From Frigoribacterium faeni (GTDB lineage: Bacteria > Actinomycetota > Actinomycetes > Actinomycetales > Microbacteriaceae): a stretch of DNA of 64,000 nt. Shown piece by piece: positions 1-64,000 of the stretch; the first letter of the stretch is position 1; the number at the start of each line of letters is the position of its first letter. The notes beneath the pieces are model-generated. The model saw only the letters and a program-made list of their open reading frames with translations. It was not told the DNA's origin and ran no database searches. The stretch spans positions 992,001 through 1,056,000 of the forward strand of contig NZ_JAAOYW010000002.1 of assembly GCF_011761235.1 (NCBI RefSeq), read 5' to 3'. The position numbers were made by a program, and so were the translations under genes.

Positions 1-2
1 CC

Positions 3-743
3 GTGCTGCGGCAGATCCGCGCCCACGACCGGGCCGACGCCGAGATGGCCGAGGTGCGTCAGCTCGCGGCCCAGGGCCAGGAGGCGGCACGGGCCCGCCT
101 GCGCGACCTCGTCGCCGCGCCGTGGCTGCGGAGGGTGCTCGTGGTCGGCGTCGGACTGGCGATCGCCCAGCAGCTCACCGGCATCAACTCGATCATGTAC
201 TACGGCACGCAGGTGCTGCAGCAGTCCGGCTTCTCGCAGTCGGGCGCGCTCGTCGCCAACGTCGGGGCCGGCGTCGTCGCCGTCGCGGCCATGCTCGTCG
301 CCCTGCGGGTCATCGACCGCGTGGGCCGCCGCACGATGCTCATCGTCGGCTTCGCGGGCATCGCCGTGTTCCACCTGCTGATCGGGCTGTCGTCGGTGCT
401 CGTGCCCGAGGGCACCGCCCGGGCCGTCGTCGTGCTGGTGTTCGTGATCTGCTTCGTCGGCACCATGCAGGGCACCATCGGCCCGCTCGTCTGGCTGATG
501 CTGTCCGAGATCTTCCCGCTGCGACTGCGCGGCGTCGGCACGGGGGTCACCGTGCTCGTGCTCTGGTCGACGAACTTCCTCGTCAGCCTCACGTTCCCGA
601 TGCTGGTCGCCGGCATCGGCATCTCGACGACCTTCTTCGTCTTCGCGGTGCTGAACGCGGCCTCGCTCGTCTTCGCGATCACGCGCGTGCCCGAGACGCG
701 CGGCCGCTCGCTCGAGCAGCTCGAGGAGGAGCTGCGCGGCTGA
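3..743 (+). CDS. Sugar-porter MFS transporter, C-terminal part (5' truncated by window)
   Basis: This is the C-terminal half of a major facilitator superfamily sugar porter. The visible protein starts in the central cytoplasmic loop and has about six membrane segments. Family signatures are QQLTGINSIMYYG at the start of TM7, the RVGRR loop between TM8 and TM9, and PETRGRSLEQLEEEL after the last helix. Family members have 12 helices and 450-500 residues, so about half is missing beyond the left edge and the true start is not visible. It should import a sugar or polyol by proton symport across the cytoplasmic membrane; the substrate cannot be read from this half. A family A hairpin follows the stop by about 40 bp. 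Confidence 0.9.
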   Translation: MLRQIRAHDRADAEMAEVRQLAAQGQEAARARLRDLVAAPWLRRVLVVGVGLAIAQQLTGINSIMYYGTQVLQQSGFSQSGALVANVGAGVVAVAAMLVALRVIDRVGRRTMLIVGFAGIAVFHLLIGLSSVLVPEGTARAVVVLVFVICFVGTMQGTIGPLVWLMLSEIFPLRLRGVGTGVTVLVLWSTNFLVSLTFPMLVAGIGISTTFFVFAVLNAASLVFAITRVPETRGRSLEQLEEELRG

Positions 744-784
744 GGCGCGGCGCTGCGGGCTGTTGCCGCCTGCTGCCGCCTGCT

Positions 785-854
785 CGAGGGCGGGTGTTCC
801 GGGCCGAGGGCGGGTCGGCGGCGACCCGCCCTCGGCCCGGAAGACCCGCCCTCG
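785..854. repeat. Hairpin repeat family A, copy 1 (70 bp)
   Basis: A 70-bp near-perfect palindrome with two 16-bp blocks per arm and a 6-nt loop. Each left arm holds GGGCGGGT twice, 20 bp apart, and each right arm ACCCGCC twice. Only one outer-stem position is mismatched. It lies between the sugar transporter and the alpha/beta hydrolase. Other copies are at 3174, 4279, 21395 and 29681, with a diverged relative at 26502. There is no T-tract, so it is not a canonical intrinsic terminator. Confidence 0.9.
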
Positions 855-892
855 GCTCGGCTCGGGCCCTTGCCCGACCCGCACGGGGCTCG

Positions 893-898
893 TAGGTT
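893..898 (+). promoter_or_regulatory. Predicted -10 element (TAGGTT) of the hydrolase operon
   Basis: A TAnnnT hexamer about 65 bp before the hydrolase start. It would give a leader of about 60 nt that carries a GGAAGGA Shine-Dalgarno. No clear -35 is visible. Confidence 0.4.
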
Positions 899-964
899 CA
901 GGGCAGGCCGTCGGCGTCCTCGGGCGCGGCGGACGGACCTGCCCGCCCCCTGGAAGGACCCTCG

Positions 965-1735
965 ATGGACATCCTCTTCGTGCACGGCGCCCTGGTGCGC
1001 GACGGCCAGTGGTGGTGGCGGCCGACCGCCGAGCTGATGGAGGCGCAGACCGGCGTCCGCAGCCGCTCCCTGGCCCTGCCCTCGTGCGGCGAGCGACCGG
1101 CCGACGGCCGCCGCGACACGAGCATCGGCGCGGGCGCGGGCGCGGGCGCGGTCGCGGGCGCGGACACCGCCCCCGACGCACCCGCGACGGGCCTCGTCGC
1201 CGACGCCGCCGCCCTGCGCCGGCTCCTCGACGAGACCGACGAGGCGATCGTGGTCGCGCACTCCTACGGCGGCACCGTCCTGGCCGAGGCCGGTGCGCAC
1301 CCGGCCGTGGCGCACCTCCTGCTCGTCTCGTCGTACCTGCCCGAGGTGGGGCTCTCGCAGGGAGCGGTCATGGGCGGCGAGGCCGATCCCGTGCGCATCG
1401 CCGACGCGGGCGACGGACGCCTCGGCGTCGCGGGCTACGACGCGGACTCGTTCGGGGCGCGGTTCCTGCAGGACGGCACGCCCGAGCAGCAGCGCGAGGC
1501 CTTCCGCCGCGTGACGACGCAGGACGCCGCCTCGTTCGGGACGCCCACCACCCGGGCCGGCTGGCAGGGCGTCGACTCCACCTACCTCGTCTGCGTCGAC
1601 GACCGCAGCACCTCCGTCGCCCTGCAGCGCGAGCACGCCGCGCGTGCCACGCGCTCGGTCGACCTGCCCACCGGGCACCACCCCTTCGTCACCCGGCCCG
1701 ACCTCGTCGTCGAGCAGCTGAGGGCGTTCGTGTGA
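965..1735 (+). CDS. Alpha/beta hydrolase
   Basis: A cytosolic alpha/beta-hydrolase-fold protein of 256 residues. The N-terminal FVHGAL is the oxyanion-hole HG motif. The nucleophile elbow is AHSYGG with Ser100. A catalytic histidine is in TGHHPF near residue 238, and the acid is probably in the CVDDRST strand near 211. This layout matches small esterase-like members. Residues about 50-75 are a Gly-Ala-rich low-complexity insertion ahead of the lid. The ATG is preceded by GGAAGGA. The stop overlaps the GTG of the next gene by 4 bp, so the two are translationally coupled. The substrate is not predictable. Confidence 0.85.
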   Translation: MDILFVHGALVRDGQWWWRPTAELMEAQTGVRSRSLALPSCGERPADGRRDTSIGAGAGAGAVAGADTAPDAPATGLVADAAALRRLLDETDEAIVVAHSYGGTVLAEAGAHPAVAHLLLVSSYLPEVGLSQGAVMGGEADPVRIADAGDGRLGVAGYDADSFGARFLQDGTPEQQREAFRRVTTQDAASFGTPTTRAGWQGVDSTYLVCVDDRSTSVALQREHAARATRSVDLPTGHHPFVTRPDLVVEQLRAFV

Positions 1736-2532
1736 GCGCGGCGGACCGCGGCCGCCCGACCGACGGGCGGCGCGCGAGGACCGAGGCCGAGGAGGCGGGC
1801 GCCGGCCGGGCGGGGACGTCCGGCCCCCAGGGCCCGCCGACTCCGCAGGCTCCGCTGGCCCCGGAGGCTCCGCTGACGCCGGCCCCGGCCCCGGCCCTGA
1901 CCCCGATGTCGGGGTCGACCCGCACGACGCTGGTCGCCGGCGTGCTCGTGGGGCTGTCGGCGGTGCTCGCCCTCGTCGGCCTGGCCGCCGCCTCCTCGCT
2001 GCTGCACACCGCCGGGCCCCTGCTCGCGCTCGCGGGAGCGGTGCTGCTCGTCGTGGGCGTCCGGGGCGAGACCGGGCTCGGGCGGGTCTCCGCGCTCGCG
2101 TCGGCGGGGATCGTGCTGCTCTTCGTGCCCGACGTCGTCGGACAGGCGCTGTCGTCGACCGTGCGGGAGCTCGGGCCCGACGGCGGTGCCCAGGTGCTGC
2201 TCACGGCGCTCGCCGTGCTGCGTCTCGCGTCGCTCGCGGTCGCCCTCGCGGCGGTCGTCGTGGTGCTGCGCCGACGGCTCCTCGAGCCCTGGGCACGGCG
2301 GGCCCTGGTCGCGGTGGTCGCCGTCCGGGCGTTCTTCGCCGTGCTCTCGTTCGTGCCGTCGGTCACGCTGGAGCTCGCGGTCGTCACGGCGCGCGTGGAC
2401 CTGCTCGTCCCCGTGCTGCTGCTGGCGCTGGGCGTCGCCCTGGCGCTGCACGGACGGGGCGACCGGGTGCGCGCGCGGACCGGTCGCGGGCTCGAGGCGT
2501 GGCGGTCGAGCACGGACGTCGTGCGCCGCTGA
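1732..2532 (+). CDS. Polytopic membrane protein of unknown function
   Basis: I do not recognise the family. The 266-residue protein starts at a GTG overlapping the hydrolase stop (GTGA). Residues 1-60 are a Pro/Ala-rich low-complexity segment. About six hydrophobic helices follow, with a short Arg-rich cytoplasmic tail. The lack of charged residues inside the helices gives no hint of transport. Coupling to the alpha/beta hydrolase suggests the two are co-expressed. A more internal start, such as the ATG of the MSGSTR segment, is possible because the N-terminal stretch is weakly constrained. Confidence 0.7.
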   Translation: MSAADRGRPTDGRRARTEAEEAGAGRAGTSGPQGPPTPQAPLAPEAPLTPAPAPALTPMSGSTRTTLVAGVLVGLSAVLALVGLAAASSLLHTAGPLLALAGAVLLVVGVRGETGLGRVSALASAGIVLLFVPDVVGQALSSTVRELGPDGGAQVLLTALAVLRLASLAVALAAVVVVLRRRLLEPWARRALVAVVAVRAFFAVLSFVPSVTLELAVVTARVDLLVPVLLLALGVALALHGRGDRVRARTGRGLEAWRSSTDVVRR

Positions 2533-2579
2533 CCGCGGTCGCCGAGCTACGGCCGACGCGACGCGGCAGGGCCCGCGCA

Positions 2580-2640
2580 GTGCGGCCCGTGCGGCAGGGC
2601 CCGTGCGGCAGGCCCCGTGCGGCAGGCCCCGTGCGGCTCG
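2580..2640. repeat. Short tandem repeat with GTGCGGCAGG core
   Basis: About four imperfect units of 14-15 bp, each containing GTGCGGCAGG, lie in the gap before the GNAT gene. They do not encode a conserved product. This looks like slippage-prone intergenic DNA. Confidence 0.7.
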
Positions 2641-2694
2641 GGCCGCCCGGCGGGACCCGGTCTGCGACGATGTCGTGAGAGCGAGAGGACCCGC

Positions 2695-3165
2695 ATGACC
2701 TGGCAGATCGAGGTCGTCCCGTACGACCACCCGGAGGCCGACGAGCTGCGCCGGGCGCAGCGCCGCGAGCTGGACGACCGCTACGGCAGCGACGACCACG
2801 AGCCGGGCACGCCGCCCAGTGCCGACGACGTGCCCGTCTTCGTGGTCGCGAGGACCGCCTCCGGCGCCGCGGTCGCGTGCGGGGGGCTCCGTCCGCTGCC
2901 GGACGAGGTCGCCGGACCCGGCTCCGTCGAGGTCAAGCGCATGTTCGTCGACCCCTCCGCCCGCGGCTCGGGGGTCGCCGCCGCGGTGCTCCGAGCCCTC
3001 GAGGAGGAGGCGCGCGGCCTGGGCGCGCACCGCGTCGTCCTCGAGACGGGCACCCTGCAGCCCGACGCGATCCGGTTCTACGCCCGGGAGGGGTACGAGC
3101 AGGTGCCGCTGTTCGGGGCGTACGTCGGGAGCGGCAACTCGGTCTGCTTCGGGCGCGAGCTGTAG
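2695..3165 (+). CDS. GNAT family N-acetyltransferase
   Basis: A 156-residue single-domain GCN5-related acetyltransferase expected to move an acetyl group from acetyl-CoA to an amine. The central strand [20 protein letters not shown] carries motif A (RGSGVA, equivalent to Q/RxxGxG/A), which binds the CoA pyrophosphate. Motif B follows in the [14 protein letters not shown] segment. The length fits a complete stand-alone member. The ATG is preceded by GAGAGGA. A family A hairpin begins 9 bp after the stop. Substrate unknown. Confidence 0.88.
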
Positions 3166-3173
3166 CCCCGGCT

Positions 3174-3243
3174 CGAGGGCGGGTGTTCCGGGCCGAGGGC
3201 GGGTCGGCGGCGACCCGCCCTCGGCCCGGAAGACCCGCCGTCG
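3174..3243. repeat. Hairpin repeat family A, copy 2 (70 bp)
   Basis: Same 70-bp length, two-block arms and GGCGGC loop as copy 1. The last block reads CCGTCG instead of CCCTCG, adding one mismatch. It begins 9 bp after the GNAT stop codon, before the DUF805 gene on the same strand. Confidence 0.9.
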
Positions 3244-3314
3244 GCGGCTCGAGCGCGCGTGTGCGTGCGAGCGACCGCGTGCTGCCCGGCGGGCGCGGCG
3301 TCCGGGCCGGCCGC

Positions 3315-3320
3315 TACTCT
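3315..3320 (+). promoter_or_regulatory. Predicted -10 element (TACTCT) of the DUF805 gene
   Basis: A TAnnnT hexamer 38 bp before the ATG, leaving room for a short leader with a GAGGGGG Shine-Dalgarno. Confidence 0.4.
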
Positions 3321-3358
3321 GGGCAGGTCGCGAGGGGCGACGGATCGAGGGGGACGAC

Positions 3359-4243
3359 ATGACCGACGCACGAGACCACGAGCAGCACGGCGACGCGGGG
3401 CAGCAGCCGCCGGCGGGGGCTCCGCCGTACGGGCAGGCGCCGGACGGGCAGGCGCCGTACGGGCAGCAGGCTCCGGGGCAGTCCCCGTACGGGCAGTCTC
3501 TCTCCGGGCAGGCGCCGGACAGACACGCCCCTCACGGGCAGGCGCCGGACGAGCAGTCCCCGTACGGGCAGCCGGCCTTCGGCCAGTCTCCCTCCGGCCA
3601 GGCGCCCTCCGGCCAGGCTCCGTACGGGCAAGCGCCGTATGGGCAAGCGCCGTATGGGCAGGCGCCGTACGGCCAGGCGCCCTATGGGCAGGCGCCCTAC
3701 GGCCAGGCGCCGTACGGCCAGCCTGCCTACGGCCAGCCGCAGCAGCCCTGGGCGACGCAGTCCGCCGGGCTGCCGCCGGGGGTGTCCCCGCGTCTCGCGG
3801 ACGGGAGGGTCCCGCTGTGGGCCCCGCTCTACGACGCCGGACTCGTCGAGTCGGTCAAGCGCTACGTGCGCAAGTACGCGGACTTCACCGGCCGCGCCAG
3901 CCGGAGCGAGTACTGGTGGGTCGCACTCGCCTCGACCGTCGTGTACCTCGGGCTGGGCCTCGTCGGGGCGATCGCCGGCATCCCCGGTGCGACCGTGCAC
4001 GCCGACGGCTCGTCGGATCCCGGCCCCGGCTTCTTCCCGTTCACCATCCTGCTGGCGCTGATCTTCTTCGCCACGATCGTGCCGAACCTCTCCCTCGGGG
4101 CGCGGCGGCTCCATGACGTGGGCCTGAGCGGGTGGCTGCTGCTGCTCGCCATCGTCCCGTACCTCGGCAGCCTCGCGCTCTTCGTGCTGTCGCTGCTCGG
4201 CCCGAAGGCCGTCGGCGCCGACTACGACCGACCCCGCCCGTAG
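3359..4243 (+). CDS. DUF805 membrane protein with N-terminal YGQAP-type repeats
   Basis: The 294-residue protein has two parts. Residues about 18-125 are low-complexity repeats of QAPYG-like pentapeptides; the later units are nearly identical 15-bp DNA repeats (about 3620-3720). The C-terminal 150 residues form a DUF805 domain: an entry segment ([16 protein letters not shown]), three to four membrane helices and the conserved [17 protein letters not shown] motif. DUF805 proteins are inner-membrane proteins of unknown function. The Pro/Gln/Tyr-rich tail resembles extensions on many actinobacterial membrane proteins. Repeat number could vary by slippage. Confidence 0.88.
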
Positions 4244-4278
4244 CGCCGGCGCCGGCGCGGCCGCGCCGCGCCCCCGCT

Positions 4279-4348
4279 CGAGGGCGGGTGTTCCGGGCCG
4301 AGGGCGGGTCGGCGGCGACCCGCCCTCGACCCGGAAGACCCGCCGTCG
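4279..4348. repeat. Hairpin repeat family A, copy 3 (70 bp)
   Basis: A 70-bp copy between the convergent ends of the DUF805 gene and the histidine kinase gene. It differs from copy 1 at two right-arm positions. A bidirectional terminator role is possible here but is not supported by the tandem-gene copies. Confidence 0.9.
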
Positions 4349-4374
4349 GCGGGTGAGCTGCCGCGCAGGCCGGG

Positions 4375-6066
4375 TCAGCGCGGCAGCGTGAGCCGGAACA
4401 CGGCTCCGCCCCCGGCAGGCGGCTCCTCGCACACGAGGTCGCCGCCGTGCGCCCGCGCGATGCCGCGGGCGATGGGCAGGCCCAGGCCCGCGCCTCCGTC
4501 GCCGGTCCGCCGGGCCTCGTCGAGCCGCACCAGCCGGTCGAAGACGCGCTCGCGGTCGGCCTCCGGCACCCCGGGACCGTCGTCGGCGACGAGCACCGCC
4601 ACCTCGTCCGGCGCGGAGCCGTCGATCGTCAGCAGCACCGAGCCCGTGCCGCCCGTGGCCCGGGCCGCGTTGTCGACCAGGTTTCCGAGCACCTGGGCGA
4701 GCCGCCCGGCGTCCCCGCGCACGACGACCGCACCGGCACCGCCCGCACCCGCGCCGCCCGGCGCACGAGCACCGGCACCGGCACCGCCCGCACCCGCACC
4801 TGCCCCGCGCCCCGCCACCCGCAGCGCGAGCCCCGGCCGGCGCAGCCGCTGGCCCTCCACGACCGAGGCGACCAGCGCCTCCACGTCCACGGGCGCCACG
4901 TCGAGCTCGAGCCCGCGGTCGACGCGGGCCATCAGCAGCATGTCGTCGATGAGGCGCGAGGCCCGGGCCGCCTCCCGCACGACGTGCACGGCGAGGCGCT
5001 CGCGCTCGCCGGGGTCGACGTCGCCCGCAGACCGGACGAGCGTGTCGGCCGCGGCGCGCATCCCGGCCACGGGCGTGCGCAGCTCGTGCGCCGCGTCGGA
5101 CACGAACGCCCGCACCCGCTGCTCGGCCTCGAGCGCGGTCCGCTCGGCGGCCAGGGCCGTCCGCTCGGCGTCGAGCGCGATCCGCTCGGCCTCGAGCGCG
5201 GCCCGTTCGGCCCCCTCGACCCCGTCGAGCATCTCGTCGAACGCGACGGCGACGCGGCCGATCTCGGTCGACTCGTTCGCCGGCCGCAGCCGCCGCCCCC
5301 GGTCGCCGCTCGCGATGGAGCGCGCCACCGACGTCATCCGGTCGAGCGGCCGCAGCGTCGCCCGCACGACGAGCACGAGCCCCGCCGCCGCCGCCACGAG
5401 GAACACCGCCGACGCTGCCACCATCACCCAGCGCAGCTGCGTCAGCGTCTGCCCGACCGAGCTCGAGTCGGCCGTCAGGGTGATCGTCGACCCGTCGCTG
5501 AGCTCGCTCACGAGCGTGGTCACCTCGTCGTCGGCGGTCACGCTCGACGAGGTGACGGTGACGTCCGAGGAGGCGCCCGCCGCGTCCTGCCCCGGGGTCG
5601 GGGCATCTGCGGTGGCGTCGCCGGTCGCGGCGTCGGTGCCCGCGCCTCCTGCGCCCCGGCCCGGTCCGGCCGGCAGGCCGTCGCCGAGGGCGGGCGGCCC
5701 CGCGCGCAGCTCGTCGGGGGAGGGGCCGGCCACGATCGCCCCGCCGTCGGCGTCGCGGATCACGACCGAGAGGCCCTGCGCCGAGAGCCGGTCGGCCAGG
5801 TCGTCGCCGTCGACGGTGCCGACGAGCGCCGCCGCGGCGGAGGCCCGGTCGCGGAGGCGGTCCTCGACCTGGGCGCGGAGCCGCTGGCCCAGCGTCGCCT
5901 CGACCGCGACGGCCAGCCCCGCCAGCAGCAGGGCGAGCAGCACGAGCACGGCGACGACGGTCCGGGCGCGCAGCGAGCCCGTGCGGAGGCGCGGCGCCGC
6001 CGGGTCGGGACCGGTCTCGGGTGCCCGGCCCGCGCCTCCTCGGCTCGGCCCGACCGCGTCGCTCAC
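4375..6066 (-). CDS. Two-component sensor histidine kinase
   Basis: A membrane-bound sensor kinase of 563 residues. TM1 is at about 36-56. The extracytoplasmic part (57-210) includes a Gly/Ala/Asp-rich low-complexity stretch. TM2 is at about 213-235, followed by a HAMP linker. An unusual set of ERxALxAERxAL heptads (about 287-318) forms a coiled-coil extension. The HisKA box DAAHELRTP puts the phospho-acceptor at His327. The ATPase domain has LVDNAARA (N box), DDGPGVPE (G1) and GAGLGLPIARG (G2). The start overlaps the response-regulator stop by 4 bp, so the pair forms an operon. The signal is unknown; the divergent secreted protein at 6902 is a possible target. Confidence 0.93.
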   Translation of the reverse strand: MSDAVGPSRGGAGRAPETGPDPAAPRLRTGSLRARTVVAVLVLLALLLAGLAVAVEATLGQRLRAQVEDRLRDRASAAAALVGTVDGDDLADRLSAQGLSVVIRDADGGAIVAGPSPDELRAGPPALGDGLPAGPGRGAGGAGTDAATGDATADAPTPGQDAAGASSDVTVTSSSVTADDEVTTLVSELSDGSTITLTADSSSVGQTLTQLRWVMVAASAVFLVAAAAGLVLVVRATLRPLDRMTSVARSIASGDRGRRLRPANESTEIGRVAVAFDEMLDGVEGAERAALEAERIALDAERTALAAERTALEAEQRVRAFVSDAAHELRTPVAGMRAAADTLVRSAGDVDPGERERLAVHVVREAARASRLIDDMLLMARVDRGLELDVAPVDVEALVASVVEGQRLRRPGLALRVAGRGAGAGAGGAGAGARAPGGAGAGGAGAVVVRGDAGRLAQVLGNLVDNAARATGGTGSVLLTIDGSAPDEVAVLVADDGPGVPEADRERVFDRLVRLDEARRTGDGGAGLGLPIARGIARAHGGDLVCEEPPAGGGAVFRLTLPR

Positions 6067-6731
6067 GCGCTCATCCGGTAGCCGAGGCCGCGCACCGTGT
6101 GGATCAGCCGCGGGCCCTCACGCTCCATCTTCTTGCGGAGCGAGCTGAGGTGCACCTCGACGAGGTTGGGGTCGTAGTCGTCGTAGCCCCACACCTGCGT
6201 CAGGATCTGCGTCTTCGAGACCGTCCGCCCCCGGCTCTCGGCGAGGAACGTGAGCAGGCGCTGCTCGGTCGCGGTGAGGTCGAGCGCGACCCCAGAGCGG
6301 GTGGTGACCGCCGCCTCCGGGTCGACGACCAGGTCGGCCACCTCGATGACGGCGGGCACGCGGCCGCGGCGGCGCAGCACGGCGGTGATCCGGGCCAGCA
6401 GCTCGGCGACCGAGAACGGCTTGACGACGTAGTCGTCGACGCCCTCGGCGAAGCCCCGGAGGCGGTCGTCCAGCTCGTCACGCGCCGTCAGCATGACGAC
6501 GGCCGCGTCGCTGCTCGTGCGGACGGTCGCCGCGAGGCGGATGCCGCTCGCCCCGGGCAGCATCCAGTCGAGCACGACGAGGTCGGGGACGAACGCGCGG
6601 AGCGCCTCCGGCAGCTCGGAGCCGTCGGGGAGGCCGCGGACGGCGAAGCCCTCCGCGCCGAGGGCGGCGACGACGGACGAGAGCAGGGCAGGGTCGTCGT
6701 CGATCACGAGGACGCGGGCAGGGGAGATCAC
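6063..6731 (-). CDS. OmpR/PhoB-family response regulator
   Basis: A 222-residue DNA-binding regulator. The receiver domain has the acidic pocket at residues 11-13, the phosphorylated Asp55, Thr82 and Lys104 (VVKPF). The C-terminal winged helix includes LTATEQRLLTFLAESRG and the recognition-helix segment LVEVHLSSLRKKM, ending in TVRGLGYRM. It should be phosphorylated by the kinase encoded next in the operon. The GTG start lies 7 nt after a TACCGT element, so the mRNA is probably leaderless. No binding site could be assigned with confidence in the 170-bp divergent region. Confidence 0.93.
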   Translation of the reverse strand: MISPARVLVIDDDPALLSSVVAALGAEGFAVRGLPDGSELPEALRAFVPDLVVLDWMLPGASGIRLAATVRTSSDAAVVMLTARDELDDRLRGFAEGVDDYVVKPFSVAELLARITAVLRRRGRVPAVIEVADLVVDPEAAVTTRSGVALDLTATEQRLLTFLAESRGRTVSKTQILTQVWGYDDYDPNLVEVHLSSLRKKMEREGPRLIHTVRGLGYRMSA

Positions 6732-6738
6732 CGCCAGG

Positions 6739-6744
6739 ACGGTA
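6739..6744 (-). promoter_or_regulatory. Leaderless -10 element (TACCGT) of the response regulator
   Basis: Read on the minus strand, TACCGT is followed by 7 nt and then the GTG start. This is the spacing expected if transcription begins at the start codon. Confidence 0.6.
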
Positions 6745-6901
6745 CGGGGCCGAGATGCGCCGCCGCCGCCGGTCGCCTATGGAACCGCTGGGTGCCCCGG
6801 CGACTTAAGCGCTGCTTCAGGTGCGCTGCCGAGGTTGATCACAGCGGCGGACGAACGATCCGCACCACCTCCACCCCTCATCCCACTCGTCAGGAGACGA
6901 C

Positions 6902-7690
6902 ATGAACGACCAGCAGAACCCCTACGACGGCAGCGGCACGGGAGCCGGCGACGGCGACCGGCACCGCGACGGGCGCGACGGACGCGACGCGTCCGGGGCA
7001 CGGGACGCCTTCGGGGCGCCCCGTCAGGACGACCCGACCCGCGAGCTGCCCGTCGCGTCCGGCGTCGCGCCCGGCGTCGCTGCGCAGCAGGAGGCGCCCG
7101 TCTCGGGTCGCCGTCGGGTCTCGAAGCGACTGGCGCTCGGCCTCGGAGTGGCCGCGGCGGGGCTCGCCCTCGTCGGCGGCACCGCGGCCGTGGCGTCGTC
7201 CGGCGGCGGCGCGAGCACGCCCGTCGCGGCGACGTCGAGCGCGTCGCCCAGCGCCGGGGCGGACTCGGGCTCGGGCTCGGGGTCGGACGAAGGAGGCGCG
7301 GGAGACTCCCCCAAGGAGGCCGCCCCCACGCCCCCCGGCTCCGACTCCTCGGGGTCGCCGTCGACGGATGCGCCCGCGGCTCCCGCCGCCCCCGGCGACG
7401 AGGCCGACGGCGACGCCCCCGCCGGTCCGCTCGCGGGCGGCCCCGGCTGCGCCCCCGGCGCCGCCGGCGACGCCCCCGCGCCCGGCGACGCCCCCGCGCC
7501 CGGCGACGCCCCCGCGCCGGGCGCGGACGGCGCCGACGGCGCCGACCGCCCCACGCCGCCGGCCCCGCCGGCCGGCGCCCCCGCGCCCGGCGAGGACGGC
7601 GCCGACCGCCCCACGCCCCCGACCGACGCGCCCACCCCGCCGACGGACGCCCCGTCCGCGCCCGCCGACGAGTCCGCCACCGGCAGCTGA
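6902..7690 (+). CDS. Membrane-anchored low-complexity protein, function unknown
   Basis: A 262-residue protein with a charged Gly/Asp/Arg-rich cytoplasmic N-terminus (about 1-70), one hydrophobic segment at about 78-98 (LALGLGVAAAGLALVGGTAA) and a 160-residue exported tail almost entirely Ala, Pro, Gly, Asp and Ser. The tail includes repeats of GDAPAP and PTPPTDAP. No family is recognisable. CAGGAG precedes the ATG. It is divergent from the two-component operon with a 170-bp shared promoter region, an arrangement often seen for a target of the system; this is inference. The hairpin with damaged sequence begins 30 bp after the stop. Confidence 0.6.
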   Translation: MNDQQNPYDGSGTGAGDGDRHRDGRDGRDASGARDAFGAPRQDDPTRELPVASGVAPGVAAQQEAPVSGRRRVSKRLALGLGVAAAGLALVGGTAAVASSGGGASTPVAATSSASPSAGADSGSGSGSDEGGAGDSPKEAAPTPPGSDSSGSPSTDAPAAPAAPGDEADGDAPAGPLAGGPGCAPGAAGDAPAPGDAPAPGDAPAPGADGADGADRPTPPAPPAGAPAPGEDGADRPTPPTDAPTPPTDAPSAPADESATGS

Positions 7691-7720
7691 CGCCGCCGGC
7701 GCCGCCGCCCCGCTCCCCAA

Positions 7721-7896
<176 letters not shown>

Positions 7897-7950
7897 GGCC
7901 GTGCGGCCGCCGCCGCGCCGGGCCGCCCCCGGCGCCGCACCGCCCCGAGA

Positions 7951-8008
7951 CACCGGCGAGTGAACGGGACACCGCCCACTGACTCGGTGTTCCGTTCACT
8001 CGGCGGTG
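7951..8008. repeat. Hairpin repeat family F, copy 1 (58 bp)
   Basis: Arms of 24 bp start CACCGGCGAGTGAACGG and close with CCGTTCACTCGGCGGTG, with two mismatches and a loop of about 10 nt. A second copy of the same 58-bp length is at 8484. The two bracket the small membrane-protein gene at 8124. Confidence 0.85.
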
Positions 8009-8111
8009 CCCGGCGGCGGGGCGGAGGGTGCGGCGGTGCCCGGCGGCGGCGGGGGCGGAGGGCGCGGGCGTGTGCCTCCTCCTGGGACTGGGGGAGCCGA
8101 CCCGCGCCTCC

Positions 8112-8117
8112 TACGCT
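8112..8117 (+). promoter_or_regulatory. Leaderless -10 element (TACGCT)
   Basis: TACGCT is followed by 6 nt and the GTG start at 8124. It overlaps the end of a copy of the 13-mer ACCCGCGCCTCCT (8100-8112). Confidence 0.6.
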
Positions 8118-8123
8118 CCAGAC

Positions 8124-8423
8124 GTGTACGCCGAATTCGCTCCCCTGTCGCCCATCTACTCGGTGGCCGACGTCCTGGTCGTCCTGATCTGGCTCGCCGT
8201 CGTGGTCCTGAACGTCTGGGCGGCCGTGCTGGTCATCAGGGTCTGCCGGCGGTACCTGGCGCGGACCGATCCGCGATCCGAAGGGGTGCTCGGCCGACAG
8301 CCGCTGCCGAACGCTGCGCCGCTCGTCGGCGGCACCTGGGCGCGGGTCGGCGCAGGCGTGGTCGTCCCCGCTCTCGGCATCGGCGCGATCGGGGTCGCGC
8401 TGACGCTGCTCGCGATGCTCTGA
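8124..8423 (+). CDS. Small two-helix membrane protein, unknown function
   Basis: A 99-residue protein whose GTG start sits 6 nt after a TACGCT promoter element, which decides the start over upstream in-frame codons. Residues about 14-38 and 75-97 are hydrophobic helices joined by a basic loop (RVCRRYLARTDPRSEG). I recognise no family. It is flanked on both sides by family F hairpins, about 115 and 60 bp away. Codon use is like the neighbouring genes. Confidence 0.65.
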   Translation: MYAEFAPLSPIYSVADVLVVLIWLAVVVLNVWAAVLVIRVCRRYLARTDPRSEGVLGRQPLPNAAPLVGGTWARVGAGVVVPALGIGAIGVALTLLAML

Positions 8424-8483
8424 GCCGCATCGCCGCCGCCGTCGCTGCCGGTGCGCCGCGCTGCCGCACCCTTCCCCCTCCGA

Positions 8484-8541
8484 CACCGCCGAGTGGACCA
8501 TCCACCGCCGTAGTGGGCGGTGTTCCGTTCACTCGGCGGTG
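8484..8541. repeat. Hairpin repeat family F, copy 2 (58 bp)
   Basis: It has the same length and right arm as copy 1 (CCGTTCACTCGGCGGTG), but the left arm has diverged in the middle, reading GAGTGGACCATCCACCG. The stem is therefore partly broken. It lies in the 333-bp gap after the small membrane protein. Confidence 0.75.
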
Positions 8542-8616
8542 TCGGACGGCGGGGGAGGCGCGGGCCGGGCAAGCAGGCGCGCGTGCCGGGCGGGTGCACG
8601 GCAGGCGCCGAGCACG

Positions 8617-8632
8617 CAGACAGGTCCGTCTG
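8617..8632. promoter_or_regulatory. 16-bp palindrome, TetR-type operator candidate
   Basis: CAGACAGGTCCGTCTG is an inverted repeat of CAGAC with a 6-bp spacer, a form typical of TetR-family operators. It lies about 30 bp upstream of the predicted -35 of the SGNH-like gene. No cognate regulator is adjacent. Confidence 0.4.
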
Positions 8633-8662
8633 TCCGCAACGCGAGTGCTCGCCCGCCGAGCC

Positions 8663-8692
8663 TCGACACCTGCATGCGGGCGCATGTACCGT
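8663..8692 (+). promoter_or_regulatory. Predicted promoter of the SGNH-like gene
   Basis: TCGACA (8663-8668) and TACCGT (8687-8692) are separated by 18 bp. The start site would be near 8699, giving a leader of about 57 nt. Confidence 0.45.
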
Positions 8693-8755
8693 CGGGATGC
8701 GCCACCGCGCCACCGCCCGGGACGGAACCCGGCCCAGCACAAGCCAGGACGGCCC

Positions 8756-9592
8756 ATGCCCACGCTCCGAGCCCGCACCGCAGAGACCCTGCTCGCGGTC
8801 GCCCGCCCCTACCTCGCCGTGCACCTCGGGGTGCTCGGCCTCAAGATCCGCCGCGCGCCGTTCCCCCGGGACGCCGTCGTCGCGACCGTCCCCGGCCCGG
8901 CCGCCGCGCGCCTCCTCGTCGTCGGCGACCTCGCCGCGTCCGGCTACGGCGTGCTGCTGCACGGCATGGCGTTCCCCGCCCAGCTCGCCGGAGCCTGGTC
9001 GAGCCGCACCGGCCGCGGCTGCAGCTGGCAGACGATCGCCGACCCCCTGATGACCGTGCGCCGGGCGGCCCACCACCCCGACCTGCGCCGCTCAGCCGAG
9101 GGCGTCGACGCCGTGGTGGTCGCGCTCGGCGTGCCGGACGTGCTGCAGCTGACCTCCGGCGACGACGTCGAGGGCTCCGTCGCGCGTCTGGTCGCCCGGG
9201 TCCGCGCAGCCGCGGGCCGCGACGTGCCGGTGCTGCTGGCAGGGGTGCCGCCGATGACGAAGTTCCAGGGGCTGCCGCCGGCCGCCTCCCGCCTGATCGG
9301 ATCGCAGATGCGTCGTGTCGACGACGCCCTGCGCCGGGTCGCCGCGCAGCACGACGGCGTCGACTTCGTGGCGTTCCCCCCGTGGAGCGTCGACGGCACC
9401 CTCCGCCGCGCCTTCTCGTTCCGCGCGATGCACCGCGGCTGGGCGCTCGGCGTCGCCGCCCGGCTCGAGCTGCCGCTGACCGGCCCGGGACCCGAACCGA
9501 CCCCGGGGGTCGTGCCGCAGGCGGAGCAGGTCGCGAAGGAGGCGGCGGTCCCGCCCGACGCGACCGGCGCCTCCCTGACGCTGGCCGCCTAG
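8756..9592 (+). CDS. SGNH/GDSL-like hydrolase with altered catalytic motifs
   Basis: A 278-residue protein with the fold pattern of actinobacterial SGNH esterases. Block I is VVGDLAASGYGV where the family has GDSxAxGxG, so the catalytic Ser is replaced by Leu59. Block III is LGVPDV where the family has GxND, so the oxyanion-hole Asn is Pro. The usual C-terminal DGxHP is absent; only MHRGWALG aligns. An N-terminal hydrophobic helix suggests membrane association. These changes imply a catalytically inactive relative or a different chemistry. The ATG was chosen over upstream codons because homology-like sequence starts near residue 40 and a promoter lies just upstream. Confidence 0.7.
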   Translation: MPTLRARTAETLLAVARPYLAVHLGVLGLKIRRAPFPRDAVVATVPGPAAARLLVVGDLAASGYGVLLHGMAFPAQLAGAWSSRTGRGCSWQTIADPLMTVRRAAHHPDLRRSAEGVDAVVVALGVPDVLQLTSGDDVEGSVARLVARVRAAAGRDVPVLLAGVPPMTKFQGLPPAASRLIGSQMRRVDDALRRVAAQHDGVDFVAFPPWSVDGTLRRAFSFRAMHRGWALGVAARLELPLTGPGPEPTPGVVPQAEQVAKEAAVPPDATGASLTLAA

Positions 9593-9705
9593 ACCCCCTC
9601 GGCCCCGGCTGGCCTCGGCGGCCCCGACCGGCCCCGGGCTCGGCGGGGCCCCGCCGCGCCCTGCCCGGCTCGGCTCGGCTCGCGCTCAGCCGGCCCGGCC
9701 CGCGC

Positions 9706-10545
9706 TCAGCCGACCTGGTGCACCGCGTAGCTCGCGACGAAGCCGAGCACCGTGACGAGGCCGGTGAGCGTCTGCGCCTTGCGGAACGCCTCCGGGATCA
9801 TCGTGTCGCAGATCATCGCGAGGATCGCCCCGGCGGCGAACGCCATGACGAACGACTGGGCCCCCTCGGGCACGCCGCCGAGCAGCGCGTAGCCGCCGAG
9901 CGCCGACAGCGCGCACACCACCGCGATGCCCGACCAGAGGCCGAACACGTAGCCGGCGCCCCGGCCGGACTGCTTCAGGTCGGCGGTGCTCGACATCCCC
10001 TCCGGGAAGTTCGAGATGATCACGGCGACGAGCACGGCCACGCTCAGCGAGCCGCCTCCGGTCAGGCTGACGCCCTGCACCGCCGTCTCGGGCACGCCGT
10101 CGAGCAGGGCTCCGAGGGCGATGCCCAGGCCGGTGCCGCTGGCGGCGGCGGCCGCCCCGGCTCCCGAGCTGCCGCCTCCTCGGCTCTCGGTCCCGGTCCC
10201 GGGGTTCTTGCTGTCGCTGCCGTGGGCGTGCGCGTCCGCCCCCTGCCCGTGCCGGCGGTGCCGCTTGTGCCGGAAGCCGCCGTGCTCGAGCAGCTGGTCG
10301 AGCGCGACGTAGACGAGCGCGCCGGCGACGAAGCCCGAGATGGTCGGCACGAAGCCCCCGCTGCTCGTCGCCTCGTCGACGAGGTCGAAGGCCAGTGCCG
10401 AGATGAGCACGCCGGCGCCGAACGCCATCACGAGGGCGACGACCTCGCGCGGCACCTTCACGAACCATGCCACGAGGGAGCCGACGACGAGCGAGAGGCC
10501 GGACAGCAGACCGGCGAGGCCGGCGAGGAGGAGCGGTGAGGTCAC
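9706..10545 (-). CDS. ZIP-family metal permease
   Basis: An integral membrane transporter of about 279 residues, expected to import Zn2+ or related divalent metals. The helices match the ZIP pattern. TM4 carries ISNFPEGMSS, equivalent to HNFPEG, and TM5 is preceded by ALGALLDGVPE. The cytoplasmic loop between TM3 and TM4 is His-rich (HGGFRHKRHRRH, HAHG), a metal-binding feature of the family. GTG 10545 is chosen because the protein then starts just before TM1, and a TACACC element lies 7 nt upstream. An upstream in-frame extension has no family character. The next gene is divergent. Confidence 0.85.
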   Translation of the reverse strand: MTSPLLLAGLAGLLSGLSLVVGSLVAWFVKVPREVVALVMAFGAGVLISALAFDLVDEATSSGGFVPTISGFVAGALVYVALDQLLEHGGFRHKRHRRHGQGADAHAHGSDSKNPGTGTESRGGGSSGAGAAAAASGTGLGIALGALLDGVPETAVQGVSLTGGGSLSVAVLVAVIISNFPEGMSSTADLKQSGRGAGYVFGLWSGIAVVCALSALGGYALLGGVPEGAQSFVMAFAAGAILAMICDTMIPEAFRKAQTLTGLVTVLGFVASYAVHQVG

Positions 10546-10669
10546 GCGGTCCGGTGTACTCCCCGAGGGGCGCGATCCGTACCCCGATCCGGGCAGATCG
10601 GGGGCCGCCCGGCAATACAGCACCCCCCGTTCGGGGCGCAACCCCCTGGCCGAGATGCGTCCCGGTGCC

Positions 10670-10675
10670 TAACCT
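10670..10675 (+). promoter_or_regulatory. Predicted -10 element (TAACCT)
   Basis: TAACCT lies 43 bp before the ATG of the small protein at 10719. The leader would carry AGGAAGGAA as Shine-Dalgarno. Confidence 0.5.
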
Positions 10676-10718
10676 CATGAGCGACCGAGCGGTCCCCACC
10701 TCGAGGAAGGAACCGACG

Positions 10719-10934
10719 ATGAGCGTCTACGAATCGGACCCCCGCATCGCCCCGGCCTCCATCGGGACCTACCCGAAGCGCCGTCGCCCGGTGACCGTGC
10801 TGCCGCCGCTGCAGCCGCGGCCCGTCGAGGCCCGCTACGTCGACTTCTTCGAGGGCGAGGGGCGCACCCCGGTCGGGCTGCCGACGGCGCTCGAGGACGA
10901 ATCGTCCGTCGCCGCGTTCTCGTCGGCTCGCTGA
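10719..10934 (+). CDS. Small hypothetical protein (71 aa)
   Basis: A short protein with no recognisable domain or membrane segment. It begins MSVYESDPRIAPASIG and contains a basic KRRRPV segment and a Pro-rich centre. An AGGAAGGAA Shine-Dalgarno at good spacing and a TAACCT promoter upstream support expression. Its base composition matches neighbouring genes. It stands alone between the divergent ZIP gene and the converging exporter gene. Function unknown. Confidence 0.55.
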   Translation: MSVYESDPRIAPASIGTYPKRRRPVTVLPPLQPRPVEARYVDFFEGEGRTPVGLPTALEDESSVAAFSSAR

Positions 10935-11001
10935 GGTCGGCGGCTCGGCTCGTCGCGGTCGGCCGTCCGCCGAGCTGGTCCGCCCCCGCTGACCCGGACC
11001 C

Positions 11002-12213
11002 TCAGCTCGACCGCGACCGCGACCGCACCGCCAGCTGCACCGCCAGGCCGACGCCGACGAACGCCGTCATCAGCCCGCCCATCACGAGGGCGGTGCCGCC
11101 GAGCGCCCCCGCGAGCGGCGTCGCCAACCCGCCGAGCCCGAACTGCAGCCCGCCCTGCAGCGCCGCGGCGGAGCCCGGCCAGCGGTGCCCGAGCGCCTGG
11201 GTCAGGGTGATCGACCCGGGGATGACGAACCCCCAGCCGGCCGTCACCAGGGCGAGCGCGGGCCAGACGAGCGCCGGGCCGACGCCGGTCGCGGCGCCGA
11301 CGAGCACGAGCGCCGACCCCGTCGTGCAGGTGACGAGCCCGACCGTGTAGAGGGAGTCCTCGGCGAACCGCCCCACCAGCCGGCGGAACAGCAGGGTCGA
11401 CAGGATCATGCACGACGCGTTCGACGCGAACACGAGGGTGTAGCGGAGCTCGCTGAAGCCGTACTGCTCCTGGAACACGAACGACGACGTCGAGATGTAC
11501 GAGAAGAACCCGATCGTGGCGGCGCACCCCGTGACGAGGTACCAGCGGAACCGCGGGATCCGCAGCAGCTCGCCCATCCGGCGACCGGCGGCGCCCAGCG
11601 ACGCCCCGGACCTGGAGGCGGCGGGCAGCGTCTCCGGGAACCGCACCGCCGACAGCAGCGTCAGCAGCAGGCCGAAGACCGCGAGCACGACGAACAGCGA
11701 GCGCCAGGCGGCGACGGTGAGCACGACCCCGCCGACGAGCGGGGCGACGACGGGCCCGAGCGAGTTGACGACCGCGAGCGACGCGAAGAGCCGGCTGCGG
11801 CGGGTGCCCGTGGTGCTGTCGCCGACCATGGCGCGTCCGGCGATGCTGCCCGCGGCGCCGCCGAGGCCCTGCAGCACGCGGGCGACGACGAAGGTGGTCG
11901 CGTCGGGCGACAGGGCGCAGGCCACGGAGGCGACGGTGAAGAGGGCCGTGCCGAGCAGCAGCACCCGGCGTCGGCCGATGCCGTCGCTGAGCGGGCCGAT
12001 CACGAACTGGCCCAGCGCGAAGCTGACGAGGAACGCCGTCAGGCTGAGCTGCGCGACCGCCGTCGACGTGTCGAGGTCGCGGGCGATGGCCGGCAGGGCC
12101 GGGACGTACATGTCGGTCGCGAACGGGGAGATGCCGACGACGAGGGCGAGGAGCGTGACCGACGACCGTCGGCGGGTCCACGAGGAGGCAGGGGTCGCGT
12201 CGTCGTCGTCCAC
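11002..12213 (-). CDS. Bcr/CflA-family drug efflux MFS transporter
   Basis: A 12-helix multidrug exporter of about 403 residues in the DHA1 group. TM1 holds SPFATDMYVPALPAIARDL, diagnostic of Bcr/CflA. The GPLSDGIGRRRVLL loop between TM2 and TM3 and the RVLQGLGGAAG motif of TM4-5 are also present. The start is set at GTG 12213 because a TAGCGT element lies 7 nt upstream; this gives VDDDDATPASSW before the basic RRR and TM1. The protein should expel hydrophobic drugs in exchange for protons. A long family E palindrome block lies upstream. Confidence 0.88.
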   Translation of the reverse strand: MDDDDATPASSWTRRRSSVTLLALVVGISPFATDMYVPALPAIARDLDTSTAVAQLSLTAFLVSFALGQFVIGPLSDGIGRRRVLLLGTALFTVASVACALSPDATTFVVARVLQGLGGAAGSIAGRAMVGDSTTGTRRSRLFASLAVVNSLGPVVAPLVGGVVLTVAAWRSLFVVLAVFGLLLTLLSAVRFPETLPAASRSGASLGAAGRRMGELLRIPRFRWYLVTGCAATIGFFSYISTSSFVFQEQYGFSELRYTLVFASNASCMILSTLLFRRLVGRFAEDSLYTVGLVTCTTGSALVLVGAATGVGPALVWPALALVTAGWGFVIPGSITLTQALGHRWPGSAAALQGGLQFGLGGLATPLAGALGGTALVMGGLMTAFVGVGLAVQLAVRSRSRSS

Positions 12214-12220
12214 CTGACCG

Positions 12221-12226
12221 ACGCTA
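12221..12226 (-). promoter_or_regulatory. Leaderless -10 element (TAGCGT) of the exporter gene
   Basis: On the minus strand TAGCGT is followed by 7 nt and GTG. This resolves an otherwise ambiguous start. Confidence 0.6.
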
Positions 12227-12285
12227 GTCGTCCGACGGGCCGGCCCGCGCCTCCTGCGTTCTCGCCCGGGTGCGTCCTCTCGTCG

Positions 12286-12422
12286 TTCAGGACGCATGCT
12301 CCTGAATGAGGAAGATGCCTCTCGCGATTCAGGAACGCGGCGCGGGCCGCTCCTGGACCGTGCACGGTCCAGGACTCGCAGTCCCCGCGTCGCGCGGATC
12401 AGGACTCATGTTCCTGAATGAG
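12286..12422. repeat. Hairpin repeat family E, copy 1 (compound)
   Basis: A short hairpin, TTCAGGA...TCCTGAA around GCATGC (12286-12306), is followed by a long element (about 12321-12422) rich in TTCAGGA and TCCTGAA boxes with a central GTGCAC. It ends CAGGACTCATGTTCCTGAATG, shared with the copy at 46473. It fills the divergent region between the exporter and the GNAT gene, ending 18 bp before the GNAT start. Confidence 0.8.
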
Positions 12423-12439
12423 GGAGGGAGGATGGAGGC

Positions 12440-13087
12440 GTGACGACGACCGCGCGCCCTGTCCCGATCCGCACCGACCGCCTCCTGCTCCGGGCGTTCG
12501 AGCTGGCCGACGGCCCGGCCCGGCTCGCCTGGCAGAGCCGCCCCGACGTGGCCCGCTGGCTGATGCGCGACCCGCTGGACGCGGTGAGCGTGCTCGTCGG
12601 CATCCGGCGCGGACAGGAGGGGCGGCTCGCCGAGGCGGACGACCGCCTCCTGTTGGCCGTCGCCCGGCTCGACGACGGCGTGCTCGTCGGCGAGGTGAGC
12701 GCCCGGCTCGACGACGTCGGCTCGGGCCAGGTCGAGGTCGGCTGGGTCTTCGACCCCGTGCACTCCGGCCGGGGGTACGCGACGGAGGCGGCGGCCGCGC
12801 TGGTCGAGGAGCTCTTCTCCCGGCACGGCGCGCACCGCGTCTTCGCCCGCCTGCTCGAGGGGAACGACGCCTCCGAACGGCTCTGCCGGCGGCTGGGCAT
12901 GCGGCGCGAGGCGCACCTGCGCGAGAACGAGCTCTGGCGCGGCGAGTGGACGTCCGAGCTGGTCTACGCCCGGCTCGCCTCCGACCCGGTGCTCGGTGGG
13001 GCCGCCGGCGCGACGACCGCTGCCGCGGTCCCCGGCGCGACGACCGGTGCGGGGGCGGGCGAGTCCGTCGCGGACGGGCCGGCGTGA
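12440..13087 (+). CDS. GNAT acetyltransferase, RimJ/RimL-like
   Basis: A 215-residue acetyltransferase. It opens IRTDRLLLRAFELADGPA, the usual start of the RimJ/RimL-type (Acetyltransf_3) group. Motif A is the VFDPVHSGRGYATEAA segment, with SGRGYA binding CoA. The C-terminal core LLEGNDASERLCRRLGMRREAHL is also typical. The last 35 residues are an Ala/Gly-rich extension with two copies of a VPGATTGA-like repeat and are probably disordered. GTG is preceded by GGAGG. Likely substrates are a ribosomal protein N-terminus or a small amine; this cannot be distinguished. Confidence 0.87.
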   Translation: MTTTARPVPIRTDRLLLRAFELADGPARLAWQSRPDVARWLMRDPLDAVSVLVGIRRGQEGRLAEADDRLLLAVARLDDGVLVGEVSARLDDVGSGQVEVGWVFDPVHSGRGYATEAAAALVEELFSRHGAHRVFARLLEGNDASERLCRRLGMRREAHLRENELWRGEWTSELVYARLASDPVLGGAAGATTAAAVPGATTGAGAGESVADGPA

Positions 13088-13208
13088 CGGACCGCCGACG
13101 ACGGACCCGCCCGCCCAGCCGCTGAGGCGGCCGCCCGCCTAGGCGCGGCGCCGGCCGCCCGCCCAGCCGCGGTGCCGGCCGCCGGCGCGCAGGCCGCAGC
13201 CGCCCAGG

Positions 13209-14570
13209 TCAGGCGGCCCGGGCGCGCTGACGCGCCCGCACGGTCAGCACCGCGGCGCCGATCAGCGCCGACACCAGCGAGCCGACGAGCACGCCGACCT
13301 TGACGACGTCGTCCTGCTCGCTGCCGGCGCCGAAGGCGAGCTCGCCCACGAGCAGCGACACGGTGAACCCGATGCCCGCGACGAACGAGAGGCCGACGAC
13401 GTCGGGCCAGCGCAGGCTCGGGTCGAGCCGGATCCCGGGGAGGCGCGTCACCAGCAGCGACGACACGGTGATGCCGATCGACTTGCCGAGCACGAGCGCG
13501 AGGACGATCCCGAGCGCGACGCTGTCGGTCAGCGCGTCGCGCAGCCCGGAGAGGCCGCCGACCGTGACCCCGGCCGAGAAGAACGCGAACACGGGGACGG
13601 CGAGGCCCGACGAGATCGGGCTCCAGCGCTCGGCGAAGTGGTGCGTGAGGGCGTGCCGCTCGACGTGGCCGTCCGCGCCGACGTGGTCGACGCCCGCCCG
13701 GCGGGTCGCGATCGCGGGCACGAGCAGGCCCAGCACCACGCCGGCGATCGTCGCGTGGACGCCGGACGCGTGCACGAGCGCCCACGCCACGACCCCGAGC
13801 GGGATCAGCAGCCACCACGAGCGCACCCCGCGGCGCACGAGCAGGGCGAAGGCCGCGAACGGCACGAGCGCGGCCAGCAGCGGCAGGAAAAGGATGCCGG
13901 AGGTGTAGAACACCGCGATGATCGTGATGGCGAGCAGGTCGTCGACGACGGCCAGGGTCAGCAGGAACGTGCGGAGCGCCGGCGGCAGCCGCTTGCCCAC
14001 CACCGCGACGACGGCCACGGCGAACGCGATGTCCGTCGCGGCGGGGATCGCCCAGCCCTGCAGGGCGTCGCCGCCGGCGTCGAGGTTGACGAGCGTGTAG
14101 ATGACGGCGGGCAGGGCGACCCCGCCGAACGCGGCCGCGATGGGCAGCGCCGCGGCGCGCGGGTCGCGGAGCGAGCCGGCCACGAACTCCTGCTTGAGCT
14201 CGAGCCCGACGACGAAGAAGAAGATCGCGAGCAGGCCGTCTGCTGCCCAGGCTCCGACGCTGAGGTCGAGGTGCAGCGCCGCGGGCCCGAAGGTCGTGTC
14301 GCGCACGGCGCCGTACCAGTCGGCGGCGGGGGTGTTCGCGAGCACCAGCGCGAGCACCGTGGCGGCGAGCAGCAGCAGCCCGCCGGTGGTGTCGCGGCTG
14401 ACGAAGCGGGCCAGGCGGGCGCCGCGGCCGACCGGGCCGGGCGCGCGGGCCGGGGGCGGCGGGGCAGCCGAGGAGGCGCGGGTCGGGTCGGCAGGGGAGC
14501 CCGCAGCAGCCGAGGAGGCGCGGGTCGGGTCGGCGGGGGACGCGGAGGCGTCGGGGACGGCAGGGGACAC
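13209..14570 (-). CDS. nhaA: Na+/H+ antiporter NhaA
   Basis: An inner-membrane electrogenic Na+/H+ antiporter of about 453 residues. Signatures are TTGGLLLLAATVLALVLAN in TM1, GLLAIFFFVVGLELKQEF, AIPAATDIAFAVAVVAVVG, and the paired aspartates in TLAVVDDLLAI that bind Na+ or H+ (equivalent to Asp163/Asp164 of E. coli). The N-terminal 50 residues are a low-complexity leader holding two copies of SPADPTRASSAA, encoded by a 42-bp direct repeat that contains the interspersed 13-mer AGGAGGCGCGGGT twice. It helps with pH and sodium homeostasis. The neighbouring genes are not functionally linked. Confidence 0.94.
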   Translation of the reverse strand: MSPAVPDASASPADPTRASSAAAGSPADPTRASSAAPPPPARAPGPVGRGARLARFVSRDTTGGLLLLAATVLALVLANTPAADWYGAVRDTTFGPAALHLDLSVGAWAADGLLAIFFFVVGLELKQEFVAGSLRDPRAAALPIAAAFGGVALPAVIYTLVNLDAGGDALQGWAIPAATDIAFAVAVVAVVGKRLPPALRTFLLTLAVVDDLLAITIIAVFYTSGILFLPLLAALVPFAAFALLVRRGVRSWWLLIPLGVVAWALVHASGVHATIAGVVLGLLVPAIATRRAGVDHVGADGHVERHALTHHFAERWSPISSGLAVPVFAFFSAGVTVGGLSGLRDALTDSVALGIVLALVLGKSIGITVSSLLVTRLPGIRLDPSLRWPDVVGLSFVAGIGFTVSLLVGELAFGAGSEQDDVVKVGVLVGSLVSALIGAAVLTVRARQRARAA

Positions 14571-14644
14571 GGGTCGCTCTCAGAGGGGGTCGCGGGACGG
14601 CGGGCACGGGTGTGCACCCGGGTCGACGACGACTCCGGGTGCGG

Positions 14645-14815
14645 TCACTCCGTCGGCGGCGGGCATCCTGCGATCTCACCGTGGGCGTTGCTGCCCCAGA
14701 GGCTCATCCAGCCGTTGGTGCCGCACGTGCGCTTGGTCAGCACGAGGCGGTTCGGGAACGCCTGCGCCGCGACGCGACGGCGTCGGTCGGTGCGGGAGTC
14801 CGGGAGGCTGGTCAC
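14645..14815 (-). CDS. Small basic Cys/Trp-containing protein (56 aa)
   Basis: I do not recognise it. GTG 14815 lies 7 nt after a TACCAT promoter element, so the mRNA should be leaderless, which supports a real gene. The first half is basic (TDRRRRVAAQAFPNRLVL). The second half carries TKRTCGTNGWMSLWGSNAHGEIAGC, unusually rich in Gly, Trp, Asn and Cys for this genome and with two cysteines 23 residues apart. The composition suggests a conserved fold or metal site rather than noise. It lies between NhaA and the two family D hairpins. Confidence 0.6.
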   Translation of the reverse strand: MTSLPDSRTDRRRRVAAQAFPNRLVLTKRTCGTNGWMSLWGSNAHGEIAGCPPPTE

Positions 14816-14822
14816 GCCCTCG

Positions 14823-14828
14823 ATGGTA
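14823..14828 (-). promoter_or_regulatory. Leaderless -10 element (TACCAT) of the 56-aa protein
   Basis: On the minus strand TACCAT, 7 nt, then GTG. Confidence 0.55.
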
Positions 14829-14900
14829 CCCGCGTGGGCTCCGCGCCTCCCCGACCCGCGCCTCCTCGTGCCCGCCCCCGCGCCGCCCCTCGGCTTCAAC

Positions 14901-14981
14901 GCAAATGCCGACCACGGGCGCCGCAATACGGGGATATCGAGTCGTTGTAGAGCGCACCCAGCGCAGATGGTCGGCATTTGC
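14901..14981. repeat. Hairpin repeat family D, copy 1 (81 bp)
   Basis: Perfect 14-bp end arms, GCAAATGCCGACCA and its reverse complement, enclose a 53-nt centre containing CCGCAATACGGGGATATCG. Copy 2 begins 51 bp further on. The two lie in the 381-bp gap between the 56-aa protein and the deoR-like gene. Confidence 0.88.
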
Positions 14982-15032
14982 AGGAGAACACCGCGCGAGC
15001 AGGGCCCCGCGCGCGAGGAATCCGCGCAGGTC

Positions 15033-15113
15033 GCAAATGCCGACCGAGGACGCTGCAATACGGGGATATCGCGGTGTTGCAGAGCGCATCCGTTGGACAC
15101 GGTCGGCATTTGC
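15033..15113. repeat. Hairpin repeat family D, copy 2 (81 bp)
   Basis: Same 81-bp length and end arms (13 bp perfect) as copy 1, and the same GCAATACGGGGATATCG core. Here a second inner stem is formed by CTGCAATAC and GTGTTGCAG around the GATATC. The central block is conserved between copies more than pairing alone would require. Confidence 0.88.
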
Positions 15114-15195
15114 AGAGGAGGGACCCGCGCGGGAGGAACGGTGCGCCCGAACACGAGCCCGCGCCGGCTGGCCGGCCGCCCCGCCCGGCCCCGCG

Positions 15196-15975
15196 TCAGC
15201 GCGCCGCGAGCCGCAGGTCGACGCCTGCGTCGCGCAGCGCGGCCGCCGCGTCGTCGCCGAGCGCGTCGTCGGTGATCACGCCGTCGAGCTCGTCGAGCCG
15301 CAGCGCCCGGTACTTGCCGAAGCGTCCGTACTTCGAGCTCGCGGCGACGAGCACGGTGCGCTCGGCGACCGCGAGGGCCGCCCGCTTCGCCTCGATCTTC
15401 GCCTCGACGGGGGTGGTGACGCCGTGGGCGAGGTCCCACGAGCTCGACGAGACGAAGGCGAGGTCGAGCGACAGCTCGGCCAGCGCGACCCGGGTGAGCC
15501 GGCCCATCGTCGACTGGTTGGCGCGGTCGACCCGCCCGCCGATGCAGATCAGGTCGACAGTCGGGTGGTCGAGGAAAGCCTGCACCGTCGCGAGGTCGTT
15601 CGTCACGACGGTGAGCCCGGCGACGTCGTCGAGGTGCCGGCGCATGGCCTGCACCGTGGTGCCCGCGTCGAGGTAGACGGTCATGTGGTCACGGACCAGG
15701 CCGGCCGCCTCGCGGGCGATCGCCTCCTTCTCGGCGACGTCCGCCTCCTGCTTGACGGCCCGGCTCGGCTCCTCGATCAGGCGGGAGGCGAGCTTGGCGC
15801 CGCCGGCGGTCGCGCTGACGCGGCCGGCGTCCTCGAGGGCGGCGACGTCGCGGCGGATCGTCATCTGGCTGACGCCGAGCAGCTCGGTGAGCTGCCGGTA
15901 GCTGAGCACCCGGTCGCGCTGCAGGTGCTCGACGATCGACTCGCGGCGCTGCTCGGGGATCAGGGGGGTCGACAC
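15196..15975 (-). CDS. DeoR-family transcriptional repressor
   Basis: A 259-residue regulator. The N-terminal helix-turn-helix is DRVLSYRQLTELLGVSQMTIRRDVAALEDAG. The C-terminal sugar-phosphate sensor domain has YLDAGTT, VVTNDL and VAASSKYGRFG, the DeoRC pattern. GTG 15975 follows TAGGCT by 7 nt. The gene is downstream of otnC in the same direction, and its -10 overlaps the otnC stop codon, so it can be made both from the operon and alone. It probably represses the divergent otn promoters at 18.26-18.31 kb in response to a phosphorylated four-carbon intermediate; this is inferred from context. Confidence 0.9.
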   Translation of the reverse strand: MSTPLIPEQRRESIVEHLQRDRVLSYRQLTELLGVSQMTIRRDVAALEDAGRVSATAGGAKLASRLIEEPSRAVKQEADVAEKEAIAREAAGLVRDHMTVYLDAGTTVQAMRRHLDDVAGLTVVTNDLATVQAFLDHPTVDLICIGGRVDRANQSTMGRLTRVALAELSLDLAFVSSSSWDLAHGVTTPVEAKIEAKRAALAVAERTVLVAASSKYGRFGKYRALRLDELDGVITDDALGDDAAAALRDAGVDLRLAAR

Positions 15976-15982
15976 GGCCGCC

Positions 15983-15988
15983 AGCCTA
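15983..15988 (-). promoter_or_regulatory. Leaderless -10 element (TAGGCT) of deoR-like gene
   Basis: TAGGCT, 7 nt, GTG on the minus strand. Its TAG is also the stop codon of otnC. Confidence 0.6.
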
Positions 15989-16885
15989 GTTCGCGGCGTC
16001 CTCGCCCGGCAGCGGGCCCGAGCCACCAGCCCCGGCAGCCCCGGCACCCGCAGCCGCGCTATCAGCACCAGCGGCCGAGCCGGCAGCCCCGACCCCCGAG
16101 GAGGCGCCCCCCTCGTCCGCAGGACCGGTCCACGGCATGCCCCACGCGTCGGTGATCGCCCGCACCTGCTCCGGCGCGATGAGCCGGCGCGCGGCGCCCT
16201 GGGTGAGCAGGGCGATGCGGCACGCCTCCTCGAGCTCGATGGTGCTCTGGACGGCGCGGTCGAGGTCCTCGCCGCTGACGACGGCGCCGTGGTTCGACAG
16301 CAGCGCCGCCCGGAACGGCAGCGGGCTCTCGCTCACGAGCGCCCCCATGGCCGGGTCGCCGGGGGCGACGAACGGCAGCAGCGGCACCTGGCCGACCCGC
16401 ATCAGCGAGTACGGGGTGAGCGGCGGGACGGCGCTGTGCGCGGACCACGGCTCGAGGCACGACAGCGCGACGGCCGACGGCGAGTGCACGTGGACGACGG
16501 CCGTGTGCGAGGAGTCCTTGGCGTACATCGCCAGGTGCAGCGCCACCTCCTTCGACGGGGCCGGACCGCCGAGGTGGGCCCCTGCGAGGTCGAGCACCGA
16601 GAGGTCGTCGAGGGCGAGGTCACCGAGCTGCGTGCCGGTGCCGGTCATGAGCAGCCGGTCGCCGACGCGGACGCTGACGTTGCCCGAGCTGCCGGGGCTG
16701 AGGCCCGCCGCGACGAGGGCGCGGCCGGCGGCCACGAGGAGGCGGCCCGCCGTCGCGTGCTCCGCCGCGGTCTCGAGGCGGTCGCCTCCCGCGGCCGGGG
16801 CCGCAGCCGCAGCCGGGGCCGCAGCCGAATCCGGAGCCGCAGCCGCAGCCGCAGCCGGGGTCATCGGGGCGTCGGTGCCGCTCAT
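15986..16885 (-). CDS. otnC: Class II aldolase-type decarboxylase, OtnC-like
   Basis: A 299-residue class II aldolase/adducin-fold enzyme. It shows the SPGSSGNVSVR substrate-phosphate loop, HVHSPSAVALS with metal-binding histidines, and SNHGAVVSG with the third histidine. Beside OtnK the best role is 3-oxo-tetronate-4-phosphate decarboxylase (OtnC), giving a triose phosphate and CO2. Other class II aldolases (fuculose- or ribulose-phosphate type) are possible. Both ends have Ala/Gly-rich low-complexity extensions (about 10-35 and after 260) that are not part of the fold. The ATG overlaps the otnK stop by 4 bp. Confidence 0.82.
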   Translation of the reverse strand: MSGTDAPMTPAAAAAAAPDSAAAPAAAAAPAAGGDRLETAAEHATAGRLLVAAGRALVAAGLSPGSSGNVSVRVGDRLLMTGTGTQLGDLALDDLSVLDLAGAHLGGPAPSKEVALHLAMYAKDSSHTAVVHVHSPSAVALSCLEPWSAHSAVPPLTPYSLMRVGQVPLLPFVAPGDPAMGALVSESPLPFRAALLSNHGAVVSGEDLDRAVQSTIELEEACRIALLTQGAARRLIAPEQVRAITDAWGMPWTGPADEGGASSGVGAAGSAAGADSAAAGAGAAGAGGSGPLPGEDAAN

Positions 16886-18201
16886 GCGAGTGCCTCCCAG
16901 GCGGTCGAGAACAGGTCGACCGAGCCGAAGTTGCCGCTCTTGAGGACGAGCGCCACCTCCCGGCCGGCGTCGGTGACGGCGGCGCTCCAGCAGACGCCGG
17001 GCGCGAGCAGGGGGCCGATCTCGAGCAGGCCGACGCCGAGCGCGCCGACGACGGCGCCGCTCGTCTCGCCCCCGGCGACGACGACCTGGTCGACGGTGCC
17101 GTCGGCGACGAGCTCGAGCACGAGGCCCGACAGCACCGCCTCGACGGCGCCGGCGGCGGTCCCGGCCGGGCCCGCGCCTCCTGTGCCTGGGTCACTTGTG
17201 CCTGGGTCTCCTGCTCCGGGTGCGTCGACAGCGGGCGCCGCGGCGGCCGGCGCCTGCCGTACGTCCGACGGGTCGCCCACCGAGTAGACGACCGGCACCG
17301 AGCCGGCGTCGAGCCCTCGCACCCAGGCGGCGAGCGAGGCGGTCTCGGCCTCGGGGTCGGCCAGCGCGGCCGAGACATCGACCTTGCGCGTCGGGTGCCC
17401 GGCGGCGACGGCGGCGGCGACCTGCGCCTGGGTCGTCGTCGAGGCCGAGCCGCAGACGACGAGGCGACGGCGCGTGAAGGCGGGGAACGGCAGCTCGGCC
17501 CCGTGCCCGCCGGCGGGCTCCAGCCCGAGCGCGAGGCCGGCCCCGCCGCTGACGAGCCGGTGCCCGGCCGTCGCCCGGGCGATGGTGCCCAGGTCGTCGT
17601 CGTCGACCGCGTCGACCGCGAGGTAACCCGCAGGAGCGGTGTCGAGCGCCGTGCGCAGCGCCTCGGCCCCCTGCCGCACCACGTCGAGCCCGACCTCGGT
17701 CACCTCGGCGTCGGTCTGCGGGGCGAGCAGGTCGCGCAGCCGCGAGCGCGTCATGGGGGTGAGCGGGTGGTGCCGCATCGACGAGTGCTCGAGCAGGTCG
17801 TCGCCGACCCACAGCGATCCGTCGCGCACGGTGCGGCCGTTCGCCGGGAACGCGGGCACGACGACGCTGCGGTCGGTGCCGAGGCGCTCGCGCAGGGCGT
17901 CGAGCACCGGCCCGATGTTGCCCTCGTCGGTCGAGTCGAAGGTCGAGCAGTACTTGAGGTAGAAGCGGTCGGCACCCCAGCCGAGGAGGCGGTCGGCGGC
18001 CTCCAGGGACGCGCCCACCGCCTCCTGCACCGGTGCGGTGCGCGACTTGAGGGCGACGACGACAGCGTCGAGGCCGGCGACCCGCTCGTCGGGCACGGGG
18101 CGGTCGCCGACGACGACGGCGGCGCGCAGCCCGCGGGAGCGGAACGCGGCGGCGAGGTCGGTGGCCCCTGTGAAGTCGTCGGCGACGGCACCTGTGAGCA
18201 T
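16882..18201 (-). CDS. otnK: Four-carbon acid sugar kinase, OtnK-like (DUF1537)
   Basis: A kinase of about 439 residues that phosphorylates an oxidised C4 sugar acid (3-oxo-tetronate in characterised OtnK). The N-terminal domain starts GAVADDFTGATDLAAAF and has KYCSTFDSTDEGNIGPVLDAL. The C-terminal nucleotide-binding domain has VVAGGETSGAVVGALGV and VLKSGNFGS. An Ala/Gly/Asp-rich insertion sits at about 325-360. ATG 18201 is preferred to 18252 because GGAAGG precedes it and family members begin directly with the ADDFTGATD strand. Co-transcribed with otnC and the deoR-like gene. Confidence 0.87.
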   Translation of the reverse strand: MLTGAVADDFTGATDLAAAFRSRGLRAAVVVGDRPVPDERVAGLDAVVVALKSRTAPVQEAVGASLEAADRLLGWGADRFYLKYCSTFDSTDEGNIGPVLDALRERLGTDRSVVVPAFPANGRTVRDGSLWVGDDLLEHSSMRHHPLTPMTRSRLRDLLAPQTDAEVTEVGLDVVRQGAEALRTALDTAPAGYLAVDAVDDDDLGTIARATAGHRLVSGGAGLALGLEPAGGHGAELPFPAFTRRRLVVCGSASTTTQAQVAAAVAAGHPTRKVDVSAALADPEAETASLAAWVRGLDAGSVPVVYSVGDPSDVRQAPAAAAPAVDAPGAGDPGTSDPGTGGAGPAGTAAGAVEAVLSGLVLELVADGTVDQVVVAGGETSGAVVGALGVGLLEIGPLLAPGVCWSAAVTDAGREVALVLKSGNFGSVDLFSTAWEALA

Positions 18202-18255
18202 GGGGACCTTCCGGTGGAGACGTGCGTCCGTCGTCGGACGCGGTGGTGTCATCCC

Positions 18256-18310
18256 AGCATATGTGACGATTTGGTGCGATCTTTGACAATCTGTGAAGTC
18301 ACGCTACGGT
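18256..18310. promoter_or_regulatory. Divergent otn promoters with candidate DeoR operator
   Basis: Rightward promoter: TTGACA (18283-18288), 16-bp spacer, TACGGT (18305-18310). Leftward -10: TATGCT on the minus strand (18256-18261). Between them, GTGAC (18263-18267) and GTCAC (18298-18302) form the ends of an inverted repeat, with further GACGAT and GACAAT boxes inside. The region is AT-richer than its surroundings. A repressor bound here would block both operons. Confidence 0.6.
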
Positions 18311-18379
18311 GGGCCACGAAGCCCCTGGCCGACCGACCCCTCCCGGGCGACGGCCGCCTCTGAACGAACGGGAACAACG

Positions 18380-19741
18380 GTGATCCTCCACTCGACGTCG
18401 CGCCGCGCGACCCCTGTCCGCGTGCTCCTCACCGGAGCGAACGGCGGGTACGGCCGCACGCTGCTCGACCAGCTCCGTCGTCTCGACGACATGGTCGCGA
18501 CCCAGCTCGTCGACCCCGACGTCGCCGGCACCACCCGCATGCTCGACGAGCTCGGCGTGCCCGCCGACCGCGTCGCCACCCCCGGCACCGTCGCCGAGAC
18601 CGCCGCGGCGCTCGCCGCCGGCAAGGTCGCCGTGATCGCCGACGGCGCGGCCGTCGACTGGAGCGGCGCCGACGTGCTCGTCGAGGCCACCGGACGCATC
18701 GAGGCCGGCCACGGCTACGCCGACGCCGCCCTCGACCACGGCGTGCACGTCGTCATGGTCAGCAAGGAGATCGAGTCGGTCGCGGGCGTCGCGCTCAGCG
18801 CCAAGGCCCGCGCGGCCGGCCTGCGCTACCTGCCCGGCGACGGCGACCAGCCCGCCAACCTGCTGCGCCTCGTCGCGTGGGTGCTCGACTGCGGCTTCGA
18901 CATCGTCGCCCTCGGCAAGTCGAGCGAGTACGACCTCGCCTTCGACCCGGCCACCGGCGTCGTCGACCAGGCCGGCACGACCGTCGACGCCCCCGGGCTC
19001 GCCGACCTGCTCGAGCTCGGCGACCGCCCCCTCGAGACGGCGGAGGCGCGGGCCGGCCTCGTCGCGCAGCTGAAGCGCAGCGCCGCGGCCGACCACTGCG
19101 AGATGAACGTGGTGTCGCTCTACACCGGCGCGCACGCCGACGTCGAGGGCATGCACTACCCCGTCGCCCGTCCGCACGAGCTCGCCGACCTCTACTCGGC
19201 GCGCGAGCACGGCGGCCTCATCGGCCGCACCGGCAGCGTCGACGTGTTCTCGATGCTGCGGCTGCCGGGCGAGGCCAGCTTCGCCGGCGGCGTGTTCGTC
19301 GTCGTCCGCACCGGCGACCCCGTCACGTGGGCCACGCTGCGCGGCAAGGGCCACGTCGTCAGCCGCGACGGCCGCTACGCCTGCATCTACTGGCCGTACC
19401 ACTTCATGGGCGTCGAGACGCCGCTGACCATCGCGGCCGCCGTCGACGGCACCTCGTCCGTCGCCGAGCCCCGCCAGCACACCGTGCTCGCGGCTCGCTC
19501 GGCCGAGGCGCTCACGGCGGGCACGACGTTCCGCGTCGAGGGCCACCACCACGAGATCGCCGGCGTCTCGCCCGTCATCGTCGACCCCGACGACCACGGC
19601 GTCGCCCCGTACTACCTGCTCAGCGGCGCGCGGCTCGTGGCCGACGTCGCGCCGGGCGAGCTCGTGCGCCTCGACGACCTCGCCGACGTGCCCGCCGCCG
19701 CGCTGGCCGCCTACCGGACGGGCCTGGCCCTCGGGGCCTGA
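18380..19741 (+). CDS. COG4091-type NAD(P)-dependent dehydrogenase with C-terminal SAF domain
   Basis: A protein of about 453 residues. The N-terminal Rossmann domain (VRVLLTGANGGYGRTLLDQL) and homoserine-dehydrogenase-like middle (VLVEATGRIEAGHGYADAALDHGVHVVMVSKEIES, GDQPANLLRLV) are followed by a SAF domain near the C-terminus. These proteins are predicted oxidoreductases; many lie in sugar-acid operons. Here it is the only candidate for oxidising the acid that OtnK and OtnC then handle. GTG 18380 is used because the promoter starts transcription near 18317; the first confident family residue is about residue 13, so GTG 18419 is an alternative. Confidence 0.8.
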   Translation: MILHSTSRRATPVRVLLTGANGGYGRTLLDQLRRLDDMVATQLVDPDVAGTTRMLDELGVPADRVATPGTVAETAAALAAGKVAVIADGAAVDWSGADVLVEATGRIEAGHGYADAALDHGVHVVMVSKEIESVAGVALSAKARAAGLRYLPGDGDQPANLLRLVAWVLDCGFDIVALGKSSEYDLAFDPATGVVDQAGTTVDAPGLADLLELGDRPLETAEARAGLVAQLKRSAAADHCEMNVVSLYTGAHADVEGMHYPVARPHELADLYSAREHGGLIGRTGSVDVFSMLRLPGEASFAGGVFVVVRTGDPVTWATLRGKGHVVSRDGRYACIYWPYHFMGVETPLTIAAAVDGTSSVAEPRQHTVLAARSAEALTAGTTFRVEGHHHEIAGVSPVIVDPDDHGVAPYYLLSGARLVADVAPGELVRLDDLADVPAAALAAYRTGLALGA

Positions 19742-19801
19742 CCCGCGCCTCCTGCTCTCCCACCCACAGCCCGCCCCCACCCGCACAGGAGATCGACGAC
19801 G

Positions 19802-19855
19802 ATGCCCCTCAGCCCGACACCGCCCGCCCCCGCCCCGATGGAGGTGCTCTCGTGA
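19802..19855 (+). CDS. Proline-rich leader peptide overlapping the transporter start
   Basis: A 17-codon reading frame, MPLSPTPPAPAPMEVLS, with a good Shine-Dalgarno (CAGGAG 10 nt before its ATG). Its TGA overlaps the GTG of the MatC-like gene (GTGA), the arrangement used for translational coupling. Five of its residues are Pro, including one PP pair, which slows ribosomes. The transporter also has its own GGAGG (19840-19844) inside this frame. Alternatively this is only the natural 5' leader; the overlap and ribosome-binding site argue for translation. Confidence 0.5.
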   Translation: MPLSPTPPAPAPMEVLS

Positions 19856-21324
19856 GCGTCGAGATCATCGCCCTGATCGTGTTGGTCGCGGTCTTCACCA
19901 TCTCGGCGGTGAGGAACATCCACATGGGCGCGCTCGCGCTCGTGGCGGCCCTCGCCGTCGGCGTGCTCGTCGTCGGCGAGAGCCTCGACGACGTGCTCGG
20001 CGGGTTCCCCGTCGACGCCCTGCTCATCCTGCTCGGCATCACGTACCTGTTCGGCATCGCCCGGGTCACCGGCGTCATCGACTGGCTCGTCGACCGCTCG
20101 GTGCGCCTGATCGGCGACCGCGTCGCGCTCATCCCGTGGGCGATGTTCGTCATCGGCACGCTCGTCGCCTGCCTCGGCACCTCGCACGCCGCGTTCACCA
20201 TCGTGCCGATCGCGATGAGCCTGGCCCACAAGCACAAGATCCACTCGACGATGATGGGCATCGTCATGAGCTCCGCCATCGTCGGCGGCGCCCTCGCCCC
20301 GACCAGCATCAACGGCATCACGGTGATGACCGTGGCGCGCACCGCGGGCATCCCCTACAACCCCGCCCTCATGTTCGGCCTGTCGGTCGGCATCAACACG
20401 CTCGTCGTGCTCGTCGCGTTCTTCATGTTCGGCGGCCGCGAGCTGATCGCCCGCACCCGCGCCGCGGGGGCTGCCTCGGCGGGTCGCTCGGGCTCCGGCT
20501 CGGGCTCGGCGCGTCGTCGGGCCGGCGGCTCGGGCATCGGCGGCTCCGGCATCGCCGCGACCGTCGCCACGAGCGAGGGCGCCGTGGGCACCCCCGCGAC
20601 CGGTGCGGAGCGGGCCCAGGCCGGCGCCGCCGCGACCTCGACGGCCACCGCGACCGCCGCCTCCTCAGCGGGCTCCGCCGCCGTGGACGCCGCGCCGCCC
20701 GCGAAGCTCAGCGGCTACCAGCTGCTCGTGCTCGTCTCGATCCCGGTGCTGATCGTCGGCTTCTTCACGATCACGCTGCTCGACGTCGACCTGAACCTCG
20801 GCGCCGTGGCGCTGACGCTCGCCGTGCTGCTCGCCTTCGTCAACCCGGACGTCGGGCGCCAGGCGCTCGGCCGCATCGACTGGGGCACGATCCTGCTGCT
20901 CGGCGGGATCATCACCTACGTCGGCGTGCTGACCCGCCTCGGCGCGATCGACCAGCTCGGCGAGGCCGCGCGCTCGGTCGACTCGCCGCTGCTCGCCGCG
21001 CTCGTCATCTGCGTGATCGCCGGCCTCGTCTCGGCGTTCGCGTCGACGATCGGCATCCTCGGGGCGCTCATCCCGCTCGCCGTGCCCCTGCTGATCCCCG
21101 GCGGCGGCCTCGAGATGACCGGCTTCATCTACGCGCTCGCCATCTCGGCCTCGCTGGTCGACTGCGCGCCCTTCGGCACGACGGGAGCGACGATCGTCGC
21201 CTCCGGCGTCGAGGAGGAGCGTCCGCGCCTCTACCGCCACCTCATGCTGTGGGGCCTCTCGATGGTCGTCATCGGGCCGGTCGTGACGCTGCTGCTGTTC
21301 GTGGTGCCGTTCCTCTGGGCGTAG
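19852..21324 (+). CDS. MatC-like dicarboxylate/sugar-acid permease
   Basis: A polytopic permease of about 490 residues in the ion transporter superfamily; the N-terminus (IALIVLVAVFTISAVRNIHMGALALVAAL) matches the MatC N-terminal domain. The two halves each hold a re-entrant region: GTSHAAFTIVPIAMS with SSAIVGGALAPTSINGI, and SAFASTIGILGALIPLAVPLL with DCAPFGTTGATIVASG. The 85-residue linker between the halves (about 205-285) is Ala/Gly/Ser-rich low complexity. It sits downstream of the COG4091 gene in the otn locus, so it probably imports the C4 sugar acid. GTG 19852 has GGAGG 7 nt upstream. Confidence 0.82.
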   Translation: MSVEIIALIVLVAVFTISAVRNIHMGALALVAALAVGVLVVGESLDDVLGGFPVDALLILLGITYLFGIARVTGVIDWLVDRSVRLIGDRVALIPWAMFVIGTLVACLGTSHAAFTIVPIAMSLAHKHKIHSTMMGIVMSSAIVGGALAPTSINGITVMTVARTAGIPYNPALMFGLSVGINTLVVLVAFFMFGGRELIARTRAAGAASAGRSGSGSGSARRRAGGSGIGGSGIAATVATSEGAVGTPATGAERAQAGAAATSTATATAASSAGSAAVDAAPPAKLSGYQLLVLVSIPVLIVGFFTITLLDVDLNLGAVALTLAVLLAFVNPDVGRQALGRIDWGTILLLGGIITYVGVLTRLGAIDQLGEAARSVDSPLLAALVICVIAGLVSAFASTIGILGALIPLAVPLLIPGGGLEMTGFIYALAISASLVDCAPFGTTGATIVASGVEEERPRLYRHLMLWGLSMVVIGPVVTLLLFVVPFLWA

Positions 21325-21394
21325 GCGCACGTGTAGGCGGCGTCCGCGTCCGCCGGCTCCGGCCGGCGTGACGCGGCGCACGCCACATCATCAT

Positions 21395-21464
21395 CGAGGG
21401 CGGGTCTTCCGGCCCGAGGGCGGGTCCGCGACGACCCGCCCTCGGCCCGGAACACCCGCCCTCG
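21395..21464. repeat. Hairpin repeat family A, copy 4 (70 bp)
   Basis: Located between the converging ends of the permease and the LD-carboxypeptidase. It has the 70-bp two-block structure with loop CGCGAC. The outer stem has TCTTCC on the left and GGAACA on the right, a single mismatch at the same position as copy 1 but with the sides exchanged. Confidence 0.9.
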
Positions 21465-21471
21465 GCGTTCG

Positions 21472-22503
21472 TCACGGCACGAGCCGCTGCACGATCCGCC
21501 CTGCCCCGCCCGACAGCGTCACCTCGGCGAGGGCGCCGTTCACGAGCGGCAGCTGCGGAGGCACGTGCCCTGCATCCACGTCGAGCAGCACGGGCACCCC
21601 GAGGTCGCCGAGCACCCTCTCGACGGCGTCGCGCTGCGTGGACCCGGCGACGTCGGGCGCCGTCGTCCGGCCGACCAGCACGCCGTTCGCCCGCCGGAAC
21701 CAGCCCGCGAGCCGCAGCGACCGCAGGAGGCGCGCGACCGACACAGCGTCGGCCTGCGCCGCCTCGAGGTAGACGAGCGTCCCCTCCGGAGCGTGCCGCC
21801 GCGCGAACCCGTCGACGTCGCCCGCGGGGGAGCCGGCCAGGAGGGCGACCGTCTCGAGGCAGCCGCCGATCAGGCGTCCCTCGACCCGCACCTCCTCGGC
21901 TCCGTCCAGCGCCTGCCAGCGCGTCGGGGCGGTGTAGGCGGCGTCACGGCCGAGCGGCTCGTCGGCCCAGGGGCCCCACTCGCGCTCGCGGCGGCGGGGC
22001 GCCGCGGCCTGGTCGACGACGGCGCCCTCGCAGGCCGCGGCGACGTCGGTCCAGTGGGTGAACTCGCGCGGGAGCTCCCACGGCTCGTCCATGAGGTTCG
22101 CCCCGTGCAGGGTCGCGACGCCCGTGAGGACCGTCAGCGGGAGCATCAGCGTCGACAGGTCGGACCAGCCGACGAGCCAGGAGGGGTCGACCGCGAGGGC
22201 CTCCCAGTCGAGCAGATCGACGAGGTCGATCGCGAGGTCTCCGCCCCAAGGCGGCAGCACGGCGCGCACGTCGGGGCGGGTCATCGCCGCGGTGAGCTCG
22301 GCGGCACGCTCGGCGGCGGTGCCCGACACGAGTCCGCCGCGACGGGCGAGATCGCCGACCTCGACGCGGAGACCGCGCGCGACGAGGGCGGCGACACCGG
22401 CGTCGAGCCGTTCGTGCAGGGCCTCGGGCACGCCGGAGGAGGGGGCCGGGACGGCCACCGTGCCCCCGGTCTCGAGGGGGCGCGGGTACCGGATGCCGAC
22501 CAT
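21472..22503 (-). CDS. S66-family LD-carboxypeptidase (MccF/LdcA-like)
   Basis: A 343-residue serine peptidase. The nucleophile is Ser114 in VGWSDLST. The C-terminal domain supplies the Glu in LIGGCLE and the His in VDAGHVPPQLPL. The HGANLMDEPW and ADAVSVARLLRSLRL regions match the MccF-like group rather than cytoplasmic LdcA. Such enzymes cleave L,D bonds in muropeptides or detoxify microcin C-like peptides; which applies is not clear. ATG 22503 lies 6 nt after TACGCT, so the mRNA is probably leaderless. No peptidoglycan gene is adjacent. Confidence 0.87.
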   Translation of the reverse strand: MVGIRYPRPLETGGTVAVPAPSSGVPEALHERLDAGVAALVARGLRVEVGDLARRGGLVSGTAAERAAELTAAMTRPDVRAVLPPWGGDLAIDLVDLLDWEALAVDPSWLVGWSDLSTLMLPLTVLTGVATLHGANLMDEPWELPREFTHWTDVAAACEGAVVDQAAAPRRREREWGPWADEPLGRDAAYTAPTRWQALDGAEEVRVEGRLIGGCLETVALLAGSPAGDVDGFARRHAPEGTLVYLEAAQADAVSVARLLRSLRLAGWFRRANGVLVGRTTAPDVAGSTQRDAVERVLGDLGVPVLLDVDAGHVPPQLPLVNGALAEVTLSGGAGRIVQRLVP

Positions 22504-22509
22504 CCTGCG

Positions 22510-22515
22510 AGCGTA
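22510..22515 (-). promoter_or_regulatory. Leaderless -10 element (TACGCT) of the LD-carboxypeptidase
   Basis: TACGCT, 6 nt, ATG on the minus strand. Confidence 0.6.
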
Positions 22516-22557
22516 CCGACCGCGTCCCCGCCGACTGGTGCGCCCCGTCGTGCCCGC

Positions 22558-22613
22558 CGAGCGGTCGGAAGGGGTCGTCGCGGGAGGCCCGGGGAGCCGG
22601 AGCCGACCACTCG
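22558..22613. repeat. Hairpin repeat family C, copy 5 (56 bp, partly decayed)
   Basis: It begins CGAGCGGTCGG and ends CCGACCACTCG over exactly 56 bp, as in the other family C copies. The inner stem is mismatched. It lies 17 bp before the end of the tetR-like gene and 43 bp beyond the LD-carboxypeptidase promoter. Confidence 0.7.
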
Positions 22614-22629
22614 GACCCGGGGCGGGGAC

Positions 22630-23259
22630 CTAGGAGGGGGAGCCGCCGGTCGCCGGGCGCAGCAGCGCGGCGACGACGTCACCCATGAGGTCGCCGGGCG
22701 CGACCTCGCCGGTGGCCGGCGCGTCGAAGGCGGAGCCGACCGAGACGGTGATGAGGAGGCGCGCGAGCCGATCCGAGGACAGTCCCGTCGCCTCCTCGGT
22801 CCTCTCGTCGAAGACCTGGTCGACGAGTCCGCGGAGCGTGTCGAGCACGGCCCGGCGCTGCTCGACGAAGACCGCCATGACCTGGGGGTCGGCGAGGGCC
22901 TGTGAGCGGAGCTCGGACATCAGGCTGAAGTCGTCGGCCGTGCCCTGTGCGTAGGGCGCGAAGGCGGCGCTGATGACGCCGGGCAGGTCGCGCAGGTCGG
23001 TGCCCGGGATCTCCATGGCGTGCAGGGCGCGGAGCGCGCCGTCCGTCTCCTGCCGCAGCAGGGTCGCGACGAGGTCGGCCTTGGAGTCGAAGTTCGAGTA
23101 GACGGCGCCCTTGCTGAAGCCGGCGGCGTGCGCCACGTCGTCGAGGGTGGTCGCGTGCACGCCGCGGAGGGCGAAGAGCCGGCCCGCCGCGGCGATCAGC
23201 CGCTCCCGGACCTCGGCCCGGGGCGGGCGCTTGGCCGGGGCGCCTCCTGTCGTGGACAT
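22630..23259 (-). CDS. TetR-family transcriptional regulator
   Basis: A 209-residue repressor-type protein. The N-terminal helix-turn-helix spans RERLIAAAGRLFALRGVHATTLDDVAHAAGFSKGAVYSNFDSKADLVATLL, the standard TetR pattern. The remaining 150 residues are the ligand-binding and dimerisation helices and are not diagnostic. ATG 23259 is 6 nt after TAGGGT. Its target is unclear: the LD-carboxypeptidase gene is downstream in the same direction, and a 14-bp palindrome lies 180 bp upstream in the divergent region. Confidence 0.9.
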   Translation of the reverse strand: MSTTGGAPAKRPPRAEVRERLIAAAGRLFALRGVHATTLDDVAHAAGFSKGAVYSNFDSKADLVATLLRQETDGALRALHAMEIPGTDLRDLPGVISAAFAPYAQGTADDFSLMSELRSQALADPQVMAVFVEQRRAVLDTLRGLVDQVFDERTEEATGLSSDRLARLLITVSVGSAFDAPATGEVAPGDLMGDVVAALLRPATGGSPS

Positions 23260-23265
23260 GCGGCA

Positions 23266-23271
23266 ACCCTA
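23266..23271 (-). promoter_or_regulatory. Leaderless -10 element (TAGGGT) of the tetR-like gene
   Basis: TAGGGT, 6 nt, ATG on the minus strand. Confidence 0.55.
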
Positions 23272-23384
23272 ACGGCCGTACGACGGCTGTCGCCCTCGGC
23301 GACGCCGGGCGTCCAGGACCTGTTCACGGTGGCGATCCACGCCCTTCCGGCGGCGTGGACGGCCGCTGCCCACAGGGGGCCGAC

Positions 23385-23548
23385 TTATCCACAGGCGGTG
23401 TCTGACGAAAAGTGCTGGTCAGGGCTTTTCCGGCGAGTTACACCGGTGTAATTTCCACACCGTCATCCACAGTTGTCCCCAGTTATCCCCGGTTTCTCCT
23501 CCGCCCGACACAGGGTTGTGCACATGGTTCTCCACAGGCTGTGGGTGA
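23385..23548. promoter_or_regulatory. Cluster of DnaA-box-like sequences
   Basis: A perfect TTATCCACA (23385-23393) is followed by TCATCCACA (23463), TTGTCCCCA (23473), TTATCCCCG (23483), TTGTGCACA (23516), TTCTCCACA (23528) and, on the other strand, TCACCCACA (23540-23548). The area around 23400-23460 is AT-richer than the rest of the window. It lies in the 365-bp divergent gap between the tetR-like and PLDc_N genes. No dnaA, dnaN, rpmH or parB is nearby, so it is not the usual oriC neighbourhood. Confidence 0.55.
23438..23451. promoter_or_regulatory. 14-bp perfect palindrome TTACACCGGTGTAA
   Basis: A perfect inverted repeat inside the DnaA-box-rich gap, of the size of a dimeric regulator site. 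The adjacent TetR-like protein is one candidate binder. Confidence 0.45.
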
Positions 23549-23610
23549 CTCGACGGACAGGGCGAGGACGACCCCCGATCGCGTGCTCGCGGGCGACACG
23601 CGCCGGTCGC

Positions 23611-23616
23611 TATGCT
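23611..23616 (+). promoter_or_regulatory. Leaderless -10 element (TATGCT)
   Basis: TATGCT, 7 nt, GTG at 23624. Confidence 0.6.
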
Positions 23617-23623
23617 CCCGACC

Positions 23624-24025
23624 GTGTACGTCCTCTTCACCGTGGCGATGTTCGCCGTCAGCCTCGTCGCCCTCGTCGACATCGTGTCCCGTGACGACTC
23701 GCAGGTGCGCGGCCTGCCCAAGCTCGTGTGGGTGCTGCTCGTCGTGTTCCTGCCCCTGCTGGGCAGCGCGCTGTGGTTCATCGTCGGCCACGACTGGAGC
23801 GTCGCCCGCGAGAACGTCTCGTTCGGCGACCCGCGCCGAGCGGAGCGGGCCGGCTTCGGGGGCCCGAGCCGCGCCTCCTCGTGGTCGGCGCAGCCGGTCG
23901 CCCCGCGGCAGAAGAGCACCGAGGAGCAGCTCGCCGACCTCGACCGCGAGATCGAGTTCCACGAGCAGCAGGCCCGCCTGCGCGCCCTCGAGATCGAGGT
24001 CGAGCGGCGCAGGCGCGCCGAGTGA
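23624..24025 (+). CDS. PLDc_N-domain small membrane protein
   Basis: A 133-residue protein. Helix 1 is residues 1-19 and helix 2 about 33-54 (LVWVLLVVFLPLLGSALWFIVG); KLVWxxLVxFLPxLGxxLWF is the phospholipase D-nuclease N-terminal (PLDc_N) signature, here without any PLD catalytic domain. The cytoplasmic tail ends in a predicted coiled coil (EEQLADLDREIEFHEQQARLRALEIEVERRRR). Such small proteins are common in Actinobacteria and their function is unknown. The GTG start is set by the TATGCT element 7 nt upstream. Confidence 0.82.
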   Translation: MYVLFTVAMFAVSLVALVDIVSRDDSQVRGLPKLVWVLLVVFLPLLGSALWFIVGHDWSVARENVSFGDPRRAERAGFGGPSRASSWSAQPVAPRQKSTEEQLADLDREIEFHEQQARLRALEIEVERRRRAE

Positions 24026-24158
24026 GGCCGCGGGGCCGGGCCGACGCCCGCCCCGGGGCCGCCCCGGCGTCGACGTGCGGGCCTGCCCGGTCGTCGCTGT
24101 GCGGGCCTGCCCTCTCGTCTAGATGCGGGGCCGCCCCGTCGCCGCCGCGCGGGCCTGC

Positions 24159-24431
24159 TCAGTCGTAGACGCGCCCGAGCACCCACTGCCCGGCGCCGTC
24201 GCGCAGCACCTCGAACATGTGCGTCGTGCCGTCGCCGTCGGTCGCCTGGAACCGCCAGCCCACGAACTGCTGGGGCGGGTGCGTGATCAGCGCCGGGACG
24301 AAGGCCGGCTCGTGCCACATCTCGGTCGGGGTGTCGGTGACGCGCCAGCGTGCGCCGTCGTGCACGAGCCGGTCGGGCGCGCCGTCGACGAACCAGAGCG
24401 CGACGGCCGATCGGGTGGTGGAGATGTTCAT
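24159..24431 (-). CDS. Small SOS-controlled protein, DUF6504-like
   Basis: A 90-residue protein without membrane segments, opening MNISTTRSAVALWFVDGAPD. The centre RLVHDGARWRVTDTPTEMW and the later WRFQATDGDGTTHMFEVLRD resemble the small DUF6504 proteins found near imuA/imuB/dnaE2 mutasome genes in Actinobacteria, but I call this only tentatively. The start has GAGAGG upstream. The promoter carries a perfect 16-bp LexA box just downstream of the -10, so expression should rise on DNA damage. No mutasome gene is present in this window. Confidence 0.65.
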   Translation of the reverse strand: MNISTTRSAVALWFVDGAPDRLVHDGARWRVTDTPTEMWHEPAFVPALITHPPQQFVGWRFQATDGDGTTHMFEVLRDGAGQWVLGRVYD

Positions 24432-24447
24432 CGGGGTCGCCTCTCTC

Positions 24448-24463
24448 TCGAACACGTGTTCGA
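24448..24463. promoter_or_regulatory. Perfect SOS (LexA) box
   Basis: TCGAACACGTGTTCGA is a perfect 16-bp palindrome matching the actinobacterial LexA site TCGAAC-N4-GTTCGA. It lies 17 bp upstream of the ATG and 9 bp downstream of the -10 hexamer, overlapping the expected transcription start. Confidence 0.85.
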
Positions 24464-24472
24464 CTGGAGGCG

Positions 24473-24478
24473 AGTGTA
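24473..24478 (-). promoter_or_regulatory. Predicted -10 element (TACACT) of the SOS gene
   Basis: TACACT on the minus strand, placed so that the LexA box covers the start site. Confidence 0.55.
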
Positions 24479-24544
24479 AGCAGCCCCGAGCGGCCTCCGC
24501 AACCGCTCCGGCGTGTCGCCCGAGCACCCCTCCGCACCGCCGAA

Positions 24545-24604
24545 GAACCACGTTCCGTTCAAAGAACCACCGTGCTTCGTGGTTCTTTGAACGGAACGTG
24601 GTTC
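24545..24604. repeat. Hairpin repeat family G (60 bp)
   Basis: Perfect 26-bp arms, beginning GAACCACGTTCCGTTC, with an 8-nt loop. It lies between the end of ald and the promoter of the SOS gene. It is clearly AT-richer than family A and has a single copy in the window. Confidence 0.9.
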
Positions 24605-24690
24605 GAAGCCGGGCGGGCGCGGGGCGGGCACCCGCGCGGCGCGGGGCGGGCACCCGGGCGGGCGCGCGGCGGGCACCCCGCGCGGGCGCG

Positions 24691-25803
24691 TCAGCGCGCG
24701 GCGGGCACCGCCCCGAGCGGCATCCCCAGCGCGGACGCGACGCCCGCGGCCACGACCTGCCCCGCGACGACGTTGAGCCCGGAGGCGAGCGCCGGGTCCG
24801 CGGCGGTGGCCGCCTGCCAGCCCCGGTCGGCCAGGGCGGCGACGTACGGCAGCGTCGCGTTGGTCAGCGCGCGGGTCGACGTCTCGGGCACGGCGCCCGG
24901 CATGTTGGCGACGCAGTAGTAGACGGTGTCGTGCACGGCGAAGGTGGGGTCGTCGTGCGTGGTGGGCCGCGACCCCTCGAAGCAGCCGCCCTGGTCGATC
25001 GCGATGTCGACGAGCACCGCGCCGGGCTTCATCGTCGCCACCATCTCGTCGGTGACGAGCTTCGGCGCCGCCGCCCCGGGGATGAGCACCGAGCCGATCA
25101 CGAGGTCGGCGTCGCGCACCTGGCCGGCGATCTCGAACGGCGACGAGTGCCGCGTCGCGACCCGGCCGTCGAAGCGCGCCTCGAGCGCACGGAGGCGCGG
25201 CAGCGACAGGTCGACCACGGTCACGTCGGCGCCCAGGCCGAGCGCGTTCGCGGCGGCGTGCTCGCCGGCGACCCCGCCGCCGATGACGACGACCTTCGCG
25301 GCGGGCGTGCCCGGCACCCCGCCGAGCAGCGTGCCCCGACCGCCGGAGGCGCGCATCAGGTGGTACGCCCCGACCGTGATCGACAGGCGCCCTGCCACCT
25401 CGCTCATCGGCTGCAGCAGCGGCAGCGAACGGTCGGGCAGCTGCACCGTCTCGTAGGCGATCGCGGTCGTGCCCGAGGCGACCAGCGCCTCCGTCAGCTC
25501 GCGGTCGGCGGCGAGGTGCAGGTAGGTGAAGACGACCTGGTCGGCGCGCAGGCGGCGGTGCTCGGAGCGGACGGGCTCCTTGACCTTGAGCAGCAGGTCG
25601 GCGGCGGCCCAGACCTCGTCGGCCGTGTCGACCACCACGGCGCCCACGGCGCGGAAGTCGTCGTCGTGGATGCGCGAGCCGAGACCGGCCCCCGCCTGCA
25701 CGAGCACCTCGTGGCCGCGGCGCACGAGGGCGTCCGCGCCGGCGGGCGTGAGGGCCACCCGGTTCTCGTTGTTCTTGATCTCGGTGGGGACTCCGACGCG
25801 CAT
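24691..25803 (-). CDS. ald: Alanine dehydrogenase
   Basis: A 370-residue NAD-dependent enzyme that reversibly converts L-alanine to pyruvate and ammonia. It starts [20 protein letters not shown], typical of Ald. Active-site residues lie in LLKVKEP (Lys near 73) and YLHLAA (His near 95). The NAD fold has [53 protein letters not shown] and TNATLPY are family hallmarks. Length is standard. It is divergent from an Lrp/AsnC regulator, the arrangement of aldR-ald, and is therefore probably alanine-induced. Confidence 0.96.
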
Positions 25804-25872
25804 GGCGGCTCCGATCGTCGTCAGGGGTGCTCCGTCGCGTCCCTGCTGTGGACAGTGTGCTCCGATGGTGGC

Positions 25873-25980
25873 GATCGTTCGTTACGCGCCTGTTTCCGCC
25901 GAACGATCTTCTGTCACACTGCGGTGACGCACCCATCCGGACCGGGAGGACGCCCACCGTGAGCCCTGAACCGAACGATC
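25873..25980. promoter_or_regulatory. Repeated CGAACGATC boxes in the ald/Lrp divergent region
   Basis: CGAACGATC occurs at 25900-25908 and 25972-25980 and as its complement GATCGTTCG at 25873-25881. The first and last extend to CCGAACGATCTTC. Three copies of a 9-mer in 108 bp, the last just inside the Lrp gene, suggest binding sites for the Lrp-type regulator. Confidence 0.5.
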
Positions 25981-26456
25981 TTCGCGCCTCCGGGCCGCTC
26001 GACGACCTCGACCTGCGCCTCCTCGAGATGCTGAAGACCGACGGGCGCATCTCGAACGCGGCGCTCGCCGAGGCCGTCGGCGTGGCGCCCTCGACGGCGC
26101 ACGTGCGGCTGCGGTCGCTGATCGACCGCGGCGTCGTGACGGGGTTCCTCACGAGCGTCGACCAGCGCAGCCTCGGCCTGCCGCTGCAGGCGATCGTCGG
26201 CGTGACGCTGCGGCCGGGGTCGCGGCAGGCGGCGATCACCGCGTTCTCCGAGGCCGTGCGGAGCCTGCCGCAGGTGCTGCAGGTGTTCTTCCTCGGCGGC
26301 CACGACGACTTCATCGTGCACATCGCGGTGGCCGACTCGAGCGAGATCCGCACCTTCGTCGTCGACCACCTCTCGGCCCAGCCGTCGGTCGCCTCGACGC
26401 GCACGAGCATCGTCTTCGACTACCACCGCAACGGGGTCGCGGCCTCGTTCCGCTGA
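25959..26456 (+). CDS. Lrp/AsnC-family regulator (probable AldR)
   Basis: A 165-residue regulator. The helix-turn-helix lies in LDDLDLRLLEMLKTDGRISNAALAEAVGVAPSTAHVRLRSLIDRGVVTGF. The C-terminal RAM/AsnC ligand domain has LPLQAIVGVTL, VLQVFFLGGHDDFIVHIAV and STRTSIVFDYHR. GTG 25959 is preceded by GGGAGGA. Its divergent position to ald matches AldR of mycobacteria, which controls ald in response to alanine. Repeated CGAACGATC boxes between the genes may be its sites. Confidence 0.9.
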   Translation: MSPEPNDLRASGPLDDLDLRLLEMLKTDGRISNAALAEAVGVAPSTAHVRLRSLIDRGVVTGFLTSVDQRSLGLPLQAIVGVTLRPGSRQAAITAFSEAVRSLPQVLQVFFLGGHDDFIVHIAVADSSEIRTFVVDHLSAQPSVASTRTSIVFDYHRNGVAASFR

Positions 26457-26501
26457 CCGGCGCCGCGGCGTGTGCGGTGCCGCGGTGCCGCGTGTCGCGG
26501 G

Positions 26502-26571
26502 GTGCGGCGGGTCGCCGTGCTCCCGGGCGGGTGGGCGCGGACCCGCCGCCGACGACGGCGACCCGCCGACA
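26502..26571. repeat. Diverged family A-like hairpin (70 bp)
   Basis: GGCGGGT at 26506 and 26526 and ACCCGCC at 26541 and 26561 repeat the spacing of family A, including the 20-bp offset between boxes. The sequence between the boxes is unlike family A but still pairs in its outer part (CGCCGT with ACGGCG). The GGCGGGT boxes appear to be the conserved core. Confidence 0.65.
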
Positions 26572-26658
26572 CCTACACGAGGAGGCGCGGGTCGGGCCCC
26601 CGAGGAGGCGCGGGTCACGGTCCCCTGGGAGTGGCGGTCGGCCTCGACAGCCGTCGCC

Positions 26659-26664
26659 TATCGT
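26659..26664 (+). promoter_or_regulatory. Leaderless -10 element (TATCGT)
   Basis: TATCGT, 7 nt, ATG at 26672. Confidence 0.6.
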
Positions 26665-26671
26665 CCGGGGC

Positions 26672-27574
26672 ATGCGCACGACACGAGACGTCCTCACCGA
26701 ACCGATCGCCCGCAGCAGCGCCACCGGCCGTGGCCCGTCCCGCCCGGCCCTCGCCGCCGCCGCCCTCGCGGCCGTCGCCGTGCTCGGCCTCACGACGGGC
26801 TGCACCGCCGACGCCGAGGGCGCGGCCCCGACCGTCACGATCACCCCCGCGCCCGGCTCCGTCGCCACCGGCTCGGCCTCGGCGGAGCCCGCCGAGACCC
26901 CCTACGCCTCGCCGGCGGTCGCGCTCGTCCGGCAGTACCTCGACGCCGCCGCGGCGGGCGACGCGGCCGCCGCCTGGCCGCTGCTGAGCCCGGAGTCGCA
27001 GGCGGCCTACCCGTCCGAGCAGCAGTTCGCGTCCGCCTTCGGCCGCGACGGCACGGTCACCGCCGAGGCGGCGGGCCAGCTCCTCGCCGCGCCCTTCACC
27101 GAGGCGACCGCCGCGGAGGGCGTCGTCACCGTGGTCAGCGCCACCACCGAGGCCGAGGCCGACGCGTGGCTCGTCCGCGAGTCGTCGGCGGGCCTCCGCA
27201 TCGACGACGCCGGGGTGCCCTCGACGGGCGACTCCGTCTACGAGTGGACCAACCCCGCCGTGGGCCCCGAGGACGCGGCCGTCGACGCAGGTGCCGCTCC
27301 CTTCGACGACTCGGCCCCCGCCTCCGTGTCGTTCGCCTCGCCGGCCTCGGCCGACGCGGAGGGACCGTCGACCGTCGGCTACCCGAACGGCCTGTCCGCG
27401 TGGGTGGACGGCGTCGAGATCCCGGTCGACGAGCCAGTCTCGGCGGGCTCGGGACGTGAGTTCACGATCCCCGTCGGCTCGGCCCCGACCGACGGCGCCC
27501 CGCGCGGGCTCACCGTCATGTGGCAGGTCGGCACCGACCCGACGCACTTCCGCAGCAGCACCGTGCTGCTCTGA
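26672..27574 (+). CDS. Lipoprotein of unknown function
   Basis: A 300-residue exported protein. After 24 residues that include Arg, a hydrophobic segment (LAAAALAAVAVLGLTTGC) ends in the lipobox LTTGC with Cys44 as lipid attachment site; the n-region is long for a lipoprotein. A Ser/Ala/Pro linker follows. Residues about 83-180 (ALVRQYLDAAAAGDAAAAWPLLS) resemble NTF2-like accumulation domains found in surface lipoproteins. The C-terminal part, with AWVDGVEIPV and LTVMWQVGTDPTHF, has no identified family. The mRNA appears leaderless. Confidence 0.78.
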   Translation: MRTTRDVLTEPIARSSATGRGPSRPALAAAALAAVAVLGLTTGCTADAEGAAPTVTITPAPGSVATGSASAEPAETPYASPAVALVRQYLDAAAAGDAAAAWPLLSPESQAAYPSEQQFASAFGRDGTVTAEAAGQLLAAPFTEATAAEGVVTVVSATTEAEADAWLVRESSAGLRIDDAGVPSTGDSVYEWTNPAVGPEDAAVDAGAAPFDDSAPASVSFASPASADAEGPSTVGYPNGLSAWVDGVEIPVDEPVSAGSGREFTIPVGSAPTDGAPRGLTVMWQVGTDPTHFRSSTVLL

Positions 27575-27611
27575 CCGTCGTCACAGATCACCGGCCGACG
27601 CCGGCGGGACG

Positions 27612-27617
27612 TAGATT
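27612..27617 (+). promoter_or_regulatory. Leaderless -10 element (TAGATT)
   Basis: TAGATT, 7 nt, ATG at 27625. A CAGGAG also lies in the gap, so a leadered start cannot be excluded. Confidence 0.5.
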
Positions 27618-27624
27618 CAGGAGC

Positions 27625-28842
27625 ATGTACCTCTTCCACGAGGTCGACGCCTCCTCGGCCACGGCCGTCGTCCGCGCTCGTCTCCCGCGATCCGTCGCGG
27701 ACTCCCTCCTCCTCGCCGCCGACCTGACCGGCCCAGGAGGCGCGGCGCCCGTCCCCGGGGCAGGCTCCACCGCAGACCTGTGGCGGGCCCTCGCGACGCT
27801 CGCGGCGCACGACGTCGGGGCGGCCCGGGCCGTCGAGCCGCACCTCGACGCGGTGGCGATCCTCGACCAGGCGCGGGAGGCAGGCGAGGTCGCGCTGCCG
27901 GCCCGCGCCTCCTCGTCCGGACGGTTCACCTGGGGGGTGTTCGCCGCCGAGGGGCCGGGCGCGCGGCTCGTCGCGGAGCCGGTCGCGGCCGACACGCCCG
28001 ACGCGGGCGCTGGGCCCGACACGCCCGAAGCGAGCCCCGCGCCCGACGCGACCGCTGCGCCCGACGCGCCGGGCGCCTCCTGGGCCCTCAGCGGCACCAA
28101 GCCGTGGTGCTCGCTCGCCGACGTGCTCGACGGCGCCCTCGTGACGGCGTGGGTCGGCGACGAGCGTCGCCTCTTCGCGGTCGACCTGCGCCAGCCCGGC
28201 GTGGAGGTCGTGCCCGGCGCCTGGCACGCGCGCGGACTCGCCGAGATCCCCTCGGGCCCGGTCGTCTTCGACGGCGTGCCCGCCACGCCCGTCGGCGAGC
28301 CCGGCTGGTACCTGCGCCGCCCCGGCTTCGAGTGGGGCGGCATCGCCGTCGCGGCCTGCTGGTACGGCGGGGCCGTCGGCGTGGCCGGCGCCCTGCTGCA
28401 CGCCGCCGTCGCCCGTGACCCCGACCCCTGGCTGCTGCGCGCGCTCGGCGTCGTCGACGAGCGTCTCGCCGACGCCCGCCGGGCCCTCGAGGAGGCGGCG
28501 GTCGCGGTCGATGCCGGACGCGCCGTCGGGCAGGAGGCGCGGCTCCTGGCCAAGAGGACGCGCGCCACGGTCGCCCACGCCGCCGAGGACGTCCTCGCGG
28601 CCGTCGGCGGCGCCCTCGGCCCCGGCCCGCTCGCCTCCGACCCGGCGCACGCCAAGCGCGTCGCCGACCTCGAGCTGTACCTGCGGCAGCGGCACGCCGA
28701 GAAGGACGACGCCTCGCTCGGGGGAGCCGTGCGCGACGCGGCGCTCGCCGCCGCCGACACTGCGCCTGCCGCCGCCGACACTGCGCCTGCCGCCGCCGGT
28801 GCGCCCGCGCCCGCCCCCGCCGCGGGGCCCGCCTCGTGGTGA
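27625..28842 (+). CDS. Acyl-CoA dehydrogenase-like protein
   Basis: A 405-residue protein resembling acyl-CoA dehydrogenases in its middle beta domain (LSGTKPWCSLADVLDGALVTAW; WHARGLAEIPSGPVVFDGVPA) and C-terminal helical bundle. The usual catalytic Glu region is not identifiable, and the N-terminal domain is short. A low-complexity insert (about 120-150) and an Ala/Pro tail flank the core. It opens a three-gene unit with a PIG-L/methyltransferase fusion and a family 2 glycosyltransferase, all with 4-bp overlaps. The likely role is oxidising a bound acyl or amino group on a precursor; inference only. Confidence 0.78.
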   Translation: MYLFHEVDASSATAVVRARLPRSVADSLLLAADLTGPGGAAPVPGAGSTADLWRALATLAAHDVGAARAVEPHLDAVAILDQAREAGEVALPARASSSGRFTWGVFAAEGPGARLVAEPVAADTPDAGAGPDTPEASPAPDATAAPDAPGASWALSGTKPWCSLADVLDGALVTAWVGDERRLFAVDLRQPGVEVVPGAWHARGLAEIPSGPVVFDGVPATPVGEPGWYLRRPGFEWGGIAVAACWYGGAVGVAGALLHAAVARDPDPWLLRALGVVDERLADARRALEEAAVAVDAGRAVGQEARLLAKRTRATVAHAAEDVLAAVGGALGPGPLASDPAHAKRVADLELYLRQRHAEKDDASLGGAVRDAALAAADTAPAAADTAPAAAGAPAPAPAAGPASW

Positions 28843-30386
28843 GCTTCGACGCGCGCGAGCCCGGCACCCCCGTGGCGACGTGGCGCTCCGACCCGCGCTG
28901 GGCCGCGCTGCCCGCCCCGCGACCGCTCGACCCCGCGACCGCGCCCGAGGCCGCCGAGCCCGACGCGCCCGGTCCCGTCGACCTGGTGGGCGCCTCCGGG
29001 CCGGTCGTCGTGCTCGCCGCGCACGCCGACGACGAGACCCTCGGCGCCGGATCGCTCGTGGCGCAGCTCGTGCGCCACGGCCGACCCGTGACGGTCGTCG
29101 TGGTGACCGACGGCGCCGCCTCGCACCCCCGCTCGACGACGACCTCGGCCGGGTCGCTCCGCGAGCTGCGGCTGGTCGAGGCCCGCCGGGCCCTCGACGA
29201 GCTCGGCACCGGGATCGAGCTCGTCGCCCTCGGCGTCGCCGACGGCGCGGTCCGCGAGGCCCGCGACGAGGTCCGCGGCCGTGTGGCGGCGCTGCTCGCC
29301 GAGCGGGCTCCCGTGCTCGTCGTGGCCCCGTGGCGCGGCGACGGCCACCGCGACCACCGGGTGCTCGGCGAGGTGGCCGCGGAGCTCGTGGGAGGCGCCG
29401 GGTCCGTCCTGCCGGACGCCCGCCTCCTCGAGTACCCGATCTGGATGTGGCACTGGGGCTCGCCCGACCACGCCGACGTGCCCTGGCCGACGCTCGTGCG
29501 CGTCGCCGGGGACGAGGAGGCGGGCCTCGCGAAGCAGCGCGCGCTCGCGCGGTACGCCTCCCAGGTGCAGCCGCTCGGCGACGGGCCGGGCGACGAGGCC
29601 GTGCTGCGGCCGGACTTCGTCGAGCACTTCGTCGGCGGCGACGAGGTCTTCGTCGAGGCGCCCGCCGCCGCCGCCCTCGCCGAGGGCGGGTCTTCCGGCT
29701 CGACGGCGGGTCGCGCCGGACCCGCCCTCGACCCGGAAGACCCGCCGTCGAGGGAGCCGGAGCGCGAGCTCGCCTCGGAGCCCGCGCTCGCGCCCGCCTT
29801 CGACGCGACGCACGCCCGCCGCGACGACCCGTGGGGCGTCACCACCCGCTGGTACGAGCGGCGCAAGCGCGCGCTCGTGCTCGCCGCGCTGCCCGACGAG
29901 CGGCTCGGCCGCGTGCTCGAGATCGGCTGCTCGATCGGCGTCGTCACCGAGCAGCTCGCGGGGCGGGCCGACTCCGTGCTCGCCCTCGACGTCTCGTCGG
30001 TCGCGGTCGAGCGCGCCCGCGAGCGGCTGGCCGACCGTCCGCACGTCCGCGTCGAGGTCGCCGACGTCTCGGCCGGGCTGCCCGACGGCGAGCAGGACCT
30101 GGTCGTGCTCGGCGAGGTCGGCTACTACCTGTCGCCCGCGGCCCTCGGGCAGCTGCTCGCCGACGTCGACCGGCGGCTCGCCCCGGGCGGGTCCCTCGTG
30201 GCCTGCCACTGGCGGCACGGCGCCGACGACTTCGCGCAGGACGGCGACGAGGTGCACGAGGCGCTCGCCGCCTGGGCCCGCACGGCCGGGCTGACCCGCG
30301 TCGTCGGCCACGTCGAGGAGGACTTCCTGCTCGACGTCTGGTCGCGCGACCCGCGCTCGGTCGCGACGCGGACGGGCCTGCGGTGA
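28839..30386 (+). CDS. PIG-L deacetylase / SAM methyltransferase fusion
   Basis: A bifunctional protein of 515 residues. The N-terminal half is PIG-L/LmbE: VVLAAHADDETLGAG gives the AHxDDE zinc motif and VVAPWRGDGHRDHRVLGE the downstream H-x2-H site. Residues about 281-304 are encoded by a complete family A hairpin read in frame, forming part of the interdomain linker. The C-terminal half is a class I methyltransferase of the NodS/SAM type: VLEIGCSIGVVTEQLA (motif I), ADVSAGLPDGEQDLVVLGEVGYYLS. Such fusions remove an N-acyl group from an amino sugar and methylate a product. Start GTG 28839 overlaps the previous stop (GTGA). Confidence 0.88.
   Translation: MSFDAREPGTPVATWRSDPRWAALPAPRPLDPATAPEAAEPDAPGPVDLVGASGPVVVLAAHADDETLGAGSLVAQLVRHGRPVTVVVVTDGAASHPRSTTTSAGSLRELRLVEARRALDELGTGIELVALGVADGAVREARDEVRGRVAALLAERAPVLVVAPWRGDGHRDHRVLGEVAAELVGGAGSVLPDARLLEYPIWMWHWGSPDHADVPWPTLVRVAGDEEAGLAKQRALARYASQVQPLGDGPGDEAVLRPDFVEHFVGGDEVFVEAPAAAALAEGGSSGSTAGRAGPALDPEDPPSREPERELASEPALAPAFDATHARRDDPWGVTTRWYERRKRALVLAALPDERLGRVLEIGCSIGVVTEQLAGRADSVLALDVSSVAVERARERLADRPHVRVEVADVSAGLPDGEQDLVVLGEVGYYLSPAALGQLLADVDRRLAPGGSLVACHWRHGADDFAQDGDEVHEALAAWARTAGLTRVVGHVEEDFLLDVWSRDPRSVATRTGLR
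29681..29750. repeat. Hairpin repeat family A, copy 5, inside a coding region (70 bp)
   Basis: This copy has the same length and block structure as the intergenic ones. It lies between the two domains of the PIG-L/methyltransferase fusion and is open in the reading frame, giving a Gly/Ser/Pro-rich stretch. Both arms carry GAGGGCGGGT or GACGGCGGGT. At 70 bp (not a multiple of 3) its insertion would shift the frame unless flanking bases were also changed. Confidence 0.88.
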
Positions 30387-31117
30387 CGCGCCCGATCGCC
30401 GGCGTCGCCGTGGTCGTCCCCGCACGCGACGAGGCCGCCCTGATCGCCCGGTGCCTGGCCTCGGTGCGCGAGGCGCGCCTCCTGCTGGCCGGTCGGGCCC
30501 CCGACGGGCCCGGTCGAGCCGAGGAGGTGCGGGTCGTCACCGTCGTCGTGGCCGACGACTGCTCGGACGACACGGCCGCGATCGCGGCCGCCGCCCCGGA
30601 CGTCACCGTGGTCGAGACCCGCCTCCGCTCCGTCGGCGCCGCTCGCTCGGAGGGCGCCCGGATCGCCGTCGAGAGGCTCGCGGAGCTCGGCGTGCCGCTC
30701 GACGCGGTCTGGCTGGCGAACACCGACGCGGACTCCGCCGTGCCGCCCGCGTGGCTCACCTCGCAGCTCGACCTGGCCGACCACGAGGGCGCCGACCTCG
30801 TCGTGGGCACCGTGCGGCCGGACTTCGCCGACCTCTCGGACGCCCAGGTCGCGGCCTGGCTGTCGCGGCACACGCCGGGCCGGCCGAACGGCCACGTGCA
30901 CGGGGCCAACCTGGGCCTGCGCGCGTCGGTCTACGTCGCCGCCGGGGGCTTCGGCGAGCTCGACCTGCACGAGGACGTCGAGCTCGTCGCCCGCGCGAAG
31001 GCCGCCGGGGCGGTCGCCGTCGCGTCGGAGGCGGGCGAGGTGCTCACGTCGGGCCGCCAGGTGGGCCGCACTCGCGGCGGCTACGCGGGGTACCTCGCGA
31101 ACGACCTGCTCGCCTGA
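30383..31117 (+). CDS. Family 2 glycosyltransferase
   Basis: A 244-residue GT-A fold enzyme without membrane segments. IAGVAVVVPARDEAALIARCLASV is the nucleotide-sugar entry. VVADDCSDDTAAIAA and the NTDADS motif (DxD equivalent) bind the sugar nucleotide and metal. The acceptor region has NGHVHGANLGLRASVYVAAGGF and the catalytic-base segment LHEDVELVARAK (ED motif). GTG overlaps the preceding stop by 4 bp. It completes the acyl-CoA-dehydrogenase-like/PIG-L-methyltransferase/GT2 unit, which probably makes or remodels a small glycoside or glycolipid. Confidence 0.9.
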   Translation: MTRPIAGVAVVVPARDEAALIARCLASVREARLLLAGRAPDGPGRAEEVRVVTVVVADDCSDDTAAIAAAAPDVTVVETRLRSVGAARSEGARIAVERLAELGVPLDAVWLANTDADSAVPPAWLTSQLDLADHEGADLVVGTVRPDFADLSDAQVAAWLSRHTPGRPNGHVHGANLGLRASVYVAAGGFGELDLHEDVELVARAKAAGAVAVASEAGEVLTSGRQVGRTRGGYAGYLANDLLA

Positions 31118-31143
31118 GCCGGGGGCCCCGCGGGGACGGGGCG

Positions 31144-31395
31144 TCAGCCCGAGATCCGGCCGAGCGGCCACGTCGCGACGGCGGAGAGCGGGGGCGGCGC
31201 TGCACGACGGGGGGCCGTGGCGACCTCGGCCCGGGCGGGACACGGGCTCGGGCCCGGGACCGCGCCCGGGCCCGGGGTGGCCGAGGTCGCCGGGGTCGCG
31301 GCCGCGTCGCCGTCGCGCAGGCGCGAGCGCAGGCTGCGGTAGATCGGTGTGGTCTCGGCGCTCTGGGCGACGAGCGAGTCGTAGATGCTGCTCAC
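31144..31395 (-). CDS. Small hypothetical protein (83 aa)
   Basis: A soluble protein opening VSSIYDSLVAQSAETTPIYRSLRSRLRDGD, with an amphipathic basic N-terminal half and a Pro/Ala-rich tail. No family recognised. The start at GTG 31395 has GAGAGGA upstream and a TATGCT promoter 27 bp before it; an upstream in-frame codon at 31437 would lie ahead of that promoter. It ends 27 bp from the convergent glycosyltransferase stop. Confidence 0.55.
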   Translation of the reverse strand: MSSIYDSLVAQSAETTPIYRSLRSRLRDGDAAATPATSATPGPGAVPGPSPCPARAEVATAPRRAAPPPLSAVATWPLGRISG

Positions 31396-31421
31396 GGGCG
31401 CGTCCTCTCGGGTCGCCTCCC

Positions 31422-31427
31422 AGCATA
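31422..31427 (-). promoter_or_regulatory. Predicted -10 element (TATGCT)
   Basis: TATGCT on the minus strand gives a leader of about 20 nt with GAGAGGA before GTG 31395. Confidence 0.5.
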
Positions 31428-31506
31428 AACGTGACATATCGCCCGCGGTCTGGGAGTCCGCTGCGTCGCGGCTCGCGACCCGCCCGCGCCGACGCCCGTC
31501 GGCGGC

Positions 31507-31995
31507 TCAGCCCCGGGGCAGGGCCGCCTCGATCACGTCGACGATCGCCGGGTCGTCCGGCTCGGTCGTCGGGCGGAACCGGTGCACCTCGCCCGACGGC
31601 GTCACGACGAACTTCTCGAAGTTCCACTTCACCTTGCCGGCCTTGCCCGCCGCGTCGGGGGTCTTCTTCAGCTCCGTGTACAGGGGGTGCTCCGACTTCC
31701 CGTTGACGCGCACCTTCTCCATCATCGGGAACGTCACGCCCCAGGTCGCCGAGCAGTACTCGTCGATGGCCTCCGACGACCCCAGCTCCTGCAGGAACTG
31801 GTTGCTCGGGAACCCCACGACCGTGAAGCCGCGCTCGCCGTAGGTGCGCTGCAGCTGCTCGAGCTTCTCGTACTGCGGGGCGAGCCCGCAGCGCGAGGCG
31901 ACGTTGACGACGAGCACCACCTTGTCGGCAAAGGCGCCGAACCGGGTGTGCTCGCCGCGGAGGGTGGTCAGGTCGATGTCGTCGAGGGCGCTCAT
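31507..31995 (-). CDS. Glutathione peroxidase-family thiol peroxidase
   Basis: A 162-residue thioredoxin-fold peroxidase that reduces hydroperoxides. The peroxidatic Cys36 is in NVASRCGLAPQY. Gln and Trp partners lie in GFPSNQF and KWNFEKF. A Cys in DEYCSATWGVTFPMMEK sits where thioredoxin-dependent GPx proteins have the resolving Cys, so this is probably thioredoxin-linked, as expected in an organism lacking glutathione. The usual extra Cys of GFPCNQF is Ser. ATG follows TAGCGT by 7 nt, so the mRNA is leaderless. Confidence 0.93.
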   Translation of the reverse strand: MSALDDIDLTTLRGEHTRFGAFADKVVLVVNVASRCGLAPQYEKLEQLQRTYGERGFTVVGFPSNQFLQELGSSEAIDEYCSATWGVTFPMMEKVRVNGKSEHPLYTELKKTPDAAGKAGKVKWNFEKFVVTPSGEVHRFRPTTEPDDPAIVDVIEAALPRG

Positions 31996-32002
31996 GCGCG
32001 CG

Positions 32003-32008
32003 ACGCTA
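32003..32008 (-). promoter_or_regulatory. Leaderless -10 element (TAGCGT) of the peroxidase gene
   Basis: TAGCGT, 7 nt, ATG on the minus strand. Confidence 0.6.
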
Positions 32009-32169
32009 CTCGCCGGGCGCGGCGGGCACCTGCGCGCGGCCCCGCACAGCCCCGCCCGGGTCGCTCGCGCCGTCCCCGCGACCGACGCGCACGAAGCACG
32101 TGGCGCCTCCTCCGTCAAGCCCCCTCGACCGACTTGTCCTCCGCCGCCCCGCCCGCCAAGATCGGAGGG

Positions 32170-33132
32170 ATGTCCGACGACCCCCGACGCCGTATCCGGG
32201 TCGAGGCGCACGGTGAGGACGTCGAGGGCGCGGCCCGGTTCTTCGGGGCGGGCTACGGCGAGGTCGGCGGCCTCCGCTTCGTCGCGAGCGACGAGCCCTT
32301 CACGTGGCGGCACACGACGCGCGGCGACGGCGAGCTGACGCTCCGCACGACGCACTTCTCGGGCGACGTCACGGGCACCATCCAGCCGCGCGGCGAGCGG
32401 ATCGTGCAGTGGATCGGCCGCGGCAGCGCCGTGATGGACATCGGCCGCGACGAGGTGTCGCCCGAGCTCGGGCACCCCGTTCCCTTCCCCTACGGGCGGC
32501 CGTTCTCGTTCCGCGTCACCGACGTCGAGCAGAACCTGCTGCACGTCGCCGACAGCGTCGTCGACGAGGTCGCGTCCGAGCGCGAGGACGCCTACCCCGG
32601 CTCGGTGCGCTTCGACCACACCGCGGTGCTCGGCGACGAGGCCCGCGGCCGCTTCAACGTCGCCCTGCGCCGGATCGCGCGCACGTACCTCGACGACGAC
32701 GCCGACGACGCCGCCCGCGCCGAGACGGCGCGGTACGCGGCGGGGGTGCTGCTCGACACGTTCCCGCACACGTCGCGCCGCCTGCCCGACGAGGTGCTCG
32801 CGCCGCGCAACGCGTCGCTGCGGCTGGCGATCGAGCACGTGCACGGCCGCGCCCACGAGCCGATCACGCCGAGCGACGTGGCCCGGCACGCCGGCCTCAC
32901 GCCCCGGGGGCTGCAGCAGGCGTTCAGTCGGCACCTCGACACGACGCCCTCCGAGTACCTGCGCGCCGTGCGGCTCGACCGCGTGCGGGAGGAGCTCGTC
33001 GAGGGCAGGCCCGACACCGTGACGGTGGCCGAGGTGGCCACGCGCTGGGCGTTCGCGCACCTGGGTCGGTTCTCCGCCTCCTACGTGCACCGCTTCGACG
33101 AGTACCCGCGCGAGACCCTGCAGCGGGTCTGA
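32170..33132 (+). CDS. AraC-family transcriptional regulator
   Basis: A 320-residue protein. The C-terminal 100 residues form two helix-turn-helix units (NASLRLAIEHVHGRAHEPITPSDVARHAGLTPRGLQQAFSRHLDTTPSEYLRAVRLDRVREEL and VAEVATRWAFAHLGRFSASYVHRFDEYPRETL), the AraC signature. The N-terminal 200 residues include an AraC-binding-like beta domain (TTHFSGDVTGTIQPRGERIVQW) and match the group of AraC regulators that act on stress or catabolic genes. GGAGGG precedes the ATG. Target and effector unknown; the peroxidase gene is divergent, 175 bp away. Confidence 0.9.
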   Translation: MSDDPRRRIRVEAHGEDVEGAARFFGAGYGEVGGLRFVASDEPFTWRHTTRGDGELTLRTTHFSGDVTGTIQPRGERIVQWIGRGSAVMDIGRDEVSPELGHPVPFPYGRPFSFRVTDVEQNLLHVADSVVDEVASEREDAYPGSVRFDHTAVLGDEARGRFNVALRRIARTYLDDDADDAARAETARYAAGVLLDTFPHTSRRLPDEVLAPRNASLRLAIEHVHGRAHEPITPSDVARHAGLTPRGLQQAFSRHLDTTPSEYLRAVRLDRVREELVEGRPDTVTVAEVATRWAFAHLGRFSASYVHRFDEYPRETLQRV

Positions 33133-33171
33133 CCGACCGGGCCCTCCAGGCCGCAGGAGGCGGCGGGCGCG

Positions 33172-33177
33172 TACCGT
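33172..33177 (+). promoter_or_regulatory. Predicted -10 element (TACCGT)
   Basis: TACCGT 34 bp before GTG 33211, giving a short leader with AGGAG. Confidence 0.45.
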
Positions 33178-33210
33178 GGACCACCTCGCCCACCAGCCCC
33201 AGGAGCCGTC

Positions 33211-33600
33211 GTGAAGCGCATCAGCTACGCCGAGGACCACGTCGTCACCGGCGACGCCATCGCCGACGCGGTGATGGCCTACGCGCAGGCGCTGGCCATG
33301 TGCGGCCGGTCGGACACCATCGACCTGCCGGGGCTCGACGCCCACGGGGTCCGTCGGCGGTTCCGCATCCTCGTCGGCCCGGCCAGCCAGATGCTGACGA
33401 GCGACGTGCGTCCCGAGGACGACGACGCGGGCGACGGCGACATCACGGACGACGCCCTGGTCGACGACCTGCTGGCCCGCACCCGCGACGTGGCCGGCGC
33501 GTCGCCGCAGCCCGTGGCGGTGGGCGACGAGGTCGTCGTCGACCTCGACGGCGAGCAGTTCCGCCCCGCGCAGTTCGACGAGGACGCGCTCGGGGCCTGA
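33211..33600 (+). CDS. Hypothetical protein (129 aa)
   Basis: A small acidic soluble protein. The first 75 residues look folded (ISYAEDHVVTGDAIADAVMAYAQALAMCGRSDTIDLPGLDAHGVRRRFRILVGPASQM). The rest is Asp-rich (EDDDAGDGDITDD) with a final short strand pair. No family recognised. AGGAG precedes the GTG, and a promoter element lies just upstream. It stands between the AraC gene and the LAYTG surface protein without overlap. Confidence 0.65.
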   Translation: MKRISYAEDHVVTGDAIADAVMAYAQALAMCGRSDTIDLPGLDAHGVRRRFRILVGPASQMLTSDVRPEDDDAGDGDITDDALVDDLLARTRDVAGASPQPVAVGDEVVVDLDGEQFRPAQFDEDALGA

Positions 33601-33653
33601 CCCGCCGCCCCTGCCGTTCACCCGGCGGCCACCTCGGCGGCACCTGTCGTGCA

Positions 33654-33659
33654 TACGGT
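33654..33659 (+). promoter_or_regulatory. Predicted -10 element (TACGGT)
   Basis: TACGGT 42 bp before the ATG of the LAYTG surface protein. Confidence 0.45.
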
Positions 33660-33701
33660 CGTGACGACCCGTCACCCGACCGCACCAGAGAGAGCTCCCG
33701 C

Positions 33702-35864
33702 ATGCGCGAACGCCGCCCGGCCTCCCGTCCCACGCCCGCCCGTTCCCGCCGCCCGCTCGGCGCGGTGGCCCTGAGCGGCACCGCGGCCCTCGCGGCCGCC
33801 GGCCTGCTCGGCCTCGCGTCGCCCGCCGGCGCGGCCGTCGTCGTCGCCCCCGTCGAGGTCTTCGCCGACCAGGAGGCCTTCGACCTGCAGCCCGTCGGCT
33901 CGTACGAGACCGGAACTTTCGACGCCAGCGCCGCCGAGATCGTCGAGCACTGGACCGGCCCGAGCCGTGGCGTCCCCGGCCAGCTGCTGCACCGCCTCCT
34001 CGTGGTCAACGCGGCGGAGGCGATCGTCGAGGTCCTCGACGTCGGCACGCCCTCGGCGCCGCGGTCGGCCGGCTTCACGGTGCAGACCACGGGCGTCGTG
34101 GCCGCCGACGGCTCGGTCGTGCCCGCCGGCGCGGTCGCCAACTCGGTGTCGGTGCGCGCCGACGGGCTCGGCGCGGTCGCGGTCGAGAGCGACGTCAAGA
34201 CCGACCTCGGCTGGGTCGTCTTCTTCGACGCGGCGGGCGACGGGACGGCGCTGGGCGCCGTGCGCGTCGGCTCGCTGCCCGACATGCTCGCCTTCAGCCC
34301 CGACGGCACGCGGGTGATCGTCGCGAACGAGGGCGAGCCGGCCGAGGACTACTCGGTCGACCCCGAGGGCACGATCAGCGTCGTGGCCGCCCCCGCCACC
34401 GTGTCCGCGCCGGCGCAGTCGGCCGTGCGCACGGCCGGCTTCCGGGCCTTCGAGGCGGGCGGCAGCTCGGTGCTCGACCCCGAGGTGCGGATCTTCGGCG
34501 GCCGCGCTGACGCGGGCACCGTCACCGACGCGTCACCGCTGCTGTACCCGGTGTCCGAGAACCTCGAGCCCGAGTACGCGACCTTCTCGGCCGACGGCGC
34601 CACGGCGTGGGTCTCGCTGCAGGAGGCGAACGCCCTCGCGATCGTCGACGTCGCCTCGGCCGCCGTCACCGACGTCGTGCCGCTCGGCAGCGTCGACCGC
34701 TCGGTCGTGCCCTTCGACCCCTCCGACCGCGACGGCGCCGACGGCGGCCCCGCGATCGCGATCGACACGTGGGCGGGCGTGCGCGGCTACCTCATGCCCG
34801 ACACCATCGCCAGCTACGAGGTCGACGGCTCGACCTACGTCGTCACCGCGAACGAGGGCGACTCGCGCGACTGGGACGGCTACAGCGAGGTGTCGCGCGT
34901 CAGCGCCCTCGGCCGCAACGGCGTCGCGCCGGTCTGCGCCACGGCGCCCGCGGCGGGGTCGCTGGGCGCCGCCGCGCTAGGCCGCCTGAACGTGACGACC
35001 GCGAACGGCCTCAGCGCCGACGGCTCGTGCTACGAGACGCTCTACACCTTCGGGTCGCGGTCGTTCAGCATCCTCGACGCGGCCGGCCGGCAGGTCTTCG
35101 ACTCGGGCTCCGACTTCGAGGAGGTCACGGCGGCCGCCGCCCCCGAGTTCTTCAACTCGAACCACACCGAGTCCGGCCTCGACGGCCGCAGCGACGACAA
35201 GGGCCCCGAGCCCGAGGGCGTGGCCCTGGGCGAGATCGACGGGCGCACCTACGCGTTCATCGGCTTCGAGCGCGTGGGCGGGATCGCCGTCTACGACGTG
35301 ACCGTGCCGACCGCCGCCTCCTTCGTGGCCTACGTGAACAACCGGGACTTCTCGGTGTCGGGCGAGGACGCGGCCGACGCGGCCGACCCCGCGGCGGTGC
35401 TGTCGGCCGCCGGCGACCTCGGGCCCGAGGGCCTGGCGTTCATCCCGGCCGCCGACTCGGCGACCGGCGAGCCGATGCTCGCCGTCGGCAACGAGGTGTC
35501 GGGCACGACGACGCTCTTCGCGATCTCGGTGCCGGCCGCGGTCGAGCCGGTCGAGCCGCCCGTCGTCGTGGACCCGCCCGTCGTGGTCGACCCGCCGGTG
35601 GCGGTCGACCCGCCGGTCGTCGCCCCGGGCGACGGCGCCGGTGCGCCGGGTGCGGGCGCCGGTGCCGGTGCGGGCGCAGGTGCGGGTGCGGACGGCGCAG
35701 GAGGCGCGGGCACGTCGACCGCGGCCGGGTCGTCGCGCGACGACCTCGCCTACACCGGTGCGGAGCTGGCGTCCTGGGCCCTGCCCCTCGCCGCCGGACT
35801 CGTCGCCGCAGGAGTCGCGCTGCTCGTCCGGGCGCGCCGTCGGGCTGCTCGCCTGCGGGGCTGA
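33702..35864 (+). CDS. Choice-of-anchor I-type surface protein with LAYTG sorting signal
   Basis: A 720-residue exported protein. The signal peptide (about 1-44) ends at SPAGA. The body is a beta-propeller-like choice-of-anchor I region with repeated motifs such as LAFSPDGTRVIVANEGEP, YATFSADGATAWVSLQEANALAIVDV, YVVTANEGDSRDWDGY and KGPEPEGVALGEIDG; related proteins are phytase/esterase-like but the activity is unproven. A VDPPVV repeat and a Gly/Ala spacer follow. The C-terminus is LAYTG, a hydrophobic helix and RARRRAARLRG, a class E sortase signal, so it is predicted to be covalently attached to the wall. A family H hairpin follows. Confidence 0.85.
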   Translation: MRERRPASRPTPARSRRPLGAVALSGTAALAAAGLLGLASPAGAAVVVAPVEVFADQEAFDLQPVGSYETGTFDASAAEIVEHWTGPSRGVPGQLLHRLLVVNAAEAIVEVLDVGTPSAPRSAGFTVQTTGVVAADGSVVPAGAVANSVSVRADGLGAVAVESDVKTDLGWVVFFDAAGDGTALGAVRVGSLPDMLAFSPDGTRVIVANEGEPAEDYSVDPEGTISVVAAPATVSAPAQSAVRTAGFRAFEAGGSSVLDPEVRIFGGRADAGTVTDASPLLYPVSENLEPEYATFSADGATAWVSLQEANALAIVDVASAAVTDVVPLGSVDRSVVPFDPSDRDGADGGPAIAIDTWAGVRGYLMPDTIASYEVDGSTYVVTANEGDSRDWDGYSEVSRVSALGRNGVAPVCATAPAAGSLGAAALGRLNVTTANGLSADGSCYETLYTFGSRSFSILDAAGRQVFDSGSDFEEVTAAAAPEFFNSNHTESGLDGRSDDKGPEPEGVALGEIDGRTYAFIGFERVGGIAVYDVTVPTAASFVAYVNNRDFSVSGEDAADAADPAAVLSAAGDLGPEGLAFIPAADSATGEPMLAVGNEVSGTTTLFAISVPAAVEPVEPPVVVDPPVVVDPPVAVDPPVVAPGDGAGAPGAGAGAGAGAGAGADGAGGAGTSTAAGSSRDDLAYTGAELASWALPLAAGLVAAGVALLVRARRRAARLRG

Positions 35865-35965
35865 CGCCTCCCCTCGAGGCCCGGCCCGCGCCTCCTCGGC
35901 TCGCCTGCCCCTCTCGTGCCTCCTCGTGCCGCGCGCTGGCACCGGCTGCCGCACGGCGAGAGAGA

Positions 35966-36022
35966 CGAGTTGCCCCGAATGGTCGCTCCCTGACGCGCGG
36001 GGCGACCATCCGGGGCAACTCG
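35966..36022. repeat. Hairpin repeat family H (57 bp)
   Basis: Arms begin CGAGTTGCCCCGAATGGTCG and close with CGACCATCCGGGGCAACTCG; two positions are G-T type mismatches. It lies between the convergent ends of the surface-protein and lipid-kinase genes. Single copy in the window. Confidence 0.85.
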
Positions 36023-36054
36023 ATGCTCGGCCGGGCCGGGCGATCGGCGCGGGG

Positions 36055-36984
36055 TCAGGCCTTCAGGGCAGCGGCGGCGGGCGCGAGCACGTGCAGGACC
36101 CCGGGCGCGACCTCGACCGTGACCGGCAGCGACCCGACTCGCTCGCCGTCGGCGTAGGCCACGACGTCGTCGGAGTCGATCACGACCTTCCGCACGCGGT
36201 GCACGTGCACCCGCGGGTCGGCGAGGTGGGTGCCGCGCGCGACCTTGAGGAACAGCCCGACGAACTGCAGGCGCCCCAGGGGCTCCACGATCAGCACGTC
36301 GAGCAGCCCGTCGTCGAGGCGGGCGTCGGGCAGCACGGTCGTGCCTCCGCCGAACGATCGCCCGTTGCCGACGGTCACGAGGGTGCCCTCGACCTCGCGC
36401 GCGACCCCGTCGAGCTCGAGCCGGTACGAGAGCGGCCGCAGGCGTGCCAGCTCGATCAGCAGGGCTAGGTCGTAGCGGCGACGTCCCGCGGGCCAGCGCA
36501 GCCGGTTGGTGCGCTCGTTGACGACGGCGTCGAAGCCGGCCGACAACACGCAGCCGAACCACGAGGTCTCGCCGTCACGGGTCACCTTGCCGGCGTCGAC
36601 GACGAGGGGCGGACGCTCCAGCAGCGACACGAGGAGGCGCGTGGCCGCCTCGGGGTCGTCGTGCGGCAGCCCGAGGGTGCGGGCCATGTCGTTGCCGGTG
36701 CCCGTCGGCACGATCCCCAGCGCGACCGGCACCCCGACGACGAGCTGGACCCCGAGGTTGACGACGCCGTCGCCGCCGACCACGACGAGCGCGTGGGGGA
36801 GCGTCAGCACCTGGGCGCGGGCGGCCGCGGCGAGGGCCTCGACGGTCGGCTCGCGGAGCGGCACCACGTCGTGGCCCGCCGCCCGCAGGGCGTCGACGAC
36901 GGCGTCGCCGACCTCGCGTCCGCGGCCGGACGAGGCGGACGGGTTGATCGCGACGACGACGCGGCGGCGGGGAGTCGGGTCCAT
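36055..36984 (-). CDS. Diacylglycerol/lipid kinase (YegS/DagK-like)
   Basis: A 309-residue lipid kinase. The diacylglycerol-kinase catalytic domain has INPSASSGRG, the nucleotide loop GGDGVVN (GGDGT-type) and PTGTGNDMARTL. The C-terminal half has GAG-type elements GNGRSFGGGTTVLPDARLDDGLLDV and the ADGER motif near the end, found throughout the family. It should phosphorylate diacylglycerol or a related lipid at the inner face of the membrane. The start region CATGATCGGGGGATG is identical to that of the next gene. Confidence 0.92.
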   Translation of the reverse strand: MDPTPRRRVVVAINPSASSGRGREVGDAVVDALRAAGHDVVPLREPTVEALAAAARAQVLTLPHALVVVGGDGVVNLGVQLVVGVPVALGIVPTGTGNDMARTLGLPHDDPEAATRLLVSLLERPPLVVDAGKVTRDGETSWFGCVLSAGFDAVVNERTNRLRWPAGRRRYDLALLIELARLRPLSYRLELDGVAREVEGTLVTVGNGRSFGGGTTVLPDARLDDGLLDVLIVEPLGRLQFVGLFLKVARGTHLADPRVHVHRVRKVVIDSDDVVAYADGERVGSLPVTVEVAPGVLHVLAPAAAALKA

Positions 36985-36990
36985 CCCCCG

Positions 36991-36996
36991 ATCATG
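36991..36996 (-). promoter_or_regulatory. Possible leaderless -10 element (CATGAT)
   Basis: CATGAT, 6 nt, ATG on the minus strand; differs from TATGAT by one base. The GGGGG in between could instead be a weak ribosome site. Confidence 0.4.
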
Positions 36997-37048
36997 TCAG
37001 CGCGGAGGCTCCGCCGCCCCGCCGTCCGGCGTCAGCGTGGGCGCGGCC

Positions 37049-37477
37049 TCAGCGGCGGCGGCGCTCCGCACCGATCGCGGTGAGCAGCAGGATGCCGCCG
37101 GCGACGAGGTGCACGATGTCGTCGCCGAGGTTCAGCGCGAGGAGGTTGGCCTCGGTGTCGCGCACGAGGAACCCGGCGACGCCGAGCACCACGAAGAGCA
37201 GGCCGACGACCGTGGCGATGCTGCGGGCCGGTCCGCGGCCGGAGGCGCCCGCGATGATCAGGCCGGCGCCCGAGAGCACCCAGATGACGACGAGGGCGGG
37301 GGTGACGTTGAGGAACCCGAGCGCCGCCCCGGTCGTGCCGAAGAACGGGCCCATGTTCTCGGCCAGGAAGCCGCAGGCACCGACCAGCAGGACGATCGTG
37401 CCGATCGTGAGGGCGGCCGCGCGGTTCGGCGACTCGCGGATCGTGGGCTCGTAGGCGGCAGGGGTCGTCGAGGTCAT
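37049..37477 (-). CDS. DUF4383 membrane protein
   Basis: A 142-residue protein with four predicted helices: AALTIGTIVLLVGACGFLAE, VTPALVVIWVLSGAGLIIAG, SIATVVGLLFVVLGVAGFLV and NLGDDIVHLVAGGILLLTAIG. The DDxVHLxxG element in the last helix is characteristic of DUF4383, common in Actinobacteria and of unknown role. ATG 37477 is chosen over an upstream codon because of the shared promoter-like block. It follows the helicase gene in the same direction. Confidence 0.87.
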   Translation of the reverse strand: MTSTTPAAYEPTIRESPNRAAALTIGTIVLLVGACGFLAENMGPFFGTTGAALGFLNVTPALVVIWVLSGAGLIIAGASGRGPARSIATVVGLLFVVLGVAGFLVRDTEANLLALNLGDDIVHLVAGGILLLTAIGAERRRR

Positions 37478-37483
37478 CCCCCG

Positions 37484-37489
37484 ATCATG
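37484..37489 (-). promoter_or_regulatory. Possible leaderless -10 element (CATGAT)
   Basis: The same CATGATCGGGGGATG arrangement as at the lipid-kinase gene. Confidence 0.4.
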
Positions 37490-37570
37490 CCAGAGCACCC
37501 CCGCAGGAGGTGCGGTGCACCCCTGCAGGACGCCCCGGTGCCCGAGACACGCCCGGTGCCCCGCTGCTCC

Positions 37571-38962
37571 TCACCCCGCCGCGCCCGCACCGGCAGCACC
37601 CGCGCCGTCCCCGTCCGCGGCCGCCGCCGCGTCCTCCGCCGCCCGGATCGCCGGCACCCGCGTCGCCTGGCTCATGAACCGCCGCACGTCGAGGTCGACG
37701 ATGATGTCGGCGGGCCGCAGGGGCCGCGTGAGGTAGAGCCCGTCGAGGGCGGTGATGCGGCTCAGCGCGACGTAGGTCTGCCCGGCGCTGAACACCCGGC
37801 TGCCGAGGTCGACGATCGCGCTGTCGTAGGTCTTGCCCTGCGACTTGTGGATGGTCACGGCCCAGGCCAGCCGCAGCGGGAACTGCGTGAACTCGGCGAC
37901 GACGTCCTTGCGCAGCTGCTTGGTCGAGGCCGACCACGAGTACGCGAACTTCTCCCACACGGCGGGCTGCACCTCGTGCTCCTCGCCGTCGACCTCGACG
38001 AAGACCGTGTCGCGCACCTTCGTCACCGTGCCCGTGGTGCCGTTCACCCAGCGCTGGTCCTGGTCGTTGCGCAGGAACATCACGCGCGCGCCGCGCTTGA
38101 GCTCGAGGGCCTCGTCGGCGGGGAACGCCCGCCCGCCGAACTCGCCGCTGACCTCGGCCTTGGCCGTGAGCACGCGCCCCGGCAGCCGTTCGAGCTCGAC
38201 CTTGTTGATGCGGGTCACGGTGTCGTTGCGGGTCGCGAGCGTGATGGCCGTGCCGTCGGTCGGGGCGGGCCGTGCGCCGGCGCCGTTGAGGGCCCCGGCG
38301 ATCTCGGCGGTGACGCGGCCGTGGCGCACGGCGTTCAGCATCTCCTTGAAGTCGCCCTCGGTCTGCCGGTGGATGAAGGCCAGCTCGTAGATGCGCAGCG
38401 CGGCCTCTTGCCAGACGTGCGCGTCGAAGAACCACATCGACCGGTAGTTGTCGCGGAAGTACGCCCGCTCCTCGGCGTCGCCGGGCACCGGCGGCAGCTG
38501 GTACGGGTCGCCGAACAGCACGACCTGCACGCCGCCGAACGGCTCGGACCGTCGCTGCCGGGCCTGCCGCAGCGACCGGTCGATCGCGTCCATCAGGTCG
38601 GCGTTCACCATCGACACCTCGTCGATGACGAGCGTGTCGATCGTGTTGAGCAGCTTGCGCAGCTCGCTGTTCTGGTCGATGTCGTGGTCGGCGATGAGGC
38701 CGATCGAGAGGCGGAACAGCGAGTGGATCGTCTGCCCGCCGACGTTCAGCGCCGCGACGCCGGTGGGGGCGCAGATGACGACCTGCTTCGAGGTGTTCCA
38801 CGACAGGTGGTTCAGCAGCGTCGACTTGCCGGTGCCGGCGCGGCCGGTGACGAAGATGTGCTCGCGGGTGTCCTCGATGGCGTCGAACACGGCCTGCTGC
38901 TCGGCGGAGAGGGCGACGGACACGGTCGGCACGGGCCTTTCGACGGAGGTGGGGGCCGGCAC
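37571..38962 (-). CDS. Pif1/RecD-like ATP-dependent DNA helicase
   Basis: A superfamily 1B helicase of about 463 residues. Motif I (Walker A) is GRAGTGKST, motif II is VIDEVSMVNADLMD, motif III is VVLFGDPYQLPPV. The C-terminal helicase domain has TIHKSQGKTYDSAIVDLG and QTYVALSRI (motifs V and VI). GARVMFLRNDQDQRWVNGTTGTV is the SH3-like segment seen in Pif1. It should unwind 5'-3' at forks or structured DNA. The Ala/Gly-rich C-terminal 25 residues are low complexity. GTG 38962 is the most upstream plausible start; GTG 38932 is an alternative. Confidence 0.9.
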   Translation of the reverse strand: MPAPTSVERPVPTVSVALSAEQQAVFDAIEDTREHIFVTGRAGTGKSTLLNHLSWNTSKQVVICAPTGVAALNVGGQTIHSLFRLSIGLIADHDIDQNSELRKLLNTIDTLVIDEVSMVNADLMDAIDRSLRQARQRRSEPFGGVQVVLFGDPYQLPPVPGDAEERAYFRDNYRSMWFFDAHVWQEAALRIYELAFIHRQTEGDFKEMLNAVRHGRVTAEIAGALNGAGARPAPTDGTAITLATRNDTVTRINKVELERLPGRVLTAKAEVSGEFGGRAFPADEALELKRGARVMFLRNDQDQRWVNGTTGTVTKVRDTVFVEVDGEEHEVQPAVWEKFAYSWSASTKQLRKDVVAEFTQFPLRLAWAVTIHKSQGKTYDSAIVDLGSRVFSAGQTYVALSRITALDGLYLTRPLRPADIIVDLDVRRFMSQATRVPAIRAAEDAAAAADGDGAGAAGAGAAG

Positions 38963-39036
38963 CGAGGAGGCGCGGCGAGGGTCCCAATCTACCCGCGCCT
39001 CCTCGGCTGCACGGCTGTCCGTGACCTCCGCCGACC

Positions 39037-39042
39037 TATGCT
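39037..39042 (+). promoter_or_regulatory. Leaderless -10 element (TATGCT)
   Basis: TATGCT, 6 nt, ATG at 39049. Confidence 0.6.
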
Positions 39043-39048
39043 GTGGAC

Positions 39049-40047
39049 ATGTCTTCGTCCGTGGGGGAGAGGAGGCGCGCGTCGTCGTGGTGGCCCTTCG
39101 TCGCCATCTGGGGCGGCGCGGCGCTCTTCGTGCTGATCGGGTTCGCCGTGACCGTCGTGGCGCTCAACGCGACCGTCTACAGCGCCGGCGGCTTCGCCCG
39201 CGGCTACCTCGACGCCGTCGACCGCGGCGACACGGCCAGCGCCCTCACCCTCGCGGGCATCGAGCCGACCGACGAGCTGGAGGACAGCCTCCTCACCGTC
39301 CCGTCGCTCGGCGGCCTCGCCGACGTGCGCGAGGAGTCCGAGCTCCAGCTCGCCGACGGCACCCGCACCGTGACGATGACGTACACGCTCGACGGCACCC
39401 CGGGGCGGTCGCAGTTCGTCGTGCAGCGGGCCGGCACCCGCTTCGGCGTGTTCCAGGCCTGGAGCTTCGCGCAGGCACCGACCGCGACCCTCGACGTCAC
39501 GCCGCAGAACGACCCGCGGTTCACCGTCGACGGCCGCCAGGTGACCACCGAGAGCGGCGACGTCGCGACGCGCTTCGAGGTGCTGGCGCCCTCGCGGTTC
39601 ACCCTCTCGCACGAGAGCGCCTACCTCGAGGCGCCGCCCGTGACGGTGGCCGTGATCAGCGCGGGGGGCACGTCGTCGGCCAGCGTCGCGACCGTGGCCC
39701 GCGCCTCCTTCTCGCAGACCCTGCAGGAGCAGCTCGACGCGATGCTCGACACCGACTGCGTCACGCAGGCCGTGCTGCTTCCCGCGGGCTGCCCCTTCGG
39801 CAGGCAGGTCGACGACCGCGTCACGGGCGACCCGGCGTGGAGCATCGTCGCCTACCCGGCGCTCTCGGTGCAGCCCGGCACGGTCTCGGGCCAGTGGCTC
39901 GTCACCGAGGCCGCGGGCACGGCGCACCTCGTCGTCGACGCGCAGGCGCTCTTCGACGGGCGCCGCTACACGATCGACGAGGACGTCCCCTTCACCGTCA
40001 GCTACACGATGACGATCGACACGGGCGACCTCCTCACCTTCCAGTAG
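39049..40047 (+). CDS. Membrane-anchored extracytoplasmic protein, unknown function
   Basis: A 332-residue protein with one N-terminal helix (PFVAIWGGAALFVLIGFAVTVVAL, about 16-39) and a large outside domain. The outside part begins with YLDAVDRGDTASALTLAGI, like accumulation domains, then repeats of beta-strand-rich sequence (FTVDGRQVTTESGD, EVLAPSRFTLSHESAYLEAPPV). Two cysteines (CVTQAVLLPAGC) may form a disulphide. No family is recognised. The leaderless promoter sets the start. A perfect family B hairpin begins 12 bp after the stop. Confidence 0.75.
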   Translation: MSSSVGERRRASSWWPFVAIWGGAALFVLIGFAVTVVALNATVYSAGGFARGYLDAVDRGDTASALTLAGIEPTDELEDSLLTVPSLGGLADVREESELQLADGTRTVTMTYTLDGTPGRSQFVVQRAGTRFGVFQAWSFAQAPTATLDVTPQNDPRFTVDGRQVTTESGDVATRFEVLAPSRFTLSHESAYLEAPPVTVAVISAGGTSSASVATVARASFSQTLQEQLDAMLDTDCVTQAVLLPAGCPFGRQVDDRVTGDPAWSIVAYPALSVQPGTVSGQWLVTEAAGTAHLVVDAQALFDGRRYTIDEDVPFTVSYTMTIDTGDLLTFQ

Positions 40048-40058
40048 CCCGCCGGGCG

Positions 40059-40116
40059 GTGAGCCGTCACGAACGGCTCTTCCCGGGGCAGGGAAGAGCC
40101 GTTCGTGACGGCTCAC
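40059..40116. repeat. Hairpin repeat family B, copy 1 (58 bp)
   Basis: Perfect 26-bp arms starting GTGAGCCGTCACGAACGGCT, with a 6-nt loop. It lies between the convergent ends of the membrane protein and the GH92 gene. Copies are at 46329 and 56920. Confidence 0.92.
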
Positions 40117-40156
40117 GAGGCACGGGCCAGGGGCAGGCAGCCCCAGGACAGAAGGA

Positions 40157-40190
40157 GGCGGCCCCCGCCCCGGTGGGGGAGGGGGCCGCC
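40157..40190. terminator. GC-rich hairpin at the 3' end of the GH92 gene
   Basis: GGCGGCCCCC (40157-40166) pairs with GGGGGCCGCC (40181-40190), with further inner C/G pairing. It is 37 bp beyond the GH92 stop. There is no T-run, so terminator function is only likely. Confidence 0.45.
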
Positions 40191-40226
40191 TGCTGCAGCA
40201 CCGGTCGGGCGCCCGCGGGGGTCGCC

Positions 40227-43200
40227 CTACCGCGCGGCGACCTCGTGACGGCGACGGCGGCGCCGGGCCGCCTCGAGGGCGAGCACCAGCCCGCCGGCGG
40301 CGAGCAGCACGCCGCCGACCAGCCCGGCGTCGACGGCCTGGTCGCGGTCGCCGCCCGTGTAGGCGAGCGAGCCGTCGTACGAGCCGGGCCGCAGCGGGGC
40401 GCGCCCCGCGTCGGCCGGGGCCGTGTCGACCACCTCGAACGCGGCGCGCACGGCCACCTGCGACGTCGCGCCCAGGGCCTCGACCTCGTGGGCGCCGGTC
40501 GTGGCGTCGGCGGGCACCGTGAACGACCCGCGGACGATGCCGTCCGCGTCGGCGGTCAGCGTGCCGAGCGCGATCGGGTCGCTGAACAGCGTCAGCGTCA
40601 CCTGCTCGCCCGGGGCGAAGCCGTTCCCGTCGACGGGGACGACCGTGCCCCGCGTCGCCGAGTCGGCGAGCACCGAGATCGACGGCGTCCACACCGTGCC
40701 GGGGTCGCCCGGCGTGCCCGGCTGACCCGGGGTGCCCGGCTGGCCCGGCGTGCCCGGGGTGCCCGGCTGGCCCGGCGTGCCCGGGTCGCCCGGGGTGCCG
40801 GGTCCGGGGCCCGGGTCGACCGGTGCCGCCGCGATCACGGCGGTCGTGGTCGCCGCCGCGCTCGAGCGTCCGTCGTCGACCGTCACGGTCACCGTGTAGC
40901 TGCCCGCGAGCGCGTAGGTGTGCGCCCCCGAGACGACGCCGTCGACGATCGTGCCCGGCGTGAGGGCCGTGCCGTCGCCCCAGTTGACGAGCGCCGAGAC
41001 GCCCGGGCCGGCAGCGTCGCCCGAGCCCGCGGCGTCGCCGACCCCGCCGGTCACGGTCGCCAGCGCGCCCGAGACCTCGGTGCCGGCGGTCCCGGCCAGG
41101 CCGGCCTCCGCGCCCGTGGCGACCAGCGCCTCCGGCGGTGCGAGGCGCGTGCCGTCGGTCGCGATCGCGAACACGTGGATCCGACCGGCCGACCGCGGGT
41201 CGCCCGTCTGCGTCGGCAGGGTGAGCGACACCGCTCGCTTGCCCTCGGGCAGCGTCACCGGCGCGGTCGAGTACACGCCCGCGACGGTCGTGTCGGAGCC
41301 GTTCGCGCCCCGCGTGCGCCCGTCCGACGTCGCGACCACGATGTTGCCGAACGACGGCGTGGTCACCCCGCCGGTCCAGTCGCCGAACTCGATGGGCAGC
41401 TGCTGCGTCGTGCCGTCGTCGAAGGTCAGCGTGCCGACCGTCTGCTGCGGCTTCTCGGTCGCGGTGCCGATCACCGACAGCTGCGTCACGTCGTCGCCGA
41501 GGTCGAGCGGCAGCACCTGGCCCTGGCCGGTCGCGTTGTCGGGCTCGCCGGCGGGCACCGCCGGCAGGTCGAACGACAGCGCGGTGCCGGGCACCTCGAC
41601 CGTCTCGCCCTGCACGAAGCCCTTGCCCGCCAGCGACGGCCGCGAGAACCCGGCGTCGAGGTAGTCGCAGTTCGCGGCCTGCCCGGGCTCGCCGAGGCAG
41701 ACGCTGTCGAAGGCGTCGGTGGACGAGGGAGCCGTCCGCGACACGACCACCGAGGCCGTCGTCGTCGCGGAGTCGGTGCCGTCCTGCGCCGTGACGATCG
41801 CCGTGTACGTCGCCGGGGCGTCGAACACCCGGGCCGGGGCCGTGACGTCCCAGCCGCCGAGGGCGGTGGGCGTCAGCGTCGCCGGCTGCGGGCCGTCGCC
41901 GTCGAGCCAGTCGACCGTCGCCGTCAGCCCCTCGGGAACGGCGCCGGCGTCCGTGCCGTCCGTCCCGTCCGCCGAGGAGGCGCGGGTCAGCGTGGCCACG
42001 GCGCTCTCGAACGAGGCGCCCGCCTCGCTCGTCAGGCCCGGCTTGCCGGTCAGCGTGAAGGCGCCGGCCGGTGCCGTCGGGTCGGCCATCAGCTCGATCT
42101 CGCTGAGGGTCGCCGCGCGGCCGTCGCCGGTGCCGGTCGTCGCGATCCGGTACCAGGTGAAGGGCCGCGGGTCGGTGACGGTGAACGGCCGCGTCTGCAG
42201 CGCCGACGGGAACGTCTGCGCCGTGCGCTCGTCGAGCGGCAGCCACGTGGTGCCGTCCGTCGAGCCCTCGAGCGTCCAGCCGGTGGGCGACGAGGTGCCC
42301 TGCGCGCCGTTGGTCAGCGTGTACCGCGACACGGTCACCGGCCCGGAGGCCGAGCGCCACGTGACGTCGGCGTCGGGCAGGTCGAACGTGGCCGAGGTGC
42401 TCGCCGAGTCGTCGGCGAGGCGGGCGACGTCCGTGACGTCGCTCGCGCTGAGCACGCCCTGGCCGGCGGTGGTGGCGTCGACCAGCGTCGCCGCCGGGTC
42501 GGCGGCCTCGGGGGCGTGGGCCGCCCATCCGCTCGGCTGCTCGCCCATCCGGAACGTCAGCTCGCCTCCTCGGTTGATGCTCTGCTGGCTCAGCGAGGCG
42601 GTGTCGAGCGCCTCGCCGTCGAGCGTCGCCGACTGCACGTAGACGGCGTCGTTCGAGTTGCCCTCGGCGCGGACGGTGAAGTCCTTGCCGTTCTCGAGGT
42701 GGATGGTCGCCGCGTCGAAGAGCGGCGAGCCGATCGTGTACGAGTCGGTGCCCATGGCGAGCGGGTAGAAGCCGAGCGCCGAGAACAGGAACCACGACGA
42801 CATCTCGCCGTTGTCCTCGTCGCCGGGGTAGCCCTGGCCGATCTCGCTGCCCACGAAGAGGCGCTGGGTGATCTCGCGGACGACCTCCTGCGTCGTCGCC
42901 GGGTCGCCGTTCGCGGCCGAGATGTACGGGATGTGGTGCGAGACCTGGTTGCTCATGCCGAGCTGGCCGATCCGCACGTCGCGGGCCTCGACCATCTCGT
43001 GGATGACGCCGCCGTAGCCGCCCGGCTTGTCCGCCTCCTCGGGGGTGCCGTAGAACTCGGCGAGCTTGGCGTCGAGGCCCTCGGACCCGCCGTAGAGCGC
43101 GGCGAGGCCGGGCACGTCGAACGGGGCGTGGAACGCGAAGTTCCAGCCGTTCGTCTCGGTGTAGGCGCCGCCCCACGACTCGGGGTCGTAGGTGTCGGCC

Positions 43201-46100
43201 GGCTCGGCGAAGGCGCCGTCGGCGTCGCGCGCCTGGAAGAAGCCGGTCGCCGGGTCGAACAGCGTGCCGTAGTCGCGGGCGCGGTCGAGCAGCCAGGCCG
43301 ACTCCTCCCTCAGCTGCCCGCGCCGCGCCTCCGGGGTCGCGGGGTCGTCGGCGAGCTTCGCCGCCATCTGCCCGAGGCCGAAGTCGTTGATGTGGCCTTC
43401 GAGGCCCCACGAGACGCTCTCGCCGGTGCTCGACGGCGTCCAGCCGAGGAACAGCGACTGGTCGAGGCCCTTGCGCCCGACGCCGCTCTGGGTCGGCTGC
43501 ACGCTCGCGTTCTTGAGCGCCGCGTCGTACGCCTCGAGCGCGAGGTCGCCGTCGACGGCGCCCTTCACGTAGGCGTCGGCGAACGCGACGTCCGAGCTCG
43601 TGCCCGTCATCAGGTCGGCGTAGCCGGGGCTCGACCAGCGCGCGATCCAGCCGGCGTCGCGGTACTGCTGCACGAAGCCGTCCATGAGGCGGCTCGCCAC
43701 CTCGGGGTAGAGCAGCGAGTAGGCGGGCCAGACGGTGCGGTAGGTGTCCCAGAAGCCGTTGTTGACGTAGACCTCGCCGTCCATCACCTGCGCGTTGGTC
43801 GTCGTGTCCGTCGCGGCGCCCTGGGTCGGGGCGACCGGGCTCGCGTACCGGTTGACCGGCGCGGCGGCGGTGCCCGTGTTCTCGAACTGCGAGTTCGGGA
43901 ACATGTTCAGGCGGTACAGGCTGCCGTAGAGCGTCGCGAGCTGGTCGTCGCGGGCGCCCTCGACCGTGACCACGCCGAGGCGGTCGTTCCACTGGCGCTC
44001 GGCCGCCTCGCGCACCTCGTCGAAGCTGCGGCCGGTCACCTCGAGGTCGAGGTTGCGGGTCGCCTGCTCGGACGAGATGAACGAGGTCGCCAGCCGCAGC
44101 TCGACCACGCCCGCGGGGCTGCCCGCGCTCGCCGCGGAGGCGTCGAACGAGGCGTACTGCGCGCCTGCCCGGTCGCCGGCGGCGGCGCCCACGGAGGTGG
44201 GCGTGCGGTCGAACCGACCGCTCACGAACATGCGGGTCGCCCCGACCGAGAGGCCGGAGCCGCCCTCGACCCAGCCGGAGACCCGGCCGTCGGCCGAGAC
44301 GCTCAGGCCCGAGGTGCCCGCGACGCGGTCGACGAGCACGCTGCCGGTGCGCGCGTCGGGGTCCGTGCCCTTAGGGAAGGCGAACCGCAGCACGGCGCCG
44401 TGGTCGGTCGGCGTGACGGCGGCCTCGAGGCCGCTGGTGGTCGCCACGCTGTAGAGGTCGGGGCGCGCGATCTCGGCCCCGTGGTCGAACTGGAGGGCCC
44501 GGGTGGTGAGCGAGGCGTCGGGCGCACCCGCGCCTCCTGCGGTCGCGGCCGTCGTCGACGGCAGGATCGCGAGCTGGTTCCGGTCGCCCATCCACGGGCT
44601 CGGCTCGTGCGAGACGCCGATGCCCTGCAGGCGGGGCAGGTTCGCGTCGTCGTTGCCGCGCTGGTAGTCGTACAGCCAGCTCTGGCTCGACGCGTTCGTC
44701 ATCGGGGTCCAGAAGTTGAAGCCGTTCGGCACCGTGGCCGCCGGCACGTTGTTGCCGCGGCTGAAGCCGCCGGTCGAGTTCGTGCCCCGCCGGGTGTCGA
44801 CGTAGTTCACGAGGCTCGAGCCGTCGACCCGCGCGGGGGCGGGGTCGAGGTCGAGGTCGTCGACCCAGCCCTGGAACCGGGTGCCGACCGCGCCGCCGGC
44901 GTTGTCGTAGTCGAACAGGACGCGCGTCACGGTCTCGCCGGCGAGGTCGCCGAGGGGCACCCGCACCGAGTTCCACTGGTCGGCGTAGAGGATCTTCGAG
45001 CTGCCGCGGTCGGCGGCCGAGGCGCCCTCGCCGTGGGAGTCGACGATGCCCTCGACGCCGTTCACCGTGCGGCCGCTGGCCAGCTCGAGGTCGATCGCGG
45101 CGTAGGTGGCGGGGTACTGCAGGTCGCCGCCCAGCTCGGGGAAGATCTTGTACGAGAACTCGGTGTCGTCGCCGATCTCGAGCTCGAGGTCCTCGAACAG
45201 CACGTTCGTGGCCCGGCCCTCCGCGGCCGTGTGCTCGCCCGCGTAGCGCAGCGACTTGGTGCCGCTGAAGCCCGCGCCGGGCTTCATGTTCGGGCCGCTG
45301 ACCGGGCCGCCGCCGACCACGGTCACCATCGGGCCGGCCTCGGGCACGGCGTCGGTGCCGTCGCCGAGCGACCAGTCGGCGAGCTGGGTGAGGCTCCCGC
45401 CCGCGTTGGCGGTGATGTCGAGGCGGTAGGCGTCGTAGGCCGCCGGCGCCGCGACGGCGTACTCGTTCGTCGCGCCGCGGCCCGTGAAGGCGACCGCGGG
45501 CTGCACGTCGAGGTCGACCCAGTTGACGCCGCCGTCCGCGGAGCCCTGCAGGGTCACCGCGCGGGGGTCGCGCTCGGGGGCGTCGTTGCCGCTGGTGAGC
45601 GACCACTCGGTCGCCCTCTGGGGCGAGTCGAGCAGGTAGGTGATCGTCGCGGTGCGCTGGAACGCGAGCCACTTGCTCGCCGGGTTGCCGTCGGTGAGGT
45701 TGACGGCGATCTCGCCGGGGGCGTTCTCCGCGCTCGCGGAGGCCTTCGTCACGTGGCCGAGCAGGCTGCCCGGCGGCAGGCCGTTCGAGGCCTTCACGGT
45801 GCCGAGGTCGTCAGGGGTGGCGGGCGTGCTCGCGAGGGGCTGCGCGTCGTCCGCCTCGAAGCTGGTGCGCCAGTCGTCGCCGAGCACGGCCGCCGCGCGG
45901 GCGTCGCCGGAGCCGGCGCGCCCGGCTGAGCCAGCGGCGCCGGCCGAGCCGGCCGCGTTCGCCGGGGAGACGCCGACGAGGGCGCCGGTCGCCGCCAGGG
46001 CGGTCGCGGTCAGGATCACCCCCGCCCGCTGTGTCCGATCCCTCCAGCGAGCTGAGGCTCGCTGCTGTCGTTCGGCCTGGTGGGGTCGAGCTGACGCCAT
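40227..46100 (-). CDS. GH92 alpha-mannosidase, large cell-wall-anchored enzyme
   Basis: A 1,957-residue secreted exo-alpha-mannosidase. After a signal peptide (about 26-50) come F5/8-type carbohydrate-binding regions (LTDGNPASKWLAFQ; WSLTSGNDAPERDPRAVTL), then the GH92 core starting VNYVDTRRGTNSTGGFSRGNNVPAATVPNGFNFWTPMT, with MNGEVYVNNGFWDTYRT-like and SHHIPYISAANG blocks. Further C-terminal F5/8, NEW3-like and PKD-like domains precede a collagen-like PGTPGQ linker. The C-terminus is LAYTG, a helix and RRRRRRH, a class E sortase signal. It should trim mannose from yeast or fungal mannan or N-glycans outside the cell. An operator-like palindrome lies upstream. Confidence 0.93.
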   Translation of the reverse strand: MASARPHQAERQQRASARWRDRTQRAGVILTATALAATGALVGVSPANAAGSAGAAGSAGRAGSGDARAAAVLGDDWRTSFEADDAQPLASTPATPDDLGTVKASNGLPPGSLLGHVTKASASAENAPGEIAVNLTDGNPASKWLAFQRTATITYLLDSPQRATEWSLTSGNDAPERDPRAVTLQGSADGGVNWVDLDVQPAVAFTGRGATNEYAVAAPAAYDAYRLDITANAGGSLTQLADWSLGDGTDAVPEAGPMVTVVGGGPVSGPNMKPGAGFSGTKSLRYAGEHTAAEGRATNVLFEDLELEIGDDTEFSYKIFPELGGDLQYPATYAAIDLELASGRTVNGVEGIVDSHGEGASAADRGSSKILYADQWNSVRVPLGDLAGETVTRVLFDYDNAGGAVGTRFQGWVDDLDLDPAPARVDGSSLVNYVDTRRGTNSTGGFSRGNNVPAATVPNGFNFWTPMTNASSQSWLYDYQRGNDDANLPRLQGIGVSHEPSPWMGDRNQLAILPSTTAATAGGAGAPDASLTTRALQFDHGAEIARPDLYSVATTSGLEAAVTPTDHGAVLRFAFPKGTDPDARTGSVLVDRVAGTSGLSVSADGRVSGWVEGGSGLSVGATRMFVSGRFDRTPTSVGAAAGDRAGAQYASFDASAASAGSPAGVVELRLATSFISSEQATRNLDLEVTGRSFDEVREAAERQWNDRLGVVTVEGARDDQLATLYGSLYRLNMFPNSQFENTGTAAAPVNRYASPVAPTQGAATDTTTNAQVMDGEVYVNNGFWDTYRTVWPAYSLLYPEVASRLMDGFVQQYRDAGWIARWSSPGYADLMTGTSSDVAFADAYVKGAVDGDLALEAYDAALKNASVQPTQSGVGRKGLDQSLFLGWTPSSTGESVSWGLEGHINDFGLGQMAAKLADDPATPEARRGQLREESAWLLDRARDYGTLFDPATGFFQARDADGAFAEPADTYDPESWGGAYTETNGWNFAFHAPFDVPGLAALYGGSEGLDAKLAEFYGTPEEADKPGGYGGVIHEMVEARDVRIGQLGMSNQVSHHIPYISAANGDPATTQEVVREITQRLFVGSEIGQGYPGDEDNGEMSSWFLFSALGFYPLAMGTDSYTIGSPLFDAATIHLENGKDFTVRAEGNSNDAVYVQSATLDGEALDTASLSQQSINRGGELTFRMGEQPSGWAAHAPEAADPAATLVDATTAGQGVLSASDVTDVARLADDSASTSATFDLPDADVTWRSASGPVTVSRYTLTNGAQGTSSPTGWTLEGSTDGTTWLPLDERTAQTFPSALQTRPFTVTDPRPFTWYRIATTGTGDGRAATLSEIELMADPTAPAGAFTLTGKPGLTSEAGASFESAVATLTRASSADGTDGTDAGAVPEGLTATVDWLDGDGPQPATLTPTALGGWDVTAPARVFDAPATYTAIVTAQDGTDSATTTASVVVSRTAPSSTDAFDSVCLGEPGQAANCDYLDAGFSRPSLAGKGFVQGETVEVPGTALSFDLPAVPAGEPDNATGQGQVLPLDLGDDVTQLSVIGTATEKPQQTVGTLTFDDGTTQQLPIEFGDWTGGVTTPSFGNIVVATSDGRTRGANGSDTTVAGVYSTAPVTLPEGKRAVSLTLPTQTGDPRSAGRIHVFAIATDGTRLAPPEALVATGAEAGLAGTAGTEVSGALATVTGGVGDAAGSGDAAGPGVSALVNWGDGTALTPGTIVDGVVSGAHTYALAGSYTVTVTVDDGRSSAAATTTAVIAAAPVDPGPGPGTPGDPGTPGQPGTPGTPGQPGTPGQPGTPGDPGTVWTPSISVLADSATRGTVVPVDGNGFAPGEQVTLTLFSDPIALGTLTADADGIVRGSFTVPADATTGAHEVEALGATSQVAVRAAFEVVDTAPADAGRAPLRPGSYDGSLAYTGGDRDQAVDAGLVGGVLLAAGGLVLALEAARRRRRRHEVAAR

Positions 46101-46183
46101 CGTCGTTCTCCTGCGGGTGATCCCGTGATCTGGGTGGGGCCGCTCAGTAGCGGCCGCGCATGACGGGGTACACGTGTCGTCGA

Positions 46184-46197
46184 TGACAGCGCCGTCA
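46184..46197. promoter_or_regulatory. LacI-type operator candidate upstream of the GH92 gene
   Basis: TGACAGCGCCGTCA, a 14-bp inverted repeat with one mismatched pair and a central GC, as in many LacI-family sugar regulators. It lies 84 bp before the GH92 start. Confidence 0.4.
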
Positions 46198-46328
46198 GCT
46201 CGTCATTCCTATCGGCAGCGTGGCCCCCGGTCAAGGGGCATCCACTGGTCGCGGGGTACAGGTGACGGGTCTCGGCTGCGGGCTGCCGCCTCCTCGTCTG
46301 CCCTCCTCGCCGTCGCGCGGACCGTCGC

Positions 46329-46386
46329 GCGAGCCGTCACGAACGGCTGCTCAGGGCGTCGCGAGCAGCCGTTCGTGACGGTTCAC
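46329..46386. repeat. Hairpin repeat family B, copy 2 (58 bp)
   Basis: It has the same GAGCCGTCACGAACGGCT left arm and 58-bp length. The inner stem has changed to GCTC/GAGC and the outer right side to GGTTC, leaving one G-T mismatch. Loop about 10 nt. It lies upstream of the GH92 gene. Confidence 0.88.
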
Positions 46387-46400
46387 CGGGCGGGCCCGGG

Positions 46401-46430
46401 GCAGGGCAGGGCAGGGCAGGGCAGGGCAGG
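46401..46430. repeat. (GCAGG)n tandem repeat
   Basis: Six uninterrupted GCAGG units directly after the family B hairpin, in the 480-bp non-coding gap between the GH92 and NmrA genes. Confidence 0.85.
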
Positions 46431-46472
46431 GGAGGACAGGGGTCAGGGGCCTGCCGACGGGACTCGCCACGA

Positions 46473-46568
46473 TTCAGGAATCACGGCGCGGGCTGTCCTG
46501 ATCCGTGCACGGTTCAGGACGCCCGCTCCCCCCGCGACGCGATGCAGGACTCATGTTCCTGAATGAGG
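46473..46568. repeat. Hairpin repeat family E, copy 2
   Basis: It contains GATTCAGGAA, TCCTGATCCGTGCACGG, TTCAGGAC and CAGGACTCATGTTCCTGAATG in the same order as the copy at 12321. The ends pair (TTCAGGAA with TTCCTGAA). It stops 15 bp before the NmrA-gene stop codon. Confidence 0.8.
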
Positions 46569-46582
46569 AGAGGCAGGGTAGG

Positions 46583-47488
46583 TCAGGCCTGGGAGGCGAC
46601 GTGCGCGGCGAGCACGTCGCGGGTGGTCGTCCAGCGTCGGCCCTCGCCCCAGCGCTCGTTGTCGACGCGGCGCAGCTGGCCGTCGCCGCTGTACATGCTC
46701 ACGAGGTACTGCATGCCCTGCCAGGCGGGGAACGCCTCGTCGGTCTCGCGCGAGAACCGCCGCATGCCCTTGCTCATCGCCGAGAGCAGTCCGGTCGTGC
46801 CGGCCCACTGCGCGCGGAACGGCTCGCCCGTCAGCGACGACATGGTGCGGGCGAGCTCGCGGGCGGTGACGCGGTCGCCGGCGACCTCGACGTAGCGCGG
46901 GGCGGCCGGGTCGAGGGCGGCGGCGGCGGCGACGGCGGCGGTGTCGTCCTTCGAGGTGAAGTCGAGCACCTGGTCGGCGTCCGACCAGAACAGCACGAGC
47001 TTGCGGTCGGCCAGCACGATGGGGGCCTGGCCGGTGAGCATGTCGGCGAACGCGCCGTTGAGCACCGACGTCGCCCGGATCGGCGACGCGTCGACCACCC
47101 CGGCGAACTCGCGCCGGAACTCGAGGTTGCGGTTCGACCGCGGCGGCAGGTACCGGTAGTCGGCCGAGTAGTCGCTCGGCACGAAGCGCGGCACGCCCTC
47201 GGCGACCGCGGCCTCGAGCAAGGCGGTCTGTGCGTCGACGATCACGTCGCGCACCCCGCTGACCGTCGACACGACGACGTCGGCCCCGCGGACCGCGTCG
47301 CGCAGCGCCGCCGGGGCGTCGTAGGAGGCGCGGGTCACGACCACGCCCTCGGTCCCGCCGAACAGGCGGTCGGCCGCACCGCTCTCGGGGCGGGTGAGCA
47401 CGCGGACGTCGGCGCCCCGGGCGAGCAGCTCGCGGACGACGCGGCGACCGAGGTCGCCCGTCGCTCCGGCGACGATGGCTGTGGGCAT
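46583..47488 (-). CDS. NmrA/NAD(P)-binding atypical short-chain reductase
   Basis: A 301-residue Rossmann-fold protein. TAIVAGATGDLGRRVVRELLARGADVRVLTR gives the GxxGxxG dinucleotide site. The following blocks (VVVSTVSGVRDVIVDAQTALLEAAVAEGVPRFVPSDYSADYR) match NmrA-like atypical SDRs, which lack the usual Tyr-x3-Lys and act as redox sensors or isoflavone-reductase-like enzymes. ATG 47488 has GGAG upstream. The pathway is not evident from neighbours. Confidence 0.87.
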   Translation of the reverse strand: MPTAIVAGATGDLGRRVVRELLARGADVRVLTRPESGAADRLFGGTEGVVVTRASYDAPAALRDAVRGADVVVSTVSGVRDVIVDAQTALLEAAVAEGVPRFVPSDYSADYRYLPPRSNRNLEFRREFAGVVDASPIRATSVLNGAFADMLTGQAPIVLADRKLVLFWSDADQVLDFTSKDDTAAVAAAAALDPAAPRYVEVAGDRVTARELARTMSSLTGEPFRAQWAGTTGLLSAMSKGMRRFSRETDEAFPAWQGMQYLVSMYSGDGQLRRVDNERWGEGRRWTTTRDVLAAHVASQA

Positions 47489-47577
47489 GGGGGGCTCCTG
47501 ACGTGGGTCCTCCATCAGTACGCGCTCGGCGCCTCCTGCGTCCCCTCCCGGCCCCGACCCCCGGCCCCTCGGCCGAC

Positions 47578-47631
47578 GAACCGACGAGAAAGGCTCCTCA
47601 CGCACGCGTGAGGAGCCTTTCGCGTCGGTTC
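47578..47631. repeat. Hairpin repeat family I (54 bp)
   Basis: 26-bp arms beginning GAACCGACGAGAAAGGCTCC, one mismatch, 2-nt loop. It is 25 bp beyond the stop of rnj and 90 bp upstream of the NmrA start, so it may end rnj transcription. The CTTTCG after the stem on the minus strand is not a proper T-tract. Single copy in the window. Confidence 0.85.
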
Positions 47632-47655
47632 ACGGCCCCTGAGGGCCGGGGCGGG

Positions 47656-49356
47656 TCAGTCGGCGTCGATGACGACCGTCGTGATGACGGGCGTGCGGCG
47701 GTGGCGACGGAAGAACCAGCGGCTGAGGCCGTCCTCGATGGCGCGCTCGGCGGCCTCGCCGTCGACGTGGCCCCGTGCGGTGGCCTGCTCGAGGGCCTTG
47801 GCCGCGACGTCCTCGGCCTGGTCCTCCCAGCCGACGGCCTCGACGAAGCCGCGCGGGATGAACTCGACGGGCTCGACGAGCTTCTGCGTGGCGAGGTCGT
47901 AGATGCCGAGCACGGTGATGTGGCCCTCCTCGGCGAGCGAGAGGCGGTCCTTGAGGGCGTCCTCGGTGGCGACGCCGATGGTGGCGCCGTCGACGAAGAC
48001 GTAGGGCGCGGGGATGCGCCCGGCGATGCTGGCGCGGCCGCGGTCGAGGTCGACGACGACGCCGTCCTCGACGACGAGCACCCTGTCCTCGGCGACGCCG
48101 GTGGCGATCGCGAGGTCGGCGTTGGCCGTGAGGTGGCGCCACTCGCCGTGCACCGGCAGCACGTTCTTCGGCTTGACGATGTTGTAGCAGTAGGTCAGCT
48201 CGCCGGCGCTGGCGTGGCCCGAGACGTGCACCTTGGCGTTGCCCTTGTGGACGACGGTCGCGCCCCAGCGGATCAGGCTGTTGATGACGCCGTAGATGGC
48301 GTTCTCGTTGCCGGGGATGAGCGAGCTCGCGAGCAGGATGGTGTCGCCCTCGCCCACCTTGATGATGTGTTCGCGGTTGGCCATGCGCGAGAGCGCCGCC
48401 ATCGGCTCGCCCTGCGAGCCCGTGCAGATCAGGACGATCTTGTTGTCCTGCATCTTGCTGAGCTGCTTGAGGTCGACGACCAGGCCCTTGGGGATGTTCA
48501 GGTACCCGAGGTCGGAGGCGATGCCCATGTTGCGCACCATCGACCGGCCGACGAACGCGACCTTGCGGCCGTGCTTGTGGGCCGTGTCGAGCACCTGCTG
48601 GATGCGGTGCACGTGGCTGGCGAAGCTCGAGACGACGATGCGCTTGGGCGCCTCGCGGAACACGCGGTCGATCGCGGCGCCGAGGTCCTTCTCGGCGGTC
48701 GTGAAGCCGGGCACCTCGGCGTTGGTCGAGTCGGTCATGAACAGGTCGACGCCCTCGTCGCCCAGGCGGGCGAAGTGGTTGAGGTCGGTGATCCGCTTGT
48801 CCATCGGGAACTGGTCCATCTTGAAGTCGCCCGTGTGCAGCACGAGACCGGCGCTCGTGCGGAGCGCGACGGCGAGGCCGTCGGGGATGGAGTGGTTCAC
48901 GGCCACGAACTCGAGGTCGAACGGGCCGGCCTGGTGGTGGTCGCCCGCGGCGACCTCGTGGGTGATCGGCGTGATCTTGTGCTCCTGCAGCTTCGCCGTG
49001 ATGAAGGCGAGCGTGAGCTTCGAGCCGACCAGGGGGATGTCGGGGCGCTCCTTGAGGAGGTAGGGCACGCCTCCGATGTGGTCCTCGTGGCCGTGCGTCA
49101 GCACGATGGCCTCGACGTCCGCGAGGCGGTCGCGCAGCGGCGTGAAGTCGGGCAGGATCACGTCGATGCCGGGCTGGGTCTCTTCGGGGAAGAGCACGCC
49201 GCAGTCGACGACGACGAGCTTGCCCTTGTGCTCGAAGAGGGTCATGTTCCGGCCGACGTCGCCGAGGCCGCCGAGCGGGGTGACGCGCAGGGCGCCGCGC
49301 TTCAGGGGCTGGGGCTTCTTGAGGTCGAGGGAGTGCTTGGTCGCGATGTTCGGCAT
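47656..49356 (-). CDS. rnj: Ribonuclease J
   Basis: A 566-residue metallo-beta-lactamase/beta-CASP RNase with 5'-3' exonuclease and endonuclease activity on mRNA and rRNA. LTHGHEDHIGGVPYLL is the HxHxDH zinc site, with DFKMD and further His ligands downstream. The beta-CASP part has TDSTNAEVPGFT, VVSSFASHVHRIQQ, ICTGSQGEPMAALSRMA and VSGHASAGELTY, and HGEWRHL closes the site. The C-terminal domain is RNase J type. Many Actinobacteria have dapA directly upstream; here it is absent. The -10 lies about 280 bp before the ATG, so the mRNA has a long leader. Confidence 0.96.
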   Translation of the reverse strand: MPNIATKHSLDLKKPQPLKRGALRVTPLGGLGDVGRNMTLFEHKGKLVVVDCGVLFPEETQPGIDVILPDFTPLRDRLADVEAIVLTHGHEDHIGGVPYLLKERPDIPLVGSKLTLAFITAKLQEHKITPITHEVAAGDHHQAGPFDLEFVAVNHSIPDGLAVALRTSAGLVLHTGDFKMDQFPMDKRITDLNHFARLGDEGVDLFMTDSTNAEVPGFTTAEKDLGAAIDRVFREAPKRIVVSSFASHVHRIQQVLDTAHKHGRKVAFVGRSMVRNMGIASDLGYLNIPKGLVVDLKQLSKMQDNKIVLICTGSQGEPMAALSRMANREHIIKVGEGDTILLASSLIPGNENAIYGVINSLIRWGATVVHKGNAKVHVSGHASAGELTYCYNIVKPKNVLPVHGEWRHLTANADLAIATGVAEDRVLVVEDGVVVDLDRGRASIAGRIPAPYVFVDGATIGVATEDALKDRLSLAEEGHITVLGIYDLATQKLVEPVEFIPRGFVEAVGWEDQAEDVAAKALEQATARGHVDGEAAERAIEDGLSRWFFRRHRRTPVITTVVIDAD

Positions 49357-49635
49357 GCTGGCCGCTTTCTGTGGAGGATCGCGCGAGGTGTGCCCGCACG
49401 GAGGTGTCGGTGTTCTGCCGGGGTCCCGCCCGGCTCGGAAGGCTGTCCGGCTGCTCGCGGTGCGGCCGGCGAAGGAGGCGCTGGTCGCGTCGTCGGCATC
49501 GCTGTCGAGCACCGCGGTGGGCGACCACGAGGCGATCCGCCTCGCCGCCCGTCGGGGTTTCGGCTGAGACGTTCGTTCATCCACGGTGTGATCGCGTCGA
49601 CCACCAGGAGCGTGGTCCGTCGAACTGTCGACCCC

Positions 49636-49641
49636 AGTGTA
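49636..49641 (-). promoter_or_regulatory. Predicted -10 element (TACACT) of rnj with a leader of about 270 nt
   Basis: TTACACT on the minus strand. A start site near 49629 would leave about 270 nt of untranslated RNA before the ATG. No convincing protein is encoded in it. The 583-bp gap to the next gene also holds the hairpins at 49691 and 49791. Confidence 0.5.
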
Positions 49642-49690
49642 AGCCCCCCGGCCCGGGTGCACGGCGACCCCGCGGGTCGGAGGTGGGCGT

Positions 49691-49746
49691 CGAGCGGTCA
49701 GTTCGGGTCGCTCGGGCCGCCGGGGACGACCCGAACCGACCACTCG
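49691..49746. repeat. Hairpin repeat family C, copy 1 (56 bp)
   Basis: CGAGCGGTCAGTTCGGGTCG pairs with CGACCCGAACCGACCACTCG with two mismatches around a 16-nt loop. The loop and about 40 bp after the hairpin (CCCTGGGTGCCAGCCCCGCT) are shared with copy 2 at 50276. Compared with copy 2 one stem pair is G-C instead of C-G. Confidence 0.9.
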
Positions 49747-49790
49747 GCGCACCGACCCCGACCCTGGGTGCCAGCCCCGCTCTTGCCTCT

Positions 49791-49865
49791 CCTCGTTCAG
49801 GAAGCTCGGTCCTGATCCGCGCGGCGGGGAGACCCGCAGTCCTGAGTCGTGCACGGTTCAGGAAC
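49791..49865. repeat. Hairpin repeat family E, copy 3 (75 bp, inverted orientation)
   Basis: It starts CCTCGTTCAGGAA and ends GTGCACGGTTCAGGAAC, with CCTGATCC and TCCTGAGTC between. It matches the reverse complement of the copy at 46473 over most of its length but is shorter. Confidence 0.7.
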
Positions 49866-49938
49866 TGTGCCCCGTGCCCTCCTGAGCCGGCGCAGTCAGC
49901 CGACGGAGGCGTCGGTCCCGTCGGCGGGGCCAGGCCCG

Positions 49939-50250
49939 TCAGCCGGGCGTGACGGCGCGCAGGTCACGCTCGTACGTGCGCATCGGGCGACCGAGCAGGG
50001 AGTGCTCGAACGGCTCGCCGATCGCCTCCCAGCCCTCGCTCTCGGAGAGGTGCAGGGCCGCGGCGTCGTCGAGCAGTGCGTGCAGGACGACCCGCGTGTG
50101 ACCGAGCTCGGCGAGCCGATCCGTCACGTGACGGATCAGCGCTCGCGCGAGACCCCGCCCCTGCGCGGCCGGCGCGACGGCGAGCAGCCCCAGGACGGCA
50201 GCGTCCGTCGGGTCGGACGTCGTCCACGTGTCGATCCTGCCGGGCGGAGG
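49939..50250 (-). pseudogene. GNAT acetyltransferase remnant
   Basis: Only the second half of a GNAT domain is present: AVLGLLAVAPAAQGRGLARALIRHV is strand 4 with the acetyl-CoA loop (QGRGLA), followed by LGHTRVVLHALLDDAAALHLSESEGWEAIGEPFEHSLLGRPMRTYERDL. About 60-70 N-terminal residues are missing. The frame runs upstream into a family C hairpin (50276-50331) without a credible start. It therefore looks like a gene truncated at or near the hairpin. Expression is unlikely. Confidence 0.7.
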
Positions 50251-50275
50251 CCGGGAAGCGGTGGGCGTCGGGCGT

Positions 50276-50331
50276 CGAGTGGTCAGTTCCGGTCGCTCGG
50301 GCCGCCGGGGACGACCGGAACCGACCACTCG
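50276..50331. repeat. Hairpin repeat family C, copy 2 (56 bp)
   Basis: CGAGTGGTCAGTTCCGGTCG pairs with CGACCGGAACCGACCACTCG with one mismatch. It abuts the broken end of the GNAT remnant. A partial extra right end (CCGACCACTCGG) follows at about 50345. Confidence 0.9.
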
Positions 50332-50407
50332 GCACACCGGCTCCGACCACTCGGGGCACCGACACCGACCCTGGGTGCCAGCCCCGCTCGCGCCGGGGCC
50401 CGAGGTA

Positions 50408-50413
50408 TATCGT
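50408..50413 (+). promoter_or_regulatory. Predicted -10 element (TATCGT) of the padR-like gene
   Basis: TATATCGT 35 bp before the ATG; the leader contains ACAGGAG. Confidence 0.5.
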
Positions 50414-50447
50414 TCGGGCATCGCTCGACCCTCGACAGGAGATCATC

Positions 50448-50981
50448 ATGGGCACCTCACGCAACCCCGGCACCTTCGGCGTCGACCTCGAGGGGATGTG
50501 GCAGGCGATGGATCAGCTCCGCTCGACCTTCGACCGTCGCGACGGTGCCCGCGCCCCCCGCGGCGAGGTCCGCGCGGCGATCCTCGCCCTGCTCGGCGAG
50601 CGGCCGATGCACGGGTACCAGATCATCCACGAGATCGACGAGCGCACCGGCGGCGACTGGAAGCCCAGCGCCGGCTCCGTCTACCCGACCCTGCAGCTGC
50701 TCGCCGACGAGGGCCTGATCGAGGCGGAGGAGACCGACGGCCGCAAGGTCTGGTCGCTCACCGATTCCGGCCGGGCCGCCGCGGGCGTCGACGAGACCGA
50801 CCCGTGGGCGCCGCAGCGCGCCTCCGGCGACCGCCGCACCGCCCTGCCCAAGGCGGGCGTCGAGCTCGCCCGGGCGACCGCCCAGGTCGGCCGCACCGGC
50901 ACCCCCGCCCAGGTCGACGAGGCGGTGGCGGTGCTCGACGAGGCCCGTCGGCGCATCTACTCGATCCTCGCCCGAGACTGA
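50448..50981 (+). CDS. PadR-family transcriptional regulator
   Basis: A 177-residue regulator. The winged helix is RGEVRAAILALLGERPMHGYQIIHEIDERTGGDWKPSAGSVYPTLQLLADEGLIEAEETDGRKVWSLT, the PadR pattern with GSVYPTLQLL as recognition segment. The C-terminal part is helical for dimerisation. ACAGGAG precedes the ATG. The next gene begins 6 bp after the stop, so this regulator and the UbiB-type kinase form a unit. It probably regulates its own promoter. Confidence 0.92.
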   Translation: MGTSRNPGTFGVDLEGMWQAMDQLRSTFDRRDGARAPRGEVRAAILALLGERPMHGYQIIHEIDERTGGDWKPSAGSVYPTLQLLADEGLIEAEETDGRKVWSLTDSGRAAAGVDETDPWAPQRASGDRRTALPKAGVELARATAQVGRTGTPAQVDEAVAVLDEARRRIYSILARD

Positions 50982-50986
50982 CCGGG

Positions 50987-52699
<1,713 letters not shown>

Positions 52700-52735
52700 G
52701 GGCGGCGCGGGCCGCGCGGCCCGAGCGACAGCCGC

Positions 52736-53413
52736 TCACGCGCGCGCCGTCTCGTGCAGCACCCGTCGGGCGACGACGTTGCCGAGCAGCTGCGCGGCCT
52801 GCACGAGCACGATGACGATGATGATCACCGTCACCATCACGACCGTGTCGAAGCGCTGGTAGCCGTAGGTGATGGCGAGGTTGCCGAGCCCGCCGCCGCC
52901 GACCAGCCCCGCGACGGCGGTCGCGTCGACGAGCGCCACGAAGATGTAGGTGAGGCCCAGCACCAACGGGCCGAGCGCCTCCGGCACGACGATGGTGACG
53001 AGCACCCGCAGGGGCGATGCGCCCATCGCGGCCCCCGCCTCCACCGATCCGCGGTCGACGGCGACGAGGTTCGTCTCGGCGATGCGCGCGATCGAGAAGG
53101 TCGCCACGATGGTGAGGGCGAAGATCGCCGCGCCGGTGCCGATGCTCGTGCCGATGACGACCCGGGTGAGGGGCGAGATCGCGACGATCAAGATGATGAA
53201 CGGGATGGGGCGGATCACGTTGATGACCGCGTTCAGCGTCGTCGAGACGACCGCGTTCTGCAGCAGGGCGCCGCGTCGGGTCGAGTAGAGCACCAGACCC
53301 AGCACGACGCCGAGCACCGTCGCGAGGACGAACGACACGGTCACCATCTGGAGCGTCTGCAGCAGGGCCGTCCAGATCTTGGGCCAGAGCACGGCGGGGT
53401 CGATGTCACGCAC
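52736..53413 (-). CDS. metI: Methionine ABC transporter permease
   Basis: A 225-residue permease with five or six helices. ALLQTLQMVTVSFVLATVLGVVLGLVLY opens the BPD-type domain. The cytoplasmic EAA loop is VEAGAAMGASPLRVLVTIVVPEALGPL. VDATAVAGLVGGGGLGNLAITYGYQRFD is typical of MetI. GTG 53413 overlaps the end of metN by 8 bp. It completes the metQ-metN-metI operon. Confidence 0.94.
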   Translation of the reverse strand: MRDIDPAVLWPKIWTALLQTLQMVTVSFVLATVLGVVLGLVLYSTRRGALLQNAVVSTTLNAVINVIRPIPFIILIVAISPLTRVVIGTSIGTGAAIFALTIVATFSIARIAETNLVAVDRGSVEAGAAMGASPLRVLVTIVVPEALGPLVLGLTYIFVALVDATAVAGLVGGGGLGNLAITYGYQRFDTVVMVTVIIIVIVLVQAAQLLGNVVARRVLHETARA

Positions 53414-54443
53414 CGGCGACCACCTCCGTCACGGTCGTGGTGCGCCGGAGGTCGACGATCGCGGCGTCGACGGCGGGGTCGTCGCCGAGCAGCTCGACCG
53501 TGAGGTCGCCGAAGAGCCGTGACTGCAGCTCGCTCACGCCGCCGTAGACGACGTTGAAGTCGACGCCGTGGGTGCGCGCCACGCGCGACAGGAACGGGTC
53601 GTTCGACTCGCGGTCCTCGACGTGGAGGCGCACGATGCGTCCCGTGTGGACCTCGCGGATGCGTCGCAGGGCCCCGGGGGTCGCCTGGTGGTGCAGCACC
53701 GACGAGACGAACCGCCGCGACGTGGGGTGCTGCGGGTCGGCGAACAGGTCGTAGGCCGACCCGGTCTCGACGACCTCGCCGCCCTGCATCACGGCGACGC
53801 TGTCGGCGAGCTCGCGGATCACCTCCATCTCGTGCGTCACGAGCAGCACGGTGAGCCCCTGCTCTTCGTTGACCCGGCGCAGCAGGTCGAGCACCTCGCC
53901 CGTGGTCTGGGGGTCGAGGGCGCTCGTCGCCTCGTCCGAGATGAGCACGTCGGGGCGGTTCGCCAGCGCCCGGGCGATGCCGACGCGCTGCTTCTGGCCG
54001 CCCGAGAGGCGCGACGGGTACTCGAGCGCCTTCTCGCTGAGCCCGACGAACTCGAGCAGCTCCTCGACGCGGTCGACGGTCTCGTCGCGGGACAGCCCGG
54101 ACAGCCTCAGCGGGTACGCGACGTTGCCGTAGACGGTGCGCGACGACAACAGGTTGAACTGCTGGAACACCATGCCGATGCGGCGACGGGCGGCGTACAG
54201 CTCCCGGCCCCGCAGCGCCGACACCTCGCGTCCGTCGACGACCACCCGGCCGCTCGTCGGCCGCTCCAGGGCGTTCACGGTGCGCAGCAGCGTCGACTTG
54301 CCCGCGCCCGAGTAGCCGACGATGCCGAACACCTCGCCGCGGCGCACCTCCAGGCTGACGTCGCGCAGGGCGTCGAACCGGCGCCCCTGCACCGTGTACG
54401 ACTTCGAGACGTGCTCGAACGAGACGACCGGGGCCGCCGTCAC
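53406..54443 (-). CDS. metN: Methionine ABC transporter ATPase
   Basis: A 345-residue ATP-binding subunit. Walker A is GYSGAGKST, the Q loop is MVFQQFNLL, the signature is LSGGQKQR, Walker B is VLISDEATSALD and the H loop is VLLVTHEMEV. The last 90 residues are the NIL domain (DVDFNVVYGGVSELQSRLFGDLTVELLG) that binds methionine and inhibits transport. GTG 54443 overlaps the metQ stop by 4 bp. Confidence 0.95.
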   Translation of the reverse strand: MTAAPVVSFEHVSKSYTVQGRRFDALRDVSLEVRRGEVFGIVGYSGAGKSTLLRTVNALERPTSGRVVVDGREVSALRGRELYAARRRIGMVFQQFNLLSSRTVYGNVAYPLRLSGLSRDETVDRVEELLEFVGLSEKALEYPSRLSGGQKQRVGIARALANRPDVLISDEATSALDPQTTGEVLDLLRRVNEEQGLTVLLVTHEMEVIRELADSVAVMQGGEVVETGSAYDLFADPQHPTSRRFVSSVLHHQATPGALRRIREVHTGRIVRLHVEDRESNDPFLSRVARTHGVDFNVVYGGVSELQSRLFGDLTVELLGDDPAVDAAIVDLRRTTTVTEVVAGA

Positions 54444-55465
54444 GAGGTCAGCTCGCGGGCGGCGGTCTCGAGCTCGGCCAGGGTGCTGCGCAGGTCGGCG
54501 ACCGGCACGTCGACGAGCACGGTGGCGCCGAACGACTCCTCCTCGAGCGCGGCCGCGACGCGCGGGTCGGCGTAGGCGTCCGCCAACTTGGTCCACGCCT
54601 CGTCGTCCGCGTCGTCCGCCCGGGTCACGACGGCGTTGACGTAGGGGCGCGACTCCTCGCTGAGCGAGTCGTCGAGGTAGAGCGCGTCCTCGGCGTCGAC
54701 CTGCTGCGACGGGTCGAAGTACGAGGTGCCGACCACGACGGCGTCGAGGCTCGGGTCGTCGAACTGGGTGGGGATGGTCGTCGCGCCGATCGGCACGAAC
54801 TCGAGGCCGAGGTCGTTCGTCACGACGTCGTCGACGGTCGGGTACAGGCCGACGTCCGGGCCGAGCTCGATCAGCCCGGCCGCCTGCAGGATGAACAGCG
54901 CCCGGGCGCCGTTCGACGCGTCGTCGGGGATCGCGATGCGCGCGCCCTGCCCGAGCTGGTCGAGGTCGTCGATCGTCGCGGAGAAGACGCCCCACTGCGT
55001 GATGGTGGTCGAGAACACCGGCGTCAGGTCGGTGTCGTGGGCGACGTTGTAGGCGCTCAGGAACGCCGTGTGCTGGAACGCGTTGGCGTCGACCTCGCCG
55101 GCGACGAGCGCCGAGTTCGGCAGCGTCCAGTCGTCGAAGTTGACCCAGGTCACGTCGAGGCCCTCCTCGGCCGCGACGGTCTTCACCGCGTCCTGCAGGT
55201 CGCTCTCGCCGCTGCCGGCGATCTTCACGCTGATCCGGTCGCCGCCCCCTGCGCCGCCGCCGGTCGCGGCCTGGGCGCCGTCGCCGGACCCCGCGGTGGC
55301 CGACCCGGCCCAGAAGCCGCCGCCGACGAGGGCCGCGGCGACGACGACGCCGAGCCCGGTCAGCAGGCCGCGTCGCCGCCGACGGCGCGACCGGTCGAGG
55401 GAGGTGCGGAGCCCGACGGGCGGGTCGGCGGCGGGCGTGGACTGCGGTGCGTCGTGATCGGACAC
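54440..55465 (-). CDS. metQ: MetQ-type methionine-binding protein, TM-anchored
   Basis: A 341-residue NlpA/MetQ-type binding protein. The body is typical: ISVKIAGSGESDLQDAVKTVAAEEGLDVTWVNFDDWTLPNSALVAGEVDANAFQHTAFL, VFSTTITQWGVFSATI, IAIPDDASNGARALFILQAAGLIEL. MetQ proteins are normally lipoproteins, but here RRRRRRGLLTGLGVVVAAALVGGGFWAGSATAG has no cysteine and no lipobox, so a membrane anchor or a cleaved signal is expected. GTG 55465 is the first gene of the operon. A palindromic region upstream is shared with the divergent monooxygenase gene. Confidence 0.92.
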   Translation of the reverse strand: MSDHDAPQSTPAADPPVGLRTSLDRSRRRRRRGLLTGLGVVVAAALVGGGFWAGSATAGSGDGAQAATGGGAGGGDRISVKIAGSGESDLQDAVKTVAAEEGLDVTWVNFDDWTLPNSALVAGEVDANAFQHTAFLSAYNVAHDTDLTPVFSTTITQWGVFSATIDDLDQLGQGARIAIPDDASNGARALFILQAAGLIELGPDVGLYPTVDDVVTNDLGLEFVPIGATTIPTQFDDPSLDAVVVGTSYFDPSQQVDAEDALYLDDSLSEESRPYVNAVVTRADDADDEAWTKLADAYADPRVAAALEEESFGATVLVDVPVADLRSTLAELETAARELTS

Positions 55466-55590
55466 GGTGACTCCTCGGTGTGGGGGGACGGGCGGTCGGC
55501 GTCGGGGCGGGGTGCGCCGCGGGAGGGCCGACCGGCTGGTGGCTGCCGACCCTGCCACGGCCGTCGCCCCCGCCGCGACGACTCTTGCGA

Positions 55591-55619
55591 CATGTGTCGT
55601 GACGTTTCGTCATGTGTCG
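55591..55619. promoter_or_regulatory. Operator candidate between metQ and the SfnB-like gene
   Basis: CATGTGTCG occurs twice as a direct repeat (55591-55599 and 55611-55619). Between them is the perfect palindrome TGACGTTTCGTCA (55600-55612). Position between two divergent sulfur-related units suggests one regulator controls both. Confidence 0.5.
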
Positions 55620-55662
55620 CCGGGCCTGTCGCAGGAGGCGCGGGCATGACACAAAGGAGCGC

Positions 55663-56955
55663 ATGACCGACAGCACGAGCGCCCCCGACCCCCGCCTCCT
55701 CGACGACCGCATCGAGGCGGTCTTCGGGCCCCTGGTCGACGACGTCGCGGCCGGCGCCGTCGCCCGCGAACGGGACCGCCGCCTGCCCGTGGACGAGGTC
55801 GACCGGCTGCGCCGGGCCGGCTTCGGGGCCCTGCGGGTGCCGGCCGAGCACGGCGGCTGGGGCGCGTCCCTGGAGCAGGAGTTCCGTCTCCTCGTCCGGC
55901 TCGGCGCGGCCGACTCGAACCTGCCGCAGCTGCTGCGGGGGCACGTGGCGTTCGTCGAGACGCAGCGGGCCCAGCCCGACGGGCCGCTCCGCACCGAGTG
56001 GCTGACGCGGCTCGCGGCCGGCGACGTGCTCGTCGGCAACGCGCAGGCCGAGCGGGGCGACGCGACCGCCGTCACGACCCGGCTGACCGAGGTCGACGGC
56101 CGCCTGCGCCTCGACGGCCGCAAGTTCTACAGCACGGGCACCCTCTACGCCGACTGGATCTGGGTCGGGGCGCTGCGCGGCGACGAGCCCGTCGCGCTCG
56201 CGGTGCGCGCCGACGCCCCGGGCGTCACCCGCGTCGACGACTGGGGCGGCTTCGGGCAGCGGCTCACCGGCAGCGGCACGACCGTCTTCGACGACGTCGA
56301 GGTCGACCCGCGCCAGGTGCTGCCGTGGAGCGACAACGCCGAGCGCCGCCCCCTCGCCTACACGCAGGCGCTCTACCAGCTCGTCCTGCTCGCGACGCAG
56401 AGCGGCATCGCCCGGGCCGTGCTGCGCGACGCCGTCGACTTCGTCCGGCCGCGCACCCGCACCTTCGGCGTCGCCGGCGTCTCGCTGCCCCGGGAGGACC
56501 CGCTCGTGCAGGGCGTCGTCGGCCGGCTGTCGAGCATCGCGTCGGCGGTCGAGGCGGTCACGCTGTCGGCGGTGCGGGCGCTGGAGGCGGCGGACCGGCG
56601 GGCGGGGGAGGCGGCGGACGCCGTGGGCGGTGCGGGAGCCCTGGGTGCGGCGGGCGCGTCGGGTACTGGGGATCCCGACGAGGGGTACCAGGAGGCGCTC
56701 GCCACGGTCTTCGAGGCGCAGCAGGTCGTCCTGCCGCTCGTGCTCGAGGCGGCGACCGCCCTGTTCGAGGTGGGAGGCGCCTCCGCGGTGGACTCGGACC
56801 GGGCCCTCGACCGGCACTGGCGGAACGCCCGGACCATCGCGTCGCACAACCCCGCCGTGCACCGCGAGCGGGCGCTGGGCGACCGGCGCCTCAACGGCAC
56901 CCCCTTCCGCACCGGCCCCGTGAGCCGTCACGAACGGCTCCTCCTGCCGTCGTGA
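55663..56955 (+). CDS. SfnB/DszC-like flavin-dependent monooxygenase (acyl-CoA dehydrogenase fold)
   Basis: A 430-residue member of the acyl-CoA dehydrogenase superfamily. FGALRVPAEHGGWGASLEQEFRLLVRLGAADSNLPQLLRGHVAFVE, FYSTGTLYADWIWVGA and the C-terminal DRHWRNARTIASHNPAVHRERALGDRRLNG match the SfnB/DszC group, FMN-dependent monooxygenases that release sulfur from sulfones or thiophenes. Divergence from metNIQ through a common palindrome supports a role in sulfur scavenging; inference. A low-complexity insert is at about 325-345. The last 11 residues and the stop codon lie in a family B hairpin. AAAGGAG precedes the ATG. Confidence 0.85.
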   Translation: MTDSTSAPDPRLLDDRIEAVFGPLVDDVAAGAVARERDRRLPVDEVDRLRRAGFGALRVPAEHGGWGASLEQEFRLLVRLGAADSNLPQLLRGHVAFVETQRAQPDGPLRTEWLTRLAAGDVLVGNAQAERGDATAVTTRLTEVDGRLRLDGRKFYSTGTLYADWIWVGALRGDEPVALAVRADAPGVTRVDDWGGFGQRLTGSGTTVFDDVEVDPRQVLPWSDNAERRPLAYTQALYQLVLLATQSGIARAVLRDAVDFVRPRTRTFGVAGVSLPREDPLVQGVVGRLSSIASAVEAVTLSAVRALEAADRRAGEAADAVGGAGALGAAGASGTGDPDEGYQEALATVFEAQQVVLPLVLEAATALFEVGGASAVDSDRALDRHWRNARTIASHNPAVHRERALGDRRLNGTPFRTGPVSRHERLLLPS

Positions 56956-56977
56956 CCAGCCGTTCGTGACGGCTCAC
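56920..56977. repeat. Hairpin repeat family B, copy 3, overlapping a gene end (58 bp)
   Basis: Perfect 20-bp arms GTGAGCCGTCACGAACGGCT and complement, 58 bp in total with an unmatched centre. The left arm encodes the last residues of the SfnB-like protein (VSRHERLLLPS) and the TGA stop lies in the centre. Confidence 0.9.
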
Positions 56978-57027
56978 CGACGCGCGGCGCCGGTGCCGCG
57001 GGCCTCGACGGCGAGCTCGGGCGCCGG

Positions 57028-57033
57028 TAGCGT
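57028..57033 (+). promoter_or_regulatory. Predicted -10 element (TAGCGT)
   Basis: TAGCGT 27 bp before GTG 57061. Confidence 0.45.
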
Positions 57034-57060
57034 GGCGGGACGTCACCGAGGGGGTACACC

Positions 57061-57288
57061 GTGAACACCGCGACCGTCGTCATCGTCCTGTTCCTGCTCG
57101 CCATCGCCGCGGCCACCGTCGCGATCATGCTGCGCGACCGGCGGGACCGGGCGCTCGCCGCGAAGCTCGACGACGCCGACCCGGGGGCCGGGGTCCGGGC
57201 GCAAGCCGACGCCGAGCGCGGACAGGCCGGAGCCCGGGGCCAGGCCGGCGGCGCGTCGTGGTCGGGCGCCGACCAGAACTCGGCCTGA
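57061..57288 (+). CDS. Small single-helix membrane protein (75 aa)
   Basis: A short protein with one N-terminal helix (TVVIVLFLLAIAAATVAIML, about 5-24), a basic RDRRDR stop-transfer, and a hydrophilic Ala/Gly/Asp tail. No family recognised. The GTG is preceded by GAGGGGG and by a promoter-like hexamer. It is probably a membrane-anchored small protein. Confidence 0.6.
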   Translation: MNTATVVIVLFLLAIAAATVAIMLRDRRDRALAAKLDDADPGAGVRAQADAERGQAGARGQAGGASWSGADQNSA

Positions 57289-57369
57289 CCCGACCTCCTG
57301 ACCCGACCTCTCGTGGCCGGGCCCGGTCTCACCGGCCCGACCCGCGCCTCCTCGGCCTGGGCAGGCGGT

Positions 57370-57425
57370 CGAGTGGTCGGCCCCGGCCCCTCCCGGCCCC
57401 GCCGACCGCGCATCCTGACCACTCG
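57370..57425. repeat. Hairpin repeat family C, copy 4 (56 bp, decayed)
   Basis: Ends CGAGTGGTCGG and CTGACCACTCG are kept at exactly 56 bp but the inner stem no longer pairs well. It occupies the 309-bp gap before the phosphate transporter gene. Confidence 0.75.
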
Positions 57426-57482
57426 GCGCCCGCGCCGGCACCCGCGCCCACACCGGCACACCCACCCTGCACGCACTGCACA

Positions 57483-57527
57483 ATTCGCCTGCTGTTCACC
57501 GACGCGGCCACGCTCCCGGCCTAGCGT
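57483..57527 (+). promoter_or_regulatory. pit promoter with a possible PHO box
   Basis: ATTCGCC (57483-57489) and GTTCACC (57494-57500) are 11 bp apart, the period of Streptomyces PhoP direct-repeat units (GTTCACC). They end 21 bp before TAGCGT (57522-57527), where an activator would overlap the -35. The leader would be about 63 nt. Confidence 0.45.
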
Positions 57528-57596
57528 CGCCCGTGCAGGAGCGCGCCCGTCACCGTGACGGCCCCCGGGCCCCCGCAGAGCTGAGGGGCAACGACG

Positions 57597-58760
57597 ATGG
57601 ACGTCTTCGTCACGGTCACGCTCGTGATCGTCGTGGCGCTCGTGTTCGACTTCACGAACGGGTTCCACGACACGGCCAACGCGATGGCCACCTCCGTCGC
57701 GACCGGGGCGCTGAAGCCGAAGGTGGCGGTGCTCATCTCGGCGGTGCTCAACCTCGTCGGCGCGTTCCTGTCGACCGAGGTCGCGAGCACGGTGTCGAAC
57801 GGGATCATCCGCGAGGGCGAGGGAGGGGTGCAGGTCACCCCGACGATGATCTTCGCCGGCCTCGTCGGCGCCGTCATCTGGAACCTCGCCACCTGGTACC
57901 TGGGCCTGCCCTCGAGCTCGTCGCACGCCCTCTTCGGCGGGCTGATCGGCGCGGCCGTGATCGGCGCGGGGGTCGGCTCGGTCGACTTCGCGGTGGTCCT
58001 CTCGAAGGTGGTGCTGCCCGCGCTCATCTCGCCCCTCGTCGCCGGGGCCGTCGCCCTCGTCGCGACCTACGCCGCGTACCGGATCACGAAGCAGGCGACG
58101 CTGCGCGGCTCGACCGCCGGGTTCCGCCACGGCCAGACGGTCAGCGCCTCGCTCGTCTCGCTCGCGCACGGCACGAACGACGCGCAGAAGACGATGGGCG
58201 TCATCACGCTCACCCTGATCGCCGCCGGCTACCAGGGAGCCGGCACCACCCCGCAGCTCTGGGTCGTCCTCGCGTGCGGCCTCGCGATCGCGCTCGGCAC
58301 CTACCTCGGCGGCTGGCGCATCATGCGCACCGTCGGCAAGCGCATCACCGACGTGCAGGCCCCTCAGGGCTTCGCGGCCGAGACGAGCTCGGCGGCGACG
58401 ATCCTCATCTCGTCGCACCTCGGCTTCGCGCTGTCGACGACGCAGGTGACGTCGGGCTCCATCGTCGGGGCGGGCCTCGGCAAGAAGCTCGCGACCGTGC
58501 ACTGGGGCGTCGTCGGCAAGATCGCCTCGGCCTGGGTGATCACGCTGCCCGCGGCCGCCCTCGTCGGCGGGGTGAGCGCCTGGATCGCCAGCACGAGCAC
58601 CCTCGGGCTCGTCGTCGTGGCCGTGCTCGCGCTGGCCGGCGGCTCCGCCCTCGTGCTGCTCGCGCGTCGCCACCCGGTGACCCACGAGACCGTCAACGAC
58701 AGCGAGGAGGCGCCCGCCGCGACCCAGCCGGCCGGCGCCTCCCGCGGACAGGGAGAGTGA
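57597..58760 (+). CDS. pit: Inorganic phosphate transporter, Pit family
   Basis: A 387-residue phosphate permease with about 10 helices, moving metal-phosphate with protons. The two duplicated signature motifs are FDFTNGFHDTANAMATSVATGAL near the N-terminus and LVSLAHGTNDAQKTMGVI in the second half. Other conserved blocks are WNLATWYLGLPSSSSHALFGGLIG and LISSHLGFALSTTQVTSGSIVGAG. The ATG has GAGGGG upstream. Its stop overlaps the next gene by 4 bp. Confidence 0.95.
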   Translation: MDVFVTVTLVIVVALVFDFTNGFHDTANAMATSVATGALKPKVAVLISAVLNLVGAFLSTEVASTVSNGIIREGEGGVQVTPTMIFAGLVGAVIWNLATWYLGLPSSSSHALFGGLIGAAVIGAGVGSVDFAVVLSKVVLPALISPLVAGAVALVATYAAYRITKQATLRGSTAGFRHGQTVSASLVSLAHGTNDAQKTMGVITLTLIAAGYQGAGTTPQLWVVLACGLAIALGTYLGGWRIMRTVGKRITDVQAPQGFAAETSSAATILISSHLGFALSTTQVTSGSIVGAGLGKKLATVHWGVVGKIASAWVITLPAAALVGGVSAWIASTSTLGLVVVAVLALAGGSALVLLARRHPVTHETVNDSEEAPAATQPAGASRGQGE

Positions 58761-59128
58761 CCGTGTTCCTCGGAGTGGACTGGGGCGCCTTCGTGGTCGT
58801 CTTCGTGGTGGCCCTCGCCGCCACCGCCGTCATCGTCACGGCCTTCGCGCTCGGCATCCGCCTGTTCGCCGCCGGGGCGACCGAGCCCGTCGCCGCGGTC
58901 GCGGGCGCTGGTGCTGGTGCTGACGCGGGATCGCTCGCTCGGGGTGCCGCCGCCGGTGCCGGCTCGTCGGACGGCGCGGCCCGGAGCGCAGGAGGCGCCG
59001 GTCGCGTCCCGACGGACCCTCGCGCCCCGCGCTCCCTCGCCGCGACCGTCGGAGGTGCGGCCTGCTTCGGGGTCGGCGTCGCCGCGGTGCTCTTCGGCCT
59101 GTGGATGATCGTTCCCCAGTTCCACTGA
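58757..59128 (+). CDS. Small membrane protein coupled to pit
   Basis: A 123-residue protein starting at a GTG that overlaps the pit stop (GTGA). Helix 1 is about 9-35 (GAFVVVFVVALAATAVIVTAFALGIRL) and helix 2 about 97-119 (LAATVGGAACFGVGVAAVLFGLWMIV); between them is an Ala/Gly-rich spacer. Similar small proteins follow pit in other Actinobacteria, so a role in phosphate uptake is plausible, but no function is known. Confidence 0.78.
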   Translation: MTVFLGVDWGAFVVVFVVALAATAVIVTAFALGIRLFAAGATEPVAAVAGAGAGADAGSLARGAAAGAGSSDGAARSAGGAGRVPTDPRAPRSLAATVGGAACFGVGVAAVLFGLWMIVPQFH

Positions 59129-59188
59129 CGCCGGTCTCGGCGGGCCGACCCGCACCTCCTCGGCTCTCCCGGGCTACTCGCGAGGGGT

Positions 59189-59244
59189 CGAGTGGTCGGT
59201 TCCGGCTCGTGCCGGGCCCTCCAAGAGCCGGGACCGACCACTCG
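59189..59244. repeat. Hairpin repeat family C, copy 3 (56 bp)
   Basis: CGAGTGGTCGGTTCCGGCTC pairs with GAGCCGGGACCGACCACTCG with one G-T mismatch and a 16-nt loop. It lies between the converging pit unit and the GlxA-type regulator. Confidence 0.9.
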
Positions 59245-59279
59245 ACGCCCGGCCCGAGGGCCAGGGGCCGGGGGCCGGG

Positions 59280-60257
59280 CTACGCGGCCTCGCCGGCCTC
59301 CGCACCGCGGAACGCGGCCCGGTACGCCCGCGGCGTCGTGCCGAGCACCCGCGTGAAGTGGTGCCGCAGCACCGCGGCCGACCCGAACCCGGCCTGGCCG
59401 GCGACGACGTCGAGCCCGAGGCCCGTCACCTCGAGCAGGTGCTGTGCCCGGAGGAGGCGCTGCCTCGTCAGCCAGGCCCCCGGCGTCGTGCCCAGCTCGG
59501 CCTTGAACCGCCGGGCGAAGGTGCGGGGCGACATGTGGGCCCGTGCGGCGAGGGCCTCGACGGGCTGATCCTCGTCGAGGTGCGCGAGCATCCAGTCGGT
59601 GAGCGGGGCCAGGGAGGTGTCGGCCTCCGCGGGCAGGGGCGTCGCGACGAACTGGCTCTGGCCGCCGTCGCGGTGCGCGGGCACGACCATGCGGCGGGCG
59701 ACGACGTTCGCGGCGGCCGCCCCGGCGACCCGGCGGACGAAGTGCAGGCAGGCGTCGATGCCGGCGGCGGTGCCGGCGCTCGTGATGACCTTCCTGTCCT
59801 CGACGAAGAGCACGTCGGGGTCGACGGTGACGCCCGGGTGCTGACGCTGCAGGCGCTCGGCGTGCAGCCAGTGGGTGGTCGCGCGGCGTCCCTCGAGCAC
59901 CCCCGCGTCGGCCAGCACGAAGGCCCCGCTGCAGACGCTGATCAGCCAGGCTCCCCGCGCCTCGGCAGCGACGAGCAGCTCGCGGACGGCGGGCGAGAGC
60001 GTGCCGTCGGCGCCGTAGCTGCCCAGCGCGGGGACGCACACCACGTCGGCGTCCGCGGCCGCCGAGAGGTCGTCGGCGACGGTGATGCCGAAGCCCTGGT
60101 TCGTGCGGACGACGCCCGGGTGCTCGGTGACGATCCGGTGCTCGAACGACGGGCCGCCGTCGGCGCTGCGGTCGAGGCCGAAGACCTCGCAGAGCACGCC
60201 GAACTCGAAGGGGGCGACCCCGTCGGCGACGAGGGTGGTGACGATCATGCGGTCCAC
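59280..60257 (-). CDS. GlxA-type regulator (DJ-1/PfpI domain plus AraC HTH)
   Basis: A 325-residue regulator. Residues about 1-175 form a DJ-1/PfpI-like domain (LVADGVAPFEFGVLCEVFGLDR; WLISVCSGAFVLADAGVLEGRRATTHW with the elbow Cys). The C-terminal 100 residues are an AraC helix-turn-helix pair (EALAARAHMSPRTFARRFKAELGTTPGAWLTRQRLLRAQHLLE; VAGQAGFGSAAVLRHHFTRVLGTTPRAYR). Such proteins control amine or amino-acid catabolism. GTG 60257 is preferred because GGGAGG lies 4 nt upstream; ATG 60248 is 3 codons later. Confidence 0.92.
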   Translation of the reverse strand: MDRMIVTTLVADGVAPFEFGVLCEVFGLDRSADGGPSFEHRIVTEHPGVVRTNQGFGITVADDLSAAADADVVCVPALGSYGADGTLSPAVRELLVAAEARGAWLISVCSGAFVLADAGVLEGRRATTHWLHAERLQRQHPGVTVDPDVLFVEDRKVITSAGTAAGIDACLHFVRRVAGAAAANVVARRMVVPAHRDGGQSQFVATPLPAEADTSLAPLTDWMLAHLDEDQPVEALAARAHMSPRTFARRFKAELGTTPGAWLTRQRLLRAQHLLEVTGLGLDVVAGQAGFGSAAVLRHHFTRVLGTTPRAYRAAFRGAEAGEAA

Positions 60258-60332
60258 GGGGCCTCCCGGCTGTTGGCAGTCCTGGTGCTGTCGGTGGCGA
60301 TCCTGCCACTGGTCGGGCGCGGCGTCCACTCG

Positions 60333-60338
60333 TAGGTT
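60333..60338 (+). promoter_or_regulatory. Leaderless -10 element (TAGGTT)
   Basis: TAGGTT, 7 nt, ATG at 60346. Confidence 0.55.
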
Positions 60339-60345
60339 CGGGGGC

Positions 60346-61092
60346 ATGTCGTCCGACGCTGCTGCCCCTGCCTCCTCGCCTGCCGCTGCCGCTCCCGCGC
60401 CTGCCGCTCCCGCGGCCGCTGCCGCTCCCGCCCTCGCGACCGCCGCCTCCTCGGCCGCGGTCGCGCGCCTCCTCGTCCCGCCCACCGCCGTCGCCGCCCG
60501 TGCCCGAGAGGTCACCGCGACCCACGCGAGCGAGGCTCTGCTCGGTCACAGCGAGAGGTCGTGGGCGCTCGCCGCCGAGCTCGGCCGCCGGGAGTCCGTC
60601 GCCGTCGACGCCGAGCTGCTCTACGTCGCGGCGCTGCTGCACGACCTCGGCCTGGTGCCCCCGTTCGACGCCCACGCCGTCGACTTCGAGCAGGCCGGCG
60701 GAGCCGTCGCCCGCGTCTTCGCCGCCGGGGCGGGCTGGTCCGAGCCGCGGCAGCGCCGGCTCGCCGAGATCGTCGAGCGGCACATGTGGCCGTCGGTCGA
60801 CGTCGCGCTCGACCCCGAGGCGCACCTGCTCGAGCGGGCGACCAGCCTCGACGTCAGCGGCACAGGAGGCGCGGACTGGGACGACGCGTTCGTCGCCTCC
60901 CTGGTCGCGGCCGTCCCGCGGCTCGGCTTCGCCGCCGAGTTCTCACGCTCGATCGGCGACCAGGCCGCGCGCAAGCCCGAGGGGCAGGCGGGCCGCACGG
61001 TGCGTGGCGGCATGCCCGAGCGCATCGCGGCGAACCCGCTCGACCGCCACGCGCCAGGAATGCTCAGCCCCCGCCCCAGGTTCACCCCGTAG
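60346..61092 (+). CDS. HD-domain phosphohydrolase
   Basis: A 248-residue protein. The first 50 residues are an Ala/Pro-rich low-complexity leader. The HD domain follows: LLGHSERSWALAAELGRRE (first His), ELLYVAALLHDLGLVPPF (the HD pair), then VERHMWPSVD. This arrangement resembles small HD hydrolases such as the cyanamide hydratase-like group; substrate unknown. The mRNA appears leaderless. Its stop codon TAG is part of the TAGAAT promoter of the next gene. Confidence 0.85.
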   Translation: MSSDAAAPASSPAAAAPAPAAPAAAAAPALATAASSAAVARLLVPPTAVAARAREVTATHASEALLGHSERSWALAAELGRRESVAVDAELLYVAALLHDLGLVPPFDAHAVDFEQAGGAVARVFAAGAGWSEPRQRRLAEIVERHMWPSVDVALDPEAHLLERATSLDVSGTGGADWDDAFVASLVAAVPRLGFAAEFSRSIGDQAARKPEGQAGRTVRGGMPERIAANPLDRHAPGMLSPRPRFTP

Positions 61093-61095
61093 AAT
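61090..61095 (+). promoter_or_regulatory. Predicted -10 element (TAGAAT)
   Basis: TAGAAT overlaps the stop codon of the HD gene. The start site near 61102 would give a 34-nt leader containing CGGAG before ATG 61136. Confidence 0.5.
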
Positions 61096-61135
61096 CATGC
61101 ACACGCATGAAACGCAGCGGATCGGAGCGCACCCC

Positions 61136-62185
61136 ATGGCACACCCCCTCGAGTTCGGACTCGACACCTTCGGCGACGTCACCGAGCGCCCGGCCGGCGT
61201 CGACGGCGCGGGCGAGCTCATCTCGCACGCCCAGTCGATCCGCGACCTCGTCGAGCAGGCCGTGCTCGCCGACCAGGTCGGGCTCGACTTCATCGGCGTC
61301 GGCGAGCACCACCGCGTCGACTTCGCGGTGAGCGCCCCCGAGGTCGTCCTCGCGGCGATCGCGGCGCGCACCGAGAAGATCCGCATGGGCTCGGCCGTGA
61401 CCGTGCTCAGCTCCGACGACCCGGTCCGCGTCTACGAGCGCTTCGCGACGGTCGACGCCCTGTCGAACGGCCGTGCCGAGGTCATCCTGGGCCGCGGCTC
61501 GTTCACCGAGTCGTTCCCCCTCTTCGGCCTCGACCTGCAGGACTACGAGGTGCTCTTCGAGGAGAAGATCCAGCTCTTCGCCGAGCTCCTCAAGGACGAG
61601 CCCGTCACCTGGCAGGGCACCAAGCGCGGCGCCCTCAGCGACCAGTGGGTCTACCCGCGGCCCGAGAGCGGCACGCTGAAGACCTGGGTCGGCGTCGGCG
61701 GCTCGCCGCAGTCCGTCATCCGGGCCGCGCACTACGGCCTCCCGCTGTTCCTCGCGATCATCGGCGGCCAGCCCGCCCAGTTCGCGCCCTACGCCGACCT
61801 CTACCGCCGCGCCCTCGGCGAGTTCGGCAAGGAGTCGCAGCCCATCGCGATGCACTCGCCCGGCTTCGTGCTCGAGACCGACGACGAGGCGAAGGAGGTG
61901 CTGTTCCCGTACCAGGAGGCACAGACGAACCAGCTCGGTCGCGAGCGCGGCTGGCCGCCCTACTCGCGCGCGCAGTACGAGGCCAGCGCGGGCCCCGAGG
62001 GCGCCCTCTACGTCGGGTCGCCCGAGACGGTCGCCGCCAAGATCGCCAAGAACATGGCGCTGCTCGGCGCCACCCGCTTCGACATGCGCTACAGCATGGG
62101 CCGTCTGCCGCACGCGTCGATGATGCGCAGCATCGAGCTCTACGGCACGAAGGTGGTGCCCCTGGTGCGCGAGATGCTGGCCTAG
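61136..62185 (+). CDS. LLM-class flavin-dependent oxidoreductase
   Basis: A 349-residue luciferase-like monooxygenase. FGLDTFGD at the N-terminus, FIGVGEHHRVDFAVSAPEVVLAAIAARTEKIRMGSAVTVLSSDDPVRVYERFATVDALSNGRAEVILGRGSFTESFPLFG and YVGSPETVAAKIA belong to the bacterial luciferase-like fold of the FMN-dependent Atu2307/SP_0267-type group. It should use reduced FMN and oxygen on an unknown substrate. ATG 61136 is chosen because CGGAG precedes it; an upstream in-frame ATG at 61097 lies on the promoter. Its TAG stop overlaps the convergent regulator's stop. Confidence 0.92.
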   Translation: MAHPLEFGLDTFGDVTERPAGVDGAGELISHAQSIRDLVEQAVLADQVGLDFIGVGEHHRVDFAVSAPEVVLAAIAARTEKIRMGSAVTVLSSDDPVRVYERFATVDALSNGRAEVILGRGSFTESFPLFGLDLQDYEVLFEEKIQLFAELLKDEPVTWQGTKRGALSDQWVYPRPESGTLKTWVGVGGSPQSVIRAAHYGLPLFLAIIGGQPAQFAPYADLYRRALGEFGKESQPIAMHSPGFVLETDDEAKEVLFPYQEAQTNQLGRERGWPPYSRAQYEASAGPEGALYVGSPETVAAKIAKNMALLGATRFDMRYSMGRLPHASMMRSIELYGTKVVPLVREMLA

Positions 62186-63132
62186 CGGCTCCGCGCCTCC
62201 TCGGCTCGCGCCCCCTCGGTCCGCGCCCCCTCGGCCCCGACGGCGCCGACCCGCAGGAAGTCGAGGGCGGCGGCCGCCGGGCTGCCCTCGGCGGCGGTGT
62301 ACGCGACGATCCGCAGCTCGCTGCCCGGCACGGTGAACACGTCGCAGTCGAGCTCGAGCGGGCCGACGAGCGGGTGGTCCATCACCTTGCGCGCCGACTC
62401 GTGCACGCCGACGGCGCCGCGGGCCCACAGCTCGGCGAACTCCGGCTCGGAGGCGAGCAGCCCGTCGACGAGGCCCCGGAGGCGCGGGTCGTCCGGGTGG
62501 TCCACGAGCGTCCGCCTCAGGTCGGACACGAGCGCGGCCCGGAACCGGGCGCCGCCCGCCCCGTCGAGGTGACGGGTCTGCACGGCCGTGCCGCCGCCTC
62601 CTCGGCCCGTCGCCGTCGGGTCCGTCGCCGTGGGGTCTGCCTGTCGGCGGGCGTCGCGGAACGCCCGCACGACGATGTTCCGCTCGCCGGCGGGCCAGCC
62701 GTCGGGGTCGCCGAGCAGGCTGCCCCAGAGCGGGCTCCAGGTGAGCAGGTCCCAGGAGGCGGTGAAGACCGCCACGGGAGTCTCGCGCAGCCGCCCCACC
62801 AGCCTCTGCACCCCGGGCGGGATGTGCCGCGACACGACCGCCGCCGTCGGGGGCAGCAGGCCGGCGCTGCGGAACAGGTGGTCGCGCTCGGAGTCGTCGA
62901 GCTGCAGGGCCCGGGCGAGCGCCGTCGCGACCTGGTCGGAGGGGTGCTGGGCGCGGCCCTGCTCGAGGCGCACGACGTAGTCGACCGAGAGGCCCGCGAG
63001 GGCGGCCAGCTCCTCGCGCCGCAGCCCGAGGGCACGGCGCCGGCCGCCGGCGGGCAGGCCGGCGTCACCGGGAGCGAGGCGGGCTCGCCAGGTCTTCAGC
63101 AGCCAGCCGAGCTGGTCGTCCTGTGCAGGCAT
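62182..63132 (-). CDS. XRE-family regulator with MmyB-like ligand domain
   Basis: A 316-residue regulator. The N-terminal helix-turn-helix is RRRALGLRREELAALAGLSVDYVVRLEQGRAQHPSDQVATALARALQL. The rest (FTASWDLLTWSPLWGSLLGDP, ERNIVVRAFRD, DHPDDPRLRGLVDGLLASEPEFAELWARGAVG, HPLVGPLELDCDVFTVPGSELRIVAYTAAEGS) is the MmyB-like fatty-acid-binding domain. It is divergent from an SDR gene 100 bp away, the usual arrangement for this family, and probably represses it. GGAGAGG precedes the ATG. The C-terminus has EGARxEEAR repeats. Confidence 0.93.
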   Translation of the reverse strand: MPAQDDQLGWLLKTWRARLAPGDAGLPAGGRRRALGLRREELAALAGLSVDYVVRLEQGRAQHPSDQVATALARALQLDDSERDHLFRSAGLLPPTAAVVSRHIPPGVQRLVGRLRETPVAVFTASWDLLTWSPLWGSLLGDPDGWPAGERNIVVRAFRDARRQADPTATDPTATGRGGGGTAVQTRHLDGAGGARFRAALVSDLRRTLVDHPDDPRLRGLVDGLLASEPEFAELWARGAVGVHESARKVMDHPLVGPLELDCDVFTVPGSELRIVAYTAAEGSPAAAALDFLRVGAVGAEGARTEGARAEEARSR

Positions 63133-63221
63133 GAGCTCATCCTCTCCTCCCCCGGGGGCGGCTGCCTGGTACTGGCAGTCCTCCCGCCGGGCCGGGCCAC
63201 GCGCCCGTCGGCGCGGGCGCG

Positions 63222-63227
63222 CAGACT
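63222..63227 (+). promoter_or_regulatory. Possible leaderless -10-like element (CAGACT) of the SDR gene
   Basis: CAGACT, 6 nt, ATG 63234; it differs from TAnnnT at one position. The inter-gene space also holds TGGTACTGGCAGT, a possible regulator site. Confidence 0.35.
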
Positions 63228-63233
63228 CGGGTC

Positions 63234-63926
63234 ATGACCACGACACTCATCACCGGATCCAACAAGGGCCTCGGCCTCGAGACCGCCCGCCGCCTGCTCG
63301 CCGAGGGCCACACCGTCTGGATGGCGGCCCGCGACACCGCCCGCGGGCAGCAGGCCGCCGACGAGCTCGGCGCCCGCTTCGTGCAGCTCGACGTCACCGA
63401 CGACGCGTCGGTCGCGGCGGCCGCCGAGCTCGTCGCCGCCGAGGGCGGGCTCGACGTCCTCATCAACAACGCGGGCATCACGGGGTCGCACGCCGACCCG
63501 GCCGACCTGACGGGCGCCGACGCGCTGCTCGTCCTCGACACCAACGTGGCCGGCATCGTGCGCACGACGCACGCGTTCCTGCCGCTGCTGCGCGCCTCCT
63601 CGGCACCGGCGATCGTCAACGTGACCAGCGGGCTCGGCTCGTTCACCGCGGTGCACGACGCCGACCGTGTCGAGTCGACCGTGGTGGCGCCGCTCTACAC
63701 GGCGTCGAAGTCGGCCGTGACGATGCTCACGGTGCAGTACGCCAAGGCCCTGCCCGGCATCCGCGTCAACGCGGCCGACCCCGGCTACACGGCGACCGAC
63801 CTCAACGGCCACTCCGGGCCGCAGACGGTGACCGAGGGCACCGACGCGGTCGTCGAGCTGGCGACCCAGGGGTCCGACGGCCCGACGGGCACGTTCATCG
63901 ACCGCGACGGGGTGGCGCCCTTCTAG
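63234..63926 (+). CDS. Short-chain dehydrogenase/reductase
   Basis: A 230-residue classical SDR. TLITGSNKGLGLETARRL is the TGxxxGxG cofactor loop. LDVTD, NNAGITG and VNVTSGLGS are in place, and the catalytic Tyr-x3-Lys is in PLYTASKSAVTM. AARDTARG after strand 2 suggests NADP preference. Divergent from the XRE-family regulator, as in many reductase-regulator pairs. The TAG stop overlaps that of a possible convergent gene. Confidence 0.94.
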   Translation: MTTTLITGSNKGLGLETARRLLAEGHTVWMAARDTARGQQAADELGARFVQLDVTDDASVAAAAELVAAEGGLDVLINNAGITGSHADPADLTGADALLVLDTNVAGIVRTTHAFLPLLRASSAPAIVNVTSGLGSFTAVHDADRVESTVVAPLYTASKSAVTMLTVQYAKALPGIRVNAADPGYTATDLNGHSGPQTVTEGTDAVVELATQGSDGPTGTFIDRDGVAPF

Positions 63927-64000
63927 CGGGTGGTGCCGGCCGCGGGGGCGGCGTCGCTCGGCTGCCGGCTCTGCTCCTGCTGCTGGGGCGCCGGGGAGTG
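63923..64000 (-). CDS. Possible C-terminal end of a convergent gene (partial)
   Basis: On the minus strand the last 26 codons of the window stay open and end in TAG overlapping the SDR stop, reading HSPAPQQQEQSRQPSDAAPAAGTTR. The Gln/Pro/Ala composition is that of a disordered tail. The same CTAG overlap occurs between the LLM and XRE genes. Too short to identify. Confidence 0.35.
   Translation of the reverse strand, partial: HSPAPQQQEQSRQPSDAAPAAGTTR

What the first reader, a model, noticed from the sequence alone, without database searches (positions are those of the whole stretch)
785..59244. Many families of fixed-length long hairpins fill the intergenic regions
At least nine unrelated hairpin families (A-I) occur in 64 kb: A 70 bp (785, 3174, 4279, 21395, 29681, diverged 26502), B 58 bp (40059, 46329, 56920), C 56 bp (22558, 49691, 50276, 57370, 59189), D 81 bp (14901, 15033), E about 75-103 bp (12321, 46473, 49791), F 58 bp (7951, 8484), G (24545), H (35966), I (47578). 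Copies keep exact length even when the stem has decayed. They sit in convergent, tandem and divergent gaps, lack T-tracts, and no transposase is nearby. REP/BIME-like elements are known in other bacteria, usually with one or two families per genome and a RAYT transposase. So many parallel families with strict lengths suggests a mobilising or copying system that recognises hairpin ends. I know of no description of this set in Microbacteriaceae.
Basis: partly seen in the sequence, partly recalled or inferred. Interest (0 to 1): 0.85.

Follow-up and report, generated by a model that had tools for sequence, protein, structure and literature searches.

The report
Fixed-spacing multi-box hairpins between genes
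A soil and plant bacterium and its relatives carry many families of short DNA hairpins, mostly just after genes, several of them built from identical short 'boxes' at exact distances that stay preserved while the DNA between them changes, and no enzyme that could spread them was found.

Summary
The window lies in a Frigoribacterium genome (Microbacteriaceae) and gives 17 hairpins; 30 shuffles gave 0-1. Family A has 30 places in the genome.

New here: several families share a layout. Each arm carries the same box twice, 19 or 20 bp apart: box-box-loop-box'-box'. Unrelated boxes keep this pitch, also in a Frigoribacterium genome without family A and in another genus. Family D is nearly always exactly 81 bp; family E has five boxes in fixed register.

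Boxes are held while spacers drift: in 22 orthologous A pairs (18 loci) boxes differ at 2.1% of sites, spacers and loop at 36.5%. Yet A copies in this genome resemble each other more than their orthologues (9 of 9 against the mean, 8 of 9 against the median paralogue), which suggests rewriting in place. Some copies are cleanly absent in relatives. Long hairpins avoid divergent gaps (3 of 75) and lack T-tracts.

RAYT-type transposases are absent from 16 of 16 species; rve integrases and reverse transcriptases from this genome. Best reading: REPIN-like, RAYT-independent elements whose boxes bind an unknown factor. Layout and constraint are shown; factor and copying are inferred.

The parts
785..854 (.). 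Family A element, four boxes (>><<) at 20,19,20; with flanking box bases 783-856
3174..3243 (.). Family A element; A also at the orthologous place in G012; G008 has one A in a spacer that corresponds to both 3174 and 4279
4279..4348 (.). Family A element
21395..21464 (.). Family A element; the same spacer holds another hairpin plus half an A element in G008, another hairpin plus an A element in G001, another hairpin only in G012
26502..26571 (.). Diverged A-type element (box core GGCGGGT); absent in G008 and G001
   Evidence: not found by model R1
29681..29750 (.). Family A element inside a CDS, in the linker between PIG-L and methyltransferase domains; present in G008 and G001, absent in G012 and G004
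40059..40116 (.). Family B element; a diverged B-like element stands in the orthologous gap of G008 and of G001
46329..46386 (.). Family B element
56920..56977 (.). Family B element, overlapping the 3' end of a CDS call
22558..22613 (.). Family C element, interior only partly paired
49691..49746 (.). Family C element
50276..50331 (.). Family C element
57370..57425 (.). Family C element, interior only partly paired
59189..59244 (.). Family C element; cleanly absent in G008; in G012 same outer arms and length, different interior
14901..14981 (.). Family D element, exactly 81 bp between 13-bp end boxes
15033..15113 (.). Family D element, exactly 81 bp
12328..12418 (+). Family E element, five TTCAGGA-type boxes at offsets 0,23,40,70,84
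46473..46563 (+). Family E element, same five-box register
49796..49886 (-). Family E element, same register on the other strand
7950..8009 (.). Family F element, CACC boxes at 19-bp pitch
8483..8542 (.). Family F element
24545..24604 (.). Family G element, GAACC boxes at 19-bp pitch; G with a different spacer at the same place in G008 and G012, another hairpin there in G004, none in G001
35966..36022 (.). Family H hairpin; a differently sequenced hairpin in the same spacer of G008, G001 and G012
47578..47631 (.). Family I hairpin, related to B

Best explanation
These are dispersed multi-box palindromic elements that work like REPINs but without RAYT. Shown: families are fixed-length elements; in A, F and G the same box stands twice in each arm at 19-20 bp, in E five boxes keep one register; A boxes are conserved at single loci while spacers drift, with some tendency to stay paired; most lie after genes; some are present in one species and absent in another; and A copies in this genome resemble each other more than their orthologues. 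Inferred: the boxes are binding sites for a sequence-specific factor acting in trans, which needs the sites in register; at gene 3' ends the bound element or its hairpin works as a two-way stop or insulator, which keeps boxes under selection locus by locus; new copies come from rare copying or ectopic conversion between elements, with RAYT, rve-type and RT enzymes excluded for this genome and host recombination the simplest candidate.
For: Arm-internal repeat: 41 of 75 arms score 7 or more, 37 of them at 19 or 20 bp; shuffled arms give 6.4 in all and about 0.5 at 19/20. A boxes (up to 1 mismatch) in 1.66 Mb of Frigoribacterium: 87 distinct multi-box clusters, 74 >><< at 20,19,20, 12 shorter or longer in the same register, 1 with an extra site; no >< pair. 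In one 344-kb own sample all 34 exact A boxes lie in elements, none alone. Orthologous A pairs: 22 pairs at 18 loci, boxes 20 of 968 differ, spacers plus loop 209 of 572; in the 6 pairs with no member from the arm-selected loci, 5 of 264 against 58 of 156. Spacer pairing 70.0% against 55.8% when partners are shuffled between elements (200 shuffles, maximum 59.5%); 28 two-sided compensated changes. Own-genome similarity: orthologue farther than mean own paralogue in 9 of 9, against 0 of 8 (G012), 0 of 4 (G008), 4 of 12 (G001). Family G: own 7 of 7 spacers begin TTC, including 24545, where G008 and G012 have AACCAT. Context: divergent gaps hold 2 of 38 (own) and 1 of 37 (G008) long intergenic hairpins though 48 of 162 and 44 of 154 spacers are divergent. 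E: 45 copies in one register; element strand same as tandem genes in 6, opposite in 7 of 13. Same pitch with other boxes in G005, G015 and another genus, G028.
Against: No box-binding protein was identified. B, C, H and I show no 19/20 direct repeat at score 7. One-sided spacer breaks (58 cells) outnumber compensated changes (28) of 198 cells. Ascertainment: A elements entered with at most 5 and partners with at most 8 box mismatches of 44, so strongly decayed partners count as absent (27 of 78 raw rows have no A); one half element is seen in G008. Own-genome similarity is by a small margin in three of nine comparisons (7 against 5.9, 6.1 and 6.8) and holds in 8 of 9 against the median paralogue; independent gains at the same spacer would give the same picture. 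F in the own genome is not homogenised: it holds two types. Some own flanks share 25-35 bp similarity. Long hairpins in called CDS: 3 own, 9 G008.
Confidence: 0.42

Rival explanations
1. Purely selfish miniature elements (MITE or REPIN type) mobilised by a transposase not tested here or since lost; the boxes are its binding sites, two or more per end as in transposon ends with several binding sites (recalled).
For: Inverted ends with repeated boxes, A copy number 0 to about 48 among species, clean absences at orthologous places, tandem extension of boxes by 20-bp units.
Against: No clear target-site duplication: exact 2-mers 3 against 5.75 expected, 3-mers 2 against 0.55, longer none, shared 6-mers 3 against 3.3, in 85 rows of which 8 are off-register or decayed. 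No Y1_Tnp in 16 of 16 genomes; no rve or RVT_1 in the own genome; other transposase families not tested. A boxes stay intact at orthologous loci while spacers drift.
Confidence: 0.27
2. Intrinsic transcription terminators without a U-tract, whose sequence similarity comes from gene conversion among them.
For: Position close after stop codons and avoidance of divergent gaps; spacer pairing partly kept with compensated changes. Hairpin termination without a necessary poly-U trail is described in print (PMC8355165: abstract and section headings seen).
Against: Termination by a stem does not need an invariant box sequence or a 19/20 pitch; a copy lies inside a CDS; E is asymmetric and lies in either orientation.
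Confidence: 0.2
3. Chromosome-architecture or replication-linked binding sites (nucleoid or segregation sites) that tolerate only 3'-end positions.
For: Regular multi-site geometry; regional unevenness: A is absent from own C1:1-890 kb (0 of 30 places) and thin in G008 0.9-2.23 Mb (5 of 47).
Against: Several unrelated boxes in one genome; turnover between species of 87% identity; G008 density does not simply follow distance from dnaA.
Confidence: 0.08

Closest known systems
REPINs (inverted REP doublets with RAYT; PMC3116915, passages seen)
   Same: Conserved sequences in inverted orientation, variable spacer of fixed length that keeps pairing with compensatory changes, extragenic, several families per genome
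   Different: Here arms of A, F and G carry the box twice at 19-20 bp (five boxes in E); no RAYT found in the genus; no GTAG tag; A boxes tested at orthologous loci and conserved
CGTC-tagged REPs and Rickettsia RPE (PMC3733652, passages seen)
   Same: Short palindromes mostly downstream of genes, some inside ORFs, no dedicated transposase known
   Different: No consistent CGTC tag (one end in 9 of 39 long own hairpins, both ends in none); nested box pitch; the word Actinobacteria does not occur in that paper
Intrinsic terminators without poly-U and hairpin clusters (PMC8355165, abstract and section headings seen)
   Same: Hairpins close after stop codons, no poly-U
   Different: Sequence families with invariant boxes and fixed register
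MITEs (features recalled)
   Same: Short non-coding elements with inverted ends, variable presence
   Different: No clear target duplication; boxes plus free spacers of fixed length rather than a remnant of a transposon

Membership tests
REPIN | Conserved inverted sequences with a variable, paired, fixed-length spacer | tested here: met
   family A:
REPIN | RAYT (Y1_Tnp, PF01797) encoded in the genome | tested here: not met
   0 of 16 Frigoribacterium genomes; the control search rings in 5 of 14 genomes
REPIN | GTAG tag at the stem end | tested here: not met
   0 of 39 long own hairpins
CGTC REP | CGTC at one end | tested here: not met
   one end in 9 of 39 long own hairpins
MITE | Terminal inverted repeats | tested here: met
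MITE | Target-site duplication | tested here: not met
   family A only: nothing above 3 bp; 3-mers 2 against 0.55 expected
MITE | Related autonomous transposon in the genome | tested here: inconclusive
   PF01797, PF00665 and PF00078 absent from own genome; other families not searched; among Frigoribacterium clusters only one lone A arm, a half element in G008
Intrinsic terminator | Stem followed by T-tract | tested here: not met
   5 or more T in 8: 0 of 39 long own, 0 of 46 long G008
Intrinsic terminator | Position at gene 3' ends | tested here: met
Intrinsic terminator | RNA 3' ends at the stem | not testable with these tools
   no RNA data
Known RNA family (Rfam) | Match over gathering score | tested here: not met
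   0 matches in the window

The most novel reading that the evidence does not exclude
A class of small dispersed DNA elements in Microbacteriaceae, in which a conserved machine reads several identical boxes at a fixed 19-20 bp pitch while the box sequence itself is free to change from family to family, and new variants sweep through existing loci of a genome, implying either a diversifying set of binding proteins or a single programmable one, and a copying process that writes into existing copies rather than only into empty sites.
Probability: 0.25. Interest if true: 0.92.

Novelty: new variant of a known kind. Interest (0 to 1): 0.77.

Why it matters
REP-like repeats are usually explained by RAYT. 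Here several multi-copy families share a geometric rule, and the best-sampled one shows selection on its boxes at single loci and signs of in-place rewriting, in a genus where no RAYT was found. That makes two open questions testable in one organism: what non-RAYT process spreads palindromes, and why hairpins after bacterial genes keep their sequence.

Tried and rejected
RAYT as driver: rejected for this genus. Target-site duplication: none clear. Phage carriage: the exact A arm has 0 matches in viral contigs. Known RNA family: none. Simple ori-to-ter gradient: not clean. Lone A boxes as single operators: none exact in the 344 kb; single hits with up to one mismatch occur (214 in the 1.68 Mb) and look like chance. 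Single-unit palindromes (><): none. Hairpins in 14 stretches of 20 kb from 7 genomes of other families of the order: 9 hairpins, none with a 19/20 repeat at score 7, one at 22 bp; four stretches asked from two further genomes did not exist. The A model in 120 Microbacteriaceae genomes (85 genera) hits 6 genomes of 4 genera, with stricter filters than in the smaller searches; the single hit in G131 is a 40-bp hairpin without the layout, that in G140 has a 19-bp repeat with another box. A loose regular expression for family G found nothing; one search replaced it. The F list contains two wrong entries (a B-like and an A-like row), so no count rests on it. The E control has only one random spacing (0 hits). 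Print: the listings show no paper whose title or shown abstract start describes such elements in Frigoribacterium or Microbacteriaceae; the papers listed were not opened, and only open-licence papers are held. Searches were used to find the three papers cited.
Full report
WHAT WAS CHECKED. An ungapped palindrome scan gives 17 hairpins (score 16 or more) in the window, one of them a poly-G/poly-C stretch and one a coding palindrome; with the poly-G stretch removed it gives 17, against 0 in 26 and 1 in 4 of 30 Markov shuffles.

WHERE IT IS. The window is C2:992001-1056000 of a 3.2 Mb genome in five contigs. The genus is therefore Frigoribacterium, Microbacteriaceae.

COPY NUMBER. A covariance model of A has 60 hits on two strands, 30 places, in the own genome; the B model 31 hits at 17 places, one of them family I. 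Among 16 Frigoribacterium genomes the A hits range from 0 (four genomes) to 97; in G008 93 hits make 47 places. Nine genomes of other families of the order have none.

THE SHARED LAYOUT. I looked for a repeat inside each arm. Of 75 arms of 25 nt or more (own and four relatives), 41 contain a direct repeat with score 7 or more, and in 37 of these the offset is 19 (20 arms) or 20 (17 arms); shuffled arms give 6.4 in all and about 0.5 at 19/20. So these elements read box-x-box-loop-box'-x'-box'. The 37 arms are not independent: they fall in ten of the sequence clusters, with different boxes. In own C2:852-1196 kb 23 of 41 arms and in 360 kb of G008 14 of 46 have the repeat at 19/20; these sets overlap the first. 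For A the consensus box is GY-CGAGGGCGGGT-C, four times at 20-bp pitch with 6-nt spacers (84 elements). In 1.66 Mb of Frigoribacterium, 87 distinct multi-box clusters were found: 74 exactly >><< at 20,19,20, 12 shorter or longer in the same register (up to four boxes in an arm), 1 with an extra site 27 bp away (the first count had 92 clusters, with two loci of other genera and repeats of the same stretch). Much of this sequence was fetched because it holds an A arm.

OTHER FAMILIES. D is 81 bp in 20 of 24 end-to-end pairs of about that size (the others 80, 82, 82 and 72), with a mostly variable interior. F and G have CACC and GAACC boxes at 19 bp. B, C, H and I have fixed length but no such direct repeat.

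BEYOND FAMILY A. In the loci examined of G003, G006, G007 and G010 the A-type elements share the core GGCGGGT at 20-bp pitch, without the rest of the box. G005, without A hits, has hairpins with other boxes at 19 bp (GAACCACC, GAGACCCC; 2 of 3 arms), G015, with 2 weak A hits, one more (CACACCCC; 1 of 4), and G028 of another genus has GGCGGGTG at 20 bp (4 of 10 arms) and others at 19 bp (2 of 10). G140 has 1 of 3; G030, G038 and G045 gave 5 hairpins in 100 kb, none at 19/20. G028 and one G140 stretch were chosen around A-model hits, so their density is not a fair sample.

BOXES HELD, SPACERS FREE. Orthologous A copies were found by matching both flanks. In 22 distinct pairs at 18 loci boxes differ at 20 of 968 positions, spacers plus loop at 209 of 572. 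In the 6 pairs with no member from the arm-selected loci it is 5 of 264 against 58 of 156. Random, non-orthologous pairs differ by 0.93 of 44 in boxes and 12.1 of 26 in spacers plus loop. The entry rule (at most 5, partner at most 8 mismatches of 44) trims heavy decay. Spacers stay paired more than expected (70.0% against 55.8%), with 28 compensated two-sided changes and 58 one-sided breaks among 198 cells.

TURNOVER AND REWRITING. Own hairpins against the G008 orthologous spacer: 9 same family (facing 6 G008 elements), 6 another hairpin, 14 none, 12 not assessable; reverse 6, 9, 17, 16 (genes at 87% identity). 'None' means no hairpin of score 14, so it is an upper bound: it includes a poly-G stretch and coding palindromes, and two own B rows face a diverged B-like element. 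Clean absences seen in alignments: 59189 in G008, 26502 in G008 and G001, 24545 in G001, and 29681 in G004; for 29681 G012 closes up as well. Own A copies differ by 5.1 of 26 from each other but by 7-13 from orthologues, farther than the mean own paralogue in 9 of 9 and than the median in 8 of 9 comparisons, on seven own elements; among comparisons without the own genome this holds in 0 of 8 for G012, 0 of 4 for G008 and 4 of 12 for G001. Three of the nine margins are small. Family G points the same way: own 7 of 7 spacers begin TTC, while G008 (3 of 3), G012, G001 and one of two G004 copies have an xxCCAT spacer, including G008 and G012 at the locus of 24545. In F the two own copies at 7950 and 8483 are of a CACCGC type that none of 11 relative rows has in all four boxes, but other own F copies are of the relatives' CACCCC type. 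The simplest account is that existing elements were overwritten by copies of a newer variant; separate gains at the same spacer are not excluded.

CONTEXT. Long intergenic hairpins: own 23 convergent, 13 tandem, 2 divergent (3 more in CDS); G008 15, 21, 1 (9 more in CDS); spacers of 100 bp or more are divergent in 48 of 162 and 44 of 154. With short hairpins included, 35 of 54 (own) and 42 of 54 (G008) lie within 60 bp of the nearest facing gene end. T-tracts are absent after long hairpins. E lies in both orientations to tandem genes, 6 same and 7 opposite, which favours a DNA-level over an RNA-level role, for E at least. Gene calls are my own codon-usage calls.

MACHINERY. Y1_Tnp absent in 16 of 16 genomes; rve absent in own, G008 and G012, one in G001; RVT_1 absent in own and G001, one each in G008 and G012. 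Other recombinases were not searched. The exact A arm is absent from viral contigs.

READING. Layout, constraint on A boxes, 3'-end placement and turnover are shown; rewriting is the best account. A box-binding factor, its role as a two-way stop, and conversion-type copying are inference. The elements work like REPINs (PMC3116915, passages: conserved ends, paired variable spacers of fixed length) but fail the RAYT and GTAG tests, so they are not filed as REPINs. Listings of the held open-licence papers show no description in Frigoribacterium or Microbacteriaceae.

Noticed in passing
window 7733-7861 (also own C2 967693 and 1182539): Poly-G followed by poly-C stretches of 57-123 bp; two lie within about 100 bp of F elements, the third 1.2 kb from an A element. 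They may be sequencing or assembly artefacts at strong hairpins.
   Followed up: no
window and 14 own stretches: AGGAGGCGCGG occurs 96 times exactly in 344 kb, 73 of them with no other copy within 120 bp; related 10-mers are about 2-4 times denser in spacers than in coding sequence. It may be a separate motif.
   Followed up: partly
own C2 941417-942185 and 1182473-1183069; L010 3443-3842: F elements cluster, twice mixed with G; in L010 F and G stand 7 bp apart, twice, as if forming composite units.
   Followed up: no
own C1:1-890 kb; G008 0.9-2.23 Mb: Large regions with no or few A elements (0 of 30; 5 of 47 places).
   Followed up: partly
window 40059-46386: A 5.8 kb ORF (40227-46019) stands between two B elements; G008 and G001 lack the ORF and have a single diverged B-like element in its place, as if the ORF had been lost or gained by recombination between B copies.
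   Followed up: partly
window 29681-29750: The hairpin is read through in a 516-aa ORF that joins PIG-L and methyltransferase domains.
   Followed up: partly
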